Source: Niabella aurantiaca DSM 17617 (GTDB taxonomy: Bacteria; Bacteroidota; Bacteroidia; Chitinophagales; Chitinophagaceae). Taken from it: DNA of 64,000 nucleotides. The translations under genes were made by a program, and so were the position numbers. The DNA is taken from the NCBI RefSeq assembly GCF_000374125.1, contig NZ_KB893625.1, positions 124,001 to 188,000 of the forward strand, given 5' to 3'. Numbering within the stretch: the first letter of the stretch is position 1; the number at the start of each line of letters is the position of its first letter. Under the pieces are notes generated by a model. It saw nothing but the letters and a program-made list of their open reading frames with translations. It was not told the origin of the DNA and ran no database searches. Positions 1-64,000 of this stretch are shown in pieces.

Positions 1-1245
1 GTATTGACCGATGATATGGGCTACAGTGATATCGGCTGTTATGGCAACCCGCTTATCAATACCCCTTTTTTGGACAAGATGGCCGGACAGGGTGTGCGGG
101 CTACCAATTTTGTAACCACGTCGCCTACCTGTTCGCCTTCGCGCGCCTCGCTGATGACCGGCCGGTATTGCAGTCGGACCAACCTCAACTGGCCCATTGG
201 TCCCGGCGATGAAAAGGGGTTGAAAAAGGCCGAAGTGACGATTGCCGAAATGCTAAAGCCAGCGGGCTACACTACTGCCTGCATTGGTAAATGGCATATG
301 GGCGATCATGATGAATACCTGCCCAATAAACAGGGCTTCGATTTGTTCTACGGAATGCTTTATAGTCACGATTACAGGTACCCCTATGTGAAAACGGATA
401 CCACGATCAAAATTTTCCGCAATACTACCCCCGAAATTTATAAACCGCAGGACAGCGCGCTTACGGGCTTGTACACCGATGAGAGTATAAGGTTTATCCG
501 GAAATCTGCTGCTGCAAAAAAGCCATTCATGCTCTACCTGGCGTATAATATGCCGCACCTGCCGGTCTACTGGAGCGCGCAAAAAAAAGGCCTGCATTCG
601 GCAGGTGGCGCGCTGGGTAATGTGATTGAAGATATTGACAATGGCCTTGCCCGCGTATGGAAAGCGGTGGAAGCTACAGGACAGGCACGCCATACCATTT
701 TTATTTTTACCAGCGATAACGGCCCCTGGATCAATGCGCCTGCAAGAATGTATGAAGATGGCTTTACGCGGCCTTATCATGTAGGTGCGGCGGGGATTTT
801 CCGCGGATGCAAAGGGCTTTCCTACGAGGGCGGCCACCGCGTACCCTTTATTGTATACTATCAGGGTCATACCTTAAAAAACGCGGTGATCCGCACGCCC
901 ATTTCCAATATCGATGTGTTACCCACCATTGCGGCGTGGACGGGCGCAAAGCTGCCCCGGTACACGCTCGACGGCCAGTCGGTAAAAGAGTTGCTGACCC
1001 AGGAGCATTATAACCGACCGCACCGCCCCATTTATTATTACAACCGGGTGCTGGAGGGCGTAAAAGATGGCGAATGGAAATTACGCATTACTACCGACAG
1101 TACCGGAAATCCATTGCGCGAGCTGTTTAATTTAACCGAAGATCCATCAGAAAGAATGAACCGCTACGGCAATGCTGCTTTCATAAAACAACAGGCGCAT
1201 CTGACAAAATTGTTTGATGCGTATCCTGATAAAAATGGGTTGTAG
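1..1245 (+). CDS. Sulfatase, 5' end cut by the window edge
   Basis: Arylsulfatase-family enzyme that would remove sulfate esters from a glycan, probably in the periplasm. The reading frame is open from base 1, where a valine codon precedes [15 protein letters not shown], the normal start of the sulfatase fold. The true start and any signal peptide therefore lie upstream; the TTG at 4 is not a credible start. The S1 sulfatase signature CSPSR is present with its cysteine at bases 130-132, the residue converted to formylglycine. TGRY follows it, as usual. Metal-site aspartates (TDD near the start, TSDNGPW near base 711) and a C-terminal [10 protein letters not shown] segment are also present. 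It lies 44 bases before a polysaccharide lyase gene and is probably in its operon. Substrate position is not predictable from sequence alone. Confidence 0.93.
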
Positions 1246-1289
1246 CGTGCTGGAACGGGTAACGAAATGCAAAAATGAAATCATAAAAA

Positions 1290-4229
1290 ATGAGAAAGCA
1301 ATATTTATTTACATTGGTAGCGTTATTTGTTCTTGCTGTGGCTGCCCGCTCACAGGAGGTCATCTTTGCAGGCTATTTTGATATTGCCAAAGGCTGCCCC
1401 AAAGGCACTGAGGTGACGGGTAAAATACACCTGGAGCGCAATAAAGATGTGCTTACCGATCCCGTTCCCAAAAGCTATCGTTTTGAAATTGTAAATCAAA
1501 AAGATGATTTGTTTAGGGTGGAAACGGCTTTTGATCCTGCCGGCCGTATTACGGGCGTGCTGGTAGCCGCGCAAAAAATAAAAGATACCGGTGATCAGCA
1601 ATTGACGCTTCAGCTAAAGGACGGGGCAAAGACCCTTAACGAATTTTCCGTTATCGTAAAAGTAGTGGAAAAAACGCTTTGGCAGACCTTGTTTGAAAGA
1701 TACAAGCCGGTAACGATTGGTACGCCAAGAATGTATGGGCGCAAGAAATTAAAAGATGCGGCCGTTGCCCAAATGGTGGATGAGCTGGAAGCAAATAACG
1801 GTGCGTTTACCGCCTTTCCTTTTTATCATAAAGATCCCATGACCTACAAGCCCGTAGGCAAAAGCATCGAGTACGATTGGGAGGCGGTGGCCAACAATAT
1901 CGGTGGCCTGGGATATGCCTACGCTACATCAAAAAAATATGGCCCGCAGGGTAATGCAACAGAAAGAGTGCGCCTGAAGCAGGCGCTTTACAGTGCTATT
2001 AACGCCTATACCGAAGCGGTGCCGGTGGAGGGCCGGGATGTGATAATTGACGGCAAACCCATTGGCAACTGTACGGGCGATGGCTTTTCCAATTTACAGC
2101 TACATAAGATAATAGAAGTGCAGGTGGCCACCCATCAATGGAGTATTTCGGATGCGTTGATAACGCCGTTGGTGCAACTAATGCCCGATGTACTGGATGG
2201 TATAAAAAAAGGCGATAAACAGGCGCAGCGGGTGTATAATAACCTGGTGCGTTTTTATCAAACGGCGATGGCCGTAGCGCCCGGCCGCCGGAATATAAAT
2301 GACCCTGCCGAACGTTGGGGCCAGATTACCGATACCCTGCGCTCATCGGGTGCCTGGGCGGATGCCAACCTGGGCCATCGCAGCCGCATGATGCTGGCCC
2401 TGCCTGTTATGTGGGCCGATTATAACCGCCCCATGACCTATGTGCAGTATTGGTACAGCGATTATTATAAGGACAAACCGTTTAAAGGATTTAGCCTTTC
2501 GCCGGGATGGAGCCCGCACGGAGTTGTATTTGATGTAGCGCGGTGGATGACCAAGTACGACCTGCCGGCCAGAGAGTATGCCCAGTCGGGCTTTCAGCCG
2601 GATGGAACGGTATCGCACCACGTGGGCGAGGGTACTGATGCGGCCATGGTGGCTTATGGCTTTGAATGGCTTACCGATGGTATTACCGGTTTCAACCAGT
2701 TTAAAAATACCGATTTCAAACTGGCAGATAAAAACTACCAGTTTCCTGTCGATCGCCTGTTGCATGTCTACCCTCAAATTATCTATAAGGGAAGGTTTGA
2801 TTTCCTGGTATCGGGCAGAACTTTTTTATCGGACCTGAAAAAATTTATATCCAATACCTATTTAACAGCCGTTGAAGAATTAAAGGAATCGCGCAGCACC
2901 GATACGAAGATCAATGGTTTGGATGAACTGGAAAAAGTGGCCGATGCTATCAAAAAAAATAAATACGAATACTCGGGCACCGTTGCTTATTGGGTAAATC
3001 TTTTTTTGGTGCACAGGCGGGGGGAGCATGAAAAACCCTATTACGCCTCGGTAAAACTAAAGTCGGACCTCAATATAGGCGCCGAAGATTTTAGCAAGCC
3101 GCGCAAATCGTGGTATGCGGGCTATGGTATTTTGCCTTTGAGGGTGACCGGCGAAGAGTATTCGGATAAAGTATTGAGCAATATGGATTGGCACGCACTG
3201 CCCGGCCTTACCGAAGAATGGCGCAGTGATGCCATGCCCCTGGGGCACTCTTCGGCCTCTCTTGCAGGCAGGAACAAGGTGGGAGGGGTAATCAGCGATG
3301 GAATTTCGGGCATGGCTATTTACCATCACCTGCCCGGCGAAAAATACAGCGCCGCCACGGCCTATAAAACCTATCATTTTACCAATGATAAAATAGTGGC
3401 GCTGGGCAGCCATATACAGCGCCTTGCCGCCGGGCAGGGTAATGAAATTATAACCACTATCGATCAATCGACCTTAAACGGTACGCTTACTATTTATCAC
3501 GATGGCAAAACAGAAACCATTAAACCAGATGCGTCTGTAAATAACGGCTTTGAAACCGATAAGCCCGTATGGGCGCATGTTGGCGAAAGAGGCTATGTTA
3601 TTTTTCCGCAGGGCAGGCAAAAAATCATCATCAAGACCGGCAAAGAAATAAATATTACCGATAAGTCCATTGCCAACAACAACCCCAATTATATTATTGC
3701 CATAGGCCATGGCGCCAACCCCGCCGGTGCGGGCTATGCCTATGCGCTGGTGCCCAATGTTACAGCAGCCGAAATGCCCGCCGTTGCCGAGCGCTACACC
3801 AAAGAAGCATTATATGTAAAGGAAGAAAACGCACACGCTTTTTATGACAGCCAAACAAAAACCTGGCAGGCCGCATTTTTTAAGGCTGGCGAAATTACCA
3901 TTGGCGGTACAACCATAAAAGCAGAGCAGCCCGCCCAGCTGATGCTGCGCGATACGGGCGGTGGCTGGAAGCTGACGGTAAGCAATCCCGTACCGGATAT
4001 CAATAAGCAACAATTGATTTTTCATATATCTGCACCATTGAAAGCCGGTAAGTATGATTATATGCTCGGTGGCATTTATCCGCGCAAGGGCGAGTATGTA
4101 ACCATTACATCCGAAGGCAGGGGGGCTAAAATAGTGGCAGAACTGGCCGATAAAAGAGATGACGCTTTTTATAATTATCAGACAGTGCTGTACAATGCAG
4201 CACCGGTGGGCGTGGAAATAATAAAATAA
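1290..4229 (+). CDS. Polysaccharide lyase family 8-type protein (chondroitin/hyaluronate lyase-like)
   Basis: Secreted lyase of 979 residues expected to cleave uronic-acid polysaccharides such as chondroitin sulfate or hyaluronan by beta-elimination. Residues 1-21 form a signal peptide (hydrophobic stretch ending ARSQ). The central helical toroid runs from about residue 130 to 500, and a beta-sandwich region follows. Family-typical segments are visible: GDGFSNLQLHKII, SGFQPDGTVSHHVGEGTD with histidines 443 and 444, then Tyr456, and later NMDWHALPGLTEEWR, which resembles the PL8 W..LPGTT region. I infer that one of the His443/444 pair and Tyr456 are catalytic. It ends 5 bases before the heparinase-like gene, so the two are probably cotranslated. 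Exact substrate is uncertain; xanthan or alginate-type specificity is less likely given the sulfatase neighbour. Confidence 0.85.
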   Translation: MRKQYLFTLVALFVLAVAARSQEVIFAGYFDIAKGCPKGTEVTGKIHLERNKDVLTDPVPKSYRFEIVNQKDDLFRVETAFDPAGRITGVLVAAQKIKDTGDQQLTLQLKDGAKTLNEFSVIVKVVEKTLWQTLFERYKPVTIGTPRMYGRKKLKDAAVAQMVDELEANNGAFTAFPFYHKDPMTYKPVGKSIEYDWEAVANNIGGLGYAYATSKKYGPQGNATERVRLKQALYSAINAYTEAVPVEGRDVIIDGKPIGNCTGDGFSNLQLHKIIEVQVATHQWSISDALITPLVQLMPDVLDGIKKGDKQAQRVYNNLVRFYQTAMAVAPGRRNINDPAERWGQITDTLRSSGAWADANLGHRSRMMLALPVMWADYNRPMTYVQYWYSDYYKDKPFKGFSLSPGWSPHGVVFDVARWMTKYDLPAREYAQSGFQPDGTVSHHVGEGTDAAMVAYGFEWLTDGITGFNQFKNTDFKLADKNYQFPVDRLLHVYPQIIYKGRFDFLVSGRTFLSDLKKFISNTYLTAVEELKESRSTDTKINGLDELEKVADAIKKNKYEYSGTVAYWVNLFLVHRRGEHEKPYYASVKLKSDLNIGAEDFSKPRKSWYAGYGILPLRVTGEEYSDKVLSNMDWHALPGLTEEWRSDAMPLGHSSASLAGRNKVGGVISDGISGMAIYHHLPGEKYSAATAYKTYHFTNDKIVALGSHIQRLAAGQGNEIITTIDQSTLNGTLTIYHDGKTETIKPDASVNNGFETDKPVWAHVGERGYVIFPQGRQKIIIKTGKEINITDKSIANNNPNYIIAIGHGANPAGAGYAYALVPNVTAAEMPAVAERYTKEALYVKEENAHAFYDSQTKTWQAAFFKAGEITIGGTTIKAEQPAQLMLRDTGGGWKLTVSNPVPDINKQQLIFHISAPLKAGKYDYMLGGIYPRKGEYVTITSEGRGAKIVAELADKRDDAFYNYQTVLYNAAPVGVEIIK

Positions 4230-4234
4230 ATACT

Positions 4235-6916
4235 ATGAAATTTAAATATATCCTCTGCGCAGTTGTTATCGCTATTGTAGCTCCGTCCTTTGCCCAGCAG
4301 CCCGGTATTCTGAAATTGACGGCTGATAAGCTGCATGCCCGTGTGCGCGAGTGGCCCTATCCCGTAAATGGCATCACCGTGCCCACCAACGCTCCGGCGC
4401 TGATGTGGCCGGCCACCAATGGCAGACAGGTGGTATTGCCTATGGAAAGTGGCAGCGCAGTACCCCCGGATCCTGATATCGGGAATGTGCGCTACCAGGT
4501 AATACTGGCGCAGGATAAAAATTTTTCGGTCAACGTTATTAAAAGTACGTTACAGGCCTGGGCCGTGTACCCGCTGCACCAGGCACTGCAGCCGGGCCGC
4601 TGGTACTGGAAATATGGGTATACACTCAAAGGCAGCAATCGATGGACCTGGAGCCCGGTGTACGATTTTTTGGTAGATGCCCGGTATGCGGATGCCAAAG
4701 TATCGCCGCCGGTAACTGAAGTGCTGAAACGCAACGAGGGGCCACACCCGCACCTTTGGAATCTTCACCAGCTGAAAAATACTTTTTATGAAAATAACCG
4801 GAATAACCCCGAAGCTAAAAAGTTTATCGGGTTTGCGGAAAAGCTCATGCGGGAGCCACTCCCGGGCGAAGCTCCCATGCGAAAAATAGATACCGCGGGA
4901 AAAACGGGGAAGGAGTTGGACGGGTTAATGGACCGGATGTACCATGGTTTTGGCGACAAGGTCGGCAATCCCGTCCGCAATCTTTGTATCGCCTACTATC
5001 TGACCAGGGATCAGCGCTTTATCAATGATGCAAAACGCAGGGCGATGAACCTGGCTCACATGGATCCTGAAAAAAACTGGGCCACAAGAAGCGATTTTAA
5101 TAATGGTGCGGTACTCGAAGCCATGGGCTGGTTTTATGATCTCGGGTACGATTATATCAATTCTGAAGAGAAAGCGCTCTTTAAAAAAGTAATGATCAAA
5201 CGGGCACGTGAAATTTATGACCACCTTCCCAACCGTTTTGAATTGCATGTGAGCGACAACCATATATGGCAGATCACATTGCGCCAGCTGGCTATTGCCA
5301 CCGTAGCCCTGATGGGCGAAGTGCCCCAGGCCAGGGAATGGCTGACGTATATATATGAAGTATGGAGCGCCCGGTTTCCTGTATTGGGCACCACCGACGG
5401 CGGCTGGCATGAAGGGAACGGCTATTTCCAGGTAAACTTCCGGTCCACTATTTACCTGTCGCAATTATTCAGCGATTTTTCGGGTGTGGATTATTTCCGG
5501 TTACCCTGGATGCAAAACCTGCCTTATTACCTGTTGTATTCCTATCCACCCGCAGGCACATCCACCGCCTATGGCGATCAATGGGAAAATTTGCGCAACG
5601 GCATGAATGCCGGGTATGCGTTGTTTGCCGATGCGCTCACATTTAAAATCGATAATCCCTATCTCAACTGGTATGTGCAGCAAATAAAGACGGCGCACCC
5701 TGGATTTTTTAAAGGAACCGATGACTACTTGTTTTTCCGCTTACTGAACTATGATCCCCACCGCAGGCTGCCCATAGCATCACCGAAGAACCTGCCCCGC
5801 TCCAGGACCTTTGCAGATATTGGCCTGGTGGCAATGACCGATGATCTTACCCGGGCCGGGGAAAATATCTGCAGCTATCTCATTAGTAATCCTTTCGGCT
5901 CATCCGGCCACGGGCATGCGGCACAAAACGCCTTTACCGTTAATTACAAAGGGAAAACCGTTTTTGGTGCCAGCGGGTACTACAGCAACTTCAGCGACAG
6001 GCATAACCTGTTAGACTACCGCAATACCCGCGCTTATTGTACCCTATTAGCCGATAGCTTAAGTCAGAGAATTGGGGAGGAAGGATATGGATGGATCCCC
6101 CGTTCCATCAGTGGGGTGCGTATCCAATATGCCCTGGGCGATGCCAGTAACGCCTATGGTAATATTGAGAGCGCTTTCTGGCTGAACCGCTTTGATCAAA
6201 TTAAGGTGAAACCGGATGGGGCAAACGGTTTTGGCGATCCCGGCGTTACACTTTACCGCAGGCATATGCTCCAGCTCGATGGCGGTTATATTGTATTATA
6301 TGACGAACTGGAAGCCAGGAAAACTGTAAAATGGACCACACAGTTTCACACGCCGTTTTACAAAATCACCGCTGATAAAACCGATCCGTCGGACAGGCAG
6401 CATTTTAAGGTCGTAACCGGTTTGGGGAACGTGAATGCAACTGTTTTTGCCAATGCGCCGCTGCAGATGGCCATTCATAATCAATTTGCAGAGCCTGCAG
6501 TAAACTGGATGAAGCTGACCGATGGGGATCGGTTGCGTGTATACACCGACCAATGGCACGCCGGTGTCACTTCGCCTGCGGCGCAAAGGTTCCGGTTCCT
6601 TACCGTCATCCAGATAAAAGAAGGGAGGCCCGAAATGATTAAGACCATTGGTAACAGCGGCGGCCTGTTGCAGCTGAATGCCGGCGGCTGGAACATTAAA
6701 GCCCAGCTGGATGGCGCTAAAGCGGCCCTGTTGCAGGTTGCCGACGGCCGTTCACTATTTGACTACGGAAGCAGCCACCTTAGTTTCTCCGGCAAAAAAT
6801 ACCGGCGGCAGACAGCCGGAAGCTCCCTGTTGCTGGAGCTGCAGAACGGCAGGCTGAGCAGGCAGGAAGCGGCAGATCAACTGCCGGAAGTGGCCCGGTA
6901 TGATCGTCAAAAATGA
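4235..6916 (+). CDS. Heparinase II/III-family polysaccharide lyase with DUF4962-type N-terminus
   Basis: Predicted secreted lyase of 893 residues. A signal peptide ends near residue 20 (APSFAQ). An Ig-like N-terminal domain with PTNAPALMWP and W-rich segments (about 30-155) matches the N-terminal module often called DUF4962. An alpha/alpha toroid follows (about 170-510) containing SDNHIWQ and DGGWHEGNGYF, where the histidine and nearby tyrosines are candidate catalytic residues. The C-terminal beta-sheet heparinase II/III region has NPFGSSGHGHAAQN, a conserved histidine-rich loop. Pedobacter heparinus heparinase II is the classical relative, so heparin, heparan or chondroitin-like substrates are plausible. 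The order sulfatase, PL8, heparinase-like and HTCS supports an acidic sulfated glycan. It could instead act on oligosaccharides released by the PL8 enzyme. Confidence 0.85.
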   Translation: MKFKYILCAVVIAIVAPSFAQQPGILKLTADKLHARVREWPYPVNGITVPTNAPALMWPATNGRQVVLPMESGSAVPPDPDIGNVRYQVILAQDKNFSVNVIKSTLQAWAVYPLHQALQPGRWYWKYGYTLKGSNRWTWSPVYDFLVDARYADAKVSPPVTEVLKRNEGPHPHLWNLHQLKNTFYENNRNNPEAKKFIGFAEKLMREPLPGEAPMRKIDTAGKTGKELDGLMDRMYHGFGDKVGNPVRNLCIAYYLTRDQRFINDAKRRAMNLAHMDPEKNWATRSDFNNGAVLEAMGWFYDLGYDYINSEEKALFKKVMIKRAREIYDHLPNRFELHVSDNHIWQITLRQLAIATVALMGEVPQAREWLTYIYEVWSARFPVLGTTDGGWHEGNGYFQVNFRSTIYLSQLFSDFSGVDYFRLPWMQNLPYYLLYSYPPAGTSTAYGDQWENLRNGMNAGYALFADALTFKIDNPYLNWYVQQIKTAHPGFFKGTDDYLFFRLLNYDPHRRLPIASPKNLPRSRTFADIGLVAMTDDLTRAGENICSYLISNPFGSSGHGHAAQNAFTVNYKGKTVFGASGYYSNFSDRHNLLDYRNTRAYCTLLADSLSQRIGEEGYGWIPRSISGVRIQYALGDASNAYGNIESAFWLNRFDQIKVKPDGANGFGDPGVTLYRRHMLQLDGGYIVLYDELEARKTVKWTTQFHTPFYKITADKTDPSDRQHFKVVTGLGNVNATVFANAPLQMAIHNQFAEPAVNWMKLTDGDRLRVYTDQWHAGVTSPAAQRFRFLTVIQIKEGRPEMIKTIGNSGGLLQLNAGGWNIKAQLDGAKAALLQVADGRSLFDYGSSHLSFSGKKYRRQTAGSSLLLELQNGRLSRQEAADQLPEVARYDRQK

Positions 6917-6961
6917 CCCGGTGGTTTCATCCTTTTGAGTCAATATTCGGCCCAATAGTGC

Positions 6962-6969
6962 TAAATTTG
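6962..6969 (+). promoter_or_regulatory. Candidate -7 promoter box for the HTCS gene
   Basis: TAAATTTG matches the Bacteroidota -7 consensus TAnnTTTG and lies 16 bases before the HTCS start codon. A TTTG at 6934-6937 could be the -33 element, but the 24-base spacing is longer than usual. The HTCS gene may therefore have its own promoter besides read-through from the lyases. Confidence 0.35.
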
Positions 6970-6985
6970 GTTTTCTCAAGAGCTC

Positions 6986-9900
6986 ATGACCGTGGATAAA
7001 AAAATATATGTCTTTTATCTTGAATTATTACTGCTGCTGTTTTTTTGCAAGACGGGCACCGCACAAAATAATTTCCGGCATTTTTCAACCATATCGGTAG
7101 ATAAAGGGTTGTCGCAAAGTACTGTCTGGACCATTACCCAGGATCATCTTGGGTTTATATGGCTGGGAACCAGGGATGGACTGAACCGGTATGACGGCCG
7201 TAGTTTTACGGTGTACAGACCCGCAAAGGACCATCAAAAACAGATCAGCTCCTATTACATCCGATACCTGTTTACCGATAAAAAGGGCACGCTATGGATC
7301 GGAGGTAACGGCGGCATCAACAGCTACAATTATTTAACGAATACTTTTGAAAGTTTTAATATCACGCCGGGGCCGGGTGAGTGGTTTATTTCTTCGATTA
7401 TACAGGACGCGGAGGGCCGGATATGGGCCGCCAGTAATGCCGGTGAGCTTTACGGGTCGGATGCTTCTGGAAAAAAATTTATAAAAGTAGCAACCAGTGC
7501 CTTATCAGACATTAAGGAAATATACAGCCTGTCACTTTGGGGCGGGGATATACTCATGGGCTCGGACCAGGGATTGTTTCTTTATCACCCCGGTTCCAAT
7601 AAAGTGGCCCCGGTACTGGCTGCCGCGGTTAACACCCGGGTCAACTGTCTTTTCAGGGATGGCGACGATATCTGGGCAGGTACCGAGGGCGACGGCCTGC
7701 TACAGCTAAACACGGCATCCGGCTCGTTTAAAAAGTATGTACACCAGGCCGGCGATCCCTCCAGCATCGCCAATAATAATGTAAGAAGCATTGCAAAAGA
7801 CGAGGAAGGTGTTTTATGGATCGGCACGTTCACCGGCTTAACCATTATGAATGGCCCGGACCTTTTTCAAAATTACTACCACGACCCTAAAAATGAGTTC
7901 TCCATTGGACAAAATTCGGTAAGGGCCATTTATCGCGACAGGCAAAACGGCATGTGGCTGGGAACCTATTATGGCGGGGTTAGTTATTTTCATAGCCAGG
8001 GGGTTACCTTCAATAGCCTGAACCAAAATTCAGAACAGGCCGCTTTAAATGATAATGTGGTAAATGTCATCCGGCAGGATGGCGATGGCAATTTCTGGAT
8101 CGGTACGGAGGGCGGAGGGCTCAATTACTGGGTGCCTGGTGAAAACAAAATACGCTATTTTATCAGCCGGGAAAATGCCCCCGGTCTCAGCTCCAATAAT
8201 ATAAAATCGATCGAGTTCACTGATGACGGCACACTGCTGGTAGGTACCCATAACAAGGGGCTGAATATTTTTAACCCCGCCACCGGCGCTAATAAAAACC
8301 TCCGGTATAATGCGGCAGACCCTAAAGGGATAGCAGGCGACATGGTATATGCGTTGTTAAAAGATCATGCCGGAAGGATCTTCGTAGGCACGCGCACCGG
8401 CCTGAACCTGTTTGACAGAGCAACGGAAACATTTACGCTTGTAGGAAAAGACAGCAGGGGTAAAAGCATCAGCTCCCCCGGGATTACCTATTTGATGGAA
8501 GATCGTAAAAAAAGAGTATGGATCGGCACCATCAATGGCGTCAATATTCTGGATGCCGGTAAAATGATTTTTGAGCAGCTGGACAACCACTCCCTGAGCA
8601 ATGCCATCATCAATTTTATTTATGAAGATGGCCGGGGCCGGGTATGGGTGGGCACCCGCGATGGATTGAATCTGTATGACGAAAATAAAAAGTCCTTTGT
8701 CAGCTATAAAGAAAAGGAGGGACTGTTAGGGGGCAATATTAACAGCATTCTTTCAGACAACGAAGGCAATTTGTGGATTACGACAAATACCAGTCTTGTA
8801 AAATACAACCCCGATAAAAACCAATCGGTTCATTTTGATTCAAAAGATGGCTTGCAGAATAACCAGTTCAATATATATGCATCCTGTAAGGCACATGATG
8901 GGCGGCTATTCTTTGGAGGACTGAATGGCATTACTTATTTTTCTCCGCAAATGTTCAATCAAAAGCCCTTGTCCCTGCAAATAGCATTTACCGGGCTGGA
9001 AGTATTTGGACAGCTGGTTACGCCCAACGACAGCACCGGTATTTTGAAAAAGTATATTAATGATGTGGAGTCATTAAAGCTTCCCAATGAGTACCGGCAG
9101 TTTACCATCCTTTTCAACACCTTCAACTATATTTCCGATAGCCGCACCCGCTATATGTACAGGCTTGACGGGTTTGATAGAAGCTGGCAACAGGCAGAGG
9201 GCCTGCCCCGGGCTTCCTATACCAATCTTCAGCCCGGTTCTTATACGTTTCATGTAAAAGCCCTTGGCTCCCAGGGCGAGGAGAGCCCGGAAAGAACACT
9301 TTTAATAATCATAAGACCCGTTTGGTATAGAACGAACTGGTTTTACGCCCTGGTAGTGGTGTTTATTGTTGCCGCAGCCATTTTTTTATACCGCATTCTT
9401 ACAGAAAGAATGCGCGCCCTTCACCAGTTGAAGCTGGAGCGTGTGAACAGGGAAAAAGTAAATTATATCAACAAGATAAAACTGGATTTTTTCACCAACG
9501 TATCGCACGAGCTCAGAACGCCGCTCACGCTGATCATGGCGCCCCTGGAGGAGATTTTAAAACAGCCCGATCCGGATAAAAAACGGCATCAGCGGCACGA
9601 GCTGATGATGCGGAATACGCGCCGCCTCTACAATATCGTGAACCAGCTATTTGAGTTCCGTAAAACAGAAATGGGAACCCGCAGGTTGCGGGTGGCAAAC
9701 AATGATATGCCGCGGTTCTTGCAGGATATTTATCAATCCTTCAAGTCCCTTGCCGAAAAGAACCATATCGATTATCAAAATCAGTCGGCAACGGGAAGGC
9801 TGCAGTTCTTATTTGATAAGGACGCGGTTGAAAATATGGTATTCAACCTGCTCTCCAATGCATTTAAGTACACGCCCGATGGCGGAACGGTGGTGCTGCG

Positions 9901-11038
9901 TCTTGATGCCAATGCAACATATGCCATTATATCGGTATCGGACACCGGCAAAGGGATCGAAAAAGAGCAGCTGCATAAGATATTCGACCGGTTTTACCAG
10001 GTAAACGGGGAGGAGATGAACCTGGGCTCGGGAATAGGGCTGGCGTTTACCAGCCGCCTGGCCGAGCTGCATCATGGGTATATTGACGTTAAAAGCGAGC
10101 CGGGTAAAGGAAGCCGGTTCACGATTTACCTGCCTTTAAATGATGCCGCTTACGGGGAGGACAGACGGGTAGATGATATGGACCTTTCTGCCGGCAACGG
10201 ATTGGAAACCGAAGCAGTGCCGCAGGCAAATCCCGGTGGGGAATTGCCTGTGGTTGCTCCGGCGAATGAAGAATCAATTTTGATCGTAGATGATAACCGT
10301 GAAATTGTTGAGTACATCAGGGGATATTTTATAAGCGATTATGCGGTGGCCGTTGCCTACAACGGTAAGGAAGCACTGGGAAAAATAGAAGAGCAGCAGC
10401 CTGACCTCATTATCAGCGATGTAATGATGCCGGAGATGGATGGTCTTAATTTTTGCAGGCGAGTAAAGCAAAATATTCAGACCAGTCATATACCGCTGCT
10501 CTTGGTAACTGCCAAAACCGAGACCGCACACCAGCTTAAGGGCCTCGATATGGGAGCGGATGACTACATCACCAAACCCTTTTCCATATCCCTGCTGGCG
10601 GCAAAAGTGCAGGCCATCCTGCGTTTGAGGAAAAGATTGAGGGCCTATTATGCGGACGTTAAAGAGGTAGAGCCGGAAAAGCTTACGTTTAATAAAATTG
10701 ACCAGGAATTTCTGGAGAAAGCTGTGTCCATTATTGAAGACAACCTGGATGCCTATGATTTTTCTGTAGAAAAACTGAGCCGGGAACTGGGCATGAGCCG
10801 TTCCAACCTGTATCTGAAAGTGAAAGCCATTACCGGGGACTCTGCTACGGCCCTGATCAAACGCGTCCGCCTCAAAAAAGCGGCCGAGCTTATCAGGCTG
10901 CAAAAATATGCCGTGTCCGAAATTGCCTATATGTGCGGGTTTAATACACCCTCCTACTTCTCTACAGCCTTTAAACAGTTTTATGGCTGTATGCCTACTG
11001 AGTATCTTGAAAAACCAGATCCGGGTACGGCTTCCTGA
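6986..11038 (+). CDS. Hybrid two-component system sensor/regulator (HTCS)
   Basis: A one-protein signalling system of 1350 residues that senses an oligosaccharide in the periplasm and activates transcription. A signal sequence (about 1-27) is followed by a two-bladed propeller region built from many reg_prop repeats of the type GxIWxGTxxGLNxYD (about 35-690). Next come a Y_Y_Y domain (about 700-780), one membrane helix (about 783-805, rich in V, A, I), and a histidine kinase. Its H-box SHELRTPLTL carries His841, and the ATPase has the N box NLLSNAFKYTPDGG. A receiver domain has phospho-acceptor Asp1145 in ISDVMMPEMDG. An AraC-type double helix-turn-helix occupies about 1235-1340. By analogy with known Bacteroides HTCS, it probably controls the adjacent sulfatase and lyases, whose products would be its ligand. 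Confidence 0.96.
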   Translation: MTVDKKIYVFYLELLLLLFFCKTGTAQNNFRHFSTISVDKGLSQSTVWTITQDHLGFIWLGTRDGLNRYDGRSFTVYRPAKDHQKQISSYYIRYLFTDKKGTLWIGGNGGINSYNYLTNTFESFNITPGPGEWFISSIIQDAEGRIWAASNAGELYGSDASGKKFIKVATSALSDIKEIYSLSLWGGDILMGSDQGLFLYHPGSNKVAPVLAAAVNTRVNCLFRDGDDIWAGTEGDGLLQLNTASGSFKKYVHQAGDPSSIANNNVRSIAKDEEGVLWIGTFTGLTIMNGPDLFQNYYHDPKNEFSIGQNSVRAIYRDRQNGMWLGTYYGGVSYFHSQGVTFNSLNQNSEQAALNDNVVNVIRQDGDGNFWIGTEGGGLNYWVPGENKIRYFISRENAPGLSSNNIKSIEFTDDGTLLVGTHNKGLNIFNPATGANKNLRYNAADPKGIAGDMVYALLKDHAGRIFVGTRTGLNLFDRATETFTLVGKDSRGKSISSPGITYLMEDRKKRVWIGTINGVNILDAGKMIFEQLDNHSLSNAIINFIYEDGRGRVWVGTRDGLNLYDENKKSFVSYKEKEGLLGGNINSILSDNEGNLWITTNTSLVKYNPDKNQSVHFDSKDGLQNNQFNIYASCKAHDGRLFFGGLNGITYFSPQMFNQKPLSLQIAFTGLEVFGQLVTPNDSTGILKKYINDVESLKLPNEYRQFTILFNTFNYISDSRTRYMYRLDGFDRSWQQAEGLPRASYTNLQPGSYTFHVKALGSQGEESPERTLLIIIRPVWYRTNWFYALVVVFIVAAAIFLYRILTERMRALHQLKLERVNREKVNYINKIKLDFFTNVSHELRTPLTLIMAPLEEILKQPDPDKKRHQRHELMMRNTRRLYNIVNQLFEFRKTEMGTRRLRVANNDMPRFLQDIYQSFKSLAEKNHIDYQNQSATGRLQFLFDKDAVENMVFNLLSNAFKYTPDGGTVVLRLDANATYAIISVSDTGKGIEKEQLHKIFDRFYQVNGEEMNLGSGIGLAFTSRLAELHHGYIDVKSEPGKGSRFTIYLPLNDAAYGEDRRVDDMDLSAGNGLETEAVPQANPGGELPVVAPANEESILIVDDNREIVEYIRGYFISDYAVAVAYNGKEALGKIEEQQPDLIISDVMMPEMDGLNFCRRVKQNIQTSHIPLLLVTAKTETAHQLKGLDMGADDYITKPFSISLLAAKVQAILRLRKRLRAYYADVKEVEPEKLTFNKIDQEFLEKAVSIIEDNLDAYDFSVEKLSRELGMSRSNLYLKVKAITGDSATALIKRVRLKKAAELIRLQKYAVSEIAYMCGFNTPSYFSTAFKQFYGCMPTEYLEKPDPGTAS

Positions 11039-11214
11039 CGGAATGGGAATAACCGGTGGTGTATGTTTTGCTGTTCCGCCAAATAGAATTTCAATCAGTA
11101 ATCCGCTGTAGCGGGTCTGTTTTCCAAACGGGTTGCCATTTTGGTACTTCGGTATGGATTTTTGCATTTTTTTTTGAAAGAGGTGCAAGCTGATCCGCTA
11201 AACCTGCAAATTGC

Positions 11215-11661
11215 CTAATCTTCGATTTGATGATGCGTACTGATGGCGATCCTGTTCCAGGCATTGATCGTAACGATCGCCATAATGATTTCTGCTATCT
11301 GGTCTTCGTTGAAAAACCGGCGTGCACGTTCATAAGTTGCATCAGTCAATCCTTGTTGATGAATGAGTGTGATCTCCTCTGTAATGGTCAAAACGGCTTG
11401 TTCTTCTTCGGTAAAGAATTTAGTCGCTTCTCTCCATGAGGCTATCAGAAAAATGCGCTGGATTTTTTCGCCGTTATGAATGGCTTCTTTTGTGTGCATA
11501 TCTATACAATAAGCACAGCCGTTAATATACGAAGCGCGGATTTTGATGAGGTCCTTTAGTGTCTTTGAAATAGAAGTTTGTACCAGGTAAGCCTCTAAGC
11601 CCAACAGGGCCTTAAACGCCTTTGGTTGTCCTGTACCGGTAAAATCAATACGTTCCTGCAT
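11215..11661 (-). CDS. Carboxymuconolactone decarboxylase / AhpD-like protein
   Basis: Small alpha-helical protein of 148 residues from the alkylhydroperoxidase AhpD-like group. It carries the redox motif C49-A-Y-C52-I-D-M-H56 in INGCAYCIDMHTKEA, the signature of members with thiol peroxidase or disulfide relay activity. I chose the ATG at 11661; an in-frame TTG two codons upstream gives an MKM start but is less likely. It follows the DoxX-like gene by 36 bases on the same strand and is probably cotranscribed with it and the Crp-like regulator. Likely role is oxidative or electrophile stress defence. The C-terminal WNRIAISTH is typical of the family. A specific electron donor is not evident. 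Confidence 0.88.
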   Translation of the reverse strand: MQERIDFTGTGQPKAFKALLGLEAYLVQTSISKTLKDLIKIRASYINGCAYCIDMHTKEAIHNGEKIQRIFLIASWREATKFFTEEEQAVLTITEEITLIHQQGLTDATYERARRFFNEDQIAEIIMAIVTINAWNRIAISTHHQIED

Positions 11662-11697
11662 TTTCAATTTATTTAAGTGTTTAAAGAATATTTTTTA

Positions 11698-12129
11698 TCA
11701 AGTCTGTTGTGGACGGCTGGTATTCATTGTCCGGGCCGTTTTTTGATCCGCTAATAAGAATGCGGCTGCACTCCCCACCCATACCGAATAATCCAGTGGT
11801 GCTTTCATGCCTAAAGAAGCGCTCATTGATAGAGCAAAGACCAGCAATAGAATGCCGGTAGCCGTTGCCGTCAATTTTATTTTAAATCCTGACAGTAACA
11901 GGATGGACAAAACAATTTCCAAAAAGGTAGCGGCGCAGGCTGCAAATTTGCTCAAAGCCGGAGAGAGAAAGAATGTAAGCTGTGCGGTATATTTCTCAAA
12001 ATTTTCCCAGTTTCCCCAGGCCGAATTTTTGCCCCAGAAACCAAACCGGTCTGCGACGGCTGAAAGCATTGTTGCTGCTATCGCGATCCTTAAAAAGAGC
12101 TGGGGAAATGGTGTTGTCTTTTTGTTCAT
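11698..12129 (-). CDS. DoxX-like integral membrane protein
   Basis: Membrane protein of 143 residues with about four hydrophobic segments: LFLRIAIAATMLSAVADRFG, the stretch around ALSKFAACAATFLEIVLSILLLSG, TATATGILLLVFALSMSAS and the C-terminal VWVGSAAAFLLAD. This layout fits DoxX/DoxD-like proteins, which are often encoded beside AhpD-like oxidoreductases. The start is the ATG at 12129 (MNKKTTPF). A longer frame from 12174 adds a polar, non-family N-terminus and is unlikely. It is on the same strand and 62 bases after the Crp-like gene. Function in this class is poorly defined; I infer a role in quinone or thiol redox balance from context only. Confidence 0.7.
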   Translation of the reverse strand: MNKKTTPFPQLFLRIAIAATMLSAVADRFGFWGKNSAWGNWENFEKYTAQLTFFLSPALSKFAACAATFLEIVLSILLLSGFKIKLTATATGILLLVFALSMSASLGMKAPLDYSVWVGSAAAFLLADQKTARTMNTSRPQQT

Positions 12130-12191
12130 GTGAATCTTATGATTGATAATGCAAAGTTGAACACTGGCGATCAAAAAAAAATTAAACTGGT

Positions 12192-12767
12192 TTAAGAAAT
12201 ATTTTGCCTGCGTATTTCGCTCAGATACTCAGGTGTAAAACCGAGGTAGGATGCGATAAGGTACTGGGGAACGCGTTGTACAAATTCAGGATACATTTTG
12301 CTTAGACTAAAGTAGAATTCTTTTTTTGAAAATGAAAGATGATATTTTATCCGCATCTGGCTTGCTGCAAAGGCTCTTTGATAAATAAAACGAAAATAGC
12401 GCTCCATTACCGGGAACGCCTTTAGCAATTTTTCCTGGTTCGCCCGGCTGATGTATAATATTTCCGATTTCTCTACAGCCTGGATATAGAATGAGGTGGG
12501 CGACTTGTGTTCGTAGGCGCTATTATCTGTAAGCCACCAGGTTTCAATGGCAAATTCAGTAGTTTGCTCCACCCCATCGTTATTGATAAAAAATTGACGG
12601 AGGAGCCCCTTCAATACGAAGTAGTGGTACCTGCAAATTTGACCTTCTTTTAATAGGTTTTCTTTCCTGGCAACCGATCTGGTGTCAAAGTACTTCAATA
12701 TTTCATCAAATTCCTTATTATTTACCTCGATGAATTTTGCTAAGTGTGTTCTGAATATTCTGGACAT
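12192..12767 (-). CDS. Crp/Fnr-family transcriptional regulator
   Basis: Regulator of 191 residues. Residues about 15-125 form a cyclic-nucleotide-binding-like beta-barrel (LLKEGQICRYHYFVLKGLLRQFF is the typical opening). The C-terminal helix-turn-helix lies at about 150-188 (VPQYLIASYLGFTPEYLSEIRR). This architecture is the common Bacteroidota Crp/Fnr type, which usually lacks the residues for strong cAMP binding. It is first in a - strand trio with the DoxX-like and AhpD-like genes and is the obvious candidate to regulate them. A -7-like box (TAGATTTG on the - strand) lies just upstream at 12792-12799. Confidence 0.9.
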   Translation of the reverse strand: MSRIFRTHLAKFIEVNNKEFDEILKYFDTRSVARKENLLKEGQICRYHYFVLKGLLRQFFINNDGVEQTTEFAIETWWLTDNSAYEHKSPTSFYIQAVEKSEILYISRANQEKLLKAFPVMERYFRFIYQRAFAASQMRIKYHLSFSKKEFYFSLSKMYPEFVQRVPQYLIASYLGFTPEYLSEIRRQNIS

Positions 12768-13085
12768 TGTTGTTATATTATGATGGCTTTACAAATCTAC
12801 TGAATTACAAATTGGTCACCTGCTGTATCTGTTTCTCATAGCGAACGGACCGTAACCAGGCACGCGTACGGGGGCATGCGGTTAAAATCATGATACCTGA
12901 TTTGGATGAGCCGTGCGCTTACGGATATGATCCGTTTTGGGAGTTAAGGCATTATTAATTATGATGACCGAGGAATATGAAGTATGAAAAAAACTGTAAT
13001 TTGCAGCATGAGTATACTTAACTATTCTTCGATAGTTCCATTGTAAACTGCTTGCAGCAATCTTTAATTTATAAAATAGTCGAAT
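12768..13085. other. Divergent intergenic region between the Crp-like and sigma-factor genes
   Basis: About 320 non-coding bases between genes transcribed away from each other. On the - strand TAGATTTG (12792-12799) fits the TAnnTTTG box and would serve the Crp-like gene, though no good -33 TTTG is seen at normal spacing. The + side is AT-rich near 13060-13080, where a sigma-gene promoter would be expected, but I see no clear consensus. No tRNA-like or protein-coding signal was found. Confidence 0.5.
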
Positions 13086-13091
13086 GTGCAA

Positions 13092-13676
13092 ATGGCCGAC
13101 GAAGTTATTCTTTTAAGACGACTCTCAGAAAATGATGAGCAGGCATTTGTGGCTTTATACAAAAAATACCAGCCAAAACTGTCCAGATTCCTATATCCTT
13201 TTGCAAATGCAGATGACGCACCTGAAATTGTTCAGGACATATTTTTGAAAATATGGGAAAAGCGCGCGTCATTAATCTGTATCCGCTCATTTGAGCAATA
13301 CCTGTACAGAATGGCAAAAAACCGGTTGCTGGACCTCCAAAAGAGTAATAAAGCCCGCCAGCAGAGGGAAACAGGAACGCCCTATAATAATAGGGTTCAG
13401 GAGGATGGATTTCAGCAGACTGAATACAAGGAGGTTTATACAAACGCACTAAAAGCCATAAGTGAGTTGAGCGAGCGCCAGCAACGGATATACCAGTTGC
13501 GCATATTTGAAGATAAAACACTGGATGAAATCAGCGAGCAGCTGGCAATCTCTAAAGCGGTTACCATAAAGCAGCTGTACCTTGCCACGCGCTTCGTGCG
13601 GCAAAAGCTGAGCCGCTACCAGGGCCTGGATCATTTTGTGACAGGGACTTTGATCATTTTAACCTCTTTTTTTTAA
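13092..13676 (+). CDS. ECF-type RNA polymerase sigma-70 factor (FecI-like)
   Basis: Sigma factor of about 194 residues. Region 2 is visible at FVALYKKYQPKLSRFLYPFANADDAPEIVQDIFLKIWEKR, and region 4 at ISELSERQQRIYQLRIFEDKTLDEISEQLAIS with its helix-turn-helix. I prefer the ATG at 13092 (MADEVIL); a GTG two codons upstream is also in frame. The hydrophobic C-terminus (FVTGTLIILTSFF) is seen in many Bacteroidota ECF sigma factors of SusC/D loci. It lies 64 bases before a FecR anti-sigma gene and upstream of a SusC with an STN domain. This is the known trans-envelope arrangement, in which the transporter relays substrate presence to FecR, releasing the sigma factor to transcribe the susC operon. 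Confidence 0.95.
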   Translation: MADEVILLRRLSENDEQAFVALYKKYQPKLSRFLYPFANADDAPEIVQDIFLKIWEKRASLICIRSFEQYLYRMAKNRLLDLQKSNKARQQRETGTPYNNRVQEDGFQQTEYKEVYTNALKAISELSERQQRIYQLRIFEDKTLDEISEQLAISKAVTIKQLYLATRFVRQKLSRYQGLDHFVTGTLIILTSFF

Positions 13677-13740
13677 AAAAACTTTAAGACAACGTCCATG
13701 ACCCGCTTGTGGCGTCGTCTTATATACAGTATTCTTCCTT

Positions 13741-14913
13741 ATGGACTATGCAGTAATATTAGAGAAATTGGCAACTACCGGTGCATCAGAGCAGGAAATG
13801 AGCTTGCTTAGGGCCTGGTTGGATAGCCTGTCAATAGAAGCGTATCAGCAGGTCCTGGAGAAGTTTGAGTCACTTTTAACGGATCGGGAAGTAACAGAGC
13901 CTTTTAAAGAAGAATGGCTGAAAGAGCTCTTGCATGTCATCCATGAAAAGAGCGACGATAACGTTAAACCCGCTGTTTTTAAGCGTTACCGCAGGCAATG
14001 GATGGTTGCCGCATCGGTCGTTTTGCTGGCAGGTATAGCAGGCTATGCCTATTTTATACGTAAGCCTGTGATGCCGGAGCGGGAAGTGATTGCGGCTTCA
14101 AGATCTGATATTACGGCACCCGGGTCTAACCGGGCTACCATCACCCTGACAGACGGAACAACCGTGTACCTGGATAGTGCGGGCAACGGGCAGATCGCTA
14201 TGTTGGGTAATGTTCAGTTATTAAAACTGGGCAATGGACAAATTTCTTACCAGGCTACCGGCAATAAAGTCGCTAACGGTTTGCAATACAATACGCTTAC
14301 CAATCCGCGTGGCAGTAAAGTGGTGGATATCCGGCTCTCTGATGGCAGCCATATCTGGTTAAATGCCGGATCCTCGATATCCTATCCCGTGGCGTTTACC
14401 GGCAAGGTAAGGAAGGTGCAGCTCACAGGAGAAGGGTACTTTGAAGTGGCCAGGAACCCATTACAAAAATTTATTGTGGATTGTGATGGCATTCAGACAG
14501 AGGTATTGGGCACCCGCTTTAATATTAACAGCTATAAAAATGAGTCCGAACCAAAGGTGACCTTATTGGAAGGCTCGATAAAAGTAATCGCTGATATGGG
14601 CTCCCTGTCTAAAATTTTGAAGCCAGGGCAGCAGGCCGTGGGAAGCGACCTGAGAACGATTAACGTGCAGGAAGATAAAGTAATGTCCTGGAAAAACGGA
14701 TACTTCAACCTGGAGGGGCTGGCTTTTACAGAGATAATGCATCAGCTGGAAAGATGGTATGATGTGGAGGTTGTTTTCCCTTCCGGGGTCCCGAATATTG
14801 AACTGTTTGGGAAAATTGGACGCGATCTGAGTTTGTCCGAAGTAGTAAACAGCCTTAAAGATATGGGTGTGTCGTGCACGATCGAACAGAACCGGCTGGT
14901 AGTAAAAAAATGA
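13741..14913 (+). CDS. FecR-family anti-sigma factor
   Basis: Inner-membrane anti-sigma factor of 390 residues. The cytoplasmic N-terminus (1-85) holds the sigma-binding region. A single membrane helix spans about 87-105 (WMVAASVVLLAGIAGYAYFI). The periplasmic FecR domain (about 180-280) includes LSDGSHIWLNAGSSISYP and GEGYFEVARN, and the C-terminal DUF4974 region (about 310-388) includes FTEIMHQLERWYDVEVVF. The last domain is where the STN domain of a cognate SusC would signal. It sits directly between the ECF sigma gene and the susC gene, so the three form a cell-surface signalling set. Confidence 0.95.
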   Translation: MDYAVILEKLATTGASEQEMSLLRAWLDSLSIEAYQQVLEKFESLLTDREVTEPFKEEWLKELLHVIHEKSDDNVKPAVFKRYRRQWMVAASVVLLAGIAGYAYFIRKPVMPEREVIAASRSDITAPGSNRATITLTDGTTVYLDSAGNGQIAMLGNVQLLKLGNGQISYQATGNKVANGLQYNTLTNPRGSKVVDIRLSDGSHIWLNAGSSISYPVAFTGKVRKVQLTGEGYFEVARNPLQKFIVDCDGIQTEVLGTRFNINSYKNESEPKVTLLEGSIKVIADMGSLSKILKPGQQAVGSDLRTINVQEDKVMSWKNGYFNLEGLAFTEIMHQLERWYDVEVVFPSGVPNIELFGKIGRDLSLSEVVNSLKDMGVSCTIEQNRLVVKK

Positions 14914-14980
14914 AATGACGATATCTTTTTCAAATGAATCACTTAAACGAATGTCTATGTCATGAAATGTTAGATCTACT

Positions 14981-15048
14981 TTGTTAGAGACAAAAAAGCC
15001 GGAAGCGCTCGCTACGCCTCCGGCAAAAAATCAAGTTGTCTCTAACAA
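14981..15048. repeat. Nested inverted repeat between fecR and susC; possible terminator/attenuator
   Basis: A perfect 13-base inverted repeat, TTGTTAGAGACAA (14981-14993) and TTGTCTCTAACAA (15036-15048), encloses a second GC-rich stem. The inner arms are GCCGGAAGCG (14998-15007) and CGCCTCCGGC (15015-15024), with one mismatch and a 7-base loop. Read on the - strand, the inner stem is followed by TTTTTTG, so it looks like an intrinsic terminator for antisense transcription. On the + strand no U-tract follows, so it may instead be a structured leader of the susC mRNA. The element lies 55 to 122 bases upstream of the first possible susC start. Confidence 0.6.
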
Positions 15049-15102
15049 TTAAAATCCAGAGTATTCAACTGTTTCCATCAACTTAACTTACAAAGCAAAT
15101 TT

Positions 15103-18100
15103 ATGCGATTTTATGCATTTCGTGAGGCTATATATGCTTTGCGTAGAAAAAAAGTACTTCGGTCAGGACCATCTCCTACTTTTTACAATTTTTATAAAGA
15201 ATTTTCAGAAGCTGTTTGTGAAAGACCGGTTGCTTTTACAGGCTTTTCCAGACCGGGTGCTGTTCCTGGATCGTTGAAAAAATTCCTACTTGTAATGAAA
15301 TTGACCACTTTCATACTCCTGTTTTTATTTTTGCATGCACATGCAAGCGTTAACTCACAGACGGTTACCTTCTCCGGACATAATGTAACATTGAAAACGA
15401 TATTTTCGGAGATAGAAAGCCAGACGGGATATACCGTGGCCGGTAATATATCCTTATTGAGAAACGCAGACCCGGTGACGATTCAGGCCAGAAACGAACC
15501 CCTGCAGCGGTTTCTTACAAGGTTGCTGACGAACCGGGAAATCGGGTTTGTTATCAGAAAGAAAACAATTGTGCTCTCAAAAAAGACACTGCTGCCTGAA
15601 CGTCCGAAAGAAGCGCCCACCCCGGTCACCGCAAAAATTGAAAACAGCTACGCGTTCATAAAAGGAAAAGTGACAGACAGCACCGGCGCGCCTTTAGCAC
15701 GTGCCTCGGTACATGTAAAGGGTACAGCGAATGGAACTCAAACAGACGAGCAGGGAAACTTTGCCATCGATGCGCAGATAGGGCAGGTGCTGGAAGTGTC
15801 ATTTGTTGGCTATAACAGCACAGAGGTGGTTATAAGAGATCAGGGGCCGATTACTATTATCCTGTCTGTAATGGAAACCTCTTTGGAACAATTGGTGGTC
15901 ATTGGTTACGGAACACAAAAGGAGCGGGATCTTACGGGGGCCGTAACAACGGTAAAAGGTGATGATATATCCCGCAAAAATGAAATGCAGCTATCAGTGG
16001 CATTACAGGGACTTGTACCCGGGGTTTCTGTTACCAGAAATAGTAGCATTCCGGGGTCATCAAGTACAGGAACGATTCGGGTTAGAGGTGTAACTACCAT
16101 AGGTAATAGTGATCCGCTTATCCTGGTTGACGGAGTGGAGGTCGAAAGCATTGACCGTATAAACCCGAATGATGTAGAAAATATTTCTGTCCTGAAAGAT
16201 GCATCAGCGGCATCTATTTATGGTTCCCGGGCTGCCGCCGGAGTCTTACTGATCACTACAAAAAAACCTAAGGGGAATGTTGTAAGTCTTGAATACACGG
16301 GCAATATTGGTGCGGTATCGCCTTCAAAGCTCCCTGAAAATGTTGATGTCATCAGATATATGCAGATGATGAACGAAGTGGCATGGAACGATGGCGGAAA
16401 TACGCCTGGGAATGAATACTCTGTATATGGTGAAAATTTTATTGAAGACTATTATTGGAATAATAGTGTTGATCCGGACAGATATCCCAATATAGATTGG
16501 CAGAACCTGATTCTTAAAGATCATGCGCTGTTTACCCAACAGAATATGTCCATTAATTATGGTAACGATGTAGTTAAATTAAGAGCATCTGTAAATTATG
16601 ATCATGCGGACGGGCTTTACGCTAACAAGTCGGACGAAAGAATATCGGCCCGGCTTAATACAGATATTAAAGTAAATAAATTTATAACGGCTAAAATCAA
16701 TACGTATTACTTTTACGATTTTGATGAAAGCCCTATTACGAATCCATTCTCTTCCAGTTATAAATATGCCCAGATAGCAGTGCCGTATTGGTCTGATGGA
16801 TATATCGCACCGGGGAGGTTAGGGGCAAATACATGGGCACGCATAAATTATGGAGGGTGGAACCACAACCAGAAAGACAATTTTCTGGGCAGGTTTGGCC
16901 TGGAGATAAAGCCGGTTAAAAACTTAACCGTTTCCGCGTATTTTTCGCCTTCTGTTTATAAGACCAAAGCTACGAATTTTCAAAAGCAGGTCTCTTATTA
17001 TGACATAGATGACCGCTCGAAATTCGGTGGGTTGATAGATGGGAATCTTACAAATGGCCTCAGGGAATCCCGGCCGGAAATAAGGACATTGACCAAGCAG
17101 TTATATGCGAACTACGAAACCAGAATTAATTCGCAACACCATATTTCTGTGATGGCCGGATATGAGGATCAGTATAAAAGGGCGGAGTCTCCTCTTGTGA
17201 ATACCGACCAGATGGTTCTTTCGGAATTCCCCTTTCTTGATCGGGCAAATTCAAATTATGTACAGGTTAGTGGTGATGCCAGCGAGGTGGCCTCCCAGTC
17301 TCTTTTTGGTCGGATGAATTATGATTTTGACAAAAAGTATTTATTGCAAGCCAATGTTCGTTATGATGGGTCATCCAGATTTGCATCACAATACAGATGG
17401 GGAATATTCCCTTCTGTGTCCGCCGGATGGGTTCTTACGGAAGAATCATTTATACAGAAGCTGAATTTAAGACCATTATCATTTATGAAGCTGAGGGCCT
17501 CATGGGGGGCATTGGGTAACGAGCGAATCGGAAATTATCCTTACCAGGCAATTATGAGCTTTCATGATGTATTATTCTTTAATGACGATAAAATAACCGC
17601 CAATACTTCAGCCTCGCAAACCAGTTATAGTATCAGAGATATTACCTGGGAGACAACGAACACCTGGAATATTGGATTCAATGCTGCGCTTTTTAATAAC
17701 AGGTTGTCTCTTACAGGCGACTATTATAAAAAGGAAACACGCAATATGCTTTTACAGCTCGCTATTCCGAGGTTTATGGGATTTGGCTTACCCGATCAGA
17801 ATGCCGGTGATATGCATACTACCGGATGGGAGCTGGGGCTGGGATGGCGGGATCAGGCCGGAGATTTTAGATATGCTGTACAAACGCATATATCGGACTA
17901 TAAATCTATAATGGGGAACCTTTCCGGAATTGTGTTTTTAGGAGATCAGATCATCCGTGAAGGCAGTGAATTCAATGAATGGTATGGTTACCGTTCCGGT
18001 GGTTTATTTCAAACCCAAAGTGATCTGGATGCCTCTCCATTGCTGAGTGGTGCAGAAAAGCCCGGCGATGTAAAGTTTATTGATATTGATGGACCGGATG

Positions 18101-18642
18101 GGAAACCGGACGGCGTCATTGACCCCACACGCGATAAGACGCTGTTGGGCGGGTCTTTACCAAGATATGAATATGGCGGAACCATTAACCTGGGGTACAA
18201 GGGATTTGATCTCTCCGTTATGTTCCAGGGGGTTGGCAAACAGCTTGCAAGATTAACCGCTGATATGGCATATCAAACCATTGCCTGGTATACGTTTCCG
18301 TCTTTTGTGGACGGTAATTATTATAGTGAATATAATACCCCTGAACAGAATCTGAACGCTAAATTCCCAAGGTTATCCCAGATTGGATATAAAGGAAATA
18401 ATTACAGCATGTCCGATTTTTGGTTGTTTGATGGATCTTACTTCCGGTTAAAGAACGTGAGCCTCAGTTATACACTGCCTAAACAAATTGTTAAACGGTT
18501 AGATGTTAAGGATATAAGGATTTTCGCAACGGTCTCCGATCTGTTTTCTCTTGATCATTATCCCAGGGGATGGGATCCGGAAGCATCTGCTTCAGCTTAT
18601 ATCGCTAGAACATGGACGGGTGGACTTTCTATTAGGTTTTAA
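15103..18642 (+). CDS. SusC/RagA-family TonB-dependent outer-membrane transporter with STN domain
   Basis: Outer-membrane importer of 1179 residues from this start. Residues 1-64 are a basic, non-signal-like extension; a canonical signal peptide begins at Met65 (base 15295, MKLTTFILLFLFLHAHA), so translation may begin there. The extended form is nevertheless common in annotated relatives. Next come an STN (secretin/TonB N-terminal) domain at about 90-150, a carboxypeptidase-like regulatory domain at about 185-255 (FIKGKVTDSTGAPLARASV), the TonB plug from about 265 (VVIGYGTQKERDLTGAV), and the beta-barrel to the C-terminal aromatic residue. The STN domain and the upstream sigma/FecR pair show it both imports and senses its ligand. 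susD follows by 8 bases. The ligand is unknown, since no glycosidase is encoded downstream. Confidence 0.96.
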   Translation: MRFYAFREAIYALRRKKVLRSGPSPTFYNFYKEFSEAVCERPVAFTGFSRPGAVPGSLKKFLLVMKLTTFILLFLFLHAHASVNSQTVTFSGHNVTLKTIFSEIESQTGYTVAGNISLLRNADPVTIQARNEPLQRFLTRLLTNREIGFVIRKKTIVLSKKTLLPERPKEAPTPVTAKIENSYAFIKGKVTDSTGAPLARASVHVKGTANGTQTDEQGNFAIDAQIGQVLEVSFVGYNSTEVVIRDQGPITIILSVMETSLEQLVVIGYGTQKERDLTGAVTTVKGDDISRKNEMQLSVALQGLVPGVSVTRNSSIPGSSSTGTIRVRGVTTIGNSDPLILVDGVEVESIDRINPNDVENISVLKDASAASIYGSRAAAGVLLITTKKPKGNVVSLEYTGNIGAVSPSKLPENVDVIRYMQMMNEVAWNDGGNTPGNEYSVYGENFIEDYYWNNSVDPDRYPNIDWQNLILKDHALFTQQNMSINYGNDVVKLRASVNYDHADGLYANKSDERISARLNTDIKVNKFITAKINTYYFYDFDESPITNPFSSSYKYAQIAVPYWSDGYIAPGRLGANTWARINYGGWNHNQKDNFLGRFGLEIKPVKNLTVSAYFSPSVYKTKATNFQKQVSYYDIDDRSKFGGLIDGNLTNGLRESRPEIRTLTKQLYANYETRINSQHHISVMAGYEDQYKRAESPLVNTDQMVLSEFPFLDRANSNYVQVSGDASEVASQSLFGRMNYDFDKKYLLQANVRYDGSSRFASQYRWGIFPSVSAGWVLTEESFIQKLNLRPLSFMKLRASWGALGNERIGNYPYQAIMSFHDVLFFNDDKITANTSASQTSYSIRDITWETTNTWNIGFNAALFNNRLSLTGDYYKKETRNMLLQLAIPRFMGFGLPDQNAGDMHTTGWELGLGWRDQAGDFRYAVQTHISDYKSIMGNLSGIVFLGDQIIREGSEFNEWYGYRSGGLFQTQSDLDASPLLSGAEKPGDVKFIDIDGPDGKPDGVIDPTRDKTLLGGSLPRYEYGGTINLGYKGFDLSVMFQGVGKQLARLTADMAYQTIAWYTFPSFVDGNYYSEYNTPEQNLNAKFPRLSQIGYKGNNYSMSDFWLFDGSYFRLKNVSLSYTLPKQIVKRLDVKDIRIFATVSDLFSLDHYPRGWDPEASASAYIARTWTGGLSIRF

Positions 18643-18650
18643 TTTAAGTC

Positions 18651-20360
18651 ATGAAAATGAAGAAAATAATTAGTGTTTTAACAATTGCATCCATATTTTT
18701 CGGATGCCAGAAGCTGGATTTAAATCCATTATCGGAAGGATCCAGTGAAAATTGGTTTTCAAATGAACAGGAATTTGAATTAGCCCTGAATGATTTATAT
18801 CGTCCGGAGTTATGGTATGTTGAGGCAAGCAGGGCATACAATCTGGATAGATATACCGATGACTGGAGTCAAAGGGAGCAATTATACGAATATGCGTCCG
18901 GCACCATTACAAGTGATTGGTCTGACTCTAAAGAAACCTGGATTAATACTTACAAAGGGATTTCCAGGGCGAACATTATTTTAAATAACATCGACAAGGT
19001 CAGGGGTACAATTCCGGAAGAAAAGCTGAATCAATTTAAAGGAGAAGCGAGTTTTTTTCGCGGGGCTTTTTATTCGTACCTGGTTTTCCTTTATGGTGAT
19101 GTTCCTTTTCTGACAAAAGAAGTTACGATAGATGAAGCTTTTGCGATGGGCCGGACCGATAAAGATATTGTCTTAAAGCAAATTTATGCTGACTTTGATA
19201 CAGCGGCTAAATACCTGCCCCCTCCGGGTTCGGGAGTACGGAGAATAACAGATGGAGCAGCCTATGCTTTTAAGGCCAGAGCTGCAACCTGGATGTTGGA
19301 TTACGAAACAGCCCGGGATGCAGCCAAAAGTTGTATGGATCTTAAAGAATATTCTTTAGACCCGGACTATAGGAGCATGTTCCTCGCTTCTACGAATTCG
19401 TCGCCCGGGTTTATATTCGTGTTGCCCCAATCTATGGAACTGACCGGGACGGAAGCTTTTAATGCTAAATCCTTTGTTCCCCGTTATGCAGGCGGGAACA
19501 ATGTTGCCCAGCCTTCCTGGGAGTTGTTTTGTTCCTACTTATGTACAGACGGACTTCCTGTCGATAAGTCCCCGCTTTATGACCCGGAGGACCCCTTTAA
19601 AAACAGGGACCCAAGAATTTACGAAACTATTGTAGAATTTGGAACTCCCTGGCTGGGGTATATCTATGATCCGGGAGTGGCCCAGACGCTGGAGATCGCT
19701 ACCGGAAAGATGGTGACGAATAAGGAGTCTCAATTAAGCGATCAGTTTGCGGCCTATAATGGATTATGCCTGAAAAAGGGCGTTGATGAAACATGGGCTG
19801 ATGATTATTTGTCTGATAACAACTGGATGGTGATGCGCTATGCAGATGTACTTTTAATGTATGCTGAAGCCAAGATGGAATTGAATGAAATAGACGAATC
19901 CGTTTTTGATGCTTTGAATTCAATCAGGGCCCGGGCATATAAAGTTCCCAAAACCGCGATAGCGCTTTACCCTTCTATTTCTGAGACGAACCAGGCAAAA
20001 TTGAGGACGATTATCCGTATGGAGCGCCGGGTGGAATTGGCCTGGGAAAACAGGAGGTATTTCGATTTGATCCGCTGGAGATTAATGGAGATTGCAAATA
20101 AGCGGCCGGTTGTTGCCTTGCCACAAAAACCGGGTCTTACAGCTAACATAAATTCAGGAGATTACTTTTTTCCGAAAGGGGCCCTGCCAATTATAGAAGA
20201 TAACGGTTTAGTTAATTTACAACCCATAATTAATACAGGTAAGGTACGAACGCCGGTGATCCGGGATTTCCAGCCGAAGCAATACCTCTGGCCGATACCT
20301 ACTGAGGAGATCACTATTAATCCAAACCTGTTGCCCAACAACCCCGGCTACGGCGACTAA
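18651..20360 (+). CDS. SusD/RagB-family surface lipoprotein
   Basis: Substrate-binding lid of the SusC transporter, 569 residues, anchored to the outer membrane. A lipoprotein signal ends at Cys19 (ASIFFGC). The SusD N-terminal TPR-like region follows (LNPLSEGSSENWFSNEQEFELALNDLY; FRGAFYSYLVFLYGDVPF). The C-terminal RagB region contains DVLLMYAEAKMEL and MERRVELAWENRRYFDLIRW, both highly characteristic. It begins 8 bases after susC and is translationally linked. Sequence alone does not reveal the bound ligand. Confidence 0.96.
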   Translation: MKMKKIISVLTIASIFFGCQKLDLNPLSEGSSENWFSNEQEFELALNDLYRPELWYVEASRAYNLDRYTDDWSQREQLYEYASGTITSDWSDSKETWINTYKGISRANIILNNIDKVRGTIPEEKLNQFKGEASFFRGAFYSYLVFLYGDVPFLTKEVTIDEAFAMGRTDKDIVLKQIYADFDTAAKYLPPPGSGVRRITDGAAYAFKARAATWMLDYETARDAAKSCMDLKEYSLDPDYRSMFLASTNSSPGFIFVLPQSMELTGTEAFNAKSFVPRYAGGNNVAQPSWELFCSYLCTDGLPVDKSPLYDPEDPFKNRDPRIYETIVEFGTPWLGYIYDPGVAQTLEIATGKMVTNKESQLSDQFAAYNGLCLKKGVDETWADDYLSDNNWMVMRYADVLLMYAEAKMELNEIDESVFDALNSIRARAYKVPKTAIALYPSISETNQAKLRTIIRMERRVELAWENRRYFDLIRWRLMEIANKRPVVALPQKPGLTANINSGDYFFPKGALPIIEDNGLVNLQPIINTGKVRTPVIRDFQPKQYLWPIPTEEITINPNLLPNNPGYGD

Positions 20361-20411
20361 AAACGGATTGGATTAAAGACATGAATGTTCATTTAAAAAT
20401 TAGAGAATATT

Positions 20412-21386
20412 ATGAAAAAGGCGATGTTGTATTGTTGTTACATAGTGTCCTTTGCTCTGTCAATAACCATGCTATCCTGTAAGCGCGAAAGCATTCCAGG
20501 TTTAAGTGATTTTGGAAATGGCGTTCCTGAAAATGTGCAATTACTGACGTATGCCGGTGGTAGCATAACTTTTACCTGGAGCCGTATAGAAGAAGCTGCT
20601 TCCTATACTGTTCAGTTATTAAGTGCTCCGGACAGTGATACGCCTATCGAACAATATACCACTGTTTCGGGGGACGCTTATACATTCACCGGTTTAAACG
20701 AGATAACGGGGTATTATATAAGAGTGCGTGCTAATTTTAATACACCGGAAAATCCGGTTCGGGGAGATTGGGTATATGTTATGGATGGCCAGCAACGAGG
20801 GAGGATAATGCCTAAGTATGGTTTTGTAGCGCCCGACTTTGAAGAGCCCGAACCCCCTCCTGCAGTTGAACTTCAGTTATATCCCAACTTCCCCGAAGGA
20901 TGGGAAGACGAAACCATGTCACACCTGGCAGCGTATGATGTCAATGGCGTAGACGAATTTCCATCGGGAAAATGGCAGTCGTCCCGGATTTACCGTAACG
21001 GGGGTTCTACTATTGCCCGGCATCCCGATGGTAAATACGGAATGTTGACGCAAAATAATCAGAATTCTGTTATGGGGATGAATTTCGACCTGCCTTACGG
21101 TGCTTCCAAACTATCGTTCTATGTAGGGCCAGCTACGAAAAATGACAATAACATGGGGGATTTTACGGTGGAATATTCTGTGGATTCCGGGAATTCCTGG
21201 ACAGAGTTAGCTCGCTATACGCTTAGCGACGGCATTCCCTGGAACAGGGACTTCGACGACCCATCGAATTACAAGGAATATGAACTGGATATCAAAGTGC
21301 CCGTACGTTTTCGTTTTGTTCAGCATAGTGAAGGTGTAGGTGCGAACAGCCGTTGGACAATCGATGAAATTGCTGTTTACTACTGA
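20412..21386 (+). CDS. Surface lipoprotein with fibronectin III-like domain, SusE/F position
   Basis: Predicted lipoprotein of 324 residues with Cys23 after a hydrophobic leader (SITMLSC). Residues about 38-120 look like a fibronectin type III module (PENVQLLTYAGGSITFTWSR, ITGYYIRVRANF). A proline-rich linker (EEPEPPPAVE) leads to a C-terminal beta-rich domain (about 155-324). That domain has the pattern LSFYVGPATKND, DFTVEYSVDSGNSWTELARY and RFRFVQHSE, typical of jelly-roll carbohydrate-binding or choice-of-anchor modules. Its place after susD suggests a surface ligand-binding protein analogous to SusE/SusF. No catalytic motif is seen. Confidence 0.65.
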   Translation: MKKAMLYCCYIVSFALSITMLSCKRESIPGLSDFGNGVPENVQLLTYAGGSITFTWSRIEEAASYTVQLLSAPDSDTPIEQYTTVSGDAYTFTGLNEITGYYIRVRANFNTPENPVRGDWVYVMDGQQRGRIMPKYGFVAPDFEEPEPPPAVELQLYPNFPEGWEDETMSHLAAYDVNGVDEFPSGKWQSSRIYRNGGSTIARHPDGKYGMLTQNNQNSVMGMNFDLPYGASKLSFYVGPATKNDNNMGDFTVEYSVDSGNSWTELARYTLSDGIPWNRDFDDPSNYKEYELDIKVPVRFRFVQHSEGVGANSRWTIDEIAVYY

Positions 21387-21450
21387 CACCGCATCTGGAT
21401 TTTTAGAATAGGAAAAGCAATAAAAATTACTTAAAAAAATCAGTGTATTT

Positions 21451-22737
21451 ATGTATTATAACAAATGGAGCAAACTACTTTTTATAACGCTGTTTTTGAC
21501 TTGCTGTAATAGAGAAAAAGCAAATTCAAATGCGGGAGGAGGTCCGGATGATCCGCAGGATCCGGTGGTTATTGGGAAGACTTTGCCGGCCTGGCAGGAA
21601 GGATATTTGGATATTCACGCCATCAACACAGGGCGTGGAGAGTGTACGTTTCTTATACTGCCTGATGGGACTACTATGATGGTAGATGCCGCAAGCTCGC
21701 TTATTGAACCGGACTACGAATATCCACCCCCGCCGAAGAAGCCGAATGACAACATATCTTCCGGCAAAGCCATCTCCAACTATATAAAACATTTTTTGCC
21801 TGGATTCAATCAAAAACTGAATTATATCCTGCTCAGCCATTTTCATGCCGATCATATGGGAGGTACAAGTAATGAGATGCCGGTGGGACCGGGTGGTACG
21901 TTTCGAAAGAACGGTGTTACCGAAGTCGGTGTTGAGATACCGTTTGATTTGATTCTGGATAGAGGCTATCCTGAATATGATTATCCAATGGATAAAAAGA
22001 CCACGGACTATGTAGCAAATCTTGTCAGGTTTATCAATTGGGCTAAAAGCACCCGGGGTGCCGCAGCCGGACAATTTGAAGTCGGGAAGAATGACCAGAT
22101 AACGTTGAAAGTAAATCCATCAAAATACAGTGGGTTTGAGATTCGGAACCTTGCTGTCAATGGAAAGGTTTGGACCGGAAGCGGAACGGAATGGAAAAGT
22201 AATTTTCCGACAGATTTAAATGAACTAAATGCGGCTAAACCGGATGAAAATATTTTCAGTGATGTTTTCCAGCTCTCTTACGGCAAATTCAATTATTTCA
22301 GTGGCGGCGATCTCCAATATAATGGCAGATCGACAGATGCCTGGAAAGATATTGAAGAACCGATATCTAAAGTTGTTCAGAAAGTCGAAGTGATGAAGGC
22401 TAATCACCATGGAACTGCGAATGCGAATAGTGATGCGCTTTTGAATAAATTAAGACCGGATGTGGTGTTATGTCATGTGTGGAGAAGCATACAGCCTAAT
22501 CCTGCCACGCTGGACAGGTTTTTTGCTGCTAACAATACCTGTAAGGTCTTTGCTACCAATCTTGATAATGAGAACAGGCAACTTTTGGGAGATCGGCTGG
22601 CTCATTTTAGAAGTACCGGCGGCCACATTGTCGTTCGTGTTAAACCTGGAGGAGATGAATATAATGTATATGTTTTGGATGATACCAACGAAAAATATGA
22701 GGTGAAGGGCATATCCGGACCCTTTAATTCCAAATGA
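21451..22737 (+). CDS. Lipoprotein metallo-beta-lactamase-fold hydrolase
   Basis: Exported hydrolase of 428 residues. The leader LLFITLFLTCC indicates lipidation at Cys18 or Cys19, followed by an acidic, glycine-rich tether. The MBL core starts with YLDIHAINTGRGECTFLILPDGTTMMVDA and holds the metal motif SHFHADHMGG (His130, His132, Asp134, His135). Further metal-ligand candidates are in FNYFSGGDLQYN and MKANHHGTANANSDALL, the latter resembling the ComEC/competence-type MBL group. Such proteins can act on phosphoesters, lactones or nucleic acids. Being in a SusC/D operon, it more likely opens or hydrolyses the imported compound at the cell surface or in the periplasm; this is inference. Confidence 0.8.
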   Translation: MYYNKWSKLLFITLFLTCCNREKANSNAGGGPDDPQDPVVIGKTLPAWQEGYLDIHAINTGRGECTFLILPDGTTMMVDAASSLIEPDYEYPPPPKKPNDNISSGKAISNYIKHFLPGFNQKLNYILLSHFHADHMGGTSNEMPVGPGGTFRKNGVTEVGVEIPFDLILDRGYPEYDYPMDKKTTDYVANLVRFINWAKSTRGAAAGQFEVGKNDQITLKVNPSKYSGFEIRNLAVNGKVWTGSGTEWKSNFPTDLNELNAAKPDENIFSDVFQLSYGKFNYFSGGDLQYNGRSTDAWKDIEEPISKVVQKVEVMKANHHGTANANSDALLNKLRPDVVLCHVWRSIQPNPATLDRFFAANNTCKVFATNLDNENRQLLGDRLAHFRSTGGHIVVRVKPGGDEYNVYVLDDTNEKYEVKGISGPFNSK

Positions 22738-22768
22738 AATAAAAAAATTCAGACTAAAAAACAAACAA

Positions 22769-23707
22769 ATGGACATAACGTTTTCGTCCCGGTTTAAACC
22801 TTTAGATAAGGTTTTAGTATACGATGTATTTAATAATGGGTTAAATGGCTGGATGGAGATCATGCCTAACTTTTGTGAGGCGCCCGATTTCGGAGAAAGT
22901 CCGAGTATCGTAATTAAATCTCAGTGGCCGCCGGTAATGTTGAGTACCGCGACCTTTCGTTATCCCGGTTCACATGGCTCGCTGTCGGGGCAATACAGCT
23001 TAAAAGTTTCTACCAGGCCTATAGCGAATCCTTATGCCGCTCCACCTGCCGCTGGTTCTTTGGGGCAGGCAATAAAGCGGCTTTCATTTCACCATTTAAA
23101 ACGTAAATACTTACAGTTCGAAATGTGGTTTGCCTATACTGCCGAACAGGACAAAGTGGATGGCAGCGGCCCACAGCCAGGTTTGCATGAAAGTTCCATC
23201 CGTTCATTTGGTTTTGGTTGGGATTTGCAGGAACGCGGCAACCGGTATTTCTCGGGTGTCCGGTACCTGAATTCAGTGGATGGCCGGCTTCAAAAAAAAT
23301 GGCAGTTCATTTATCCCTCTTCAAAAGATGATAAGGATTGGGCCTTCGACACGGAAGGAGACTGGTGCATTAAAGGAGTAGATCCATTTTGGTGCGCAAA
23401 GCGATATCCGGATGGAAGACACGATGGCTATTTGGATGTGCCCAATGGCCAGCAGTCTTTGTGCTATAATGAAACGGATTGTAAACTCAACTGGCAGTAT
23501 GCGCGTTTATTGATTGATACGGAGAAGCGCGAGTACATTGAAATGCAGTGCCAGGATAAAACCTTTGATCTGGGGCGCCATCCGATCTATTGCACGGCAC
23601 CTTATGAGCGTATCGACGGATTGATGAATCCGTTAATGTGGGTTGAGACGGATACCAACCGACGTGTATTTCTTTATGTCGATTCGGTTGTTATTTCCCA
23701 GGAATAA
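22769..23707 (+). CDS. Uncharacterised beta-rich protein, no signal peptide
   Basis: I do not recognise this 312-residue protein with confidence. It has no signal peptide or membrane segment, so it should be cytoplasmic, unlike the preceding lipoproteins. The sequence is rich in aromatic residues and predicted strands (YDVFNNGLNGWMEIMP, KRKYLQFEMWFAYT, RSFGFGWDLQERGNRYFSGVRYL), which suggests a jelly-roll or concanavalin-like fold. Several cysteines cluster late (DWCIKGVDPFWCAK, CYNETDCKLNW). It starts 31 bases after the MBL gene and is followed by a second small unknown protein. Possible roles are binding or acting on a hydrophobic or polyol substrate. I infer no activity. Confidence 0.75.
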   Translation: MDITFSSRFKPLDKVLVYDVFNNGLNGWMEIMPNFCEAPDFGESPSIVIKSQWPPVMLSTATFRYPGSHGSLSGQYSLKVSTRPIANPYAAPPAAGSLGQAIKRLSFHHLKRKYLQFEMWFAYTAEQDKVDGSGPQPGLHESSIRSFGFGWDLQERGNRYFSGVRYLNSVDGRLQKKWQFIYPSSKDDKDWAFDTEGDWCIKGVDPFWCAKRYPDGRHDGYLDVPNGQQSLCYNETDCKLNWQYARLLIDTEKREYIEMQCQDKTFDLGRHPIYCTAPYERIDGLMNPLMWVETDTNRRVFLYVDSVVISQE

Positions 23708-23734
23708 TCAATAAGCATTTAAACTAAATTAAAA

Positions 23735-24070
23735 ATGAAACTATTTAATGCTTCACATGTTGAGCTGAAAAGAGATTTTACAGAAGATTTTCAAACCAAT
23801 CCTCATGAAGGAGGCTGGGCCGATGAATGTATCTTTTTTATTGCCGTAGAGGATATGGAAGGAAAAGACGCCGCATTAAAGGCAGCAGTGGAAATTTCAC
23901 ATGATGGGGTGCACTGGGTGGCCGAAGGCACTGTGTCAGACACCATAAGCTCCCTGGGTTTGCATTTTGTACGTGTAAAGCATTTTGGAAACTGGTTACG
24001 GCTTAATTGCTCCATTACCGGCGAACAGCCCGTATTCCGCTTAAATATTCAGATTGCGCTTAAAGGATGA
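23735..24070 (+). CDS. Small uncharacterised beta-sandwich-like protein
   Basis: A 111-residue protein without signal peptide. Alternating hydrophobic residues (AALKAAVEISHDGVHWVAEGTV, GLHFVRVKHFGNWLRLNCSI, PVFRLNIQIALKG) suggest one compact beta-sandwich, similar in feel to discoidin-like or accessory binding modules. It lies 27 bases after the 312-residue unknown protein, and the two may work together. No catalytic residues are apparent. The ATG at 23735 is the only sensible start. Confidence 0.7.
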   Translation: MKLFNASHVELKRDFTEDFQTNPHEGGWADECIFFIAVEDMEGKDAALKAAVEISHDGVHWVAEGTVSDTISSLGLHFVRVKHFGNWLRLNCSITGEQPVFRLNIQIALKG

Positions 24071-24126
24071 TCCGGGCAATTGCCGGCATTGATTTTTACA
24101 AAAGATAATACGATAAACTTTCAGTA

Positions 24127-25590
24127 ATGCAGTTAAATGAAAAAAATATTCCGAATTTGCACTCCGGTATTGTAAAACCGGGGTATGGGCGCGCTGCCCT
24201 CAGCCATGCTATCGTTCATATCGGCATCGGTGGCTTTCACCGGGCGCACCTGGCGTTTTACCAGGACCAGTTGTTAAGTTCAGGCACCAGTGATTGGGCT
24301 ATCTGCGGCATTGGTATGAGACCGGAGGATGCCCGGATGCATGAAATATTGAAACGGCAGGATTTCTTATACACGCTTATGGTGAAGCACCCGGAGGGGC
24401 GATTGGAACCGGGAGTGATCGGCTCCATCACCGATTTTATACTTACTTTCCAACATCCCGAACAGGCCATTGCAAAGCTTGCAGATGCGTTTACAAGAAT
24501 CGTATCCTTAACCATAACGGAAGGGGGATATAATTTTGATGAGCACGGTGCATTCATTGCAGATAATGCCAATGTACAATGGGACATACAAAACAGGAAT
24601 GCTCCTAAAACTGTTTTTGGATTATTAGCGGCTGCATTACAGTTACGAAAAAGTAAAGGGCAGCCGCCGTTTACGGTCATGTCCTGCGATAATATTCAAA
24701 ACAACGGGGATATGTGTAAAAGGATGTTGCTGTCGTTTACCCGGCTGTTTGATCCGGAGCTGGCCGGATGGATTGAAAAAGAAGTCGCTTTTCCGAATTG
24801 TATGGTTGACCGTATTACACCGGTAACCACCACCGAAGATATACAGAAGCTTCAGCAGCAGTTTGGTATTGAAGATGGTTGGCCCGTAACCTGCGAACCT
24901 TTTATCCAATGGGTGCTGGAAGATCACTTTCCCGGCGGAAGACCCCGGTGGGAGCAGGTTGGTGTTCAATTTGTAAAAGAAATAGCGCCGTATGAGAAAA
25001 TGAAGCTCCGTTTGCTCAATGGATCTCATATATTATTAAGTGTGATCGGGTTGCTTTATGGGTACAGAACTGTTGATGAAGTACTTCGTGACAGCGATAT
25101 CAGGGAGCTGTTAATAAGGTTCATGGCAACGGAGGTAATGCCGATACTTGATCCCGTAGAAGGAATTGATCTGAACGACTACCAGGATAGTCTGATCGAG
25201 CGTTTTTCAAATGCATACATTAAAGATCAGCTGACCCGGGTTGCTTCCGAAAGCACAGCCAAGATGCCTAAATTTTTGATTCCGACTGTAAAGGACCAGT
25301 TAGATCGGGGAGGCGATGCAGAGAAGGCCATTTTTGGTTTGGCAGCCTGGTGCGTTTTGTTCGAGCGGGAGGGGGAGCCAGGGTTCGAAAATGTACTGAT
25401 AGACGAACAGCGGGATAAAATGAAAGAGCGGGCTATGAATTCAACGGAGGATCCATTGGCATTCTTGTCCCATACCCTGGTGTTCGGAGATTTAATGCAG
25501 AATGAAAAATTTGTAAAAATATATCAAAGTCATTTAGATCGCATCCGGACTCAAGGCATTCAGTCCGCTGTTCAATATCTGTTACAGTAA
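24127..25590 (+). CDS. Mannitol dehydrogenase-family polyol/hexuronate oxidoreductase
   Basis: NAD(P)-dependent long-chain dehydrogenase of 487 residues, matching the length of mannitol 2-dehydrogenases and fructuronate reductases. The nucleotide-binding segment is VHIGIGGFHRAHLAFYQ (about 30-46). The family signature MVDRITPVT and the catalytic block KMKLRLLNGSH, with the lysine, asparagine and histidine of the active site, are present. The segment CEPFIQWVLEDHFPGGRPRWEQVGVQF favours mannitol 2-dehydrogenase over UxuB, though I cannot exclude a uronate. It would interconvert a polyol and a ketose, such as mannitol and fructose. This fits the PfkB sugar kinase at the end of the locus. Confidence 0.88.
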   Translation: MQLNEKNIPNLHSGIVKPGYGRAALSHAIVHIGIGGFHRAHLAFYQDQLLSSGTSDWAICGIGMRPEDARMHEILKRQDFLYTLMVKHPEGRLEPGVIGSITDFILTFQHPEQAIAKLADAFTRIVSLTITEGGYNFDEHGAFIADNANVQWDIQNRNAPKTVFGLLAAALQLRKSKGQPPFTVMSCDNIQNNGDMCKRMLLSFTRLFDPELAGWIEKEVAFPNCMVDRITPVTTTEDIQKLQQQFGIEDGWPVTCEPFIQWVLEDHFPGGRPRWEQVGVQFVKEIAPYEKMKLRLLNGSHILLSVIGLLYGYRTVDEVLRDSDIRELLIRFMATEVMPILDPVEGIDLNDYQDSLIERFSNAYIKDQLTRVASESTAKMPKFLIPTVKDQLDRGGDAEKAIFGLAAWCVLFEREGEPGFENVLIDEQRDKMKERAMNSTEDPLAFLSHTLVFGDLMQNEKFVKIYQSHLDRIRTQGIQSAVQYLLQ

Positions 25591-25600
25591 TTTTTCAATA

Positions 25601-26671
25601 ATGAAAGCATTCCTCTTACTTATTTTGATAACGCTTTTCAGCAGCTTATCCCCGTCATGGTCGCAGACCCGCTTTGTTGACGCATCAGAATTAACGCTCA
25701 TTGGCAAAGCAATGCCCACAAAACACCCTTTTCACCGGGTGGATACAGCGGTGTATAAAGGCCTCACCGCTTCTGAAAATCAGCAGGCACGCTCAACGGC
25801 AGGAATGGCGCTGGTGTTTAGCACCAATTCCAGTTTTATTGATGTCCGGGCCCGTTATATTTGGGAGCACAGGAAAGATAACATGACGGGTATTGCCTCC
25901 TCGGGGTTCGACCTGTACATAAAGGATCATGGCCGATGGGTATATGCCGGAACGGGAGTGGCACAGGACCGGAACCGGGCGGTACGGATCGTTAATAACA
26001 TGGACAGGACGCTGAAGGAGTGCCTGCTCTACCTGCCCATTTATAGCGAACTGGAACGCCTTGAGATTGGTGTTGGTATGGAGGCGGTTATTCAATCAAT
26101 ACCCAATCCCTTCAAAGTGAAAACGGTATTTTTTGGTTCCAGTTTTACGCAGGGTACGGCGGCAAGCAGGCCAGGCATGAGCTACCCGATGCAATTGCAA
26201 CGCCGTTTGAACCTGGATGTTTGCAATCTTGGCTTTGCCGGCAATTCCAGGCTGCAGCCTTATTTTGCCAACGTACTGGCTGCGGTACAGGCGGATGCAT
26301 TTGTATTTGATGCTTTTTCGAACCCCACTGCTGCCCTTATAAAAGAGCGGCTGGAGCCCTTCGTTGAAAAGCTGGTGAAAGCCCATCCGCATACGCCCCT
26401 GATCTTCGTTGAAACGATTCATAGAGGCAAGGCGAATTTTGACCAAAAGGTCAGGGCGGATGAGGCCGCCAAACGAGCCGTTGCGAGGCGTATAATGGGG
26501 GCGTTTGTGAGACGGTATACCAATGTGTATTTGGTTACCAATCCACTGCCGGCAGCGCAAACCGGCGATACCTCAGCAGACGGCGTACATCCTTCAGATA
26601 TGGGGTATCAGCTGTGGGCGCAAAATCTCGGCGAACAGTTAATTAAACTGCTTCATCTCAAAAAGCAATAG
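25601..26671 (+). CDS. Secreted SGNH/GDSL-type esterase
   Basis: Predicted exported hydrolase of 356 residues with a signal peptide ending near SWSQ (residue 22). An N-terminal beta-domain (about 30-165) precedes the SGNH core. Block I is FFGSSFTQG with candidate nucleophile Ser181, block II is LGFAGNSRLQ, and the catalytic Asp-His pair lies in SADGVHPSDMGY. These enzymes remove acetyl or other acyl groups from carbohydrates or lipids. It begins 10 bases after the polyol dehydrogenase gene. A paralogous enzyme is encoded at 39393. In this locus it is one of the few candidate depolymerising enzymes. Confidence 0.87.
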   Translation: MKAFLLLILITLFSSLSPSWSQTRFVDASELTLIGKAMPTKHPFHRVDTAVYKGLTASENQQARSTAGMALVFSTNSSFIDVRARYIWEHRKDNMTGIASSGFDLYIKDHGRWVYAGTGVAQDRNRAVRIVNNMDRTLKECLLYLPIYSELERLEIGVGMEAVIQSIPNPFKVKTVFFGSSFTQGTAASRPGMSYPMQLQRRLNLDVCNLGFAGNSRLQPYFANVLAAVQADAFVFDAFSNPTAALIKERLEPFVEKLVKAHPHTPLIFVETIHRGKANFDQKVRADEAAKRAVARRIMGAFVRRYTNVYLVTNPLPAAQTGDTSADGVHPSDMGYQLWAQNLGEQLIKLLHLKKQ

Positions 26672-26752
26672 AAAAGACCGGCTTGAAATGTAACCGGGAA
26701 TGGTAAACAGAAATCAGGTGATTGAAATACCGCAGTTAGGATAGCGGTAAAA

Positions 26753-28060
26753 ATGCATATGCAATATCTTACGCTTACAAGGACGGTACCTGTTGTAGCA
26801 GACTATGACGTGGTGGTTTGTGGTGGTGGTCCTTCGGGATTTATTGCGGCCATTGCTGCCGCCAGACTTGGCGCCCGTACGGCACTGGTAGAACGTTTAG
26901 GTTTTTTAGGCGGGATGGCTACCGCCAGTTTAGTGGCGCCTATCAGCGTATTCAACTATAATGGACGTCGGGTCATTGATGGGATTCCCTGGGAATTTAT
27001 AGAAAGGTTGATAGACGTAGGGGGTGCGCGGGAAGAGAAGCCACTGGGAAATATCACTTTTTCGCCGGAGAAGTACAAGCTGGTGGCGCAACGCATGGTG
27101 TTGGAAGCAGGCGTTTCCCTGTATTTTCATTCTCATCTCACCGGTTGCAAAAAAGAAGGTAACCGGCTGACACATATTTACATCGATAATAAAAATGGCA
27201 CAGAAGCAATAGCTGCAGGATATTTTATTGACTGCACCGGAGATGCGGATCTTTCCCATCAGGCCGGCGTTCCCATGCAGCCGGTTAAGTCAGAGCTTCA
27301 GCCGGCTACGCTCATCTTTATGTTGGGAGGTGTTGATACCGGTATGCTGCCAAAAATCCGGCATAGCGATCAGGGAGTGAATTATCATGATCTGGACATG
27401 AAACGGATATTCGAAGCGGTAGGGCAAAAGCAAAAGTTGCCCTTGTATGGCGGGCCCTGGTATTGTGGTGTGCTTGATGAAGGGCTGGTATTACTCAATA
27501 TTACGCGTACTTACGCAAATATGGCGGATAACCGGCAGGCCTCGCAAACAGAGTGTTTGCTAAGAGAAGATGTGTTCACTTTTGTGGAATTGCTCAGGAC
27601 GCATGTTCCGGCATTCAGGAATGCTTTTCTTGTCATGACGGCGCCCCAGGCCGGAACCAGGGAAACCCGCAGAATACAGGGGGTGCACACGCTTACGGGA
27701 GACGAGTACCTGGAGGCGACCGATTTTCCCGATGCTGTTTCCAGGGGTTGCCACCCTGTGGATATTCATTCTGCGGAGTCTACAAACCAGGTCTGCAAAT
27801 TCCTGAAGGACGCAGCATTTGTACCTTATCGTTGTTTGATTGCGCCGGGCTATCCGAATCTTATTGTTGGCGGACGGGCGTTTTCTGCTGACGGGATCTC
27901 TTCGGCGTCTGTGCGGGTGCAGGCCTCTGTAATGGGGTTAGGGCAGGCTGCCGGTGTGGCCGCAGGGTTATGCGTACCGTCTGGCGCAGACGTTTCAGGC
28001 GTGGATATTGGACAATTACGTGCCGTACTGACAAACTGGGGCGCTAATCTGGAAAAATAG
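26753..28060 (+). CDS. FAD-dependent oxidoreductase
   Basis: Flavoprotein of 435 residues from the FAD_oxidored group. The dinucleotide-binding motif VVVCGGGPSGFIAAIAAARLG lies at residues about 21-41, followed by VERLGFLGGMATASLV. An internal YFIDCTGDADLSHQAG and a C-terminal NLIVGGRAFSADGISSASVR complete the FAD site. A second in-frame ATG six bases downstream is also possible. Members are frequent in Bacteroidota and planctomycete sugar loci but have few assigned substrates. Here it may oxidise a polyol or sugar-derived intermediate before the kinase step. No signal peptide is seen. Confidence 0.88.
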   Translation: MHMQYLTLTRTVPVVADYDVVVCGGGPSGFIAAIAAARLGARTALVERLGFLGGMATASLVAPISVFNYNGRRVIDGIPWEFIERLIDVGGAREEKPLGNITFSPEKYKLVAQRMVLEAGVSLYFHSHLTGCKKEGNRLTHIYIDNKNGTEAIAAGYFIDCTGDADLSHQAGVPMQPVKSELQPATLIFMLGGVDTGMLPKIRHSDQGVNYHDLDMKRIFEAVGQKQKLPLYGGPWYCGVLDEGLVLLNITRTYANMADNRQASQTECLLREDVFTFVELLRTHVPAFRNAFLVMTAPQAGTRETRRIQGVHTLTGDEYLEATDFPDAVSRGCHPVDIHSAESTNQVCKFLKDAAFVPYRCLIAPGYPNLIVGGRAFSADGISSASVRVQASVMGLGQAAGVAAGLCVPSGADVSGVDIGQLRAVLTNWGANLEK

Positions 28061-28118
28061 AAAGGCTTCACATATCATATTCACAGGGTTCATTACGAAA
28101 CTTCAAACGAAATTATTA

Positions 28119-29393
28119 ATGAAGAAAAAAAACTTTCCTTCCGGGAATGCTTTCGGAAACAGCTTGTCTAAACCAGAGCGGCGTCGCTGGATTATCATTA
28201 CCATCATTTTTATCGCGGTGGTTTGTAACTATATTGACCGGCAGATCGTATCTGTGCTAAAACCCCTGATTAAGGATGAATTCAGTTTAGATGATTCAGG
28301 ATATGCTGTTATAATAAATATTTTTACTGTTTGCTATGCGCTTTCATATCCGTTTGCAGGATGGCTTGTAGATCGGATCGGGACCAGGCTGACGATGTTT
28401 TGGGGTATCATCGTGTGGTCGCTTGCCTGTATCGGTGGTGGTATTTCGCGAACAGTAGGACAATTCGGGTTTTTTAGAGGCATGCTGGGCGTATCTGAAC
28501 CTACCATATTTCCCGCCATGCTCAAAACGGTAACAGTTTGGTTCCCGGGTAAATTGAGGGGTACCGCAAATGGCATTTGCCAGGCGGGCGGTTCCATCGG
28601 GGCCATTGTTGCGCCGCCTTTGGTAGCATGGCTGGCGATCAGTTATTCCTGGCATATGGCTTTTGTGGTAATGGGTATCGTCGGGGCTATTATTGCCGTT
28701 CTTTGGAAACTGCTCTATAAAGACCCTCCCAAAGAAATATTGGAGGAGGCCTTACAAAGTACTGTAGCAAAAGATGCAGTATCTTTTTCCTGGAAAGAAC
28801 TATGGAGAAGAAAAAGTCTATGGGGCGTTATATTGATCCGGTTTATCAGCGATCCGGTTTGGTATTTTTGTTTGTTTTGGCTCCCGGGCTATTTACAGGA
28901 AAAATCCGGCCTGTCGCTGGCACAGGTAGGCATGTTTGGATGGATCCCTTTTTTAATTGCTGATCTTGGCGCCGTTGGTACGTCCATCTGGTCCGACAAA
29001 ATAGTACGTAAAGGTTCGGCTCCCCTTCTGGCGAGAAAGAAAATGCTTACCAGAATCACTTTCCTCTCCCTGCTTTGTGCTCTTACGCCCTTTCTGAACA
29101 GCGCAGCCCTGACCATTGCTATTTTTAGCATGGTGGCCCTGGTATGTGTAAGCTGGCTCTTTACAGCCGGTGTTGTTATTGCCGAATCATTTCCGGTACA
29201 TAATGTTGCCAGTGTGCAGGGGATCGTGGGTGGTTTTGGCGCATTAGGGGCTGTATTGTTCAATTTCTTTGTCGGGAAAGTAATGGATGCCCCCGGCGCT
29301 GAAAAAATATTTTTTGTGATGGCGGTGCTGCATCCGATAGCCCTGTTGATACTCTGGAAAATTGTGAAGCCTGAGAAACCGGCCGCGGCTTAA
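28119..29393 (+). CDS. MFS transporter, anion:cation symporter (hexuronate transporter-like) group
   Basis: Inner-membrane permease of 424 residues with about 12 hydrophobic segments. The opening IIFIAVVCNYIDRQIVSVLKPLIKDEF is typical of the ACS family that includes ExuT. The loop PFAGWLVDRIGTRLTMFWG is the MFS A-motif region. It would carry the product released in the periplasm into the cytoplasm, beside the polyol dehydrogenase and kinase. Uronate, gluconate or similar acids are common substrates, but the ligand here is unknown. A paralogue lies at 53534 in the other cluster. Confidence 0.92.
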   Translation: MKKKNFPSGNAFGNSLSKPERRRWIIITIIFIAVVCNYIDRQIVSVLKPLIKDEFSLDDSGYAVIINIFTVCYALSYPFAGWLVDRIGTRLTMFWGIIVWSLACIGGGISRTVGQFGFFRGMLGVSEPTIFPAMLKTVTVWFPGKLRGTANGICQAGGSIGAIVAPPLVAWLAISYSWHMAFVVMGIVGAIIAVLWKLLYKDPPKEILEEALQSTVAKDAVSFSWKELWRRKSLWGVILIRFISDPVWYFCLFWLPGYLQEKSGLSLAQVGMFGWIPFLIADLGAVGTSIWSDKIVRKGSAPLLARKKMLTRITFLSLLCALTPFLNSAALTIAIFSMVALVCVSWLFTAGVVIAESFPVHNVASVQGIVGGFGALGAVLFNFFVGKVMDAPGAEKIFFVMAVLHPIALLILWKIVKPEKPAAA

Positions 29394-29613
29394 TAACCTG
29401 AAGCTCCGTTTGAGATGCCCAAATGGTGTATAGGTTGTCCAGGTTATTATAAGCGCATCACAAACGATATCTTAAGGCGGCTGGATGAACTTACGCGATG
29501 CCGGATCATGCATAGGATACTGACCGGTTTTTTGGACCTTGCGGTCAACGCTTGTTTTGTGAATTTAATTGTCTTATGTTCCGGGGACCCGGAAGCACGG
29601 ATCCGTTAAAATA

Positions 29614-30534
29614 ATGCAGATGAGAAAAAAGAAAGTAATTTGTTTTGGCGAAGTGCTTTGGGATCATTTGGTAACAGGCCGGCAAATAGGTGGTGCGCCG
29701 CTCAATGTATGTTATCATCTCTCTAAGACCGGCATAGATAGCCGCATTATAAGCCAGGTTGGCGCGGACAAAAACGGATTCGCGCTGCTCGAAAAGATCA
29801 ACGATCTCGGAATCGATGCCCGCTATTGTAAATTGTCCGCTCAGCATCCGACTTCAACGGTTGAAGTTCTGTTGTCCGGCGACAAAAAGATAGTTTATGA
29901 TATTGTTGATCGCGTGGCCTGGGATTTTATAGAAACAGATCATACCGTTATTGAAGATCTAAAAACCGCAGCCGCTTTTATTTACGGAAGCCTGGCAGCC
30001 CGTAATGCTGTATCCCGCAATACCCTGCAGACCTATCTCGGGCAGACGCCGTGGCCGGTTTTTGATATTAACCTGCGGGAGCCATTTTATGATCCCGGCC
30101 TGATTACACAATTATTAAGCTATAGCAAAACGCTCAAATTGAATGATGAAGAAGTTTGCATTTTGAGTGCCTGGTTTGCTTCAGGAGATGATGAACGGCA
30201 AGTGATCAACTACCTGTTCCAAAACTTTTGCAGACTTGAAGAAGTGATTGTAACAAAAGGCGCCGAAGGTGTTTCTTATTATGCCAGTCAATTTGAATTG
30301 CATTTAGCGGCAATGCCTGTTAATGTGGTTGACACGGTAGGAAGCGGAGATTCATTTTTGGTAGCCTTTATTGCCCGTAAACTGCTCGGGGCCTCAATTG
30401 ATACATGTTTAAAAGAGGCGATTGTTCTGAGCGCGTTTGTTGCGACAAAGAACGGAGGGACGCCACCCTATCAGCAAGACGATCTTGATGGCATCAGATC
30501 TGCACAAAACAGTTCTTCATCAAATCTTGCTTAG
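29614..30534 (+). CDS. PfkB-family carbohydrate kinase (fructokinase-like)
   Basis: Cytoplasmic sugar kinase of about 306 residues. The start is the ATG at 29614 (MQMRKKKVICFGEVLWD); a longer frame from 29569 adds a non-family leader. PfkB signature 1 is near IGGAPLNVCYHLSKTG, and signature 2 is DTVGSGDSFLVAFIA with the catalytic aspartate of the GSGDSF loop. The pattern resembles bacterial fructokinases. Together with the mannitol dehydrogenase-like enzyme, this suggests polyol to ketose to ketose phosphate. It is 220 bases from the MFS gene and may have its own promoter, though I see no strong -7 box. Confidence 0.9.
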   Translation: MQMRKKKVICFGEVLWDHLVTGRQIGGAPLNVCYHLSKTGIDSRIISQVGADKNGFALLEKINDLGIDARYCKLSAQHPTSTVEVLLSGDKKIVYDIVDRVAWDFIETDHTVIEDLKTAAAFIYGSLAARNAVSRNTLQTYLGQTPWPVFDINLREPFYDPGLITQLLSYSKTLKLNDEEVCILSAWFASGDDERQVINYLFQNFCRLEEVIVTKGAEGVSYYASQFELHLAAMPVNVVDTVGSGDSFLVAFIARKLLGASIDTCLKEAIVLSAFVATKNGGTPPYQQDDLDGIRSAQNSSSSNLA

Positions 30535-30713
30535 CCCGGCGGGAGGCGATTATTGATAAGGCAGGAAAGCTAAATGCTGTTCAAATAGTAGATTTCGAGG
30601 CAGGACCTGTTTTTTTGAATTCATTTGATGGTATTCATAATGTTAAGATATTTAGCCGATATTTGCTAAATAAATTGGTAGATCGCCTGCCGGCTTTCCG
30701 GAAAACGGAATGA
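30489..30713 (+). pseudogene. Open frame without start codon; possible gene relic
   Basis: From 30489 to the TGA at 30711-30713 a frame different from that of the kinase stays open for 74 codons with no ATG or GTG. Its product reads like real protein (AIIDKAGKLNAVQIVDFEAG, then PVFLNSFDGIHNVKIFSRYL), with balanced hydrophobic and charged residues. It overlaps the last 46 bases of the kinase gene. It may be the tail of a gene lost by deletion, or chance. I do not recognise the family. Confidence 0.25.
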
Positions 30714-30762
30714 TGATGCAGGGATCCCCAAAGACGATACAATAAGTAAAGAGCTATGCAGG

Positions 30763-32148
30763 ATGGATTATGCAATAGTGGACATTGAAACCTCGGGTGG
30801 CAATGCGGCAGGCGGCGGCAGCATTACGGAAATAGCGATACGCGTTTTCGACGGGCAGACGGTTATTGACCGTTTTGAAACTTTAGTGAAGCCTCATCAC
30901 CAGATACCGCCTTATATTGCACTGCTTACCGGTATTGATGATGCTATGGTACAGGACAGCCCTGGTTTTAACGACATTGCAAAGGATGTCTTTTCAATGC
31001 TCGAAGGCAGGGTATTTGTGGCACACAATGTTAATTTTGATTACTGCTTTGTGAAGCAGCACCTGGAAAGTGCGGGGTACCGTTTTAAGACGAACCAATT
31101 ATGCACGGTACAACTTTCAAGGGCCATCAGGCCGGGACTGCCGTCTTATAATTTGAGCAACGTATGTAGCGCGCTGGGTATTGAGCTGACCAACCGGCAC
31201 CGGGCCGGCGGTGATGTGGATGCCACCGTGGTATTATTTCAAAAGTTATTGCAATGGGACAGGGAAGGTATTGTGGCAATGCTGTTGGAAGGAGCTGCAG
31301 GAGCACAGCGAGGGATACCAGATGCCTTACAGGAAGATTTTGATCAATTGCCGAATGGCCCCGGCGTTTATTATTTTTATAATGAAGCGCGCCAGGTAAT
31401 CTATGTGGGCAAAGCCAGGGATATAAAGAAGCGTGTGGCACAGCACTTTAAACAGCGCAATGCCAGCCTGAAGCGCCAAAATTTTATAAAAGAGATCTCT
31501 TCTATCAGCTGTGAACCCTGTGGCACTGAACTGATGGCATTCATACTGGAAGCCCTGGAAATAAAATGGATTTATCCAAAGCATAACCAGGCGCTGAAAA
31601 AGTATGAGCCCAAATTTGGCCTGTTTGTGCAGGAAGATCCGGATGGTTATGTCCGAATGAAGATTTCCGGGCTTGGGAAAGATGATCAGCCCGTTCAGGT
31701 ATTTACAACGCGCCAGGGTGGTATGAATAAACTCCGGGAACTGACCCGGCGTTTTGGTTTATGCGCTGATCTATGCCGTTTAAGGCGTTGTGAATGCTGT
31801 GACTACATTGACAAGAAAAATAATTTGCTTTGTTCTGCTAATCAGCCACCGGCAAGGTATAATGAAAAAGTAGCACGCGCGCTTTCTTTTTTAAAAGAAG
31901 ATACCGGTACATTTTATATTATTGATAAGGGACGGAACCGGGAAGAAAAGAGCTGTATCTGGGTGGAAAACGGAGCTTTTTATGGAATGGGATATATAGA
32001 TAACAGTGCGGACATTTATTCACTGGAGGATATTAAAGATCACCTTACCCGGTACACGAATACGCACTATATCATGCAGCTGATTATTTCCTTTATATGC
32101 AAATATCCCCATAAAGTGGTTCCGGTTAACAGTAACGCATTTGCCTGA
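30763..32148 (+). CDS. DnaQ-like DEDDh exonuclease fused to a UvrC-type GIY-YIG nuclease domain
   Basis: A 461-residue fusion. Residues 1-170 form a DEDDh 3'-5' exonuclease of the DNA polymerase III epsilon type: Asp7 and Glu9 in VDIETSG, the FVAHNVNFDY block, and the His146-Asp151 pair in HRAGGDVD. Residues about 195-280 are a GIY-YIG endonuclease (GPGVYYFYNEARQVIYVGKA, then KKRVAQHF) as in UvrC and Cho. The C-terminal part has a cysteine cluster (CADLCRLRRCECCDYID) that could bind metal. Such fusions are known in Bacteroidota and actinobacteria and suggest repair-associated cleavage. The gene stands alone and is convergent with the WalJ-like gene 20 bases away. Confidence 0.93.
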   Translation: MDYAIVDIETSGGNAAGGGSITEIAIRVFDGQTVIDRFETLVKPHHQIPPYIALLTGIDDAMVQDSPGFNDIAKDVFSMLEGRVFVAHNVNFDYCFVKQHLESAGYRFKTNQLCTVQLSRAIRPGLPSYNLSNVCSALGIELTNRHRAGGDVDATVVLFQKLLQWDREGIVAMLLEGAAGAQRGIPDALQEDFDQLPNGPGVYYFYNEARQVIYVGKARDIKKRVAQHFKQRNASLKRQNFIKEISSISCEPCGTELMAFILEALEIKWIYPKHNQALKKYEPKFGLFVQEDPDGYVRMKISGLGKDDQPVQVFTTRQGGMNKLRELTRRFGLCADLCRLRRCECCDYIDKKNNLLCSANQPPARYNEKVARALSFLKEDTGTFYIIDKGRNREEKSCIWVENGAFYGMGYIDNSADIYSLEDIKDHLTRYTNTHYIMQLIISFICKYPHKVVPVNSNAFA

Positions 32149-32168
32149 TGGCTTTCTGGGGGAAGTTG

Positions 32169-32993
32169 TTAAAACAACGCAAGCTGTCCCATCGGCATTG
32201 GTGTAGCCGGGTACAAGGTCTTGGCTCCGGAAACGCTGTACACCGGGGTCTCTTCGTGCCGCGAGGCGACCACGATATGGGTTGTGGTTGCTTGCTGATG
32301 AAACAGGTCACGGACCAGGTCCGGGTTGTTGTTGTCGGCAGAAAGATGAGAGAGGAACAGGTGGCTCATGTGAGCTGGTCTGCAGGAAAGAAAAAGATCA
32401 AGCGCCTGTTTGTTGGATAAATGCCCCCGGCCGTCGCGGATCCTTTTTTTAAGATAGTAAGGATACCGGCCATTCTCCAGCAGTACTTCATCATAGTTCG
32501 CTTCCAGGAAAGCCGCATGACATCTTTTGAAATGGGTGCTGACGTTCTCGCAAACTTTCCCGATATCCGTAAAAATGCCGACACAGGTGTGCTCATCTTC
32601 CACGGTAAAGCTATGCGGGTCTGCGGCATCGTGATGTTTCAGGAAAGCATTGACCACGAGGGTGCCGATATGAACGGGCATTCCTGCAGTTAGTGGGTGT
32701 ACCAGACCCGGATCCAGTTTAAGCCCTGCATGATGCAGCGTGCCTGAAGAGATGTGCACAGGGAGCTGATGTTTACGGGACAGGACTTCGAGGCCTTTGA
32801 TGTGGTCGCTATGTTCGTGCGATATGAATATCGCTTTCACCTTCTTCATCGCCAGCCCCAGCCGGTACATTCTTTTCTCTGTTTCCCGGCAGGATAGGCC
32901 GGCATCGATCAGTACGGCCTCCTCATCGTTACCGATATAATAACAGTTGCCGTTGCTGCCAGAGTTAAGCGCCGTAAGATAGAGACTGGTCAT
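32169..32993 (-). CDS. MBL-fold metallohydrolase, WalJ/YycJ-like
   Basis: Cytoplasmic metallo-beta-lactamase-fold protein of 274 residues. It opens with LYLTALNSGSNGNCYYIG and carries the metal motif ISHEHSDHIKGLEVL, with further ligands expected in FTDIG and in the HLSADNNNPDL segment near the C-terminus. This pattern matches YycJ/WalJ exonuclease-like enzymes linked to DNA repair and cell-wall regulation in other phyla. It has no signal peptide. It is unrelated by position to the catabolic loci. Confidence 0.88.
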   Translation of the reverse strand: MTSLYLTALNSGSNGNCYYIGNDEEAVLIDAGLSCRETEKRMYRLGLAMKKVKAIFISHEHSDHIKGLEVLSRKHQLPVHISSGTLHHAGLKLDPGLVHPLTAGMPVHIGTLVVNAFLKHHDAADPHSFTVEDEHTCVGIFTDIGKVCENVSTHFKRCHAAFLEANYDEVLLENGRYPYYLKKRIRDGRGHLSNKQALDLFLSCRPAHMSHLFLSHLSADNNNPDLVRDLFHQQATTTHIVVASRHEETPVYSVSGAKTLYPATPMPMGQLALF

Positions 32994-33199
32994 GCTGCAA
33001 AATACTCATTTTTAGCCAAACGGATTCAGCGGCGGGCTCCATTGTATTGTGTTGCCGGTTCCGGCGGGATGCTAAAAACATCTCCTGCGACGGGTATTAA
33101 AAATAATTGGGATGTGTCAGCGGCATTCACAGGGTGGTTTGATCTGTTTGTAAACCGGTTGAACAAGGCGGTTGACCTGCAATACTCTTATAAGGGGGC

Positions 33200-33460
33200 T
33201 CAGATATCCGGGTTACGGATGGCCCGGTTATAAAGCCAAAGCGATGGAACAGATCCCGCAATAGCGAGAATAAAACTGCGTATGTCAAAGCCGTCGGGCA
33301 CTCTCCAGCCGATCATGTTTCCGATCCAGCCGCCGATAAGCGCCCCTGCAATGCCGATAAGAATGGTTACGATCCCTCCTCCGGGATCTTTATGCGGATA
33401 TAGTGCCTTGGCAACTATTCCCGCGATCAGTCCAAAAATGGCCCGGGATAACAGATCCAT
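33200..33460 (-). CDS. GlsB/YeaQ/YmgE-family stress response membrane protein
   Basis: Small membrane protein of 86 residues with three hydrophobic segments: the N-terminal AIFGLIAGIVAKAL, the central glycine-rich GGGIVTILIGIAGALIGGW and SFILAIAGSVPSLWLY. The glycine-zipper middle is typical of transglycosylase-associated GlsB/YeaQ proteins, which are induced by envelope or general stress. It is on the same strand as the DUF4142 gene 118 bases upstream in transcription order, and both are probably stress-linked. Confidence 0.88.
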   Translation of the reverse strand: MDLLSRAIFGLIAGIVAKALYPHKDPGGGIVTILIGIAGALIGGWIGNMIGWRVPDGFDIRSFILAIAGSVPSLWLYNRAIRNPDI

Positions 33461-33578
33461 AATATTATTCTATTAGATGGTATAAAGGATGCGTGTTGTT
33501 TTTGAACGACCCGCCCGGACTGATCCTGTAAACCCGGGCCTATGGTGCTCCGTTTATGATACCCGTATGGCTCCCGGA

Positions 33579-34127
33579 TCACTGCAGCGGCGGTGCCGCT
33601 TCGGCAGGGAACAACATACGGGCCAGGCTGTCTGCATGATCGCGGTGTATGGTGATGACCGGCAGTATTCCCGCGGCATAATCTTTAAGCGCCTGATCGC
33701 TTCCGGTTTGTATCTCACGCTGCTGAACCATGATCGCTTTATCGTGCCCTTGCAGCATGGCATAGATAAAAGCAGAATCAAATGCCTGTCCGTTTAAATT
33801 TTCCAGCATGGATAGCAGGTCCTTATGCTCCTGGTCGGTTTCGGACGGAAGATCGTAGCCGGCATTTTTTGCGATCGTCATCAGATCGGCCTGGGCCCTT
33901 TGATGATCGTTTACCAGCATTTCCCCAAAGGATTTAACATCGGTATTGCTGCTGCGTTGTATGGCCAGGTTGCCGGCGTTGATCTCGCCAAGATTGATGT
34001 AAGCCGTTTTTGATACATAGCTGGTATCGGGCTGGTCCGGGAGGTTGGGGCGGGCATTTTTGCTCCCGGTATAAAAGCCGCTCAGGAGTGCTATTGCCAG
34101 TCCACCCATGATCCATTTTGTTTTCAT
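33579..34127 (-). CDS. DUF4142 exported protein
   Basis: A 182-residue protein from the ATG at 34127 (MKTKWIMGGLAIALLSGFYTG), a signal-peptide-like N-terminus. A longer frame from 34190 adds a polar leader that would spoil export. The remainder is helical and matches DUF4142 (YVSKTAYINLGEINAGNLAIQ, VKSFGEMLVNDHQRAQADL, DHADSLARML), a ferritin-like four-helix family found in periplasmic proteins of Bacteroidota. Function is unknown; some relatives are stress-associated. It sits beside the GlsB-like gene. Confidence 0.87.
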   Translation of the reverse strand: MKTKWIMGGLAIALLSGFYTGSKNARPNLPDQPDTSYVSKTAYINLGEINAGNLAIQRSSNTDVKSFGEMLVNDHQRAQADLMTIAKNAGYDLPSETDQEHKDLLSMLENLNGQAFDSAFIYAMLQGHDKAIMVQQREIQTGSDQALKDYAAGILPVITIHRDHADSLARMLFPAEAAPPLQ

Positions 34128-34987
34128 GGCTGTTGTTTTTATTTTAAATAGAGTCGATCCTGCAAACGGATATTGCAACGGATCTGTCAATAAGAAAACA
34201 ATTTCTATGCCCGACCGGTGTGCCCTGCAAAAAGGAGGAGGTTGGGTAAAATTGTCGACAATCGGTAGCGAATTTTCATCAGGACCCCGATGGCAGGGAT
34301 CGTTTTCTATGCCGGTGACAGGGCATGTTTTTTTGATTTTGCCGGAAATAGAGTGCCTGCTTGCCGCTAAGAAACTGTTTCATAATGAACGGTATCAAAA
34401 TGATCTTTATAAATTAATGCCCGGGGTTTGCATCCAAAACCGTTCAGCTTATTAGAGCGATGATTTTTTTAAAAACCGTTCACGCAGGAAGACGCGTTCC
34501 GGTGCTTCTGATTCTTCATACTTCGTCATTCCTGGATGGTTCCCACGTTCAAATGGTTTGGGCCATTCGCCTGCCGGCAGCGAACCGGTACACCTGAAAT
34601 AGTATTGCCGCTTCCCGGGCGGTCCTTTTATTATTTATTTACGCATTTCCATCCCTTTGGTAGGCTTTTTTTCAGCCGTTCCTTTTATAACCGCATTTCC
34701 AAAAAGCAAACGGGCAGGCAGGGCACGGGGTGCCGGATCGGGGCGGATTCAATGGTTTGAAAACGACGGGAATTTTTAATAAATAAACTGCAATTTTCGG
34801 CACGATTTTAATGGATAATCGTGTAATGATGGTGATGGACTTCAAAAGCACCTTTCAGACCCGATAATTTGTATGTTACACGTGAAGTTTTTCTTTACTG
34901 TAATGACAGAAGCATCCAGTTATAATCGTACCCTGCATCAGCGTTCCCTATTGGCATGCGGGCTTCTTAAAGCGTATTTCGGAGTAG
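34128..34987. other. Gene-poor intergenic stretch
   Basis: About 860 bases in which I see no convincing gene. Short frames exist on both strands but have no domain-like sequence or sensible start. A small hairpin CACGATT / AATCGTG lies at 34801-34823 with a 9-base loop. No tRNA or rRNA pattern was found. Confidence 0.5.
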
Positions 34988-35125
34988 TTATACAAACTCC
35001 GTCAGGGCATTCTTTGCCTGGGCATCGCTATTGAGAAAGTATGGATACGCATCGGGATTAAACACAAGAGAGATAGCATTATACTGCTCAACAGGATCCG
35101 GCAGATCCTTTTGTGGTGTGACCAT
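34988..35125 (-). CDS. Possible 45-residue small protein or relic
   Basis: An ATG at 35125 opens a 45-codon frame whose product (DLPDPVEQYNAISLVFNPDA, then YPYFLNSDAQAKNALTEFV) has protein-like composition and no membrane or signal segment. The frame extends further upstream without a better start. I do not recognise it. It is isolated in a gene-poor region, so chance or a decayed gene is possible. Confidence 0.25.
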   Translation of the reverse strand: MVTPQKDLPDPVEQYNAISLVFNPDAYPYFLNSDAQAKNALTEFV

Positions 35126-35195
35126 AATGCAAAATAGTAAGCAGCGAATGGTTGAAAAAAACACGTTATAAAGTAGGTTGCAATAGCAACAAAAC

Positions 35196-35228
35196 GGCCT
35201 GTCTTTTCTAAGACGGGCCCTTATTTTT
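35196..35228 (+). terminator. Orphan intrinsic terminator-like hairpin
   Basis: GGCCTGTCTT and AAGACGGGCC (35197-35206 and 35210-35219, one G-T wobble, 3-base loop) form a strong stem followed on the + strand by TTATTTTT. No + strand gene ends here, so it may close an unannotated transcript. On the - strand a weaker T-rich run (GTTTTGTTG) also follows, so it could act in both directions. Confidence 0.5.
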
Positions 35229-35269
35229 AGATGGAAGAGCTGCGCATGACCCGTTATAAAGTTACGCAA

Positions 35270-35683
35270 ATCCTGTTCATCCCGTATGAAAGATCATCGC
35301 GGGAAGATCTGATGTGTTGAAAATGGTCGCCTCGGTTTTTGTAAGACCTGTAATAAGTTGTTAATATTGGTCAGCAGAAAATCGTTAGGTGCCTGGTTGA
35401 TAAGCGGCAGTGCCGCAGCGGGAATATGCAAAAACAGGTTTTGATGTCATTGCTATCAGATAATATCAATGCTATACCGTTCTTTTTACAATTCAGGTGC
35501 GTTTGTCCTGTGCGCCTGCCCGTTTGGTGCGCAGGCGTCAGATATTTTATCTATCTTGCCCTGCCAATGGATTCTTGTCGGGCAAACAGCAGGTATGGAT
35601 CAACGGTGAAACCCGATGCGCCTGCGGGCCCTAAGAATGGGAGCTGAAGACGGGATCCCTGGTTACCCTTAATCATACTGTAA
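35270..35683. other. Intergenic region before glycerate kinase
   Basis: About 410 bases with no supported gene. It should hold the promoter for the glycerate kinase gene, but I see no TAnnTTTG box at a convincing distance and none of the GT-N3-AC elements found elsewhere in the cluster. Confidence 0.4.
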
Positions 35684-36838
35684 ATGAAGATTGTTATAGC
35701 GCCGAATGCATTTAAGAACAGCCTCCCCGCGGCGGGGGTTGCGGCAGCATTAGAGGAAGGCATCCGGCTCAGCGGTTATGCCGGCGAGCTGAATTGCTGC
35801 CCGGTTGGGGATGGGGGAGATGGTACGGGCAGTCTGCTGGCGCAATACCTGGGAGCAGCGATCCTGCCTGCAGCGGTTGCAGATCCGTTGGGCAGAACAA
35901 TAGACGCCTCTTTCGGATGGGTAAGGGAAACGGCAACAGCCGTTATTGAGCTGGCAGATGCTTCCGGTCTGCGCCTGTTGCTTCCCGAAGAGTACAACCC
36001 CCTTGTGGCTGATACCACCGGATGCGGGCAGCTGATGAAAGCGGCCCTGGACCAGGGTGCCGGTGAATTGCTGCTTTGTATTGGCGGCAGCGCCACGGTG
36101 GATGGCGGCACGGGGATATTAAAAGAACTGGGACTTCGGTTTTATGATGCGCAGGGGGGAACGCTGCAACAGTTTCCGAAAGACCTGGTAAAGCTGCATG
36201 CGATAGACGCATCGGCGCTGGACCCACGGCTGCGCAATACCAGGATCACCATCCTCTGCGATGTAAAAAATCATTTGTGCGGAGCAAAGGGCGCGGCCGC
36301 TGTTTTTGGGCCGCAGAAAGGCGCCGGCGTTGATGATGTCATGCTGCTGGAGGCGGCGCTGCAGCAGTTGCGGCAGGTCGTGATGCAATACGGCGGGAAG
36401 GATATGGATGCATTGGAATCCGGCGGGGCTGCCGGTGGCGTAGCGGCCGGTGTCGCAGCTTTTTGCAATGTGGAAATTGTAAATGGGATCGATTATTTTC
36501 TGAAGAAAATAGATTTTGAACAAAAACTGGAGGGGGCAGACCGGGTTGTGACCGGCGAAGGGTCCATCGACCATCAGACCCTGGAAGGAAAAGCGCCTTT
36601 TGGCGTGGCGATGATGGCAAAACAAAAAACTATTCCGGTGATCGGTGTTGCCGGAAGAGTACCGGAAACAACAGATCCGGAACTGCAGGCCTGCTTTCAA
36701 TGGCTTTTTTCGATCAATGACCAACCCTTGCCCATTGAGGAGGCGATCCGGCAAACGCACCCCAATCTTGTAAAGGCGGGAATAAAGATCGGCAGGGAAG
36801 TACAAAAACAAACAGCGGCCGTTGCGTCATCTGTTTAA
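35684..36838 (+). CDS. Glycerate kinase (GarK/GlxK type)
   Basis: Cytoplasmic kinase of 384 residues that phosphorylates D-glycerate, in this family normally to 2-phosphoglycerate. It begins MKIVIAPNAFKNSLPAAGVAAA, the type I glycerate kinase start. It contains CPVGDGGDGTG, LLCIGGSATVDGGTG and the C-terminal VVTGEGSIDHQTLEGKAPFGV, all family signatures. It is convergent with the FadR-type regulator gene. A glycerate-dehydrogenase-like gene is at 55812, so glycerate is a likely intermediate of the large cluster. Confidence 0.95.
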   Translation: MKIVIAPNAFKNSLPAAGVAAALEEGIRLSGYAGELNCCPVGDGGDGTGSLLAQYLGAAILPAAVADPLGRTIDASFGWVRETATAVIELADASGLRLLLPEEYNPLVADTTGCGQLMKAALDQGAGELLLCIGGSATVDGGTGILKELGLRFYDAQGGTLQQFPKDLVKLHAIDASALDPRLRNTRITILCDVKNHLCGAKGAAAVFGPQKGAGVDDVMLLEAALQQLRQVVMQYGGKDMDALESGGAAGGVAAGVAAFCNVEIVNGIDYFLKKIDFEQKLEGADRVVTGEGSIDHQTLEGKAPFGVAMMAKQKTIPVIGVAGRVPETTDPELQACFQWLFSINDQPLPIEEAIRQTHPNLVKAGIKIGREVQKQTAAVASSV

Positions 36839-36907
36839 CCCGTTACGTTATGGTACCGCTCTTTTTTTTAAAGTGCGCGCCACTCCCGCATCCTGTTTGT
36901 CTTTCCT

Positions 36908-37600
36908 TCAGTGAATGGCATTTAAATAGGAGCTTAAGTGGCTGATCATTTTTTTACGGAACGTATCCGGGGTCCCTTTTTTTAAGGTATTCAGCAGATC
37001 CCGGTGCGTGATCCCTTCGTTTTTTGGAGGAACAGCAGGTCCCAGATGGTATTCCCTGTATACATGATTGAAAAGGGGGATCAACATTTTTTGGAATTGC
37101 AGCAGGGTGTCGTTTCCAGAGATCTTATATAAGGTCGAGTGAAAGTCCACTTCGTATTTTACGAACTCGGCCATGTTGGCGGAGTGTTCTTCTTTATTGA
37201 CAATAGCCTCCAGTTCTTTAATGCTCTCGGGCGTTTTTCGTTTGAACAAAATTTCACTGATCCCGATCTCCAGGATCAGCCGGAGCTCAAAAATATCTTT
37301 GAGTGTTTTTTCCGTCAGCAATTTGGGCGTCATGATCTTTTCCATATTCACAAAAAGACTGGGGCTGACGATGATCATGCCTCTGTTCTTTCTGCTTTCG
37401 ATAATGCCCAGCGTTCTGAACCGGGACAGTGCTTCCCGGATGGCTGTACGGCTGACACCCAGTGATTTTGCGAGTTCGGTTTCCTTTGGCAGGGAATCTC
37501 CGGGCTGTAAGTTGGACTTTTCAAGGTAATCCTGCAACGTTTTCTCAATCTTGTCTACCTGGGTCAGGGTTTCTATTGGTTTTAAAAAGATTTCTTCCAT
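36908..37600 (-). CDS. GntR-family regulator, FadR subfamily (FCD domain)
   Basis: Transcriptional regulator of 230 residues. The winged helix-turn-helix spans about 12-78 (LQPGDSLPKETELAKSLGVS, RTAIREALSRFRTLGIIES). The helical FCD ligand domain covers about 95-228 (DIFELRLILEIGISEILF; YEVDFHSTLYKISGNDTLL; THRDLLNTLKKG). The aspartate and histidines of FCD proteins that bind a metal and a carboxylate ligand appear to be present, so an organic acid or sugar acid effector is likely. It is divergent from the sialidase-like gene. A candidate operator lies upstream of it, and similar elements precede two operons of the cluster, so it is probably their repressor and autoregulated. Confidence 0.93.
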   Translation of the reverse strand: MEEIFLKPIETLTQVDKIEKTLQDYLEKSNLQPGDSLPKETELAKSLGVSRTAIREALSRFRTLGIIESRKNRGMIIVSPSLFVNMEKIMTPKLLTEKTLKDIFELRLILEIGISEILFKRKTPESIKELEAIVNKEEHSANMAEFVKYEVDFHSTLYKISGNDTLLQFQKMLIPLFNHVYREYHLGPAVPPKNEGITHRDLLNTLKKGTPDTFRKKMISHLSSYLNAIH

Positions 37601-37675
37601 ATATAATGAATGGTTATGTAGTCAAACCTGGTAAAGGTATAATATTCTGGATTAAAAATTCGACATCTGTATATG

Positions 37676-37690
37676 AAAAGTATGACATAT
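37676..37690 (-). promoter_or_regulatory. Candidate FadR-type operator upstream of the regulator gene
   Basis: Read on the - strand the site is ATATGTCATACTTTT, with the GT-N3-AC core of GntR/FadR operators. It lies 76 bases before the regulator start codon and shares ATATGTCRTAC with the site at 57007. A TACTTTTC on the same strand overlaps it and may be an imperfect -7 box. This suggests autoregulation. Confidence 0.5.
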
Positions 37691-37902
37691 TTAAGATTCG
37701 GATAGGGGATCTTCCTGTTTAAGTCTTCTGATCAATAGTTTATATGCCCCGCTTCGCACCCGGATATCGGGATAAAATTATTTAAAGGTTTTTAACAGGC
37801 CGCCCGGTAGAGCTCAAAAATCATATGGCCGGGTTTTACCGGCAGACAGCCCGGGCCAGTCATGTAAAGGCGTTATGCCGGTAATATGAATCAAAGGAAA
37901 GC

Positions 37903-37933
37903 ATAAAGCAGCTGTCTCCTGAAGCTGCTTTAT
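37903..37933. repeat. Perfect 11-base inverted repeat
   Basis: ATAAAGCAGCT (37903-37913) and AGCTGCTTTAT (37923-37933) are exact reverse complements around a 9-base loop. No long U-tract follows on either strand. It could be a regulatory hairpin, a weak bidirectional terminator insulating the divergent genes, or a protein-binding palindrome. Confidence 0.5.
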
Positions 37934-38186
37934 AGCGTATTGTCGTTCCGAGCTCCGGCCCGGACGGGTCTTTCAGCATCTAGGGGCGGATAACCATCTT
38001 TAGATGCCGGAACAATCCCGGGCTTTGCATAGCCATCCGGTTAAAAAACAGGGCTACCCCCGTATAATGTACACCTTGCACAGGTCCGTAGTGCAGAGCG
38101 GCCGGGAAGACAAAGCTGGACAATTTCAGTGTCCGTTAACGCGGTACGCATCATGGGGAGCGAAAAATTATTTTTTCAAAAATGAA

Positions 38187-38213
38187 TTTGTATTGAATAT
38201 AATTGTACATTTG
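38187..38213 (+). promoter_or_regulatory. Candidate promoter of the sialidase-like gene
   Basis: TACATTTG (38206-38213) matches the TAnnTTTG box. A TTTG (38187-38190) stands 15 bases before it, slightly shorter than the usual spacing. The predicted start of transcription falls inside the operator-like site at 38216-38230. The start codon is 48 bases after the box. Confidence 0.5.
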
Positions 38214-38215
38214 AA

Positions 38216-38230
38216 ATATGTAAGACTTAT
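38216..38230 (+). promoter_or_regulatory. Candidate FadR-type operator at the sialidase-like promoter
   Basis: ATATGTAAGACTTAT has the GT-N3-AC core and begins exactly 2 bases after the TACATTTG box. The promoter at 56997 shows the same arrangement. Repressor bound here would cover the transcription start. Confidence 0.5.
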
Positions 38231-38261
38231 TAATTTAATAACTATTCATACTTTATTTTTT

Positions 38262-39359
38262 ATGAGAAAGACGATCTGCTTGTTTCTATTTTCTCTGTTG
38301 CTGGCGCAAAGCGATGCGCAAACATTTGCCAATGTAAAGGTCCGCTACCCGTATCAGCTGCTTTTCTCAACCGCGCGCGATAAAGTCAACCAGTTTTGCA
38401 TCCCTTCCCTGGTCACTACCTCTAAGGGAACATTGATCGCAGTGGTTGATGCCCGCATCGATAAGCCGGGTGATGCCCCCAACAATATCGACCTGATGAT
38501 GCGCCGGAGTGTGGACAATGGAAAGACCTGGTCGGAGATCAAAACAATTGTGGATTTTCCCGGAAAGAATGCCGCCGCCGATGCCAGCATGGTGGTGGAC
38601 CGGTACACCGGGCTGATCTGGCTGGCCTATGATCGTTGTGAGGCGAACCCCCAGGGCCAGATGGGCCGCATCATTACCACGGAGCTCATCTATAGTAAGG
38701 ACGACGGTCTTACCTGGTCCAAACCCCTGAAGCTGGATCACCTGATTAAGAATAAAAAATTCTGGCTGCAGAATGCACCCGGCAGGGGGCTTTATACTAC
38801 TACAGGGATCATTGTATTTCCCATGTATGCCATTGAAGGGGAGTTTAACTATCCGGTGCGGAAACAAACGGTCCTGGTGTATTCCACCAATCACGGAAAT
38901 TCCTGGTCATTGAGCAACCCGGTTGGAGATAATAACGTAGAGGCCCAGATAGCGAATCTCATGGGGGGGAAAATTTTGTGCAATATGAGAAGGCCGGACG
39001 GGGAAGGGTATCGGCAGGTATCCACCACTTCGGACCTGGGCCAGACCTGGACCCCTGTTTATACGGATTCTGTACTGATCGATCCGGGTTGTATGGGCAG
39101 CCTGCTGGACTGGCATACCAATGAAAGAGCATTGATCCTTTTTTCAAATCCCGCCGATACGCTGATGCGCCGCAACCTTGTATTACGGGCCAGTAAGAAT
39201 GAAGGAAAGACCTGGTATAAGACTATTTCCATTCACCCCGGGTGGGCGGCTTATTCCTGTATGACGCAACTCGCCAATGGAAATATCGGGATGCTCTATG
39301 AGGCCGATCACCGGAGGGCCCTGCTCTATATTGAAATTCCCTATAAAGACCTGCTTTGA
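38262..39359 (+). CDS. GH33 sialidase-like protein with FRIP arginine replaced by cysteine
   Basis: Secreted six-bladed propeller protein of 365 residues from the ATG at 38262 (MRKTICLFLFSLLLAQSDAQ, a signal peptide). The frame extends upstream to 38004 but without protein-like sequence. At least five Asp-box motifs are present (SVDNGKTW, SKDDGLTW, STNHGNSW, TSDLGQTW, SKNEGKTW). The region IPSLVTTSKGTLIAVVDAR, then DKPGDAPNNID, is strongly GH33 sialidase-like. NMRRPDGEGYRQV, RRNLVLRAS and AYSCMTQLANGNIGMLYE correspond to the later arginines and the tyrosine nucleophile. However, the FRIP/YRIP motif reads FCIP: the first triad arginine is Cys46 (TGC at 38397). True sialidase activity is thus doubtful and specificity may be altered. 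It is the first gene of the large cluster. Confidence 0.9.
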   Translation: MRKTICLFLFSLLLAQSDAQTFANVKVRYPYQLLFSTARDKVNQFCIPSLVTTSKGTLIAVVDARIDKPGDAPNNIDLMMRRSVDNGKTWSEIKTIVDFPGKNAAADASMVVDRYTGLIWLAYDRCEANPQGQMGRIITTELIYSKDDGLTWSKPLKLDHLIKNKKFWLQNAPGRGLYTTTGIIVFPMYAIEGEFNYPVRKQTVLVYSTNHGNSWSLSNPVGDNNVEAQIANLMGGKILCNMRRPDGEGYRQVSTTSDLGQTWTPVYTDSVLIDPGCMGSLLDWHTNERALILFSNPADTLMRRNLVLRASKNEGKTWYKTISIHPGWAAYSCMTQLANGNIGMLYEADHRRALLYIEIPYKDLL

Positions 39360-39392
39360 TCTTGAAGCCGGTACGCGATAAATGATTGCCAT

Positions 39393-40529
39393 ATGAAAAG
39401 AAAAATGATCCTGTTGCTGGTCATGAAGCTACATGCCTTCCTCATCTGGGCACAACCGCCGGATCCCTTAAAGTGGTGGAACCCGGAAGAAAATACGTAC
39501 CCCGTGATCGAGGGGAGGAGATGGCCCAATCATGAAATGAAATCCTTTTATAGCAGGTTACCGGCCCGTGCTGAAAAGCTGGTCAGAACACCGGTATGGG
39601 GCCTGTCGCGGAATGCGGCCGGACTGATCATCCGGTTTAAAACGAATGCAAAACAACTCACGGTCCGGTACGCGGTAACAAGCCGTTTGAATATGCCCCA
39701 TTTTTCTTCAACGGGCGCAAGCGGCCTCGACCTGTATTCCTTAAATGCAGAAGGCCGGTGGAACTGGTCACCGGGCGGGTTTTCCTTTGGCGATACCATT
39801 ACCTACCGGTACGATCTTAGCGGTAACGAGGGCGATCCCCAACGTGTTTTTGTACTCTATTTGCCCACCTACAATACCGTTAAATGGCTCCGGATCGGCG
39901 TGCCCCGGGAGGCGTCCTTTACACCGCTGGAAGCCCGGAAAGAGCGGCCGGTTATTGTTTACGGAACCTCTGTTACACAGGGCGCCTGCGCCTCAAGACC
40001 TGGTATGGCCTGGCCTTCGATTGTGGGTCGCCGGCTGAACTGGCCGTTCATCAACCTTGGCTTTTCGGGTAACGGTACTTTGGATAAAGAGATGATCGAT
40101 CTGATCAATGAAGTAGATGCCAAAGCGGTGATCCTCGATTGCGTGGCCAATTTGCTGATAAAAAAATATCCGCTGGCAGAAGTGAAAAAAAGGATCATGG
40201 AATCGGTAAAAAGCATCCGGTCCAAACACCCGTTGACCCCGGTGCTTTTGGCGGCTTTCCCCGGCATTCATCCGGACCGGCTGGATAAAAAATGGGGGGC
40301 AGAAGTGGCGGAAATAAACCAGACCCTGAACGAAGCCTATGCGCTCCTTAAAAAACAGGGCGTCAAAAATCTATACCTGCTCACGGCCGGTGAAATGCAT
40401 ATGGGTTTTGAGGATACCGTAGATTATGCGCATGCAACAGACCTGGGGTTGCTGCATTATGCGCAGGCATTTGAAAAGGCGCTGCGTTCGATATTTAACA
40501 AACCAGCCGGTTACCTGGCTGCCGACTGA
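39393..40529 (+). CDS. Secreted SGNH/GDSL-type esterase
   Basis: Predicted exported hydrolase of 378 residues with a short signal peptide (LLLVMKLHAFLIWAQ). An N-terminal beta-domain (about 45-185) precedes the SGNH core. Block I is VYGTSVTQGACASRPG with the serine of GTS as candidate nucleophile. Block II is LGFSGNGTLDKEM, and the Asp-His pair is in DYAHATDLG. The RPGM stretch and the N-terminal domain mark it as a paralogue of the enzyme at 25601. It lies 33 bases after the sialidase-like gene and may remove O-acyl groups from the same substrate, as sialate O-acetylesterases do. Confidence 0.87.
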   Translation: MKRKMILLLVMKLHAFLIWAQPPDPLKWWNPEENTYPVIEGRRWPNHEMKSFYSRLPARAEKLVRTPVWGLSRNAAGLIIRFKTNAKQLTVRYAVTSRLNMPHFSSTGASGLDLYSLNAEGRWNWSPGGFSFGDTITYRYDLSGNEGDPQRVFVLYLPTYNTVKWLRIGVPREASFTPLEARKERPVIVYGTSVTQGACASRPGMAWPSIVGRRLNWPFINLGFSGNGTLDKEMIDLINEVDAKAVILDCVANLLIKKYPLAEVKKRIMESVKSIRSKHPLTPVLLAAFPGIHPDRLDKKWGAEVAEINQTLNEAYALLKKQGVKNLYLLTAGEMHMGFEDTVDYAHATDLGLLHYAQAFEKALRSIFNKPAGYLAAD

Positions 40530-40629
40530 TAAAAATTTACAGCATGTTTTCTTCCGGTAAAGGATTGGCACTTCTATCGATTTTGAAGGTACATGCAATA
40601 ACGGATTATAAAAATAAAAACAAATACTC

Positions 40630-41496
40630 ATGAAATCTCAGAAACTGGAAGGTGTCATTATTGCAATGCCTACCCCCTTATTGGAAAATGAGGACATTGA
40701 CATTCAATCCTTACACGGGTTGATTGATTATTGCGTAGACGAAGGGGCGAACGGCATCATGCTGGCGGGAACAATGGGAGAGGGACCGGCCATGATCGAT
40801 TCTCAAAAATACCTGCTGATTGAAGCAGCTATGGAGCATACCAAAGGAAGGGTGCCCATTTTGGCAACGGTTCCCTGCGCGTCTACCCGCAGGTGTCTCA
40901 AAGATGTGGAGGTGGCCAATCAGGCGAAGGTCGACTATATTGTCTGCACGTCTCCCTTTTATTACAAATATCCGGATCCCCAGAGTTTGATTGATCACCT
41001 TACCCGGATTGCCGAAAATACGGATGTGCCCATGATATTTTATAACGCTTCGGGATTTACCAATAATCCCGTAGATGTAGACACGATGGAAACGATCTTA
41101 AATATGGAAAAGGTGCGGGGCGTTAAGGATTCCAGTGCTAATTTCACCAATTTTGTAGAGCTGCTGCGGCGTTATCCGGATCGCTCAGACCGGCCCGGAT
41201 GCATCATGCAGGGAGACGAGTCCGTATTTGATATCAGTTTGCTTATGGGAGCGGATGGTGTGGTATCCGGCGGAGGAATTACGTCGATCAAACTCCTGCT
41301 GGAATTATACAGTGCCGGCTCCGCTGGCGATAAAGGCCGGGCCATTGAATGCCAGCGGTTATTTTACCGGCATCTTTCAGAACTGTTAATGCCGAACCCG
41401 CAACGTAACTGGATGTTCAATATCAAGAAAAAATTATCCAGTATGGGCGTGATTCCGAATGCTTTTGCCACAGCGCCTTTTATGATGAACTCCTGA
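40630..41496 (+). CDS. DHDPS/N-acetylneuraminate lyase-family aldolase (first copy)
   Basis: Pyruvate-dependent class I aldolase of 288 residues with a TIM barrel. The dihydrodipicolinate synthase-family motif LAGTMGEG, the catalytic tyrosine Tyr138 in FYNASG and the Schiff-base Lys166 in GVKDSS are all present. In catabolic clusters such enzymes cleave 2-keto-3-deoxy sugar acids or nonulosonates to pyruvate and an aldehyde. It lacks any lysine-biosynthesis neighbour, so a degradative role is likely. It differs clearly from the second copy at 46847, so the two probably act on different compounds. Confidence 0.9.
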   Translation: MKSQKLEGVIIAMPTPLLENEDIDIQSLHGLIDYCVDEGANGIMLAGTMGEGPAMIDSQKYLLIEAAMEHTKGRVPILATVPCASTRRCLKDVEVANQAKVDYIVCTSPFYYKYPDPQSLIDHLTRIAENTDVPMIFYNASGFTNNPVDVDTMETILNMEKVRGVKDSSANFTNFVELLRRYPDRSDRPGCIMQGDESVFDISLLMGADGVVSGGGITSIKLLLELYSAGSAGDKGRAIECQRLFYRHLSELLMPNPQRNWMFNIKKKLSSMGVIPNAFATAPFMMNS

Positions 41497-41503
41497 CGGA
41501 AAA

Positions 41504-41523
41504 GCTGCTCAGGAATGAGCAGC
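41504..41523 (+). repeat. Hairpin with GGAA tetraloop between the aldolase and kelch genes
   Basis: GCTGCTCA and TGAGCAGC are exact reverse complements around GGAA, a GNRA-type loop. It begins 8 bases after the aldolase stop. ATAATTT follows, not a U-run, so an RNA-stability or processing element is as likely as a terminator. Confidence 0.5.
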
Positions 41524-41568
41524 ATAATTTAGAAGTTAAAAACTAAAAAGAACCCAGTCAAATAGCTA

Positions 41569-42720
41569 ATGGTAAGTAAATGTCATAAACTGCTTCCGGT
41601 ACTGATGGTACTTGCTCCTCATTTTACCGTTCAGCAAAGTGCGGTGTTAACGGATACATTTCTATTTCAAAGGGCAAAATATATAAAACCATATGTGATG
41701 GAGGAAAAGCCAACTACCGCCGAAGTACAAAAAGCGGCATCCGGCGAAGGCGGGGCAGATGCATACAACAAGTCCACTGACCAGGACCGGCAACCCGGGA
41801 CGATGCCTGCTGCCGGCTTTACGGTTACTGAGGGCATCGAACTTCCCCCGCAATTGAAGCGTGGGGGGCATATCGGCGGAACCATCGGCGGGAAGGCCGT
41901 TGTAGTGGGCGGAACAGATTGGAATGATACAAAAACAGTTAAACACTGGTTGCAGAATGCAGCGGTGTTCGATCGTGATAAATGGGTACCGGGGCCTTCA
42001 TTACCCGGTCCGCTGGCCTATGCCATGTATGGATCCGATCCTACCGGGATCTATGTTGCAGGCGGCACGCCCGATGGAACGGTTTCGTCCCGCTCGGTGT
42101 ACCGGTTGCATTCCTTGGCCCCGGGTGCAGGCTGGGAATTGCTTCCTCCCCTGCCCGAAGCGTTAAGCTATGGTTCGGGAGCCATGTTAAATGGAAAATT
42201 CTATGTTGCCTGCGGTACCAATGGCCGGGAGAAGAGCAATCATATGTGGGTTTTGGATACCCGGAGCACTGGTACGCCGGCGTGGAAAAAATGCCCGCCG
42301 GTACCCGGACCGGCAAGGACCCTTTCTTTGCTCGTTGCTGATGGAAAGTACCTGTATTTACTGGGCGGGCTGCGTCATGAAGAACCGCTTACGGTCCTGA
42401 AAGATGCCTACCGGTATGATACCGGGAATGGTACCTGGGAGCAACTGCGGGACCTTCCGTTGGAAGGGTACGCATGGGCAGGGCAGCCTGTAGATGCAGG
42501 TCATCTCCTTATTACAGGAAGGGCATACGGAAAAATTGATACAGGCATCTGGTTACTTCGTTTAAAGGATATGTCGATGGAAAAGATCGGGGAAGCCGTG
42601 GGGCCGGCCACTACCGCTCCACTGATTAAAATAAATAATAAACAATGGTGGCTGGTTGGCGGTGAGCCGGATGCCAATAAGAACAGGACCGGGAAGGTCA
42701 CCATTATTACCTGTAAGTAG
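41569..42720 (+). CDS. Kelch-repeat protein, NanM-like (N-acetylneuraminate epimerase-like)
   Basis: Predicted beta-propeller of 383 residues. The N-terminus (LLPVLMVLAPHFTV) may be an export signal. A low-complexity linker (about 45-85) leads to kelch-type repeats with paired glycines and W/Y: IGGKAVVVGGTDWND, GIYVAGGTPDGTVS, GKFYVACGTNGREK, KYLYLLGGLRHEE and KQWWLVGGEPD. Periplasmic NanM, a sialic acid mutarotase, has this architecture. Next to a sialidase-like gene and an NAL-family aldolase, a mutarotase or sugar-acid isomerase role is plausible. I cannot confirm the catalytic residues. Confidence 0.75.
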   Translation: MVSKCHKLLPVLMVLAPHFTVQQSAVLTDTFLFQRAKYIKPYVMEEKPTTAEVQKAASGEGGADAYNKSTDQDRQPGTMPAAGFTVTEGIELPPQLKRGGHIGGTIGGKAVVVGGTDWNDTKTVKHWLQNAAVFDRDKWVPGPSLPGPLAYAMYGSDPTGIYVAGGTPDGTVSSRSVYRLHSLAPGAGWELLPPLPEALSYGSGAMLNGKFYVACGTNGREKSNHMWVLDTRSTGTPAWKKCPPVPGPARTLSLLVADGKYLYLLGGLRHEEPLTVLKDAYRYDTGNGTWEQLRDLPLEGYAWAGQPVDAGHLLITGRAYGKIDTGIWLLRLKDMSMEKIGEAVGPATTAPLIKINNKQWWLVGGEPDANKNRTGKVTIITCK

Positions 42721-42758
42721 CAGAAGGCTGATGAACCGGGCCGTTATATTAAAAATAG

Positions 42759-43760
42759 TTGATGATACGGAACTTTAAAATATATCTATGGCTGTTGGTT
42801 TTGACGGGTGTGGGGCTGAACGGCAGCGCAGAGGATTTAAAGCCCGGGGAATATCTGCCCGGTGCGGTTTTGAAAGCTGCCGGGGGCTGCCCCGTACCCT
42901 CTCAGGAACAGATCCGCGCATTTTGGAAAAGAACGCTTACCGGGCTTTCCAGGGTGCCTGTAGCAGCACAGGTGAAAAAACTAAAGGACTCATTGCCCTA
43001 TCAGGTATTTGCCATCACAGTACAAAGTCTGGACAGGATCCGTATCGCAGGGTATTTATCGGTTCCACGGCAGCAATCTGCAAAGCATGCCGGCTTTCCG
43101 GTGATCGTAAGTGCATCGGGTTACAGCGGCGATCAGGGCGTTCAGCTAAAAGAGTGTCTGAGAGGATATGCAATTTTGCAGGTATATCCCCGGGGGCAGG
43201 GCCCCTCTGAAAAATACTGGAAACCGGATGGTGATAAACTGTCCACGCATCTCAATACACCCGACGAAGCTTATTACCGGGGAGGGTATGCTGATGTGAT
43301 CCGGATGATCGATTATGTGGTTTCCAGGCCGGATATTGACAGCAGCCATATTGCTATGGTCAGTTCCAGTCAGGGTGGAGGTATTGCCCTGGCCGTGGCC
43401 GCGCTGGACCATCGCATCAAAGCGGTGGTGGCCCATGTCCCTTTTCTTTGTAATTTTCGCATGGCCGCTGCTATGCCGTCGCTGGTAAAGGCACTGCTGG
43501 ACCGGTCGCACAACAATAACGAACGGAGTTTGGCAACCCTGGATTATTTTGACCCCTTGCAGCTGGCAGACCGGATACAGATCCCGGTATTGATGAGCGC
43601 GGGTGGTGAGGACAAAACCTGCCCGATGGCTACCATTCAATCGGTATATGACCGGATCAGGAGCCGGAAGGAATTAAAGATCTATCCTGGTTTGAAGCAT
43701 GAGCCCAGCCGGGATTTTTACGAGCGCTGGTGGCCCTGGTTAAAAAGTAATTTTGTATAA
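42759..43760 (+). CDS. Acetylxylan esterase-like alpha/beta hydrolase (AXE1/CE7 type)
   Basis: Exported esterase of 333 residues with a signal peptide (IYLWLLVLTGVGLNGSA). The alpha/beta hydrolase fold shows YPRGQG, the nucleophile elbow SSSQGG with Ser204, the acid in SAGGEDKTCP and the base histidine in YPGLKHEPS. RGQ, SQGG and HE match carbohydrate esterase family 7, which deacetylates sugars and small acetylated molecules. It is the third candidate deacylating enzyme in this cluster, so the substrate is probably multiply acylated. Confidence 0.83.
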   Translation: MMIRNFKIYLWLLVLTGVGLNGSAEDLKPGEYLPGAVLKAAGGCPVPSQEQIRAFWKRTLTGLSRVPVAAQVKKLKDSLPYQVFAITVQSLDRIRIAGYLSVPRQQSAKHAGFPVIVSASGYSGDQGVQLKECLRGYAILQVYPRGQGPSEKYWKPDGDKLSTHLNTPDEAYYRGGYADVIRMIDYVVSRPDIDSSHIAMVSSSQGGGIALAVAALDHRIKAVVAHVPFLCNFRMAAAMPSLVKALLDRSHNNNERSLATLDYFDPLQLADRIQIPVLMSAGGEDKTCPMATIQSVYDRIRSRKELKIYPGLKHEPSRDFYERWWPWLKSNFV

Positions 43761-43901
43761 CATTCATCAGGGATCCATCCCTGTTCAAGAAGCAGGTAGT
43801 CGTGAAAGTAAATAAAAATAGGCCGGTCGATTCCTTTCATTCCAACGGGATGGGCCGTCAACAAATGACCCAACCATTATTTCAAATCGTATCAATTTTT
43901 G

Positions 43902-44900
43902 ATGCTGCGACGCTCAGCTGCAGCAATAAATACAATGAAGCAGCATATGGACGATAGGATAGAGATCTGCTCGGATGCGCCAGGTCTCCACGTGGTGATC
44001 CTTGCAGGTGTGCATGGCGATGAATATGAACCCATGCTTGCCGCTTCGGAGCTGGCACAGCGTCTGCCGGAACTGCTGGTTGCTGGAAAAGTGACGGTAG
44101 TGCCTGTTGTGAATCAAAGCGCCTACGGCCTGGCCGGCAGGTGCGGTGCCGATCAGCTGGACCTGGCCAGGATCTGCCCGGGTAAACCGGACGGATCGAT
44201 TTCTGAAAAGGCAGCTTTTCGCATCAGCTCGCTGGTCAGGACAGCAGACTATCTGGTAGATATGCATACCGGAGGAATGGTACATGATATCTGCCCCATG
44301 GCGGGATATTTGTTACACCCGGATGCCGGCATTCTGGAAAAGCAAAAGCGAATGGCCCTGATGTTCAGCATGCCTGTTATCTGGGGTACGGATCCACTAC
44401 CCAACGGAAGGACGCTTTCCGTGGCGCGGGACGCAAATATCCCGGCGGTATACCTGGAATATGGCGGCGGCAGCGGGCTCAGAAAAGAAGTAATTACAAA
44501 ATACCTGGAGGGAGTGCTGAATTTATTGCGGGATCTGAAAATGATTGCAGGTGCGGCGGTTGTTCCACCCGTTGAAAAGATCTTTTGGGTGGAAGACTTT
44601 AACAATGACAGCGGATCATTTCAGTCGAAAATGCCGTCGCCTGCCGGTGGAATATTCGTAACGGCACAGCAGCCGGGTGCAATGGTGAAAAAGGGCGCGC
44701 TCTTTGGAAAAGTAGCCGGTCCGGAAACCGGCGGTGTGGTGGAAGTAGCAGCCCCCTTTGACGGGATCGTACTGGCCGTGCGGGTAGCAGTAAGGGTGCA
44801 GCCGGGAGATGCGTTAGGGGCGATACTACCCGTAACGGAACCGGGCATGCGTACTATTCAGAAAGGTATGGAACATGCGGGCGATCCTTTAACAACGTAA
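43902..44900 (+). CDS. Succinylglutamate desuccinylase/aspartoacylase-family zinc deacylase
   Basis: Zinc-dependent amidohydrolase of about 332 residues. The metal-site motif LAGVHGDEYEP and the later DMHTGG are those of the AstE/AspA carboxypeptidase-like family. A C-terminal beta-rich part (GGIFVTAQQPGAMVKKGAL) resembles the biotinyl-like domain of DoeB-type deacetylases. I start at the ATG at 43902; later ATGs at 43935 and 43947 are possible and give a tighter N-terminus. Relatives remove N-acyl groups from amino acids or diamino acids. Here it may N-deacylate an amino-sugar-derived acid. No signal peptide, so it is cytoplasmic. Confidence 0.83.
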   Translation: MLRRSAAAINTMKQHMDDRIEICSDAPGLHVVILAGVHGDEYEPMLAASELAQRLPELLVAGKVTVVPVVNQSAYGLAGRCGADQLDLARICPGKPDGSISEKAAFRISSLVRTADYLVDMHTGGMVHDICPMAGYLLHPDAGILEKQKRMALMFSMPVIWGTDPLPNGRTLSVARDANIPAVYLEYGGGSGLRKEVITKYLEGVLNLLRDLKMIAGAAVVPPVEKIFWVEDFNNDSGSFQSKMPSPAGGIFVTAQQPGAMVKKGALFGKVAGPETGGVVEVAAPFDGIVLAVRVAVRVQPGDALGAILPVTEPGMRTIQKGMEHAGDPLTT

Positions 44901-44909
44901 TCAATAATT

Positions 44910-45725
44910 ATGAAAGACCGGAAAGTAGCCATCATCACGGGGGCCGCGGGCGGAATCGGAGCAGCGACGGCAAAAAAATTTGCCGCGCATCATTTCAGGC
45001 TGGCGCTTGTGGATACGAATGAGCAGGCGCTGGATGAGCTGGCCCGGGATTTAGAAGAAACCGGGGAAACGGAGTATATGCGGTTCAGCGGGGATCTGGA
45101 GCAGGTGGAGCAGCTGGAAGAAATGATCTGCCAGGTTTTTGAGCATTGGGGCAGGATCGACGTTGTGATCAACAACGCCGCCTGGCGCTCGGTGGAAACG
45201 ATGCGGCAGATCGACCTGTCTACCTGGGAAAAAACGGTACGGATCTGTCTTACAGCCCCGGCTTTCCTGGCCAAATGGGCAGCCGAAAAAATGGAGAACC
45301 GGAAGGAGGGCGGTGTGGTGATCAACCTGTCGAGCGTTATGGCTGGGCGGGCAGGGGGAACCAGTCCTGCGTATATTGCCTGCAAGGGCGCACTGGAGAG
45401 CCTGACGTATGAGCTGGCTGCCTTATATGGCCCCCGGGGCATCCGGGTAGTGGCTGTTTGTCCCGGCAATATCGAAACAAACCTCAGTAATGATTTTGTA
45501 GATGCGCAGGGGGGCAATATCAGCAGCGAGATCGTTCAGCAACTGAACCAGCAGGTGCCCTTGCAAAGAAGCGGAACACCCCGGGAGATCGCCGATGCCT
45601 GTTATTGGCTCTCAACGGATGAGGCTTCATTTATTACCGGCACCACCCTTGTTGTGGACGGTGGCTTTTCGCATAACTTTAATTCATATCAACTCAAAAA
45701 AAAGCAATTCCCCAAAGAGTTTTAA
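44910..45725 (+). CDS. Short-chain dehydrogenase/reductase (first copy)
   Basis: NAD(P)-dependent oxidoreductase of 271 residues. The cofactor motif TGAAGGIG (about 10-17) is followed by the NNAA motif, the catalytic serine in INLSSVMAG and the Y-x-x-x-K pair in AYIACK. The C-terminal TGTTLVVDGGFSHN is usual. It begins 9 bases after the deacylase gene and ends 1 base before the next start, so it is well inside the operon. Substrate is likely a sugar acid or polyol hydroxyl. Confidence 0.9.
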   Translation: MKDRKVAIITGAAGGIGAATAKKFAAHHFRLALVDTNEQALDELARDLEETGETEYMRFSGDLEQVEQLEEMICQVFEHWGRIDVVINNAAWRSVETMRQIDLSTWEKTVRICLTAPAFLAKWAAEKMENRKEGGVVINLSSVMAGRAGGTSPAYIACKGALESLTYELAALYGPRGIRVVAVCPGNIETNLSNDFVDAQGGNISSEIVQQLNQQVPLQRSGTPREIADACYWLSTDEASFITGTTLVVDGGFSHNFNSYQLKKKQFPKEF

Positions 45726-45726
45726 G

Positions 45727-46833
45727 ATGCAGGGTATTTGGAAATATCATCAATGGCTTCCGAAGATGAAGGAAGAGAACCGGTTCACCCTGGGAGAAGG
45801 GAATACGCCGTTGATCCCCTCGCGGAGTATTGGCCGGATGCTGGGACTGGAGCAGTTGTATTTTAAGCTGGAAATGCTGAACCCTTCCGGTTCCTATAAA
45901 GACCGTTTTGCGGCCTGCGTAGTTTCGGATCTGCAGCAGCGGGGCGTGCCGTTTTGCATTGCCACTTCAAGCGGTAACACGGGTGCCGCCCTGGCGGCTT
46001 ATTGTGCTGCGGCCGGTATTAAATGTTACATGGTGGTAACAGACGGCGCCCCTGCTGGTAAATTGCAGCAAATGCAGGTCTATGGAGCGGAAACCCTTAT
46101 GGTCCGCGGATTTGGTTTGGATTCCGGGGTGTCTGCGCGCGTTATGGAAGGCTTAAGTGCCATTTGTGGCAAAGCAGGAACGGCAGTTCAGATAAGTGCC
46201 TACCAGTTCAGCCCGGCGGCCATGGAAGGGGTTCAGACCATCGCCTATGAAATAGCAGAGCAGCTGCCGGCTGCCGATGCGCAGGTGTTTTCTCCGGCGG
46301 GCGGCGGCGGGCTGACCCTCGCCGTGGGTAAAGGTTTTTCGAACTACGCAGCTGCTTTCCCGGATTTTAAGATGCCCCGGCTGCACTGTGTGCAACCGGT
46401 TGGCAATAATACCATTGCCGGTGCCTTGCGTAAGGGCGCGTCTGTGGCACAGGCTGTTTCCCGGAGCACCACAACCATCAGCGGTCTTCAGGTGCCGCAT
46501 ATCATTGATGGCGATGCAGTATTGCAGATCTGCAGGGCGTCGGGCGGCACCGGATACGAAGTGCCGGATGAGACGGTATTGGATTGCCAGGAAAAGCTGG
46601 CGAAAATGGAGGGGGTCTTTTGTGAGCCGGCAGGCGCCGTGGCGTTGGCCGGTGTGGTGCAAGCCCTGGAAAAAAAGGAGATCCGCGCCGGTGATCCGGT
46701 TGTGTGCCTGGTAACGGGTCATGGCTTCAAAGAACCGGTATCGGCTGCTGCAATTGCCGGAAGATCCTATGCGGCCAGCTTTGACCAGGTCGCTGATGTT
46801 TTTGGTTATATCCAATCCCGGATAAACGATTAA
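45727..46833 (+). CDS. PLP-dependent threonine synthase-like enzyme (fold type II)
   Basis: Fold type II PLP enzyme of 368 residues from the ATG at 45727. TLGEGNTPLIPSRSIG opens the sequence, PSGSYKDRFA carries the PLP lysine (Lys58) and SSGNTGAALA binds the phosphate. This looks like threonine synthase, but it lies far from threonine biosynthesis genes and lacks the long N-terminal domain of the larger type. With RidA two genes on, I infer an elimination or dehydratase activity that yields an enamine or imine, for example on a serine- or diaminopropionate-like compound. Ordinary threonine synthase activity remains possible. Confidence 0.85.
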   Translation: MQGIWKYHQWLPKMKEENRFTLGEGNTPLIPSRSIGRMLGLEQLYFKLEMLNPSGSYKDRFAACVVSDLQQRGVPFCIATSSGNTGAALAAYCAAAGIKCYMVVTDGAPAGKLQQMQVYGAETLMVRGFGLDSGVSARVMEGLSAICGKAGTAVQISAYQFSPAAMEGVQTIAYEIAEQLPAADAQVFSPAGGGGLTLAVGKGFSNYAAAFPDFKMPRLHCVQPVGNNTIAGALRKGASVAQAVSRSTTTISGLQVPHIIDGDAVLQICRASGGTGYEVPDETVLDCQEKLAKMEGVFCEPAGAVALAGVVQALEKKEIRAGDPVVCLVTGHGFKEPVSAAAIAGRSYAASFDQVADVFGYIQSRIND

Positions 46834-46846
46834 AAGATTAAATCAC

Positions 46847-47764
46847 ATGATAAAAAAGGTAGCGTTTAAAGGCATATGGCCCGCCATGTTTACACCGGTT
46901 GAAAAAAGCGGTGAGCCGGCCTACGATGAATTGGCCAAACTGGTGGAGCTGCTGATCAACCAGCAGGTGGATGGATTATACATCCTTGGGTCTACGGGTC
47001 AGGGGATCCTGTTTACGGAAGACCAGCGAAAAAAAATAGCAGCAATGGTTTGCAGATTGGCCGCGGGGCGGGTACCCGTGATGGTCCAGGTTGGGGCATT
47101 GACAACCGAAGTGTCGGTCCGTTTGGCAAAACATGCTGCGGAAGCCGGTGCCCGGGCTATTTCCTCGGTCGGCCCCATTTATTATTCGGGCAGTGCCGAA
47201 TCCAGTTTAAAGCATTATCACCAGATTGCCCGTGCCACAAACCTTCCGTTTTTTCCTTACCAGCTGGGCAGTCATACCATTCCCGGTAATATTGAATCCT
47301 TTATTGACCAGCTCCTGGAAATACCGAATGTTCAGGGAATGAAGCTGACCACCACGCAACTGCTTGAGATCAGTGCCATACATAACTATGCTAAAGAAAG
47401 ATTACTGTTGTTCAGCGGGTGTGATGAATTGTTTTGCCATGCCCGGCTTTGCGGTACCGTAGGCGCCATCGGTTCTTTTTATAATCTTTGGGCGGAGGAT
47501 TGCAAACAGGTGATGGATGCTTTTACAGGAGGTAATTATCACCTGGCGCAAGCCTATATGCTGGCCCTTCAAAAGGCCGTGAACCAGGTGCTTCCCAATA
47601 TCTGGACGTTTTTCAGAAAAGCCATGCTGCTTAAATATCAGATTGATATCGGCAATGCTAAAGCACCCCTGGGCAATACCAACGAAGATTGGCAGGACGA
47701 GCAGGTGATGGAAATTTTAGACCAGGTCGCTTCGGTTGCGGCAACGGCATCCCGGCCAGCTTAA
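46847..47764 (+). CDS. N-acetylneuraminate lyase-family aldolase (second copy)
   Basis: Pyruvate aldolase-family protein of 305 residues. It carries the NAL-like GSTGQG motif, catalytic Tyr138 in FFPYQLG and Schiff-base Lys166 in GMKLTTTQ. The K-x-T arrangement is closer to N-acetylneuraminate lyase than to dihydrodipicolinate synthase. With the sialidase-like and kelch genes, it supports cleavage of a nonulosonate-like acid into pyruvate and an aldose. It begins 13 bases after the PLP enzyme gene and is followed by RidA. Confidence 0.88.
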   Translation: MIKKVAFKGIWPAMFTPVEKSGEPAYDELAKLVELLINQQVDGLYILGSTGQGILFTEDQRKKIAAMVCRLAAGRVPVMVQVGALTTEVSVRLAKHAAEAGARAISSVGPIYYSGSAESSLKHYHQIARATNLPFFPYQLGSHTIPGNIESFIDQLLEIPNVQGMKLTTTQLLEISAIHNYAKERLLLFSGCDELFCHARLCGTVGAIGSFYNLWAEDCKQVMDAFTGGNYHLAQAYMLALQKAVNQVLPNIWTFFRKAMLLKYQIDIGNAKAPLGNTNEDWQDEQVMEILDQVASVAATASRPA

Positions 47765-47787
47765 CGTGTTTAAAAAATAAAAAACGA

Positions 47788-48162
47788 ATGAAAAAGAAAA
47801 CAATCAACGGAGGCGGTGTCCCCAAAAGTTTTTTACCGTTTTCCCCGGCGATCCGGTCGGGAGACCATCTTTTTATTTCAGGGCAGGCCTCGGTAGATTC
47901 CGATGGAAATATAGTAAACGGAACCTTCGAAGAGGAATGCCGGCGGTCCTTTGAAAATTTCGGACGCATTCTGAAGGCTGCAGGCCTGGGTTTTGAGGAT
48001 GTAGTGCAGGTTCGCAATTATGTAGGCCGCCAGGAAGACCTGGCAGCGTTTAACCAGATCTATAAAGAATATTTTCAGGAACCCTATCCGGCCCGGACCA
48101 CCCTGATCGGCTGCCTGGGCAGTCTGCTGAAATTTGAAGTGGACGGCATCGCGGCGTTCTGA
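47788..48162 (+). CDS. RidA-family enamine/imine deaminase
   Basis: Small protein of 124 residues from the ATG at 47788 (MKKKTINGGGVPKS); a longer frame from 47689 overlaps the aldolase gene and is not used. SGQASVDSDGNI and the conserved arginine in PARTTLIG mark the RidA/YjgF/UK114 fold, and FEVDGIAAF ends it. RidA hydrolyses reactive 2-aminoacrylate-type intermediates released by PLP enzymes. The threonine synthase-like gene two positions upstream is the likely source. Its stop codon overlaps a possible start of the next gene (ATGA). Confidence 0.92.
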   Translation: MKKKTINGGGVPKSFLPFSPAIRSGDHLFISGQASVDSDGNIVNGTFEEECRRSFENFGRILKAAGLGFEDVVQVRNYVGRQEDLAAFNQIYKEYFQEPYPARTTLIGCLGSLLKFEVDGIAAF

Positions 48163-49373
48163 TGAAAATGATCACCGCCTTCAAAGGCTCCTGTGTTCAC
48201 TTACTTAAAACAAGCTGTATGAATAAAAACTGGTGTAGCTACATTAAAGGCAGCAGCATCGTACCGGTCATCTTACTACTGATGCTGCTTCCACCCTTAT
48301 CTTCTGCGGGTCAAAAGCCTTTTTTTGAAAAGCAGATCCTCTCCGGGTATAACAATGCCGGATTGTATGCCAATGCATACCCGGTCATCGGACGGATGAA
48401 CAACGGCCGGCTTCTGTGTGTGTTTGCGGTACTGCCCGACCATCAGGTCAAAAAATTAAGTATCGCTTTCTCGACATCCGACGACAACGGCATTCACTGG
48501 AGCAAGCCTGTTTTGTTATTCAATGATGCCCATACCAGCCACTCAGATCCCAATATGGTGATCGACGGCGACCGGGTACTGGTATTCTCTACAAGCGTCA
48601 CCTTTCCCAAGCCGCCCAAAATTGACAGTACATTTATCATGATGCGGTCTACCACGGACGGACAGGATTGGACAAAAGAAGTGTTTATTAAAAAGCCGCA
48701 CCGGTATATCTGTGGCAAGATCCACCAGGGACATCGTTTAAAGGATGGAAGCCTGATCATGGGATATTCATGGGATACCTGGGCAGAGCAGCGGATGCCG
48801 GCATCCACGGAGGGTGAAATGAACCTGAGATCAGGTGTTCTCCGGTCTGGAGACGGAGGTCGTACCTGGAAGCCGGGAGGGGATCTGTATGCAGCTGTAA
48901 AAAAGATCGCTCCGGGCGCCACTTCCGGATTGGGCGAGCCGGCCACGGTGGTGCTGAAAGATGGCCGGATCATGACATTGATGCGGGCCGGTGGCAGCAA
49001 ATTGTACCAGGCCTGGAGCAGCGATGGAGGCCTTAGCTGGACGGCTCCCACACCTAGTACACTTACGGCCCATAACTCCCCGGCAGCGCTCTGGCGGCTC
49101 GATCAGTCGGGTGATGTGCTGGCGGTTTGGTCCAATGTTCCCAATGGGCGTAATGCACTGGCGGCTGCCTTGTCTTCCGATGGCGGAAAGACCTGGAGCT
49201 CACCAAAGCCCATTGCAAGATCGGATCGTTTCCAGGTGTCGTATCCTTCCGCTGTTCAGGCCGGGGACGGCACCCTGATCGCCGTTTGGCAGCAGGATAT
49301 CGGGGAAGGAAAGCGGGAGGTTTGTATAGCCCGGTTCAACCGTGCCTGGTTGCTCAGCCGGGAGCCGCATTAA
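48162..49373 (+). CDS. Secreted BNR/sialidase-like propeller protein (second copy)
   Basis: Predicted exported protein of up to 403 residues. The ATG at 48162 overlaps the RidA stop, but the signal peptide fits better from Met20 (base 48219): the segment SSIVPVILLLMLLPPLSSAG follows. Asp-box-like motifs are STSDDNGIHW, STTDGQDW, SGDGGRTW, SSDGGLSW and SSDGGKTW. It lacks the GDAPNNID block and a FRIP-type motif seen or modified in the first BNR protein, so it belongs to the broader BNR_2 group. It may be a non-sialidase glycoside hydrolase or a binding protein. Confidence 0.82.
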   Translation: MKMITAFKGSCVHLLKTSCMNKNWCSYIKGSSIVPVILLLMLLPPLSSAGQKPFFEKQILSGYNNAGLYANAYPVIGRMNNGRLLCVFAVLPDHQVKKLSIAFSTSDDNGIHWSKPVLLFNDAHTSHSDPNMVIDGDRVLVFSTSVTFPKPPKIDSTFIMMRSTTDGQDWTKEVFIKKPHRYICGKIHQGHRLKDGSLIMGYSWDTWAEQRMPASTEGEMNLRSGVLRSGDGGRTWKPGGDLYAAVKKIAPGATSGLGEPATVVLKDGRIMTLMRAGGSKLYQAWSSDGGLSWTAPTPSTLTAHNSPAALWRLDQSGDVLAVWSNVPNGRNALAAALSSDGGKTWSSPKPIARSDRFQVSYPSAVQAGDGTLIAVWQQDIGEGKREVCIARFNRAWLLSREPH

Positions 49374-49452
49374 AACCGGATCGGGAAAGAACCGACTGCT
49401 TTTGCAGGAAAAGGGATCATCTGGAATTTGTTTGAATCAATAAAAAGGGATC

Positions 49453-50913
49453 ATGGCGTTGCGTGTTGCATTATTGGGAATTTATCATGAGTCCAATACG
49501 TTCATCAGCGAAAGGACGGAGCTGGTTGATTTTGAAAAAAGTCACTGGCTGACAGGGTCGCGTATTTGCCGGGAATACCGGGAGGCCTTTCATGAGATCG
49601 GGGGAATGATCGAGGTGCTGGATCAGGAGGGCGTGGAGCTGATCCCGGTGATGTATGCCGAAGCTACGCCCGGCGGTATCATAACCGCAGCAACCTATGA
49701 AACCTTGCTCCGGCAGATGTTGAAAGAGCTGGCTGCCGTTTTACCCGTGGACGGCTGCCTGGTGATACCGCATGGTGCGGGGGTCAGTGAGCAGTACCGG
49801 GATATGGATGGCCATTGGTTAAGCCTGCTCCGGGAGCAACTGGGTGGGCAGGTGCCCATCATCGGCACGATTGATCCCCATGCTAATGTAAGCCCGTTAA
49901 TGATCCGCTCTACCAATGCATTGATCGCCTATAAGACCAACCCGCATATCGATCAGCGGGAGCGGGGCAAAGAAGCCGCCAGGATGCTTGTTCAAATGCT
50001 CCGGCATCAGATCCGGCCCGTACAACAGTTGCTGCAGCTGCCACTGGCCATCAGTATTGAACAGCAATATGACCAGGTGGAGCCCTGCAAAAGTCTGCAC
50101 GTGCTGGCGGAAGCAATCAGTAACCGCCCGGGGATGCTCTCTGTCAGCATTGTACTGGGCTTTCCTTATGCGGATGTACCGGAAATGGGCACTTCAATTA
50201 TTGTGGTGAGCGATGATCAGTCCCAACAGGCCCAACTTTTTGCTGCGGAGCTGTACGATGACATCATCAGCCGCAAAGAAAAGTTTGTGGGAACAAAAAA
50301 CGACATCGCAGCGGTTTTACCGGGTATTGAAAAATATCCCCGGCCGGTATTGTTGCTGGACATGGGAGATAATATCGGGGCGGGCGCCCCGGGCAACAGC
50401 ACCTTTTTGTTGCGAGCCATAGAAGCTTTTGGAAAGTATACCTGCTTCATTTGCCTGCATGATCCGCAGATCGTCCGGCAGGCTGCTCAATACCAGCCGG
50501 GAGAAATCATTACCATAGAGCTTCCGGGGGGGCATGATCAGCGCATTGCCCATCGGGTAAAGCTTTTAAAAATGGCAGATGGTGCTTTTACGGAACCCGA
50601 TCCCCGGCATGGGGGGCAGGTGCATTACGATATGGGCCCGATCGCTCTTTTATCGACCGGAAGCGGGAGCATGATCCTGGTGACCTCGCTCCGCATTCCA
50701 CCGTTTAGCCTGAGACAGCTGACGGCCTTTGATATTGACCCGGCTTTATTTGACATCATTGTGGCTAAAGGGGTGAATGCCCCGATAGCGGCATACGCCC
50801 CGGTATGCCCCACGATCATACAGGTCAATACACCGGGTGTTACGCAGGCAGACATGACCTTATTTGATTTTCAGCACCGGCGCCGGCCCTTGTTTCCCTT
50901 CGAAATGATTTAA
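49453..50913 (+). CDS. M81-family metallohydrolase (MlrC-like)
   Basis: Metallohydrolase of 486 residues from peptidase family M81, whose founder MlrC degrades linearised microcystin. It opens RVALLGIYHESNTFI, with metal-site candidates in TIDPHANVSP and KTNPHIDQRERG, and shows LLDMGDNIGAGAPGNST, a family signature. Family members often sit in small-molecule catabolic operons and may hydrolyse amides unrelated to peptides. Here it lies 79 bases after the second BNR gene and before an SMP-30 lactonase. No signal peptide. I infer amide or lactam hydrolysis of a pathway intermediate. Confidence 0.88.
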   Translation: MALRVALLGIYHESNTFISERTELVDFEKSHWLTGSRICREYREAFHEIGGMIEVLDQEGVELIPVMYAEATPGGIITAATYETLLRQMLKELAAVLPVDGCLVIPHGAGVSEQYRDMDGHWLSLLREQLGGQVPIIGTIDPHANVSPLMIRSTNALIAYKTNPHIDQRERGKEAARMLVQMLRHQIRPVQQLLQLPLAISIEQQYDQVEPCKSLHVLAEAISNRPGMLSVSIVLGFPYADVPEMGTSIIVVSDDQSQQAQLFAAELYDDIISRKEKFVGTKNDIAAVLPGIEKYPRPVLLLDMGDNIGAGAPGNSTFLLRAIEAFGKYTCFICLHDPQIVRQAAQYQPGEIITIELPGGHDQRIAHRVKLLKMADGAFTEPDPRHGGQVHYDMGPIALLSTGSGSMILVTSLRIPPFSLRQLTAFDIDPALFDIIVAKGVNAPIAAYAPVCPTIIQVNTPGVTQADMTLFDFQHRRRPLFPFEMI

Positions 50914-50923
50914 AGGAGTACGC

Positions 50924-51751
50924 ATGAAATGGACTTCATATAAAACAGAGAAGATTGCAGACCTGCCTTTTTATACGGAGGGGCCGGCGGTAGACAGCCG
51001 GGAGGATTTTTATTGTACCACCCTCACAGGCGGCAGCATTGTACAATGGACAAAGGAACATACAATAAAGCACTGGGCCTCCTCTGCGGCGCCCAATGGC
51101 CAAATCATTGCCGGAAACGGCGATCATTTGGTTTGTGACGTCCGGCATCGATCCATTAACCGGTACAATGCGGCAGGGGAGCTGGTGCAAACCGAAATAG
51201 CAGGGACCTGCGCCGGTGTGGCCGTTTGCTGCCCGAACGATTTGATAATGGATGGCGCGGGGAATCTCTATTTTACAGATTCCGTCAGGGGCTCCGGAAA
51301 AGTTTTTTTTAAAGGGACGAATGGTGCTCAGGCAATACTGGCAGACAACCTGGATTATCCCAATGGGCTGGTGTTTTCGCCGGATGAAAAGATACTCTAC
51401 GTAGCAGAAAGCTACCGGAACCGGATCGTAAAAATAGATATGGATCGGCCGGGCTTTACCGCTGCCGGCATTAAAGATTTTGTGCGCCTGCCGTGCCACC
51501 CCTCCGGAAAAGCGGAAGACAACCTGCCCGATGGACTGGCATTGGACCCGGAGGGAAATATTTGGGTAGCTCATTATGGGATGCAGGCGGTTCACCGGTT
51601 TTCACCCGGAGGCGAATTGTTGACTTCGATTGATACCACGATACCCCTGACCAGCAACCTCGTTTTTGCAGACGTCCGCACCGTTTTTGTAACCGGGGGA
51701 TATGGTGAGCCCGGTCCTGGTGCGATCGTTAAAATAACCTTACAGCCGTAA
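50924..51751 (+). CDS. SMP-30/gluconolactonase-family lactonase
   Basis: Six-bladed propeller enzyme of 275 residues that would open sugar-acid lactones using a divalent metal. Metal ligands are visible: Glu19 in TEGPAVDS, the asparagine in CCPNDLIMD, the asparagine in DYPNGLVFSPDE and the aspartate in LPDGLALDPEGN. It has no signal peptide and begins 10 bases after the M81 gene. An aldose dehydrogenase (an SDR or aldo/keto reductase nearby) would supply the lactone. Confidence 0.9.
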   Translation: MKWTSYKTEKIADLPFYTEGPAVDSREDFYCTTLTGGSIVQWTKEHTIKHWASSAAPNGQIIAGNGDHLVCDVRHRSINRYNAAGELVQTEIAGTCAGVAVCCPNDLIMDGAGNLYFTDSVRGSGKVFFKGTNGAQAILADNLDYPNGLVFSPDEKILYVAESYRNRIVKIDMDRPGFTAAGIKDFVRLPCHPSGKAEDNLPDGLALDPEGNIWVAHYGMQAVHRFSPGGELLTSIDTTIPLTSNLVFADVRTVFVTGGYGEPGPGAIVKITLQP

Positions 51752-51767
51752 TATTAAATTGACAAGC

Positions 51768-52712
51768 ATGATGGAATACTCGAAAATACATGGCTATGAA
51801 ATTTCAAAACTGACGTTGGGCACAGTTGCCTTCGGACTGGACTACGGTATATCCAATACCGGCGCGAAGCCGGCAGGTTCCGATAGCTTTACCGTGATGT
51901 CCGAGGCCCTGAACGCGGGGATCAATAGCCTGGATACAGCCAGGGGTTACGGGAATGCTGAAGAATTGATCGGCGACTTTTTGGCAACCCGGAAGGAATA
52001 CAAAAAGACCACGATCACCACCAAGTTCCGGATCAGCAAAGAACACCTGATCAGCAAAGACCGGCTCTATAAGGAAGTATTTGACAGTGTGCGCGCATCC
52101 TTGCGTTACCTGAAATTACCGAAGCTTCCCTTTTGCCTGTTTCATATGCCGGAAGGATTGCCTGTGGAAGATATACTGAAGACGCTGCCCGGTCTTCTGA
52201 ACGATTTAAAACATGAAGCGTTGATTGACGTTTCAGGCGTGTCCGTTTATCATCCGGACCAGGTAGAATGGTTGATACCCTTCAGAGAGATACAGGCCTT
52301 GCAGGTGCCGATGAATCTGTTTGACAACCGGCTGATCCAAAAAGGCCTGCTGAAGCGGATGGCTTTGGAGAACAAGGCGGTGTTTATAAGAAGTGTTTTC
52401 CTCCAGGGTCTTTTTTTTATGGATCCGGATCAGTTAAAAGGAAACCTGACCAATGCCGCGCCGTATCTGGTCCGCTTACGGGAGCTTGCCGCTACAGCGG
52501 GCATGAGCGTTGCCCAGCTGGCTTTTTCTTATATAAAGGACCGGGAAGAAGTTACCAGTATCGTTTTTGGTGCGGTAACACCGGAGCAGGTAAGGCAGAA
52601 CATTCATTTTCTGCGCTACGGCCGCCTGGATGAGAATATTAAAAGCGCAATTGAAAAGGAGTTTGGCACGGTCCCGGAAAATATTTTGATGCCGGGGAGC
52701 TGGAAATATTAG
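51768..52712 (+). CDS. Aldo/keto reductase (first copy)
   Basis: NAD(P)H-linked reductase or dehydrogenase of about 314 residues with a TIM barrel. I start at the ATG at 51768 rather than the TTG at 51759. SKLTLGTVAFGLDYGIS begins the barrel, NSLDTARGYGNAEELIG holds the catalytic aspartate and tyrosine, and TSIVFGAVTPEQVRQN binds the cofactor. Its usual catalytic lysine region reads ITTKFRIS. It lies 16 bases after the lactonase. It is the L-fucose/galactose dehydrogenase type of AKR by gross pattern, which is consistent with a sugar to lactone step. Confidence 0.88.
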   Translation: MMEYSKIHGYEISKLTLGTVAFGLDYGISNTGAKPAGSDSFTVMSEALNAGINSLDTARGYGNAEELIGDFLATRKEYKKTTITTKFRISKEHLISKDRLYKEVFDSVRASLRYLKLPKLPFCLFHMPEGLPVEDILKTLPGLLNDLKHEALIDVSGVSVYHPDQVEWLIPFREIQALQVPMNLFDNRLIQKGLLKRMALENKAVFIRSVFLQGLFFMDPDQLKGNLTNAAPYLVRLRELAATAGMSVAQLAFSYIKDREEVTSIVFGAVTPEQVRQNIHFLRYGRLDENIKSAIEKEFGTVPENILMPGSWKY

Positions 52713-52732
52713 TATAGATAAAATCAAAAAAT

Positions 52733-53515
52733 ATGTTTCGAATTGATGGAAAAGTAGCCGTTGTAACCGGTGGCGCCGGTTTGTTTGGAAAACCCATATC
52801 CGGGGCGCTGGCAGAGGCGGGCGCCCATGTGGTCATTGCTTCCCGGGACCAAAAAAAATGTGATGCGTTTGCAGCGGGACTGAGGGAAAGCGGCCTCAGC
52901 GCTGTGGGAATGGCATTGGATCTTGCTTCGGAAGCTTCCATCCGGGAATTTGTGACCACTGTAGAACAACAATACGGCCGGATCGATATTCTGGTGAACA
53001 ATGCTGTTTCCAGGGAAGGTATAAAGGATCTGGAAGATCTGACCCGGGAGGATATCGAAAAAAGCGCATCCATCAATACTACGGGTTTAATGCTGTTAAC
53101 AAAGCATGTTGTAAAAGGGATGCGCGAAAGGGAAGACGGCAATATTATTAACGTCAGCTCCATACAGGGAGCCGTAGGCCCCCATTTTCCGGTTTATGGG
53201 AATACCGGTATGTCGAGCCCGGTCAATTATACGTATGATAAATGGGGAATGGTAGGCTTTACCAAATGGCTGGCCAACTATTACGGACGGTTCAATATAC
53301 GGGCCAATTGTATCAGTCCGGGCGGATACGGTCCCGGGCTGACCGATACGGAAGGGAAAAAGGAATTTATAGAGAACTACAAACGCTTAACGCCCCTGGG
53401 ACGGTTTGCGGATGACGACGATATCAAAGGTCCGGTTGTTTTTCTGGCGGCTCCGGCTTCCGCCTATATAACCGGGCAGAACCTGATGGTAGATGGGGGA
53501 TGGACGAATTGGTGA
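52733..53515 (+). CDS. Short-chain dehydrogenase/reductase (second copy)
   Basis: NAD(P)-dependent oxidoreductase of 260 residues. The cofactor motif VTGGAGLFGKPISG deviates slightly from TGxxxGIG, as in some sugar-acid SDRs. NNAV, INVSSIQG and the Y-T-Y-D-K catalytic pair (VNYTYDKWG) follow, and the C-terminus is TGQNLMVDGGWTNW. The GMSSPVNYTYDKWGMVGFTK stretch is distinctive and differs from the first SDR copy, so the two are not recent duplicates. It begins 20 bases after the aldo/keto reductase and 18 bases before the MFS gene. Confidence 0.9.
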   Translation: MFRIDGKVAVVTGGAGLFGKPISGALAEAGAHVVIASRDQKKCDAFAAGLRESGLSAVGMALDLASEASIREFVTTVEQQYGRIDILVNNAVSREGIKDLEDLTREDIEKSASINTTGLMLLTKHVVKGMREREDGNIINVSSIQGAVGPHFPVYGNTGMSSPVNYTYDKWGMVGFTKWLANYYGRFNIRANCISPGGYGPGLTDTEGKKEFIENYKRLTPLGRFADDDDIKGPVVFLAAPASAYITGQNLMVDGGWTNW

Positions 53516-53533
53516 TCATTCAATAAAAAAAAT

Positions 53534-54787
53534 ATGGAAATACGTTCAATATCCGGAAAGCCCGCGCTGCCTTCGGGCGCCTGGCTCATAGTTGTACTTT
53601 TATCGGTTGGCGGCTGCTTAAATTATTTGGACCGTATCGTTATTACAACCATGCGGGCTTCGATTATAGAAGCGATCCCGATGACCGAAGCGCAGTTTGG
53701 GCTGCTTACGTCCTCCTTTTTATGGACCTATGGTATCCTAAGCCCTTTTGCAGGGTATCTGGCCGATAAATTTAATCGGTCCAGGGTGATCTGCCTGAGT
53801 GTTTTTGTATGGTCGGCTGTTACGTGGATGACGGCCTACACGACCACTTTTTCCGAATTGCTGGCAACGCGTATATTGATGGGGGTCAGTGAAGCCTGCT
53901 TTATACCAGCTGCATTGGCGCTCATCGCCGACTACCACCGCAACAGGACCCGGTCGCTTGCCACGGGTATTTTAATGGTGGGGATCATGACGGGGTCCGG
54001 CTTTGGTTTTGCCGGTGGGTGGGTTGCCGAAAAATATTACTGGAATACCATTTTCGTTTATTTAGGTGTTTTTGGAATTGCCTATACGATATTCCTTTTT
54101 TTCACGCTAAAGGATCTCCGGTCTGATACCGGCGAAGCCGGTGAAGCAGCAGCGCCAAAAGAAAAAGTTAATTTCAGGGAGGCGATCACTTCCTTATTTC
54201 GCCTGCGGTCTTATATCTTTATTTTAATCGCCTGGGGGCTGCTGGGTGTTGTTGCCTGGCTGGTGGTTGGTTGGCTGCCCACGTATTTTTTGGAGAAATT
54301 CAGGCTTTCTGAAGGCATGGCCGGTCTATATGCGACCGCCTATTTTTATGCCGTAGCACTGGCCGGTTTGCTTTTAGGAGGTTACTGGTCTGACCGCTGG
54401 AGCCGCACCAACCCCAAAGGCCGCCTGCTGGTTCCCATCATCGGCATTATGATGGGCGCTCCCTGCATCTTTATGTCAAGTTACCTTAACGTCCTGCCCC
54501 TGGTGGTGATTTGTTTTATGGTATATGCCCTGAGCAAATCTTTTATTGATACGAATATGATGCCGATCCTTTGCCTGGTCGTCAACCGGCAATACCGCGC
54601 TACTGCTTATGGGATCCTGAATTTCCTGGCCTGCATTATCGGGGGTATCGGTATTTATGCGGGAGGGGCCCTCCGGGATATGCAGGTGAATATGGATCTG
54701 ATATTCCGGTTTGCCGCAGTGACCATGGTAATTGCATTGGTGCTGCTGCTGATGGTGAAAATAAAAGCAGAAGGTCCGCTGGAATAA
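53534..54787 (+). CDS. MFS transporter, anion:cation symporter group
   Basis: Inner-membrane permease of 417 residues with about 12 membrane segments. NYLDRIVITTMRASII opens it, PFAGYLADKFNRSRVICLS is the A-motif loop and SEACFIPAALALIADYHR is typical of the ACS family. It would import the acid released by the extracytoplasmic enzymes. This is the only inner-membrane carrier in the large cluster, and no SusC/D pair is seen there, so outer-membrane entry may use another locus or the SusC at 15103. Confidence 0.92.
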   Translation: MEIRSISGKPALPSGAWLIVVLLSVGGCLNYLDRIVITTMRASIIEAIPMTEAQFGLLTSSFLWTYGILSPFAGYLADKFNRSRVICLSVFVWSAVTWMTAYTTTFSELLATRILMGVSEACFIPAALALIADYHRNRTRSLATGILMVGIMTGSGFGFAGGWVAEKYYWNTIFVYLGVFGIAYTIFLFFTLKDLRSDTGEAGEAAAPKEKVNFREAITSLFRLRSYIFILIAWGLLGVVAWLVVGWLPTYFLEKFRLSEGMAGLYATAYFYAVALAGLLLGGYWSDRWSRTNPKGRLLVPIIGIMMGAPCIFMSSYLNVLPLVVICFMVYALSKSFIDTNMMPILCLVVNRQYRATAYGILNFLACIIGGIGIYAGGALRDMQVNMDLIFRFAAVTMVIALVLLLMVKIKAEGPLE

Positions 54788-54885
54788 AGCATAACACGTA
54801 AATTATTTTGTTTGTTGTGAGGAACCGGATGGAGAATGCTCATCCATCTGAATGTAAGGATCATCGTTATTCAATAAAGTAAAAA

Positions 54886-55779
54886 GTGGAAGCTTCTGCA
54901 TTTAATAAAACAATTGGCCCGATCGGACTGGGTTGTGTGACCTTTGGCCGGGAAATTGATCGGGAAGCGGCGTTCCGGCTGATGGACTTCTCTTTTAAGC
55001 AGGGCATCCGTTTTTTTGACACGGCGGCTTCCTATGGGGAAGGGCGATCCGAAGCTATCATCGGGAACTGGATGGCCCGGAATCCGGAATATAAAGGGAA
55101 AACAATGGTGGCCACAAAGCTGAAGCCTCCTTATGAACCCACTCAAATGCTTCGATGCCTGGATGAAAGTCTGGAGCATCTGGGTATGGAGACCATTGAC
55201 CTGTTGTACCTGCATTGCTGGGATGGCCGGGCAGAGAACCTGCAAACGCTGAAATGCCTGGAGGGGTTCATCCGGACCGGGAAAGTAAGATCTTTGGGCG
55301 CCAGTAATTTCAATGCGTTGCAGTTAGGAAAAGTGTTGCAGCTGCAGCTCGAAAACGGCTGGACGCCTTTTAGCTTTGCACAAAACAACCATAACCTCGC
55401 CGTCAGCGATATGAGCCGGGAGTGGTTGCAGCTATGCAGGCAGTACCGGCTCAGGGTTATAGGTTACAGCCCGCTGGGGGCGGGATTTCTGACAGGTAAA
55501 TACCTGCATGGAGTGATGAACGGTACCCGTTTCGATATCATTAAAGGCCATCAGGCGATCTATTTTAATGAGCGGTCGCAAAGGCGTTTGAAAAGATTGC
55601 AGGAACTTGCGGCTCAAACGGGTCTTTCCCCGGAGCTGCTTGCAATGGCCTGGGCCGTTCACCAAAAAGAGGTAGATTGTGTGCTGGTGGGCGGCCGGAC
55701 GGTTGCCCATATCGATAATGCGCTGCAGGCATTGCAATTTACCGATAGCGACCTGCTTTCCGGGCTGGAGTGCGATTAG
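54886..55779 (+). CDS. Aldo/keto reductase (second copy), GTG start
   Basis: NAD(P)H-linked oxidoreductase of 297 residues. Translation must start at GTG 54886, because an in-frame TAA lies two codons upstream and the next ATG is well inside the barrel. TIGPIGLGCVTFGRE, RFFDTAASYGEGRSEAIIG (catalytic Asp and Tyr), MVATKLK (catalytic Lys) and VDCVLVGGRTVAHIDNA are all in place. It differs from the first copy in length and motif detail. It probably reduces an aldehyde formed by one of the aldolases. Confidence 0.9.
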   Translation: MEASAFNKTIGPIGLGCVTFGREIDREAAFRLMDFSFKQGIRFFDTAASYGEGRSEAIIGNWMARNPEYKGKTMVATKLKPPYEPTQMLRCLDESLEHLGMETIDLLYLHCWDGRAENLQTLKCLEGFIRTGKVRSLGASNFNALQLGKVLQLQLENGWTPFSFAQNNHNLAVSDMSREWLQLCRQYRLRVIGYSPLGAGFLTGKYLHGVMNGTRFDIIKGHQAIYFNERSQRRLKRLQELAAQTGLSPELLAMAWAVHQKEVDCVLVGGRTVAHIDNALQALQFTDSDLLSGLECD

Positions 55780-55811
55780 CCGTTAGGGGCAAACCATAAA
55801 AATGAAGGAAT

Positions 55812-56795
55812 ATGAAAATAGTAATCCTGGATGGATATACGTTAAACCCGGGAGACCTGAGCTGGGATGAAATGAATGCCCTCGGCGAGGTGATCGTATA
55901 TGACCGGACCCCATTGGAGAAAATTGTGGAGCGGGCTGCGGATGCGTCTGTTGTACTGACCAATAAAACGCCTTTAAACGCTGAGACGATCGAGCAGCTG
56001 CCTGCTTTACAATTTATCGGGGTACTTGCCACAGGTTATAATGTGATCGATATACAGGCGGCTGCTAAAAGGGGGATCCTGGTTGCCAACGTACCCGGCT
56101 ATGGAACCGCCTCGGTGGCACAGCTAACCTTTGCCTTACTGCTGACGCTTTGCCAACGGGTGCAAAAACACAGCGACGGCGTAAAAGAAGGCCGGTGGAG
56201 CCGGTCGCCGGATTGGTGCTACTGGGATTATCCGCTGGTGGAGCTTTCCGGAAAAACAATGGGCATTATCGGTTTGGGTACGATCGGTAAAAACGTGGCA
56301 GACATTGCCCGAGCCTTTGGCATGCAGGTAGTGGCAATGAGCAGGGAAGGCGGCGGGGCCTCTGCCCCGGATGGTGTGGAGCGGGCGCCGCTAAAAGAAC
56401 TATTGGCGGCAAGTGATGTGGTGTCCGTTCATTGTCCGCTGGTGCCGGAAACAAAAGACCTGATCAATAAAGAGCGGCTGGGCTATATGAAGCCTTCAGC
56501 TTTTCTCATCAATACCTCCAGGGGGCCTGTGATCAACGAAGAGGACCTGGCAGCTGCGCTGAACCGTGATCAGATTGCCGGCGCCGGTCTGGATGTGTTG
56601 TCCGTGGAGCCGCCTCAAAAGGAGCATCCGCTTTATACGGCAAAGAACTGCATCCTTACACCGCATATCGGCTGGGCCACCCGGGAAGCCCGGCTGCGAC
56701 TGCTGGAGACGGCGATCTTAAATATTCAGGGGTTTGTCAATGGCCGGCCCGTGAACATTGTGAACGCAGACGGTCTGATCATGGGCCGGTATTGA
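55812..56795 (+). CDS. D-2-hydroxyacid dehydrogenase (glycerate dehydrogenase/hydroxypyruvate reductase-like)
   Basis: NAD(P)-dependent enzyme of 327 residues. Rossmann motif GLGTIGKNV (about 155-163), catalytic arginine in NTSRGPVI, glutamate in VEPPQ and histidine in TPHIGWAT are visible. The segment CYWDYPLVELSGKTMG before the Rossmann fold is typical of glycerate dehydrogenases. It likely reduces hydroxypyruvate to D-glycerate, which the kinase at 35684 would phosphorylate. It is the last gene before the second operator-promoter. Confidence 0.92.
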   Translation: MKIVILDGYTLNPGDLSWDEMNALGEVIVYDRTPLEKIVERAADASVVLTNKTPLNAETIEQLPALQFIGVLATGYNVIDIQAAAKRGILVANVPGYGTASVAQLTFALLLTLCQRVQKHSDGVKEGRWSRSPDWCYWDYPLVELSGKTMGIIGLGTIGKNVADIARAFGMQVVAMSREGGGASAPDGVERAPLKELLAASDVVSVHCPLVPETKDLINKERLGYMKPSAFLINTSRGPVINEEDLAAALNRDQIAGAGLDVLSVEPPQKEHPLYTAKNCILTPHIGWATREARLRLLETAILNIQGFVNGRPVNIVNADGLIMGRY

Positions 56796-56860
56796 TTTTA
56801 TTGAAATGCGGATCCTTTTAAATGATCGGTGAAACACGCCCGTGGCCAGTACTTAGGTTA

Positions 56861-56880
56861 TTGTCCGCACTGCCGGGCAA
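56861..56880 (+). terminator. Weak candidate terminator after the dehydrogenase gene
   Basis: TTGTCCG and CGGGCAA pair with one G-T wobble around a short loop, followed by TAAATTTAT. The stem is moderate and the U-run interrupted, so termination may be partial before the next promoter at 56977-57004. Confidence 0.35.
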
Positions 56881-56976
56881 TAAATTTATAACCATCATTT
56901 TGATACCGGTTCATGATTCAATAAAGGGCTGTCCGGGTCCTGCATCTTTTCGAAAAAAAAATTAAAGGAATATTTT

Positions 56977-57004
56977 TTTGTTTCCGGGATTCCTTCTATA
57001 TTTG
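56977..57004 (+). promoter_or_regulatory. Candidate promoter of the aminotransferase operon
   Basis: TATATTTG (56997-57004) matches TAnnTTTG, with TTTG at 56977-56980 and a 16-base spacer. The layout copies the promoter at 38187-38213 (15-base spacer, operator 2 bases downstream). The start codon is 57 bases after the box. Confidence 0.55.
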
Positions 57005-57006
57005 AC

Positions 57007-57021
57007 ATATGTCGTACATAT
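57007..57021 (+). promoter_or_regulatory. Candidate FadR-type operator at the aminotransferase promoter
   Basis: ATATGTCGTACATAT is a perfect inverted repeat (ATATGT, CGT, ACATAT) with the GT-N3-AC core. It starts 2 bases after the -7 box, overlapping the expected transcription start. It is the most symmetric of the three sites and could represent the consensus. Confidence 0.6.
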
Positions 57022-57061
57022 TTATTTAGATCTGTATTTCGATGAAAATTAAAAATTGCAT

Positions 57062-58357
57062 ATGAATTATTCCCGATCCTTTCAGCTGTTAGAGCGTGCA
57101 AAAAAAGTTTTAGCCGGCGGTGTTTCTTCCGAATTCAGAAAGTTTGGTTATCCTCATGCACTTTTTTATACGCATGGCCAGGGCAGCCGGATCTATGATG
57201 CTGATGGAAATGAATACCTGGATTTTACACTCAGCCAGGGGCCGCTCATATTGGGGCATTCGCATCCGCAGGTATTGAATGCGGTTACCGGTTATTCGGA
57301 AACAGGACAGTTGTTCGCCGGCCAGCACATCAGGGAGCTTCTTCTTGCGGAAAAGCTGAATCAGATAATACCGTCGGCGGAGCTTATGCGATTCTGCCTC
57401 GACGGATCGGAAGCCGTACAAACGGCTTTTCGCGTTGCCCGGGCCGTTACCGGCAGAAAAAAATTCCTGCGCTTTGAAGGCCATTACCACGGCTGGTTAG
57501 ACAATGTAGCCTGGGGAATATCGACTCCGTCGGCGGAGCAGCTGGGCAGCAGGGAAGCGCCCGCCGCTTTTCCATGGTCGGAAGGGTTGCCGGAACACTG
57601 CGGGGAAGACTTTATCATTTTACCCTGGAACGATCCCGCCCTGGTGAAGGAAACCTTATCTAAACGCTATAACGAAATAGCAGCGGTAATTACCGAGCCG
57701 GTCATGTGCAACAACGGATGCATTCCTCCCGGTGAAGGGTTTCTTCAGGCGCTTCGTCAATTGTGCGACCAATATGGCATCGCCCTGATTTTTGATGAAG
57801 TGATCACCGGTTTCAGGACCGCTTTGGGTGGGGCGCAGCAATACTATGGCATTACACCGGATATTTCCGTTTTTGCCAAAGCTATGGCCAGCGGCTATCC
57901 TATAAGTGCTGTTGTGGGGCGGCGCAGCTGGATGCGGGTCCTGGAGGAGTCGAAGGTGATACAGGCGGGTACCATGAATTCCACGAACGCTACGGTAGCT
58001 GCGGCGCTTACGACCATCGAGGTGCTGGAAGCCGGGAATCCGTATAGCCGTATGTATGATCATGGGCAAAAACTTATGGCAGGTATCCGGGATGCTGCTA
58101 AAAGGTACAACCGGAATTTATTGGTACAGGGATTGGGTCCTATGTTCCACACCGGGTTCACAGATCTGAAAACCGTAAAGGATTATCGCGACACGCTGTC
58201 CTATGACCGGGTTAAGCTGGGAAAATTCGTGGCAGGTTTGCATGATAAAAATATCCGGATCATCGGAAGGGGGTTGTGGTATATCAGCGCTGCGCATACA
58301 GAGGCAGATATTGATACCGCTATTGAAACCGTTAGCCAGGTATTGCGCGATCTGTAA
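57062..58357 (+). CDS. Class III aminotransferase / glutamate-1-semialdehyde aminomutase-like
   Basis: PLP enzyme of 431 residues from the ATG at 57062 (a TTG two codons upstream is weaker). It opens RAKKVLAGGVSSEFRKFG and carries LSQGPLILGHSHP, FEGHYHGWLDNVAWG, LIFDEVITGFR and the PLP lysine Lys273 in VFAKAMASG. It resembles HemL but is set in a catabolic operon, so it probably transfers an amino group to or from a sugar-derived aldehyde or keto acid rather than serving haem synthesis. It starts a second transcription unit with its own operator. Confidence 0.9.
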   Translation: MNYSRSFQLLERAKKVLAGGVSSEFRKFGYPHALFYTHGQGSRIYDADGNEYLDFTLSQGPLILGHSHPQVLNAVTGYSETGQLFAGQHIRELLLAEKLNQIIPSAELMRFCLDGSEAVQTAFRVARAVTGRKKFLRFEGHYHGWLDNVAWGISTPSAEQLGSREAPAAFPWSEGLPEHCGEDFIILPWNDPALVKETLSKRYNEIAAVITEPVMCNNGCIPPGEGFLQALRQLCDQYGIALIFDEVITGFRTALGGAQQYYGITPDISVFAKAMASGYPISAVVGRRSWMRVLEESKVIQAGTMNSTNATVAAALTTIEVLEAGNPYSRMYDHGQKLMAGIRDAAKRYNRNLLVQGLGPMFHTGFTDLKTVKDYRDTLSYDRVKLGKFVAGLHDKNIRIIGRGLWYISAAHTEADIDTAIETVSQVLRDL

Positions 58358-58750
58358 CCATTCCGGAGTTTCCGCAATCAAGGATGGCGCTGTTTTTTAA
58401 AAGGATGCCGGATTGCTTTATGAACCGGGCAGATAAGATTCCTTCATATGGATCGTTTCTATTTTCGGATGGTGGCAGATAAGCCGGAGCTGTATCAAAA
58501 GTTTTCTATTTGGCATGCCGGACGCTCACCGGGATAGCCGGGCGGAAGTTCAGAACGATCGTACGGTTTAAAACGACTTTTGAATAAAGCTTCTCTATAC
58601 TGCTTCGCTGATCCGTGTTACAGCATAACGTTCTTACCGGCTGGCTCATAGGTACAATCTACGGATTAAGAACGGTCATACGATTTTTGAGTCCCATAGG
58701 GGCGACATATTGAAAAGTTTAAACTTCATTAAAATAAACGAACGCCTGCA
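58358..58750. other. Intergenic region before PEP synthase
   Basis: About 390 bases with no gene. Two partial matches to the operator occur: GTCATAC at 58675-58681 and, on the - strand, ATATGTCG at 58703-58710. No clear TAnnTTTG box is near them. A promoter for the PEP synthase gene may lie at about 58690-58740. Confidence 0.4.
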
Positions 58751-61159
58751 ATGAATGAGAGATTTATTTATGGATTGAAGGAAGTAGGTATTAAGGACCT
58801 GGAGATCGTGGGGGGTAAAAATGCCTCTTTGGGGGAGATGATCCAGAATTTAACAGCCTTGGGAATTAATATCCCGGATGGCTTTATTGTTTCGGTGGCC
58901 GCCTACCGGTCCTTCCTGCGGTATAACGACCTGGAAAATGCCATCCAGGAGATCATTCACTCGATTGATTTTGATAATATCGAATCCCTCAGAAGGGGGG
59001 GCAACCGTGTCCGGTTCCTGATCAGTAACGGCCGCTTTCCAAAAGAAATGAGTGCCGAAATTGTAAAAGCCTACGAACAGCTTTCCGGCAATTATAATCA
59101 GCCATATACCGACGTGGCGGTGCGCTCATCGGCAACGGCTGAAGATCTGCCGGATGCTTCTTTTGCAGGACAGCAGGAAACTTTTTTGAATGTGCGCGGG
59201 CCGGCTACCCTCATGGATACGGTGCGGATGTGTTTTGCATCGCTGTTTACAGACAGGGCCATCAGCTATCGCGAGCGTTTGAACTACGACCAGTTTACGG
59301 TGGGGTTAAGCATTTGCGTTCAAAAGATGGTGCGCAGCGATCTGGGCGCTTCGGGCGTGGCCTTCAGTCTGGATACGGAAAGCGGATTTAAAGATGTGGT
59401 GGTGGTCAACGGAGCATTTGGCCTGGGTGAGCTGGTAGTGCAGGGGGCCATTTCGCCCGATGAGTTCATCGTGTTTAAACCGGCATTGAAAAAAGGCTTT
59501 CATGCCATCATCGAAAAAAAACTCGGGATCAAAGATAAGATGATGGTATATGGAGATAAGGCGGATGAGCGGGTGAAGATCATTTCCACGGAAGCCAGCT
59601 CCCAGCAACGGTTTTGCCTGAGCGATGACCTGGTACTGCAGCTCTCCCGGTGGGTTACCGATATTGAAGCCTATTATACCGGTATCCGGGGTAAATGGAC
59701 CCCCATGGACGTAGAATGGGCCTTTGACGGGCTGAGCCGGCAGTTGTACATCGTGCAGGCAAGGCCGGAGACCATCCACTCCCAGGTGGACCATTCTGTG
59801 GTGACCGAATATCATATGCAGCATAGCGGTGATCCGCTTCCTGAAGTGCTGTTGAAGGGAATTGCAGTCGGGGACAAGATCGGATCGGGGAAGGTCCATA
59901 TATTATATTCTTTGGATAAAAGGCTGATCGATGGACATGAGTTTGAAGAGGGAGACGTACTGGTTACGGATATGACAGATCCGGACTGGGAGCCCATAAT
60001 GAAGAAGGCGTCTGCGATCGTTACCAATAAGGGAGGGCGCACCTGCCATGCGGCCATCGTAGCCCGCGAGCTGGGGGTTCCGGCCATTGTTGGATGTGGA
60101 GACGCTACCAGGGTCCTCGCCGGCAAAAATGAAATTACGGTGAGCTGTGCAGAGGGAGAGCAGGGCATCGTGTATGAAGGGCGCGTGCCTTATGACACCG
60201 TTCAGTATAACATCAATGAGCTGCCGGAATTGAACACGAAGATCATGCTGAACGTTGCGTCCCCCTCCATGTGCTTTAAGTTTAGCCATTTGCCCAACTA
60301 TGGTGTGGGCCTGGCCCGGGAAGAGTTCATCATTAATAACTATATACAGATCCATCCGCTGGCCTTATTGCATCACAGGGAGCTGGGGGATGCGGCGCTG
60401 ACAAGCGAAATAGAAAAGCGCATATTGGGATATGAAAATGAAGAGGATTTCTTTATAAAAAAATTGTCCTATGGTATTGCCAAGATCGGTGCGGCCTTCT
60501 ATCCCAACCAGGTGATCGTGCGTTTCAGCGATTTTAAGACCAATGAATATTACAATCTCTTAGGTGGCAACCATTTTGAGCCGCATGAGGAAAACCCGAT
60601 GATCGGGTGGAGGGGCGCCTCCCGCTATTATTCCGATGCCTACCGGGTGGCCTTCGGCATGGAGTGCAAGGCGGTCAGCATTGCAAGGGAGGAGATGGGC
60701 CTGGGGAATATAGCGGTCATGATCCCCTTCTGCCGTACCGTGGAGGAATTGATGAAAGTACAGGCGGTGATGAAGACCTTCGGATTGGAACGGGGCCGGA
60801 ATGATCTCCGGTGTTATTTAATGGCCGAAGTGCCCTCGAATATTATACTGGCGGATGCATTTTGCAAACATATCGACGGGTTTTCCATTGGCTCCAACGA
60901 TTTAACGCAACTGACCCTGGGGCTCGACCGGGATTCGTCGCTCGTAGCGCATTTGTATGACGAAAGGGATCCTGCCGTTAAACAAATGATCGCGCAGCTG
61001 ATTCAGGTAGCCAAAAAGAACGGCGTAAAAGTAGGCGTGTGCGGGCAGGGGCCCTCGGATTTTCCGGACTTTGCCCGGTTCCTGGTCGAAAATGGGATAG
61101 ACAGTATTTCATTGACGCCGGACTCTGTGATCAAAACAATAAAGGCGATGGCTTCCTGA
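58751..61159 (+). CDS. ppsA: Phosphoenolpyruvate synthase
   Basis: Cytoplasmic enzyme of 802 residues converting pyruvate, ATP and water to PEP, AMP and phosphate. The N-terminal nucleotide-binding domain covers about 1-350 (VGGKNASLGEMI; VRSSATAEDLPDASFAGQQETFLNV). The swivelling phosphohistidine domain has GGRTCHAAIVARELGVPAIVG with His433. The C-terminal TIM barrel has SIGSNDLTQLTLGLDRD and the catalytic cysteine in VGVCGQGPSD. Lying in a catabolic cluster with two pyruvate aldolases, it should channel pyruvate to gluconeogenesis. Full length and all motifs are intact. Confidence 0.96.
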   Translation: MNERFIYGLKEVGIKDLEIVGGKNASLGEMIQNLTALGINIPDGFIVSVAAYRSFLRYNDLENAIQEIIHSIDFDNIESLRRGGNRVRFLISNGRFPKEMSAEIVKAYEQLSGNYNQPYTDVAVRSSATAEDLPDASFAGQQETFLNVRGPATLMDTVRMCFASLFTDRAISYRERLNYDQFTVGLSICVQKMVRSDLGASGVAFSLDTESGFKDVVVVNGAFGLGELVVQGAISPDEFIVFKPALKKGFHAIIEKKLGIKDKMMVYGDKADERVKIISTEASSQQRFCLSDDLVLQLSRWVTDIEAYYTGIRGKWTPMDVEWAFDGLSRQLYIVQARPETIHSQVDHSVVTEYHMQHSGDPLPEVLLKGIAVGDKIGSGKVHILYSLDKRLIDGHEFEEGDVLVTDMTDPDWEPIMKKASAIVTNKGGRTCHAAIVARELGVPAIVGCGDATRVLAGKNEITVSCAEGEQGIVYEGRVPYDTVQYNINELPELNTKIMLNVASPSMCFKFSHLPNYGVGLAREEFIINNYIQIHPLALLHHRELGDAALTSEIEKRILGYENEEDFFIKKLSYGIAKIGAAFYPNQVIVRFSDFKTNEYYNLLGGNHFEPHEENPMIGWRGASRYYSDAYRVAFGMECKAVSIAREEMGLGNIAVMIPFCRTVEELMKVQAVMKTFGLERGRNDLRCYLMAEVPSNIILADAFCKHIDGFSIGSNDLTQLTLGLDRDSSLVAHLYDERDPAVKQMIAQLIQVAKKNGVKVGVCGQGPSDFPDFARFLVENGIDSISLTPDSVIKTIKAMAS

Positions 61160-61199
61160 CCAATACGCTGATTTTGCTATAAACTTAAACAGATCATTT

Positions 61200-62381
61200 A
61201 TGGATTCCATTAGAATTGCCGCCTCACCCGTTACCTATATCGGATGGGGCGCTCTGAAAAACCTCGGGGATGAGGTGGAACGGTATGGGAACGGCCCGGT
61301 GCTGATCATTGCGGATCCTGTGATTCAATCATTGGGACTGGTCGAAAAGATTGCCGCCCCGCTTCGTAAAACCGGCCGGCAGGTGACGGTTTATACAGAC
61401 ATCATTCCCGAGCCGCTTCTGCAAACCGCCGAGGAGCTGGTCCGGTTTGCAAGGCAGGGCCATTACGCGCTTGTCATGGGTATCGGTGGAGGCAGTGCCC
61501 TGGATATGGCCAAGCTGGCGGCGGTCCTTATCCGGAACCCGGGACCCGTGAAAGATTATCTGAACCTTACGGGAACCAAGGCGGTCACGAACCGGGGGAT
61601 CCCCAAGATCCTGATCCCAACAACGGCCGGAACCGGAACGGAGGTGACCAATATTTCGGTAGTGGCTTTGGAACAGACCAAGGATGTGGTGGTACATGAT
61701 CACCTGATCGCAGATACGGCGATCGTAGATCCGGAGCTTACGGTCACCGTTCCTCCGGCGGTTACGGCCGCAACCGGTGCTGATGCGTTGACCCATGCTC
61801 TTGAGGCATACCTGTCCGTAAACGCCAATCCCTATTCCGACGGGTTAGCGCTTCAGGCCATAAAGCTGACGGGTGGCTCGCTGGTTGCCGCAACAGAAGA
61901 CGGAACGGACACCCGGGCGCGGACCCATATGATGTATGGCAGCTACCTGGCCGGTCTGGCCTTTTTCAGCGCCGGCGTGGGAGCGGTGCATGCCCTGGCC
62001 TATCCGCTGGGCGGCCAGTTCCATATTGCCCACGGAGCGTCCAATGCTGTTTTACTGCCTTATGTACTGGATCATATCCGCAGCAGCTGTGCCGGACGGC
62101 TTGGTACGATCCTGCAAACACTTGGAGACGATACCGTATACGGCAGTGAAGCGGAAGCTGCTTTTAAATGTGTACGTTGGTTAAAAGAGCTGATGCAGCG
62201 CATTGGCATACCCGCTACCCTGGGAGGGTACCAGATCCCGGAAACGGCGCTCCGCTCCCTGGCTGAAGACGGCATTCAGCAGAAACGATTACTGGCCCGG
62301 TGCCCGATGTCATTGTCTCATGAAGATGTTTACCGGATCTATGAAAAAGCGTTCCGGGGATCTTTTGCAGATCAGGCATAG
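61200..62381 (+). CDS. Iron-containing alcohol dehydrogenase
   Basis: Group III alcohol dehydrogenase of 393 residues. MGIGGGSALDMAKLAA binds NAD(P), IPTTAGTGTEVT follows, and metal ligands are in TGADALTHALEAYLS, ALAYPLGGQFHIAHGASNA and nearby. It would interconvert an aldehyde or ketone and an alcohol. It lies 40 bases after ppsA and before an aldehyde dehydrogenase, a pairing that handles aldehydes released by aldolases. Confidence 0.93.
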   Translation: MDSIRIAASPVTYIGWGALKNLGDEVERYGNGPVLIIADPVIQSLGLVEKIAAPLRKTGRQVTVYTDIIPEPLLQTAEELVRFARQGHYALVMGIGGGSALDMAKLAAVLIRNPGPVKDYLNLTGTKAVTNRGIPKILIPTTAGTGTEVTNISVVALEQTKDVVVHDHLIADTAIVDPELTVTVPPAVTAATGADALTHALEAYLSVNANPYSDGLALQAIKLTGGSLVAATEDGTDTRARTHMMYGSYLAGLAFFSAGVGAVHALAYPLGGQFHIAHGASNAVLLPYVLDHIRSSCAGRLGTILQTLGDDTVYGSEAEAAFKCVRWLKELMQRIGIPATLGGYQIPETALRSLAEDGIQQKRLLARCPMSLSHEDVYRIYEKAFRGSFADQA

Positions 62382-62407
62382 GCATCGAAAGAAAATAAAA
62401 AATATTT

Positions 62408-63781
62408 ATGGATATGCAATCGGTAAACCCCCTTAACGGGCAGATCATTCAAACGTATAAAGCGCTTTCAGAAAAGGAAATTGTTACAAAGATAACGGAG
62501 GCGGATGCCGCATGGCTGTTGTGGAAGCAGACCACTTTTCAGAAAAGGGCCTTATTGCTTTTAAATGCGGCCATTGTGCTTCGGAACCGGAAAGAGGAAC
62601 TGGCCCGTTTGATGGCGCTTGAAATGGGGAAGCCACTAAGCGAAGGCCGGTCGGAAATTGAAAAGTGCGCGGTTGTCTGTGAATTTTACGGTGCCCAGGG
62701 CGCCCGGTTCTTAAAGGAGGAGCCGGTCCATACAGAAGGCCGGAAGCGTTGGGTATGTTTTCGTCCCTTAGGGGTCATCCTGGCCGTTATGCCCTGGAAT
62801 TTCCCTTTCTGGCAGGTCTTCCGGTTCCTGGCACCGGGCCTGATGGCAGGTAACTGCGGCCTGCTGAAACATGCTTCCAATGTGCCCGGCTGCGCGTTGG
62901 CGATCGAAAACATCCTACTGCAGGCCGGTGCCCCCCCGGGTGTATTTCAAACATTACTGGCGGGCAGTGGGGCCGTTGCCGGCATCATTAGCCACCCGGT
63001 CATCAAAGGAGTGGCATTTACCGGCAGTACAGCAGCGGGGCAGCGCGTTGCCGGGGTGGCCGGGGCCTCCCTGAAAAAGGCCGTGCTGGAGCTGGGGGGC
63101 AGCGATCCCTATATCATCCTGGCGGATGCCGACCTGCAGCAGGCTGCGGAGGTCTGCGTGGCAAGCAGGCTGGTTAATAATGGTCAGAGCTGTATCGCCG
63201 CCAAACGGTTTATTGTATCGGAAGAGGTAGAAGCACCTTTTACGGCATTGATCCGGGAGAAAATGATGGCAAAACAAACAGGTGACCCGTTGCTGGAAAA
63301 AACGCAGCTTGGACCGATGGCAAGAAAAGATCTGCGGGATGAATTGCATCAGCAGGTCCTGGAAAACATCCGGGCCGGCGCTAAATGTATATTGGGTGGC
63401 AACATTCCTGCACTGCCGGGCGATCATGCCTTTTATGAACCCACCATTTTAACAGGGATCCAAAAAGGAATGCCCGCTTACCGGGAAGAGATGTTTGGGC
63501 CGGTGGCATCGGTGATCACCGTAAAGAACGACCGGGAAGCGATCCGCGTGGCGAACGATACCAGCTTTGGCCTGGGAGCCGCCGTTTTTACCAAAGATGC
63601 AGAACTGGCGGAAGCGATGGCCAAAGATCAATTGGAGGCCGGCAGCTGTTTTATCAATTCCATGGTACGGTCGGATCCCCAATTGCCTTTCGGAGGGATC
63701 AAACAATCCGGTTTCGGAAGAGAGTTAGGGGCTTATGGCATCCGTGAATTTGTCAATATAAAAACAGTGGTTGCGGAATAA
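62408..63781 (+). CDS. NAD(P)-dependent aldehyde dehydrogenase, succinate-semialdehyde type
   Basis: Aldehyde dehydrogenase of 457 residues, the length of the short succinate-semialdehyde dehydrogenase group. MPWNFPFWQVFRFLAPGLMAGN binds cofactor, VAFTGSTAAGQRV is the GSTxxG loop, LELGGSDPYIIL carries the catalytic glutamate and VNNGQSCIAAKR the catalytic cysteine. FGPVASVI and the C-terminal INSMVRSDPQLPFGGIKQSG FGRE pattern are usual. It begins 26 bases after the alcohol dehydrogenase gene. Likely substrate is a short aldehyde acid from the pathway. Confidence 0.93.
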   Translation: MDMQSVNPLNGQIIQTYKALSEKEIVTKITEADAAWLLWKQTTFQKRALLLLNAAIVLRNRKEELARLMALEMGKPLSEGRSEIEKCAVVCEFYGAQGARFLKEEPVHTEGRKRWVCFRPLGVILAVMPWNFPFWQVFRFLAPGLMAGNCGLLKHASNVPGCALAIENILLQAGAPPGVFQTLLAGSGAVAGIISHPVIKGVAFTGSTAAGQRVAGVAGASLKKAVLELGGSDPYIILADADLQQAAEVCVASRLVNNGQSCIAAKRFIVSEEVEAPFTALIREKMMAKQTGDPLLEKTQLGPMARKDLRDELHQQVLENIRAGAKCILGGNIPALPGDHAFYEPTILTGIQKGMPAYREEMFGPVASVITVKNDREAIRVANDTSFGLGAAVFTKDAELAEAMAKDQLEAGSCFINSMVRSDPQLPFGGIKQSGFGRELGAYGIREFVNIKTVVAE

Positions 63782-63874
63782 GGTATAAGCCACCGGTAGT
63801 GATCTGGCTCCTTGTTCAGCCGGGCGATTAAAGAACCGGCGCTCTATCGTTCACATTATAATGATTCAAAAGCA

Positions 63875-64000
63875 ATGAAAAAATTAACGACTCAACTCAG
63901 GTTTGCCTGGATGGTCATATTGCTGATCGGTCCGCTGCATGTATTGGCCCAGAAGGCGATTGATATCGGCAGCCGCCTGGAATTATTTGTGGATGACTAC
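63875..64000 (+). CDS. Secreted protein, 3' end cut by the window edge
   Basis: An ATG at 63875 opens a frame that runs to the end of the window (42 codons). The first 25 residues form a signal peptide (FAWMVILLIGPLHVLAQ). The sequence then reads DIGSRLELFVDDY. Similar openings occur in secreted glycosyl hydrolase-like five-bladed propeller proteins, but too little is present for a firm call. It begins 93 bases after the aldehyde dehydrogenase gene and probably belongs to the cluster. Confidence 0.6.
   Translation, partial: MKKLTTQLRFAWMVILLIGPLHVLAQKAIDIGSRLELFVDDY

Follow-up and report, generated by a model that had tools for sequence, protein, structure and literature searches.

What switches the aldolase, SusC/SusD and sialidase-like genes of this cluster on and off? 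Within the 64,000-nucleotide stretch analysed here (the window), the first-pass annotation had marked three 15-base sites sharing ATATGT-N3-AC and had taken them for operators through which a single acid-sensing, FadR-type regulator represses both halves of the cluster. The sequence confirmed all three sites in position and strand (table 1), the exact 2 nt between TAnnTTTG box and site on the plus strand with TTTG 15 or 16 nt further upstream, and the location of the third site ahead of the regulator gene. We consider it very likely that the locus is an autoregulated regulon of a FadR/FCD repressor, a reading in which we infer binding, repression and ligand.

Table 1. Sites, promoter boxes and genes of the locus, in window coordinates.
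Feature	Position	Strand	Basis or context
Operator 1, ATATGTAAGACTTAT	38216-38230	+	starts 2 nt past -7 box
Operator 2, ATATGTCGTACATAT, perfect 6-3-6 palindrome	57007-57021	+	starts 2 nt past -7 box
Putative weak auto-operator, ATATGTCATACTTTT, 2 mismatches	37676-37690	-	75 nt 5' of regulator ATG
-7-type box, TACATTTG	38206-38213	+	operator 1 promoter
-33-type TTTG, 15 nt 5' of -7 box	38187-38190	+	operator 1 promoter
-7-type box, TATATTTG	56997-57004	+	operator 2 promoter
-33-type TTTG, 16 nt 5' of -7 box	56977-56980	+	operator 2 promoter
FadR-subfamily regulator (GntR wHTH + FCD), 230 aa	36908-37600	-	Pfam, AlphaFold2, Foldseek
Putative 18-gene operon under operator 1	38262-56795	+	Pfam; all on one strand; operon status inferred
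Genes 1-6: BNR sialidase-like, GDSL esterase, DHDPS-family aldolase, kelch (NanM-like), AXE1 esterase, AspA/AstE			
Genes 7-12: SDR, PALP, NAL-like aldolase, RidA, BNR, MlrC/M81			
Genes 13-18: SMP-30 lactonase, AKR, SDR, MFS, AKR, D-2-hydroxyacid dehydrogenase			
Class-III aminotransferase (glutamate-1-semialdehyde aminomutase-like), first past operator 2	57062-58357	+	Aminotran_3, 210 bits; start codon hand-picked
PEP synthase, Fe-ADH, aldehyde dehydrogenase	58751-63781	+	Pfam/NCBIfam; possible continuation of operator 2 unit

Is the regulator of the FadR type? The annotation was borne out by Pfam, since both the N-terminal GntR winged helix (PF00392, 54.2 bits, cut-off 27) and the C-terminal FCD domain (PF07729, 62 bits, cut-off 24.3) exceed their curated cut-offs. 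The AlphaFold2 model (pLDDT 86.5) has an all-helical C-terminal part, and its Foldseek matches are GntR/FCD regulators. The NCBIfam model of NanR was not reached (96.2 bits, cut-off 260); nor were the equivalog cut-offs of LldR (77.6/311), PdhR (48.9/330), GlcC (47.5/301) and FadR (31/189 bits). Three histidines that form the putative metal/ligand site of the FCD domain, H154, H199 and H221, are invariant in 35 aligned sequences. Because of these residues and the enzymes encoded in the cluster, an acid is a plausible signal, as the annotation had supposed.

Could sites of this kind arise by chance? The half-motif alone is unconvincing: with one mismatch allowed, its 11 bases are found 43 times in the window, against 43.4 expected, and we rejected it as evidence. 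The arrangement of box and operator is another matter. Allowing up to two mismatches, TANNTTTGNNATATGTNNNAC, which includes the box, occurs in the window only at the two plus-strand sites, both exact; at two mismatches 0.53 places are expected, and 10 of 100 shuffles reach two. In the whole genome (5.93 Mb) the pattern TTTG-N2-ATATGT-N3-AC-N-TAT occurs exactly four times, each site lying two bases past TAnnTTTG. The two window sites are joined by the promoter of a SusC/SusD pair 3.3 kb beyond the right end of the window and by that of a decayed aminotransferase copy, so that all but the last are within the cluster or next to it, and the last is at a decayed cluster gene. Genome-wide, TTTGNNATATGTNNNACNTAT gave four exact places where window base composition predicts 0.014, none with one mismatch and 11 with two; summed to two mismatches, the 15 places compare with 14 for the reversed control. 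The bare palindrome ATATGT-N3-ACATAT occurs three times in the genome and its reversed control not at all. The genome scan that the annotation had proposed thus speaks for its reading.

At the fourth place (C1:649936) the promoter is identical to that of the window aminotransferase at 44 of 55 positions. We rejected it as a working target; behind it stand only C-terminal pieces of the enzyme (residues 355-427 of the window protein, in three frames, tblastn E 4e-10). Of 11 other places in the genome with one mismatch, two were inspected by reading frame. At C3:91195, TATCTTTG directly precedes the site and an esterase-like gene follows, by an eye reading of the frame, making it a possible extra member of the regulon; C2:618983 lies inside an open reading frame.

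What of the third site? We identified no clear promoter box for it. By itself the site means nothing, because ATATGTNNNACATAT with up to two mismatches is at background (194 places forward, 255 in the reversed control). It is rescued by conservation in relatives. A matrix trained only on relatives' loci was run over eight segments of the own genome (204 kb), some of them picked for containing sites or paralogs; five sites top these segments, and the weak third site is the fifth of 203,824 positions at 16.8 bits, rank 6 scoring 10.7 bits. The second line of rescue is the sites that lie ahead of the regulator genes of relatives.

How is the palindrome distributed among those relatives? Of 80 named homolog loci (1.436 Mb, the best 80 of 198), 46 contain a site, 33 exact and 44 with one mismatch in all; the reversed control gives none exact and five with one mismatch, in four loci. 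Thirty-three close loci (L150-L182) were picked by rank and coincide, the own row apart, with the tree clade of the window regulator. Near these orthologs ATATGT-N3-ACATAT is the commonest exact 6-3-6 palindrome (30 sites in 17 loci), and 23 of the 33 have a site with at most one mismatch no more than 400 bp ahead of the regulator gene, where the reversed control gives none. The best such site in the other ten has two mismatches in six loci and three or four in four. Ahead of their regulator genes, most close relatives carry a closer match than the window does. Footprinting thus upheld the annotation: the palindrome is the top motif and is found ahead of the regulator gene as well as of SusC, aldolase and sialidase-like genes, and 48 of 51 sites are at most 500 bp upstream of a homolog of the regulator, SusC, aldolase, BNR or AspA. 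The letters of operator 2 themselves recur: genomes G005 and G010 have them in the direction of the gene, and G008, G015 and G016 as the reverse complement.

The palindrome also follows the regulator from genome to genome. Within the genus, own genome included, it is present in seven of eight genomes with a close ortholog (at least 55% identity) and in none of nine whose best match is at most 49% identical. Ten genomes that have a close ortholog contain 17 exact sites, 15 of them no more than 30 kb away from it; the total rises to 18 if the single site of G060, which is on a different contig, is included as a distant one. The 30 kb limit was chosen after looking, and one own site is at 29.7 kb. 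G005 has one exact site far from the regulator. Over 147 genomes of the family, by hand count, the bare palindrome has fewer places than its reversed control (40 against 83). Thirty-five of these genomes have a homolog at E <= 1e-50; of their 20 exact sites, again by hand, 11 are within 30 kb of it, and the remainder belong mostly to genomes whose only homolog is a distant one. It is the placement of the palindrome, not its bare frequency, that counts. The palindrome stands at start points of the large catabolic cluster and ahead of the regulator gene, and it accompanies relatives of the regulator in many other Bacteroidota; judged from sequence, then, this is very probably where the regulator docks.

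Is the promoter box conserved too? In the best 80 of 198 loci, TAnnTTTG ends 0-8 nt upstream of 23 of 77 sites, compared with 16 of 1232 shifted controls, and the spacing, where a box was found, ranges from 0 to 7 nt (2 nt in 8 of 23). We rejected the 2-nt spacing as universal. It is a feature of the own genome; among 23 relatives TTTGNNATATGTNNNACNTAT has no exact copy, and with one mismatch 14 against 25 in the reversed control.

How might the switch work? The FCD-type protein would bind ATATGT-N3-ACATAT as a dimer. The -7-type box has been placed at -12 to -5 (PMC9723704); because the operator starts 2 nt past the box, it would cover roughly -2 to +13, and the bound dimer would block RNA polymerase. 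The weaker copy ahead of the regulator gene would provide autoregulation. A small carboxylate-type ligand derived from the substrate of the cluster may release the regulator and so induce the 18-gene run that starts at 38262, the aminotransferase run that starts at 57062 and, just beyond the right end of the window, the SusC/SusD uptake genes.

Repression is argued from the overlap of operator and start point. FadR-subfamily regulators can activate as well as repress. CitO is an FCD activator, as described in PMC4746285, and the window regulator might likewise activate or play a mixed role; yet in all four box-bearing promoters of the genome the operator starts past the -7 box, where its expected overlap with the start point (PMC9723704) fits blocking, and we regard a role other than simple repression as improbable.

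Might another protein be the main one at these sites? The genome encodes three paralogous FCD regulators (C2:379758, C1:915486 and C1:944308), 43-47% identical to the window regulator, so some cross-binding is possible. Two of the three paralog loci, however, carry a sister motif, TTATGT-N3-ACATAA (L065 10523, L066 10242). In the clade of the window regulator (34 rows, support 100/99) 17 rows have exact ATATGT-class sites only and none TTATGT-class sites only, whereas the other side of the tree (50 rows) has 18 of the TTATGT class and three of the ATATGT class; labels come from exact sites only, leaving 45 of 84 rows with none and one with both, and the own row was labelled by hand. Operator class thus follows the regulator tree, which argues against a paralog as the main protein, and we give that reading somewhat less chance still than activation. 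Residues 53, 61 and 72 of the DNA-binding domain track the class, being A/F/N with ATATGT and V/L/H or K with TTATGT. Positions 14 and 18 likewise separate the classes. That the sites are a coincidence of AT-rich promoter sequence, as the background level of the half-motif and the unenriched bare palindrome of the family might suggest, is highly improbable given the rarity of the full arrangement in the genome, the concentration of sites beside the regulator across genera and, for operators 1 and 2, the footprinting.

The preferred reading, autoregulated repression by the window regulator, describes a well-supported switch of a fairly ordinary kind, with an operator type already known. FadR-subfamily sites are typically GT-N3-AC (PMC4494728), and a palindrome of this form is found here, in sequence and in conservation. 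As described there, the operators of FadR, DgoR, LldR, PdhR, GlcC and ExuR are similar palindromes, with GT and AC 3 nt apart and AT-rich flanks, and subfamily operators are likewise shared with or beside the regulator gene in divergons. They differ in having general TKGT/ACMA boxes rather than ATATGT; the present sites, moreover, are in Bacteroidota and coupled to a TAnnTTTG promoter. None of the 634 FadR-subfamily factors covered by PMC4494728 is from Bacteroidota, and we found no published Bacteroidota FadR/FCD operator at title or abstract level or in the portions of PMC4494728 and PMC3878776 drawn on here. E. coli NanR, the sialic acid regulator, has the best-scoring NCBIfam model and is among the best fold matches, and the window has N-acetylneuraminate-lyase-like and sialidase-like neighbours; NanR, in the account of PMC4494728, uses direct TGGTATAW repeats, not inverted ones. 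E. coli DgoR, too, controls a sugar-acid pathway as an FCD repressor, and its inverted repeats overlap the promoter (PMC7674646), but it has other targets and a host of another phylum. Its pocket residues D146, H150 and H195 correspond in spacing to E150, H154 and H199 here, while in TM0439 the 174-196 interval equals our 199-221 and 134-174 is 5 shorter than our 154-199, according to the same source.

What does the cluster consume? All 25 PDB matches of the NAL-like aldolase (E up to 1e-25) carry the name of an N-acetylneuraminate or acylneuraminate lyase; the protein scores below the NCBIfam cut-off (169 against 281 bits). PDB searches with SDR1, SDR2, PALP and AspA fixed no substrate. The 18-gene operon stays putative, because the sigma-70 scan, itself not informative for Bacteroidota promoters, gave terminator-like matches on the plus strand inside the run; a gap of about 390 nt precedes the PEP synthase gene. 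The deacetylase/PLP-deaminase/RidA logic recalls the ong chitin-oxidation pathway, which differs in its MurR/RpiR regulator and KDG kinase (PMC9537276). A bolder proposal, which we hold as tentative and rather doubtful, is that a FadR-type regulon family of Bacteroidota is here reconstructed for the first time, with two sister operator classes differing in the outermost half-site base and tracked by residues 53/61/72. The ATATGT-class targets would then form an undescribed, phosphorylation-free route in which a sialic-acid-like or amino-sugar-acid substrate is oxidised and, after lactone opening, is deacylated, undergoes PLP/RidA deamination and is split by aldol cleavage into pyruvate and glycerate.

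A motif seen by eye has thus become an operator and a regulator whose pairing can be tested; the cluster they belong to recurs in Bacteroidota, and no substrate has been assigned to it. Regulator, operator and target promoters together give a handle for finding that substrate. The sister operator classes and the few residues that track them offer a ready case for studying how FadR-subfamily proteins recognise DNA, in a phylum that the set of PMC4494728 lacks.

The three sites that the first-pass annotation proposed as operators are present in the sequence, and both plus-strand sites do indeed lie 2 nt past a TAnnTTTG box, with a TTTG 15 and 16 nt farther upstream.

How improbable is this arrangement? 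The 11-base half-motif, with one mismatch allowed, shows no excess in the window (43 found, 43.4 expected). The pattern TTTGNNATATGTNNNACNTAT occurs at four exact places in the 5.93 Mb genome and at none with one mismatch, against 0.014 exact places expected from base composition; at two mismatches it is at background in this genome (15 places in total versus 14 in the reversed control). Two of the four places served to build the pattern, which leaves the other two as new evidence. The first is situated 3.3 kb beyond the window's right end and 136 nt upstream of the start of SusC, with SusD next in line. The second precedes a remnant copy of the window's aminotransferase gene, with a promoter that matches the window aminotransferase promoter at 44 of 55 positions. 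The box stands 2 nt before the operator at all four. The distance to the upstream TTTG is 15, 16 and 17 nt at three of them but 31 nt at the SusC promoter. The bare palindrome has three places in this genome versus none in the reversed control, about 0.45 being expected. What carries weight is the full box and operator arrangement, the half-motif alone being at background. The remnant, a decayed class-III aminotransferase copy of which C-terminal pieces alone are left, still keeps box and perfect operator.

Putative operators and neighbouring genes (bare coordinates, window; C1–C3, contigs of the same genome; L, extracted loci; score, bits in the relatives-only matrix scan)
Feature	Position	Strand	Description	Score
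Glycerate kinase gene	35684-36838		convergent with regulator gene	
Regulator gene	36908-37600	-	230 aa; GntR winged helix and FCD domain, both above Pfam cut-offs	
Operator	37676-37690	-	weak; before regulator gene	16.8
Operator	38216-38230	+		23.8
Operator	57007-57021	+		29.5
Operator	C1:191322-191336		SusC promoter	22.5
SusC, SusD genes	L017 5473, 8624		past SusC promoter	
Gene	L017 1812-3458		548-aa protein	
Gene group	L017 3500-19012		around SusC/SusD pair	
Operator	C1:649936		decayed-copy promoter	29.4
Decayed aminotransferase copy	L019 9896-10277 (C1 ~649896-650277)			
ATATGTTCTACATAA	C3:91195 (L009 1501-1515)		upstream of esterase-like gene	
Sister motif	L065 10523		near paralogous regulator C2:379758	
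Sister motif	L066 10242		near paralogous regulator C1:915486	

Does the palindrome accompany the regulator elsewhere? An orthologous gene run (aldolase, AspA, SDR, PALP, RidA, MlrC, lactonase, AKR, SDR, aminotransferase, MFS) adjoins the regulator ortholog in seven same-genus genomes, cut off by a contig end in G016, and in all seven the palindrome or a one-mismatch form is close by. The exact palindrome occurs in 7/8 same-genus genomes with a close ortholog (our own counted) versus 0/9 without one (Fisher p 4e-4, with no correction for relatedness); G006, which has the ortholog but no exact palindrome, carries two one-mismatch sites. The 16 same-genus relatives hold seven exact places versus three in the reversed control. 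Ten genomes (the eight, G058 and G152) have 17 exact sites between them, 15 of which are no more than 30 kb from the ortholog; counting the single site of G060, on another contig, gives 15 of 18. A survey of 147 family genomes shows no enrichment of the bare palindrome: by hand count it has 40 places, spread over 26 genomes, versus 83 for the reversed control. Of these genomes, 35 have some homolog at E <= 1e-50, and there 11 of 20 exact sites fall within 30 kb of it (hand count). A lone palindrome therefore says little about a genome; the distinctive feature is the crowding of palindromes beside close regulator orthologs.

Sites turned up in 46 of the best 80 of 198 homolog loci found (1.436 Mb, from Niabella, Flavisolibacter, Parapedobacter, Pedobacter, Sphingobacterium, Cyclobacterium, Capnocytophaga, Dyadobacter and others): 33 were exact and 44 had one mismatch. 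The reversed control gave no exact and five one-mismatch sites, in four loci. Phylogenetic footprinting and a matrix scan, both suggested in the first-pass annotation, agreed with its sites. Near the 33 closest orthologs ATATGT-N3-ACATAT ranks first among all exact 6-3-6 palindromes (30 sites, 17 loci), the runner-up being a T/A run (8 sites, 7 loci) and the rest reaching at most four loci. The 400 bp upstream of the regulator hold a site with at most one mismatch in 23/33 close orthologs (control 0) and with at most two in 29/33 (control 2). With sites before the regulator in most close orthologs, the weak site at 37676 looks like a worn copy of a widely conserved putative auto-operator. For 48/51 sites in the 33 loci, a regulator, SusC, aldolase, BNR or AspA homolog follows within 500 bp; ten of the 51 were flagged mechanically inside reading frames of at least 200 codons, some possibly spurious. 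A symmetric matrix from 51 relatives' sites, none of our own genome, placed all three annotated operators among its top five over eight own segments (203,824 positions); the sixth-ranked position scored 10.7 bits.

Near the 47 more distant homologs a sister palindrome, TTATGT-N3-ACATAA, ranks first with 20 sites in 16 loci, ahead of a T/A run present in 9 loci. Judged from sequence, operator class tracks the regulator tree: the clade holding our regulator has exact ATATGT-class sites only in 17/34 rows and sister-class sites only in none, while the 50 rows on the opposite side include 18 of the sister class and three of the ATATGT class. Among class-labelled rows, residue 53 is A in 16/20 of the ATATGT class and V in 17/18 of the sister class, residue 61 F in 18/20 and L in 17/18, and residue 72 N in 17/20 and H or K in 18/18. 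Residue 53 probably aligns with a DNA-contacting threonine of E. coli FadR. The sister motif also occurs twice in our genome near paralogous regulators, and at C3:91195 an intermediate between the two classes, ATATGTTCTACATAA, immediately follows TATCTTTG.

How might the operator act? The excerpted text of PMC9723704 places TAnnTTTG at -12 to -5 in Flavobacterium psychrophilum. An operator beginning 2 nt past the box would span about -2 to +13, a position consistent with repression through polymerase blocking. Across the 80 loci the box ends 0–8 nt upstream of 23/77 sites, against 16/1232 shifted positions. The FCD histidines H154, H199 and H221 are invariant across 35 aligned homologs; E150, H154 and H199 share the spacing of D146, H150 and H195 of DgoR, and H199/H221 that of H174/H196 of TM0439 (excerpts of PMC7674646). 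Because of these histidines and spacings, an acid would be a fair guess for the ligand. The AlphaFold2 model of the regulator (pLDDT 86.5) matches GntR/FCD structures, including NanR and FadR, at low TM-scores to the query (about 0.28-0.57).

The GT-N3-AC palindrome is a known FadR-subfamily pattern, and the excerpted text of PMC4494728, which describes it, assigns 0 of 634 FadR-subfamily factors to Bacteroidetes. Our literature search, over partial texts, found no described FCD operator in Bacteroidota.

To the right of the window, the SusC/SusD pair is surrounded by genes for three sulfatases, an alpha-galactosidase-like protein, a fasciclin protein and another BNR protein. The nearby 548-aa protein has no Pfam match at E <= 0.001, and its homologs (48-63% identity) lie near the regulator in other Bacteroidota. 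In a Chitinophagaceae MAG (L165), glycerate kinase, PEP synthase and aldolase homologs are likewise near the regulator.

What might the predicted regulon do? Its enzymes comprise a BNR sialidase-like protein, GDSL esterase, NanM-like kelch protein, neuraminate-lyase-like aldolase, SDRs, lactonase, AspA/AstE deacylase, PALP, RidA, a second aldolase, PEP synthase and aldehyde dehydrogenase, and a glycerate kinase gene is also near the cluster. We hypothesize that such a set could serve to break down a sialic-acid-like or amino-sugar-acid substrate to pyruvate and glycerate along a phosphorylation-free route.
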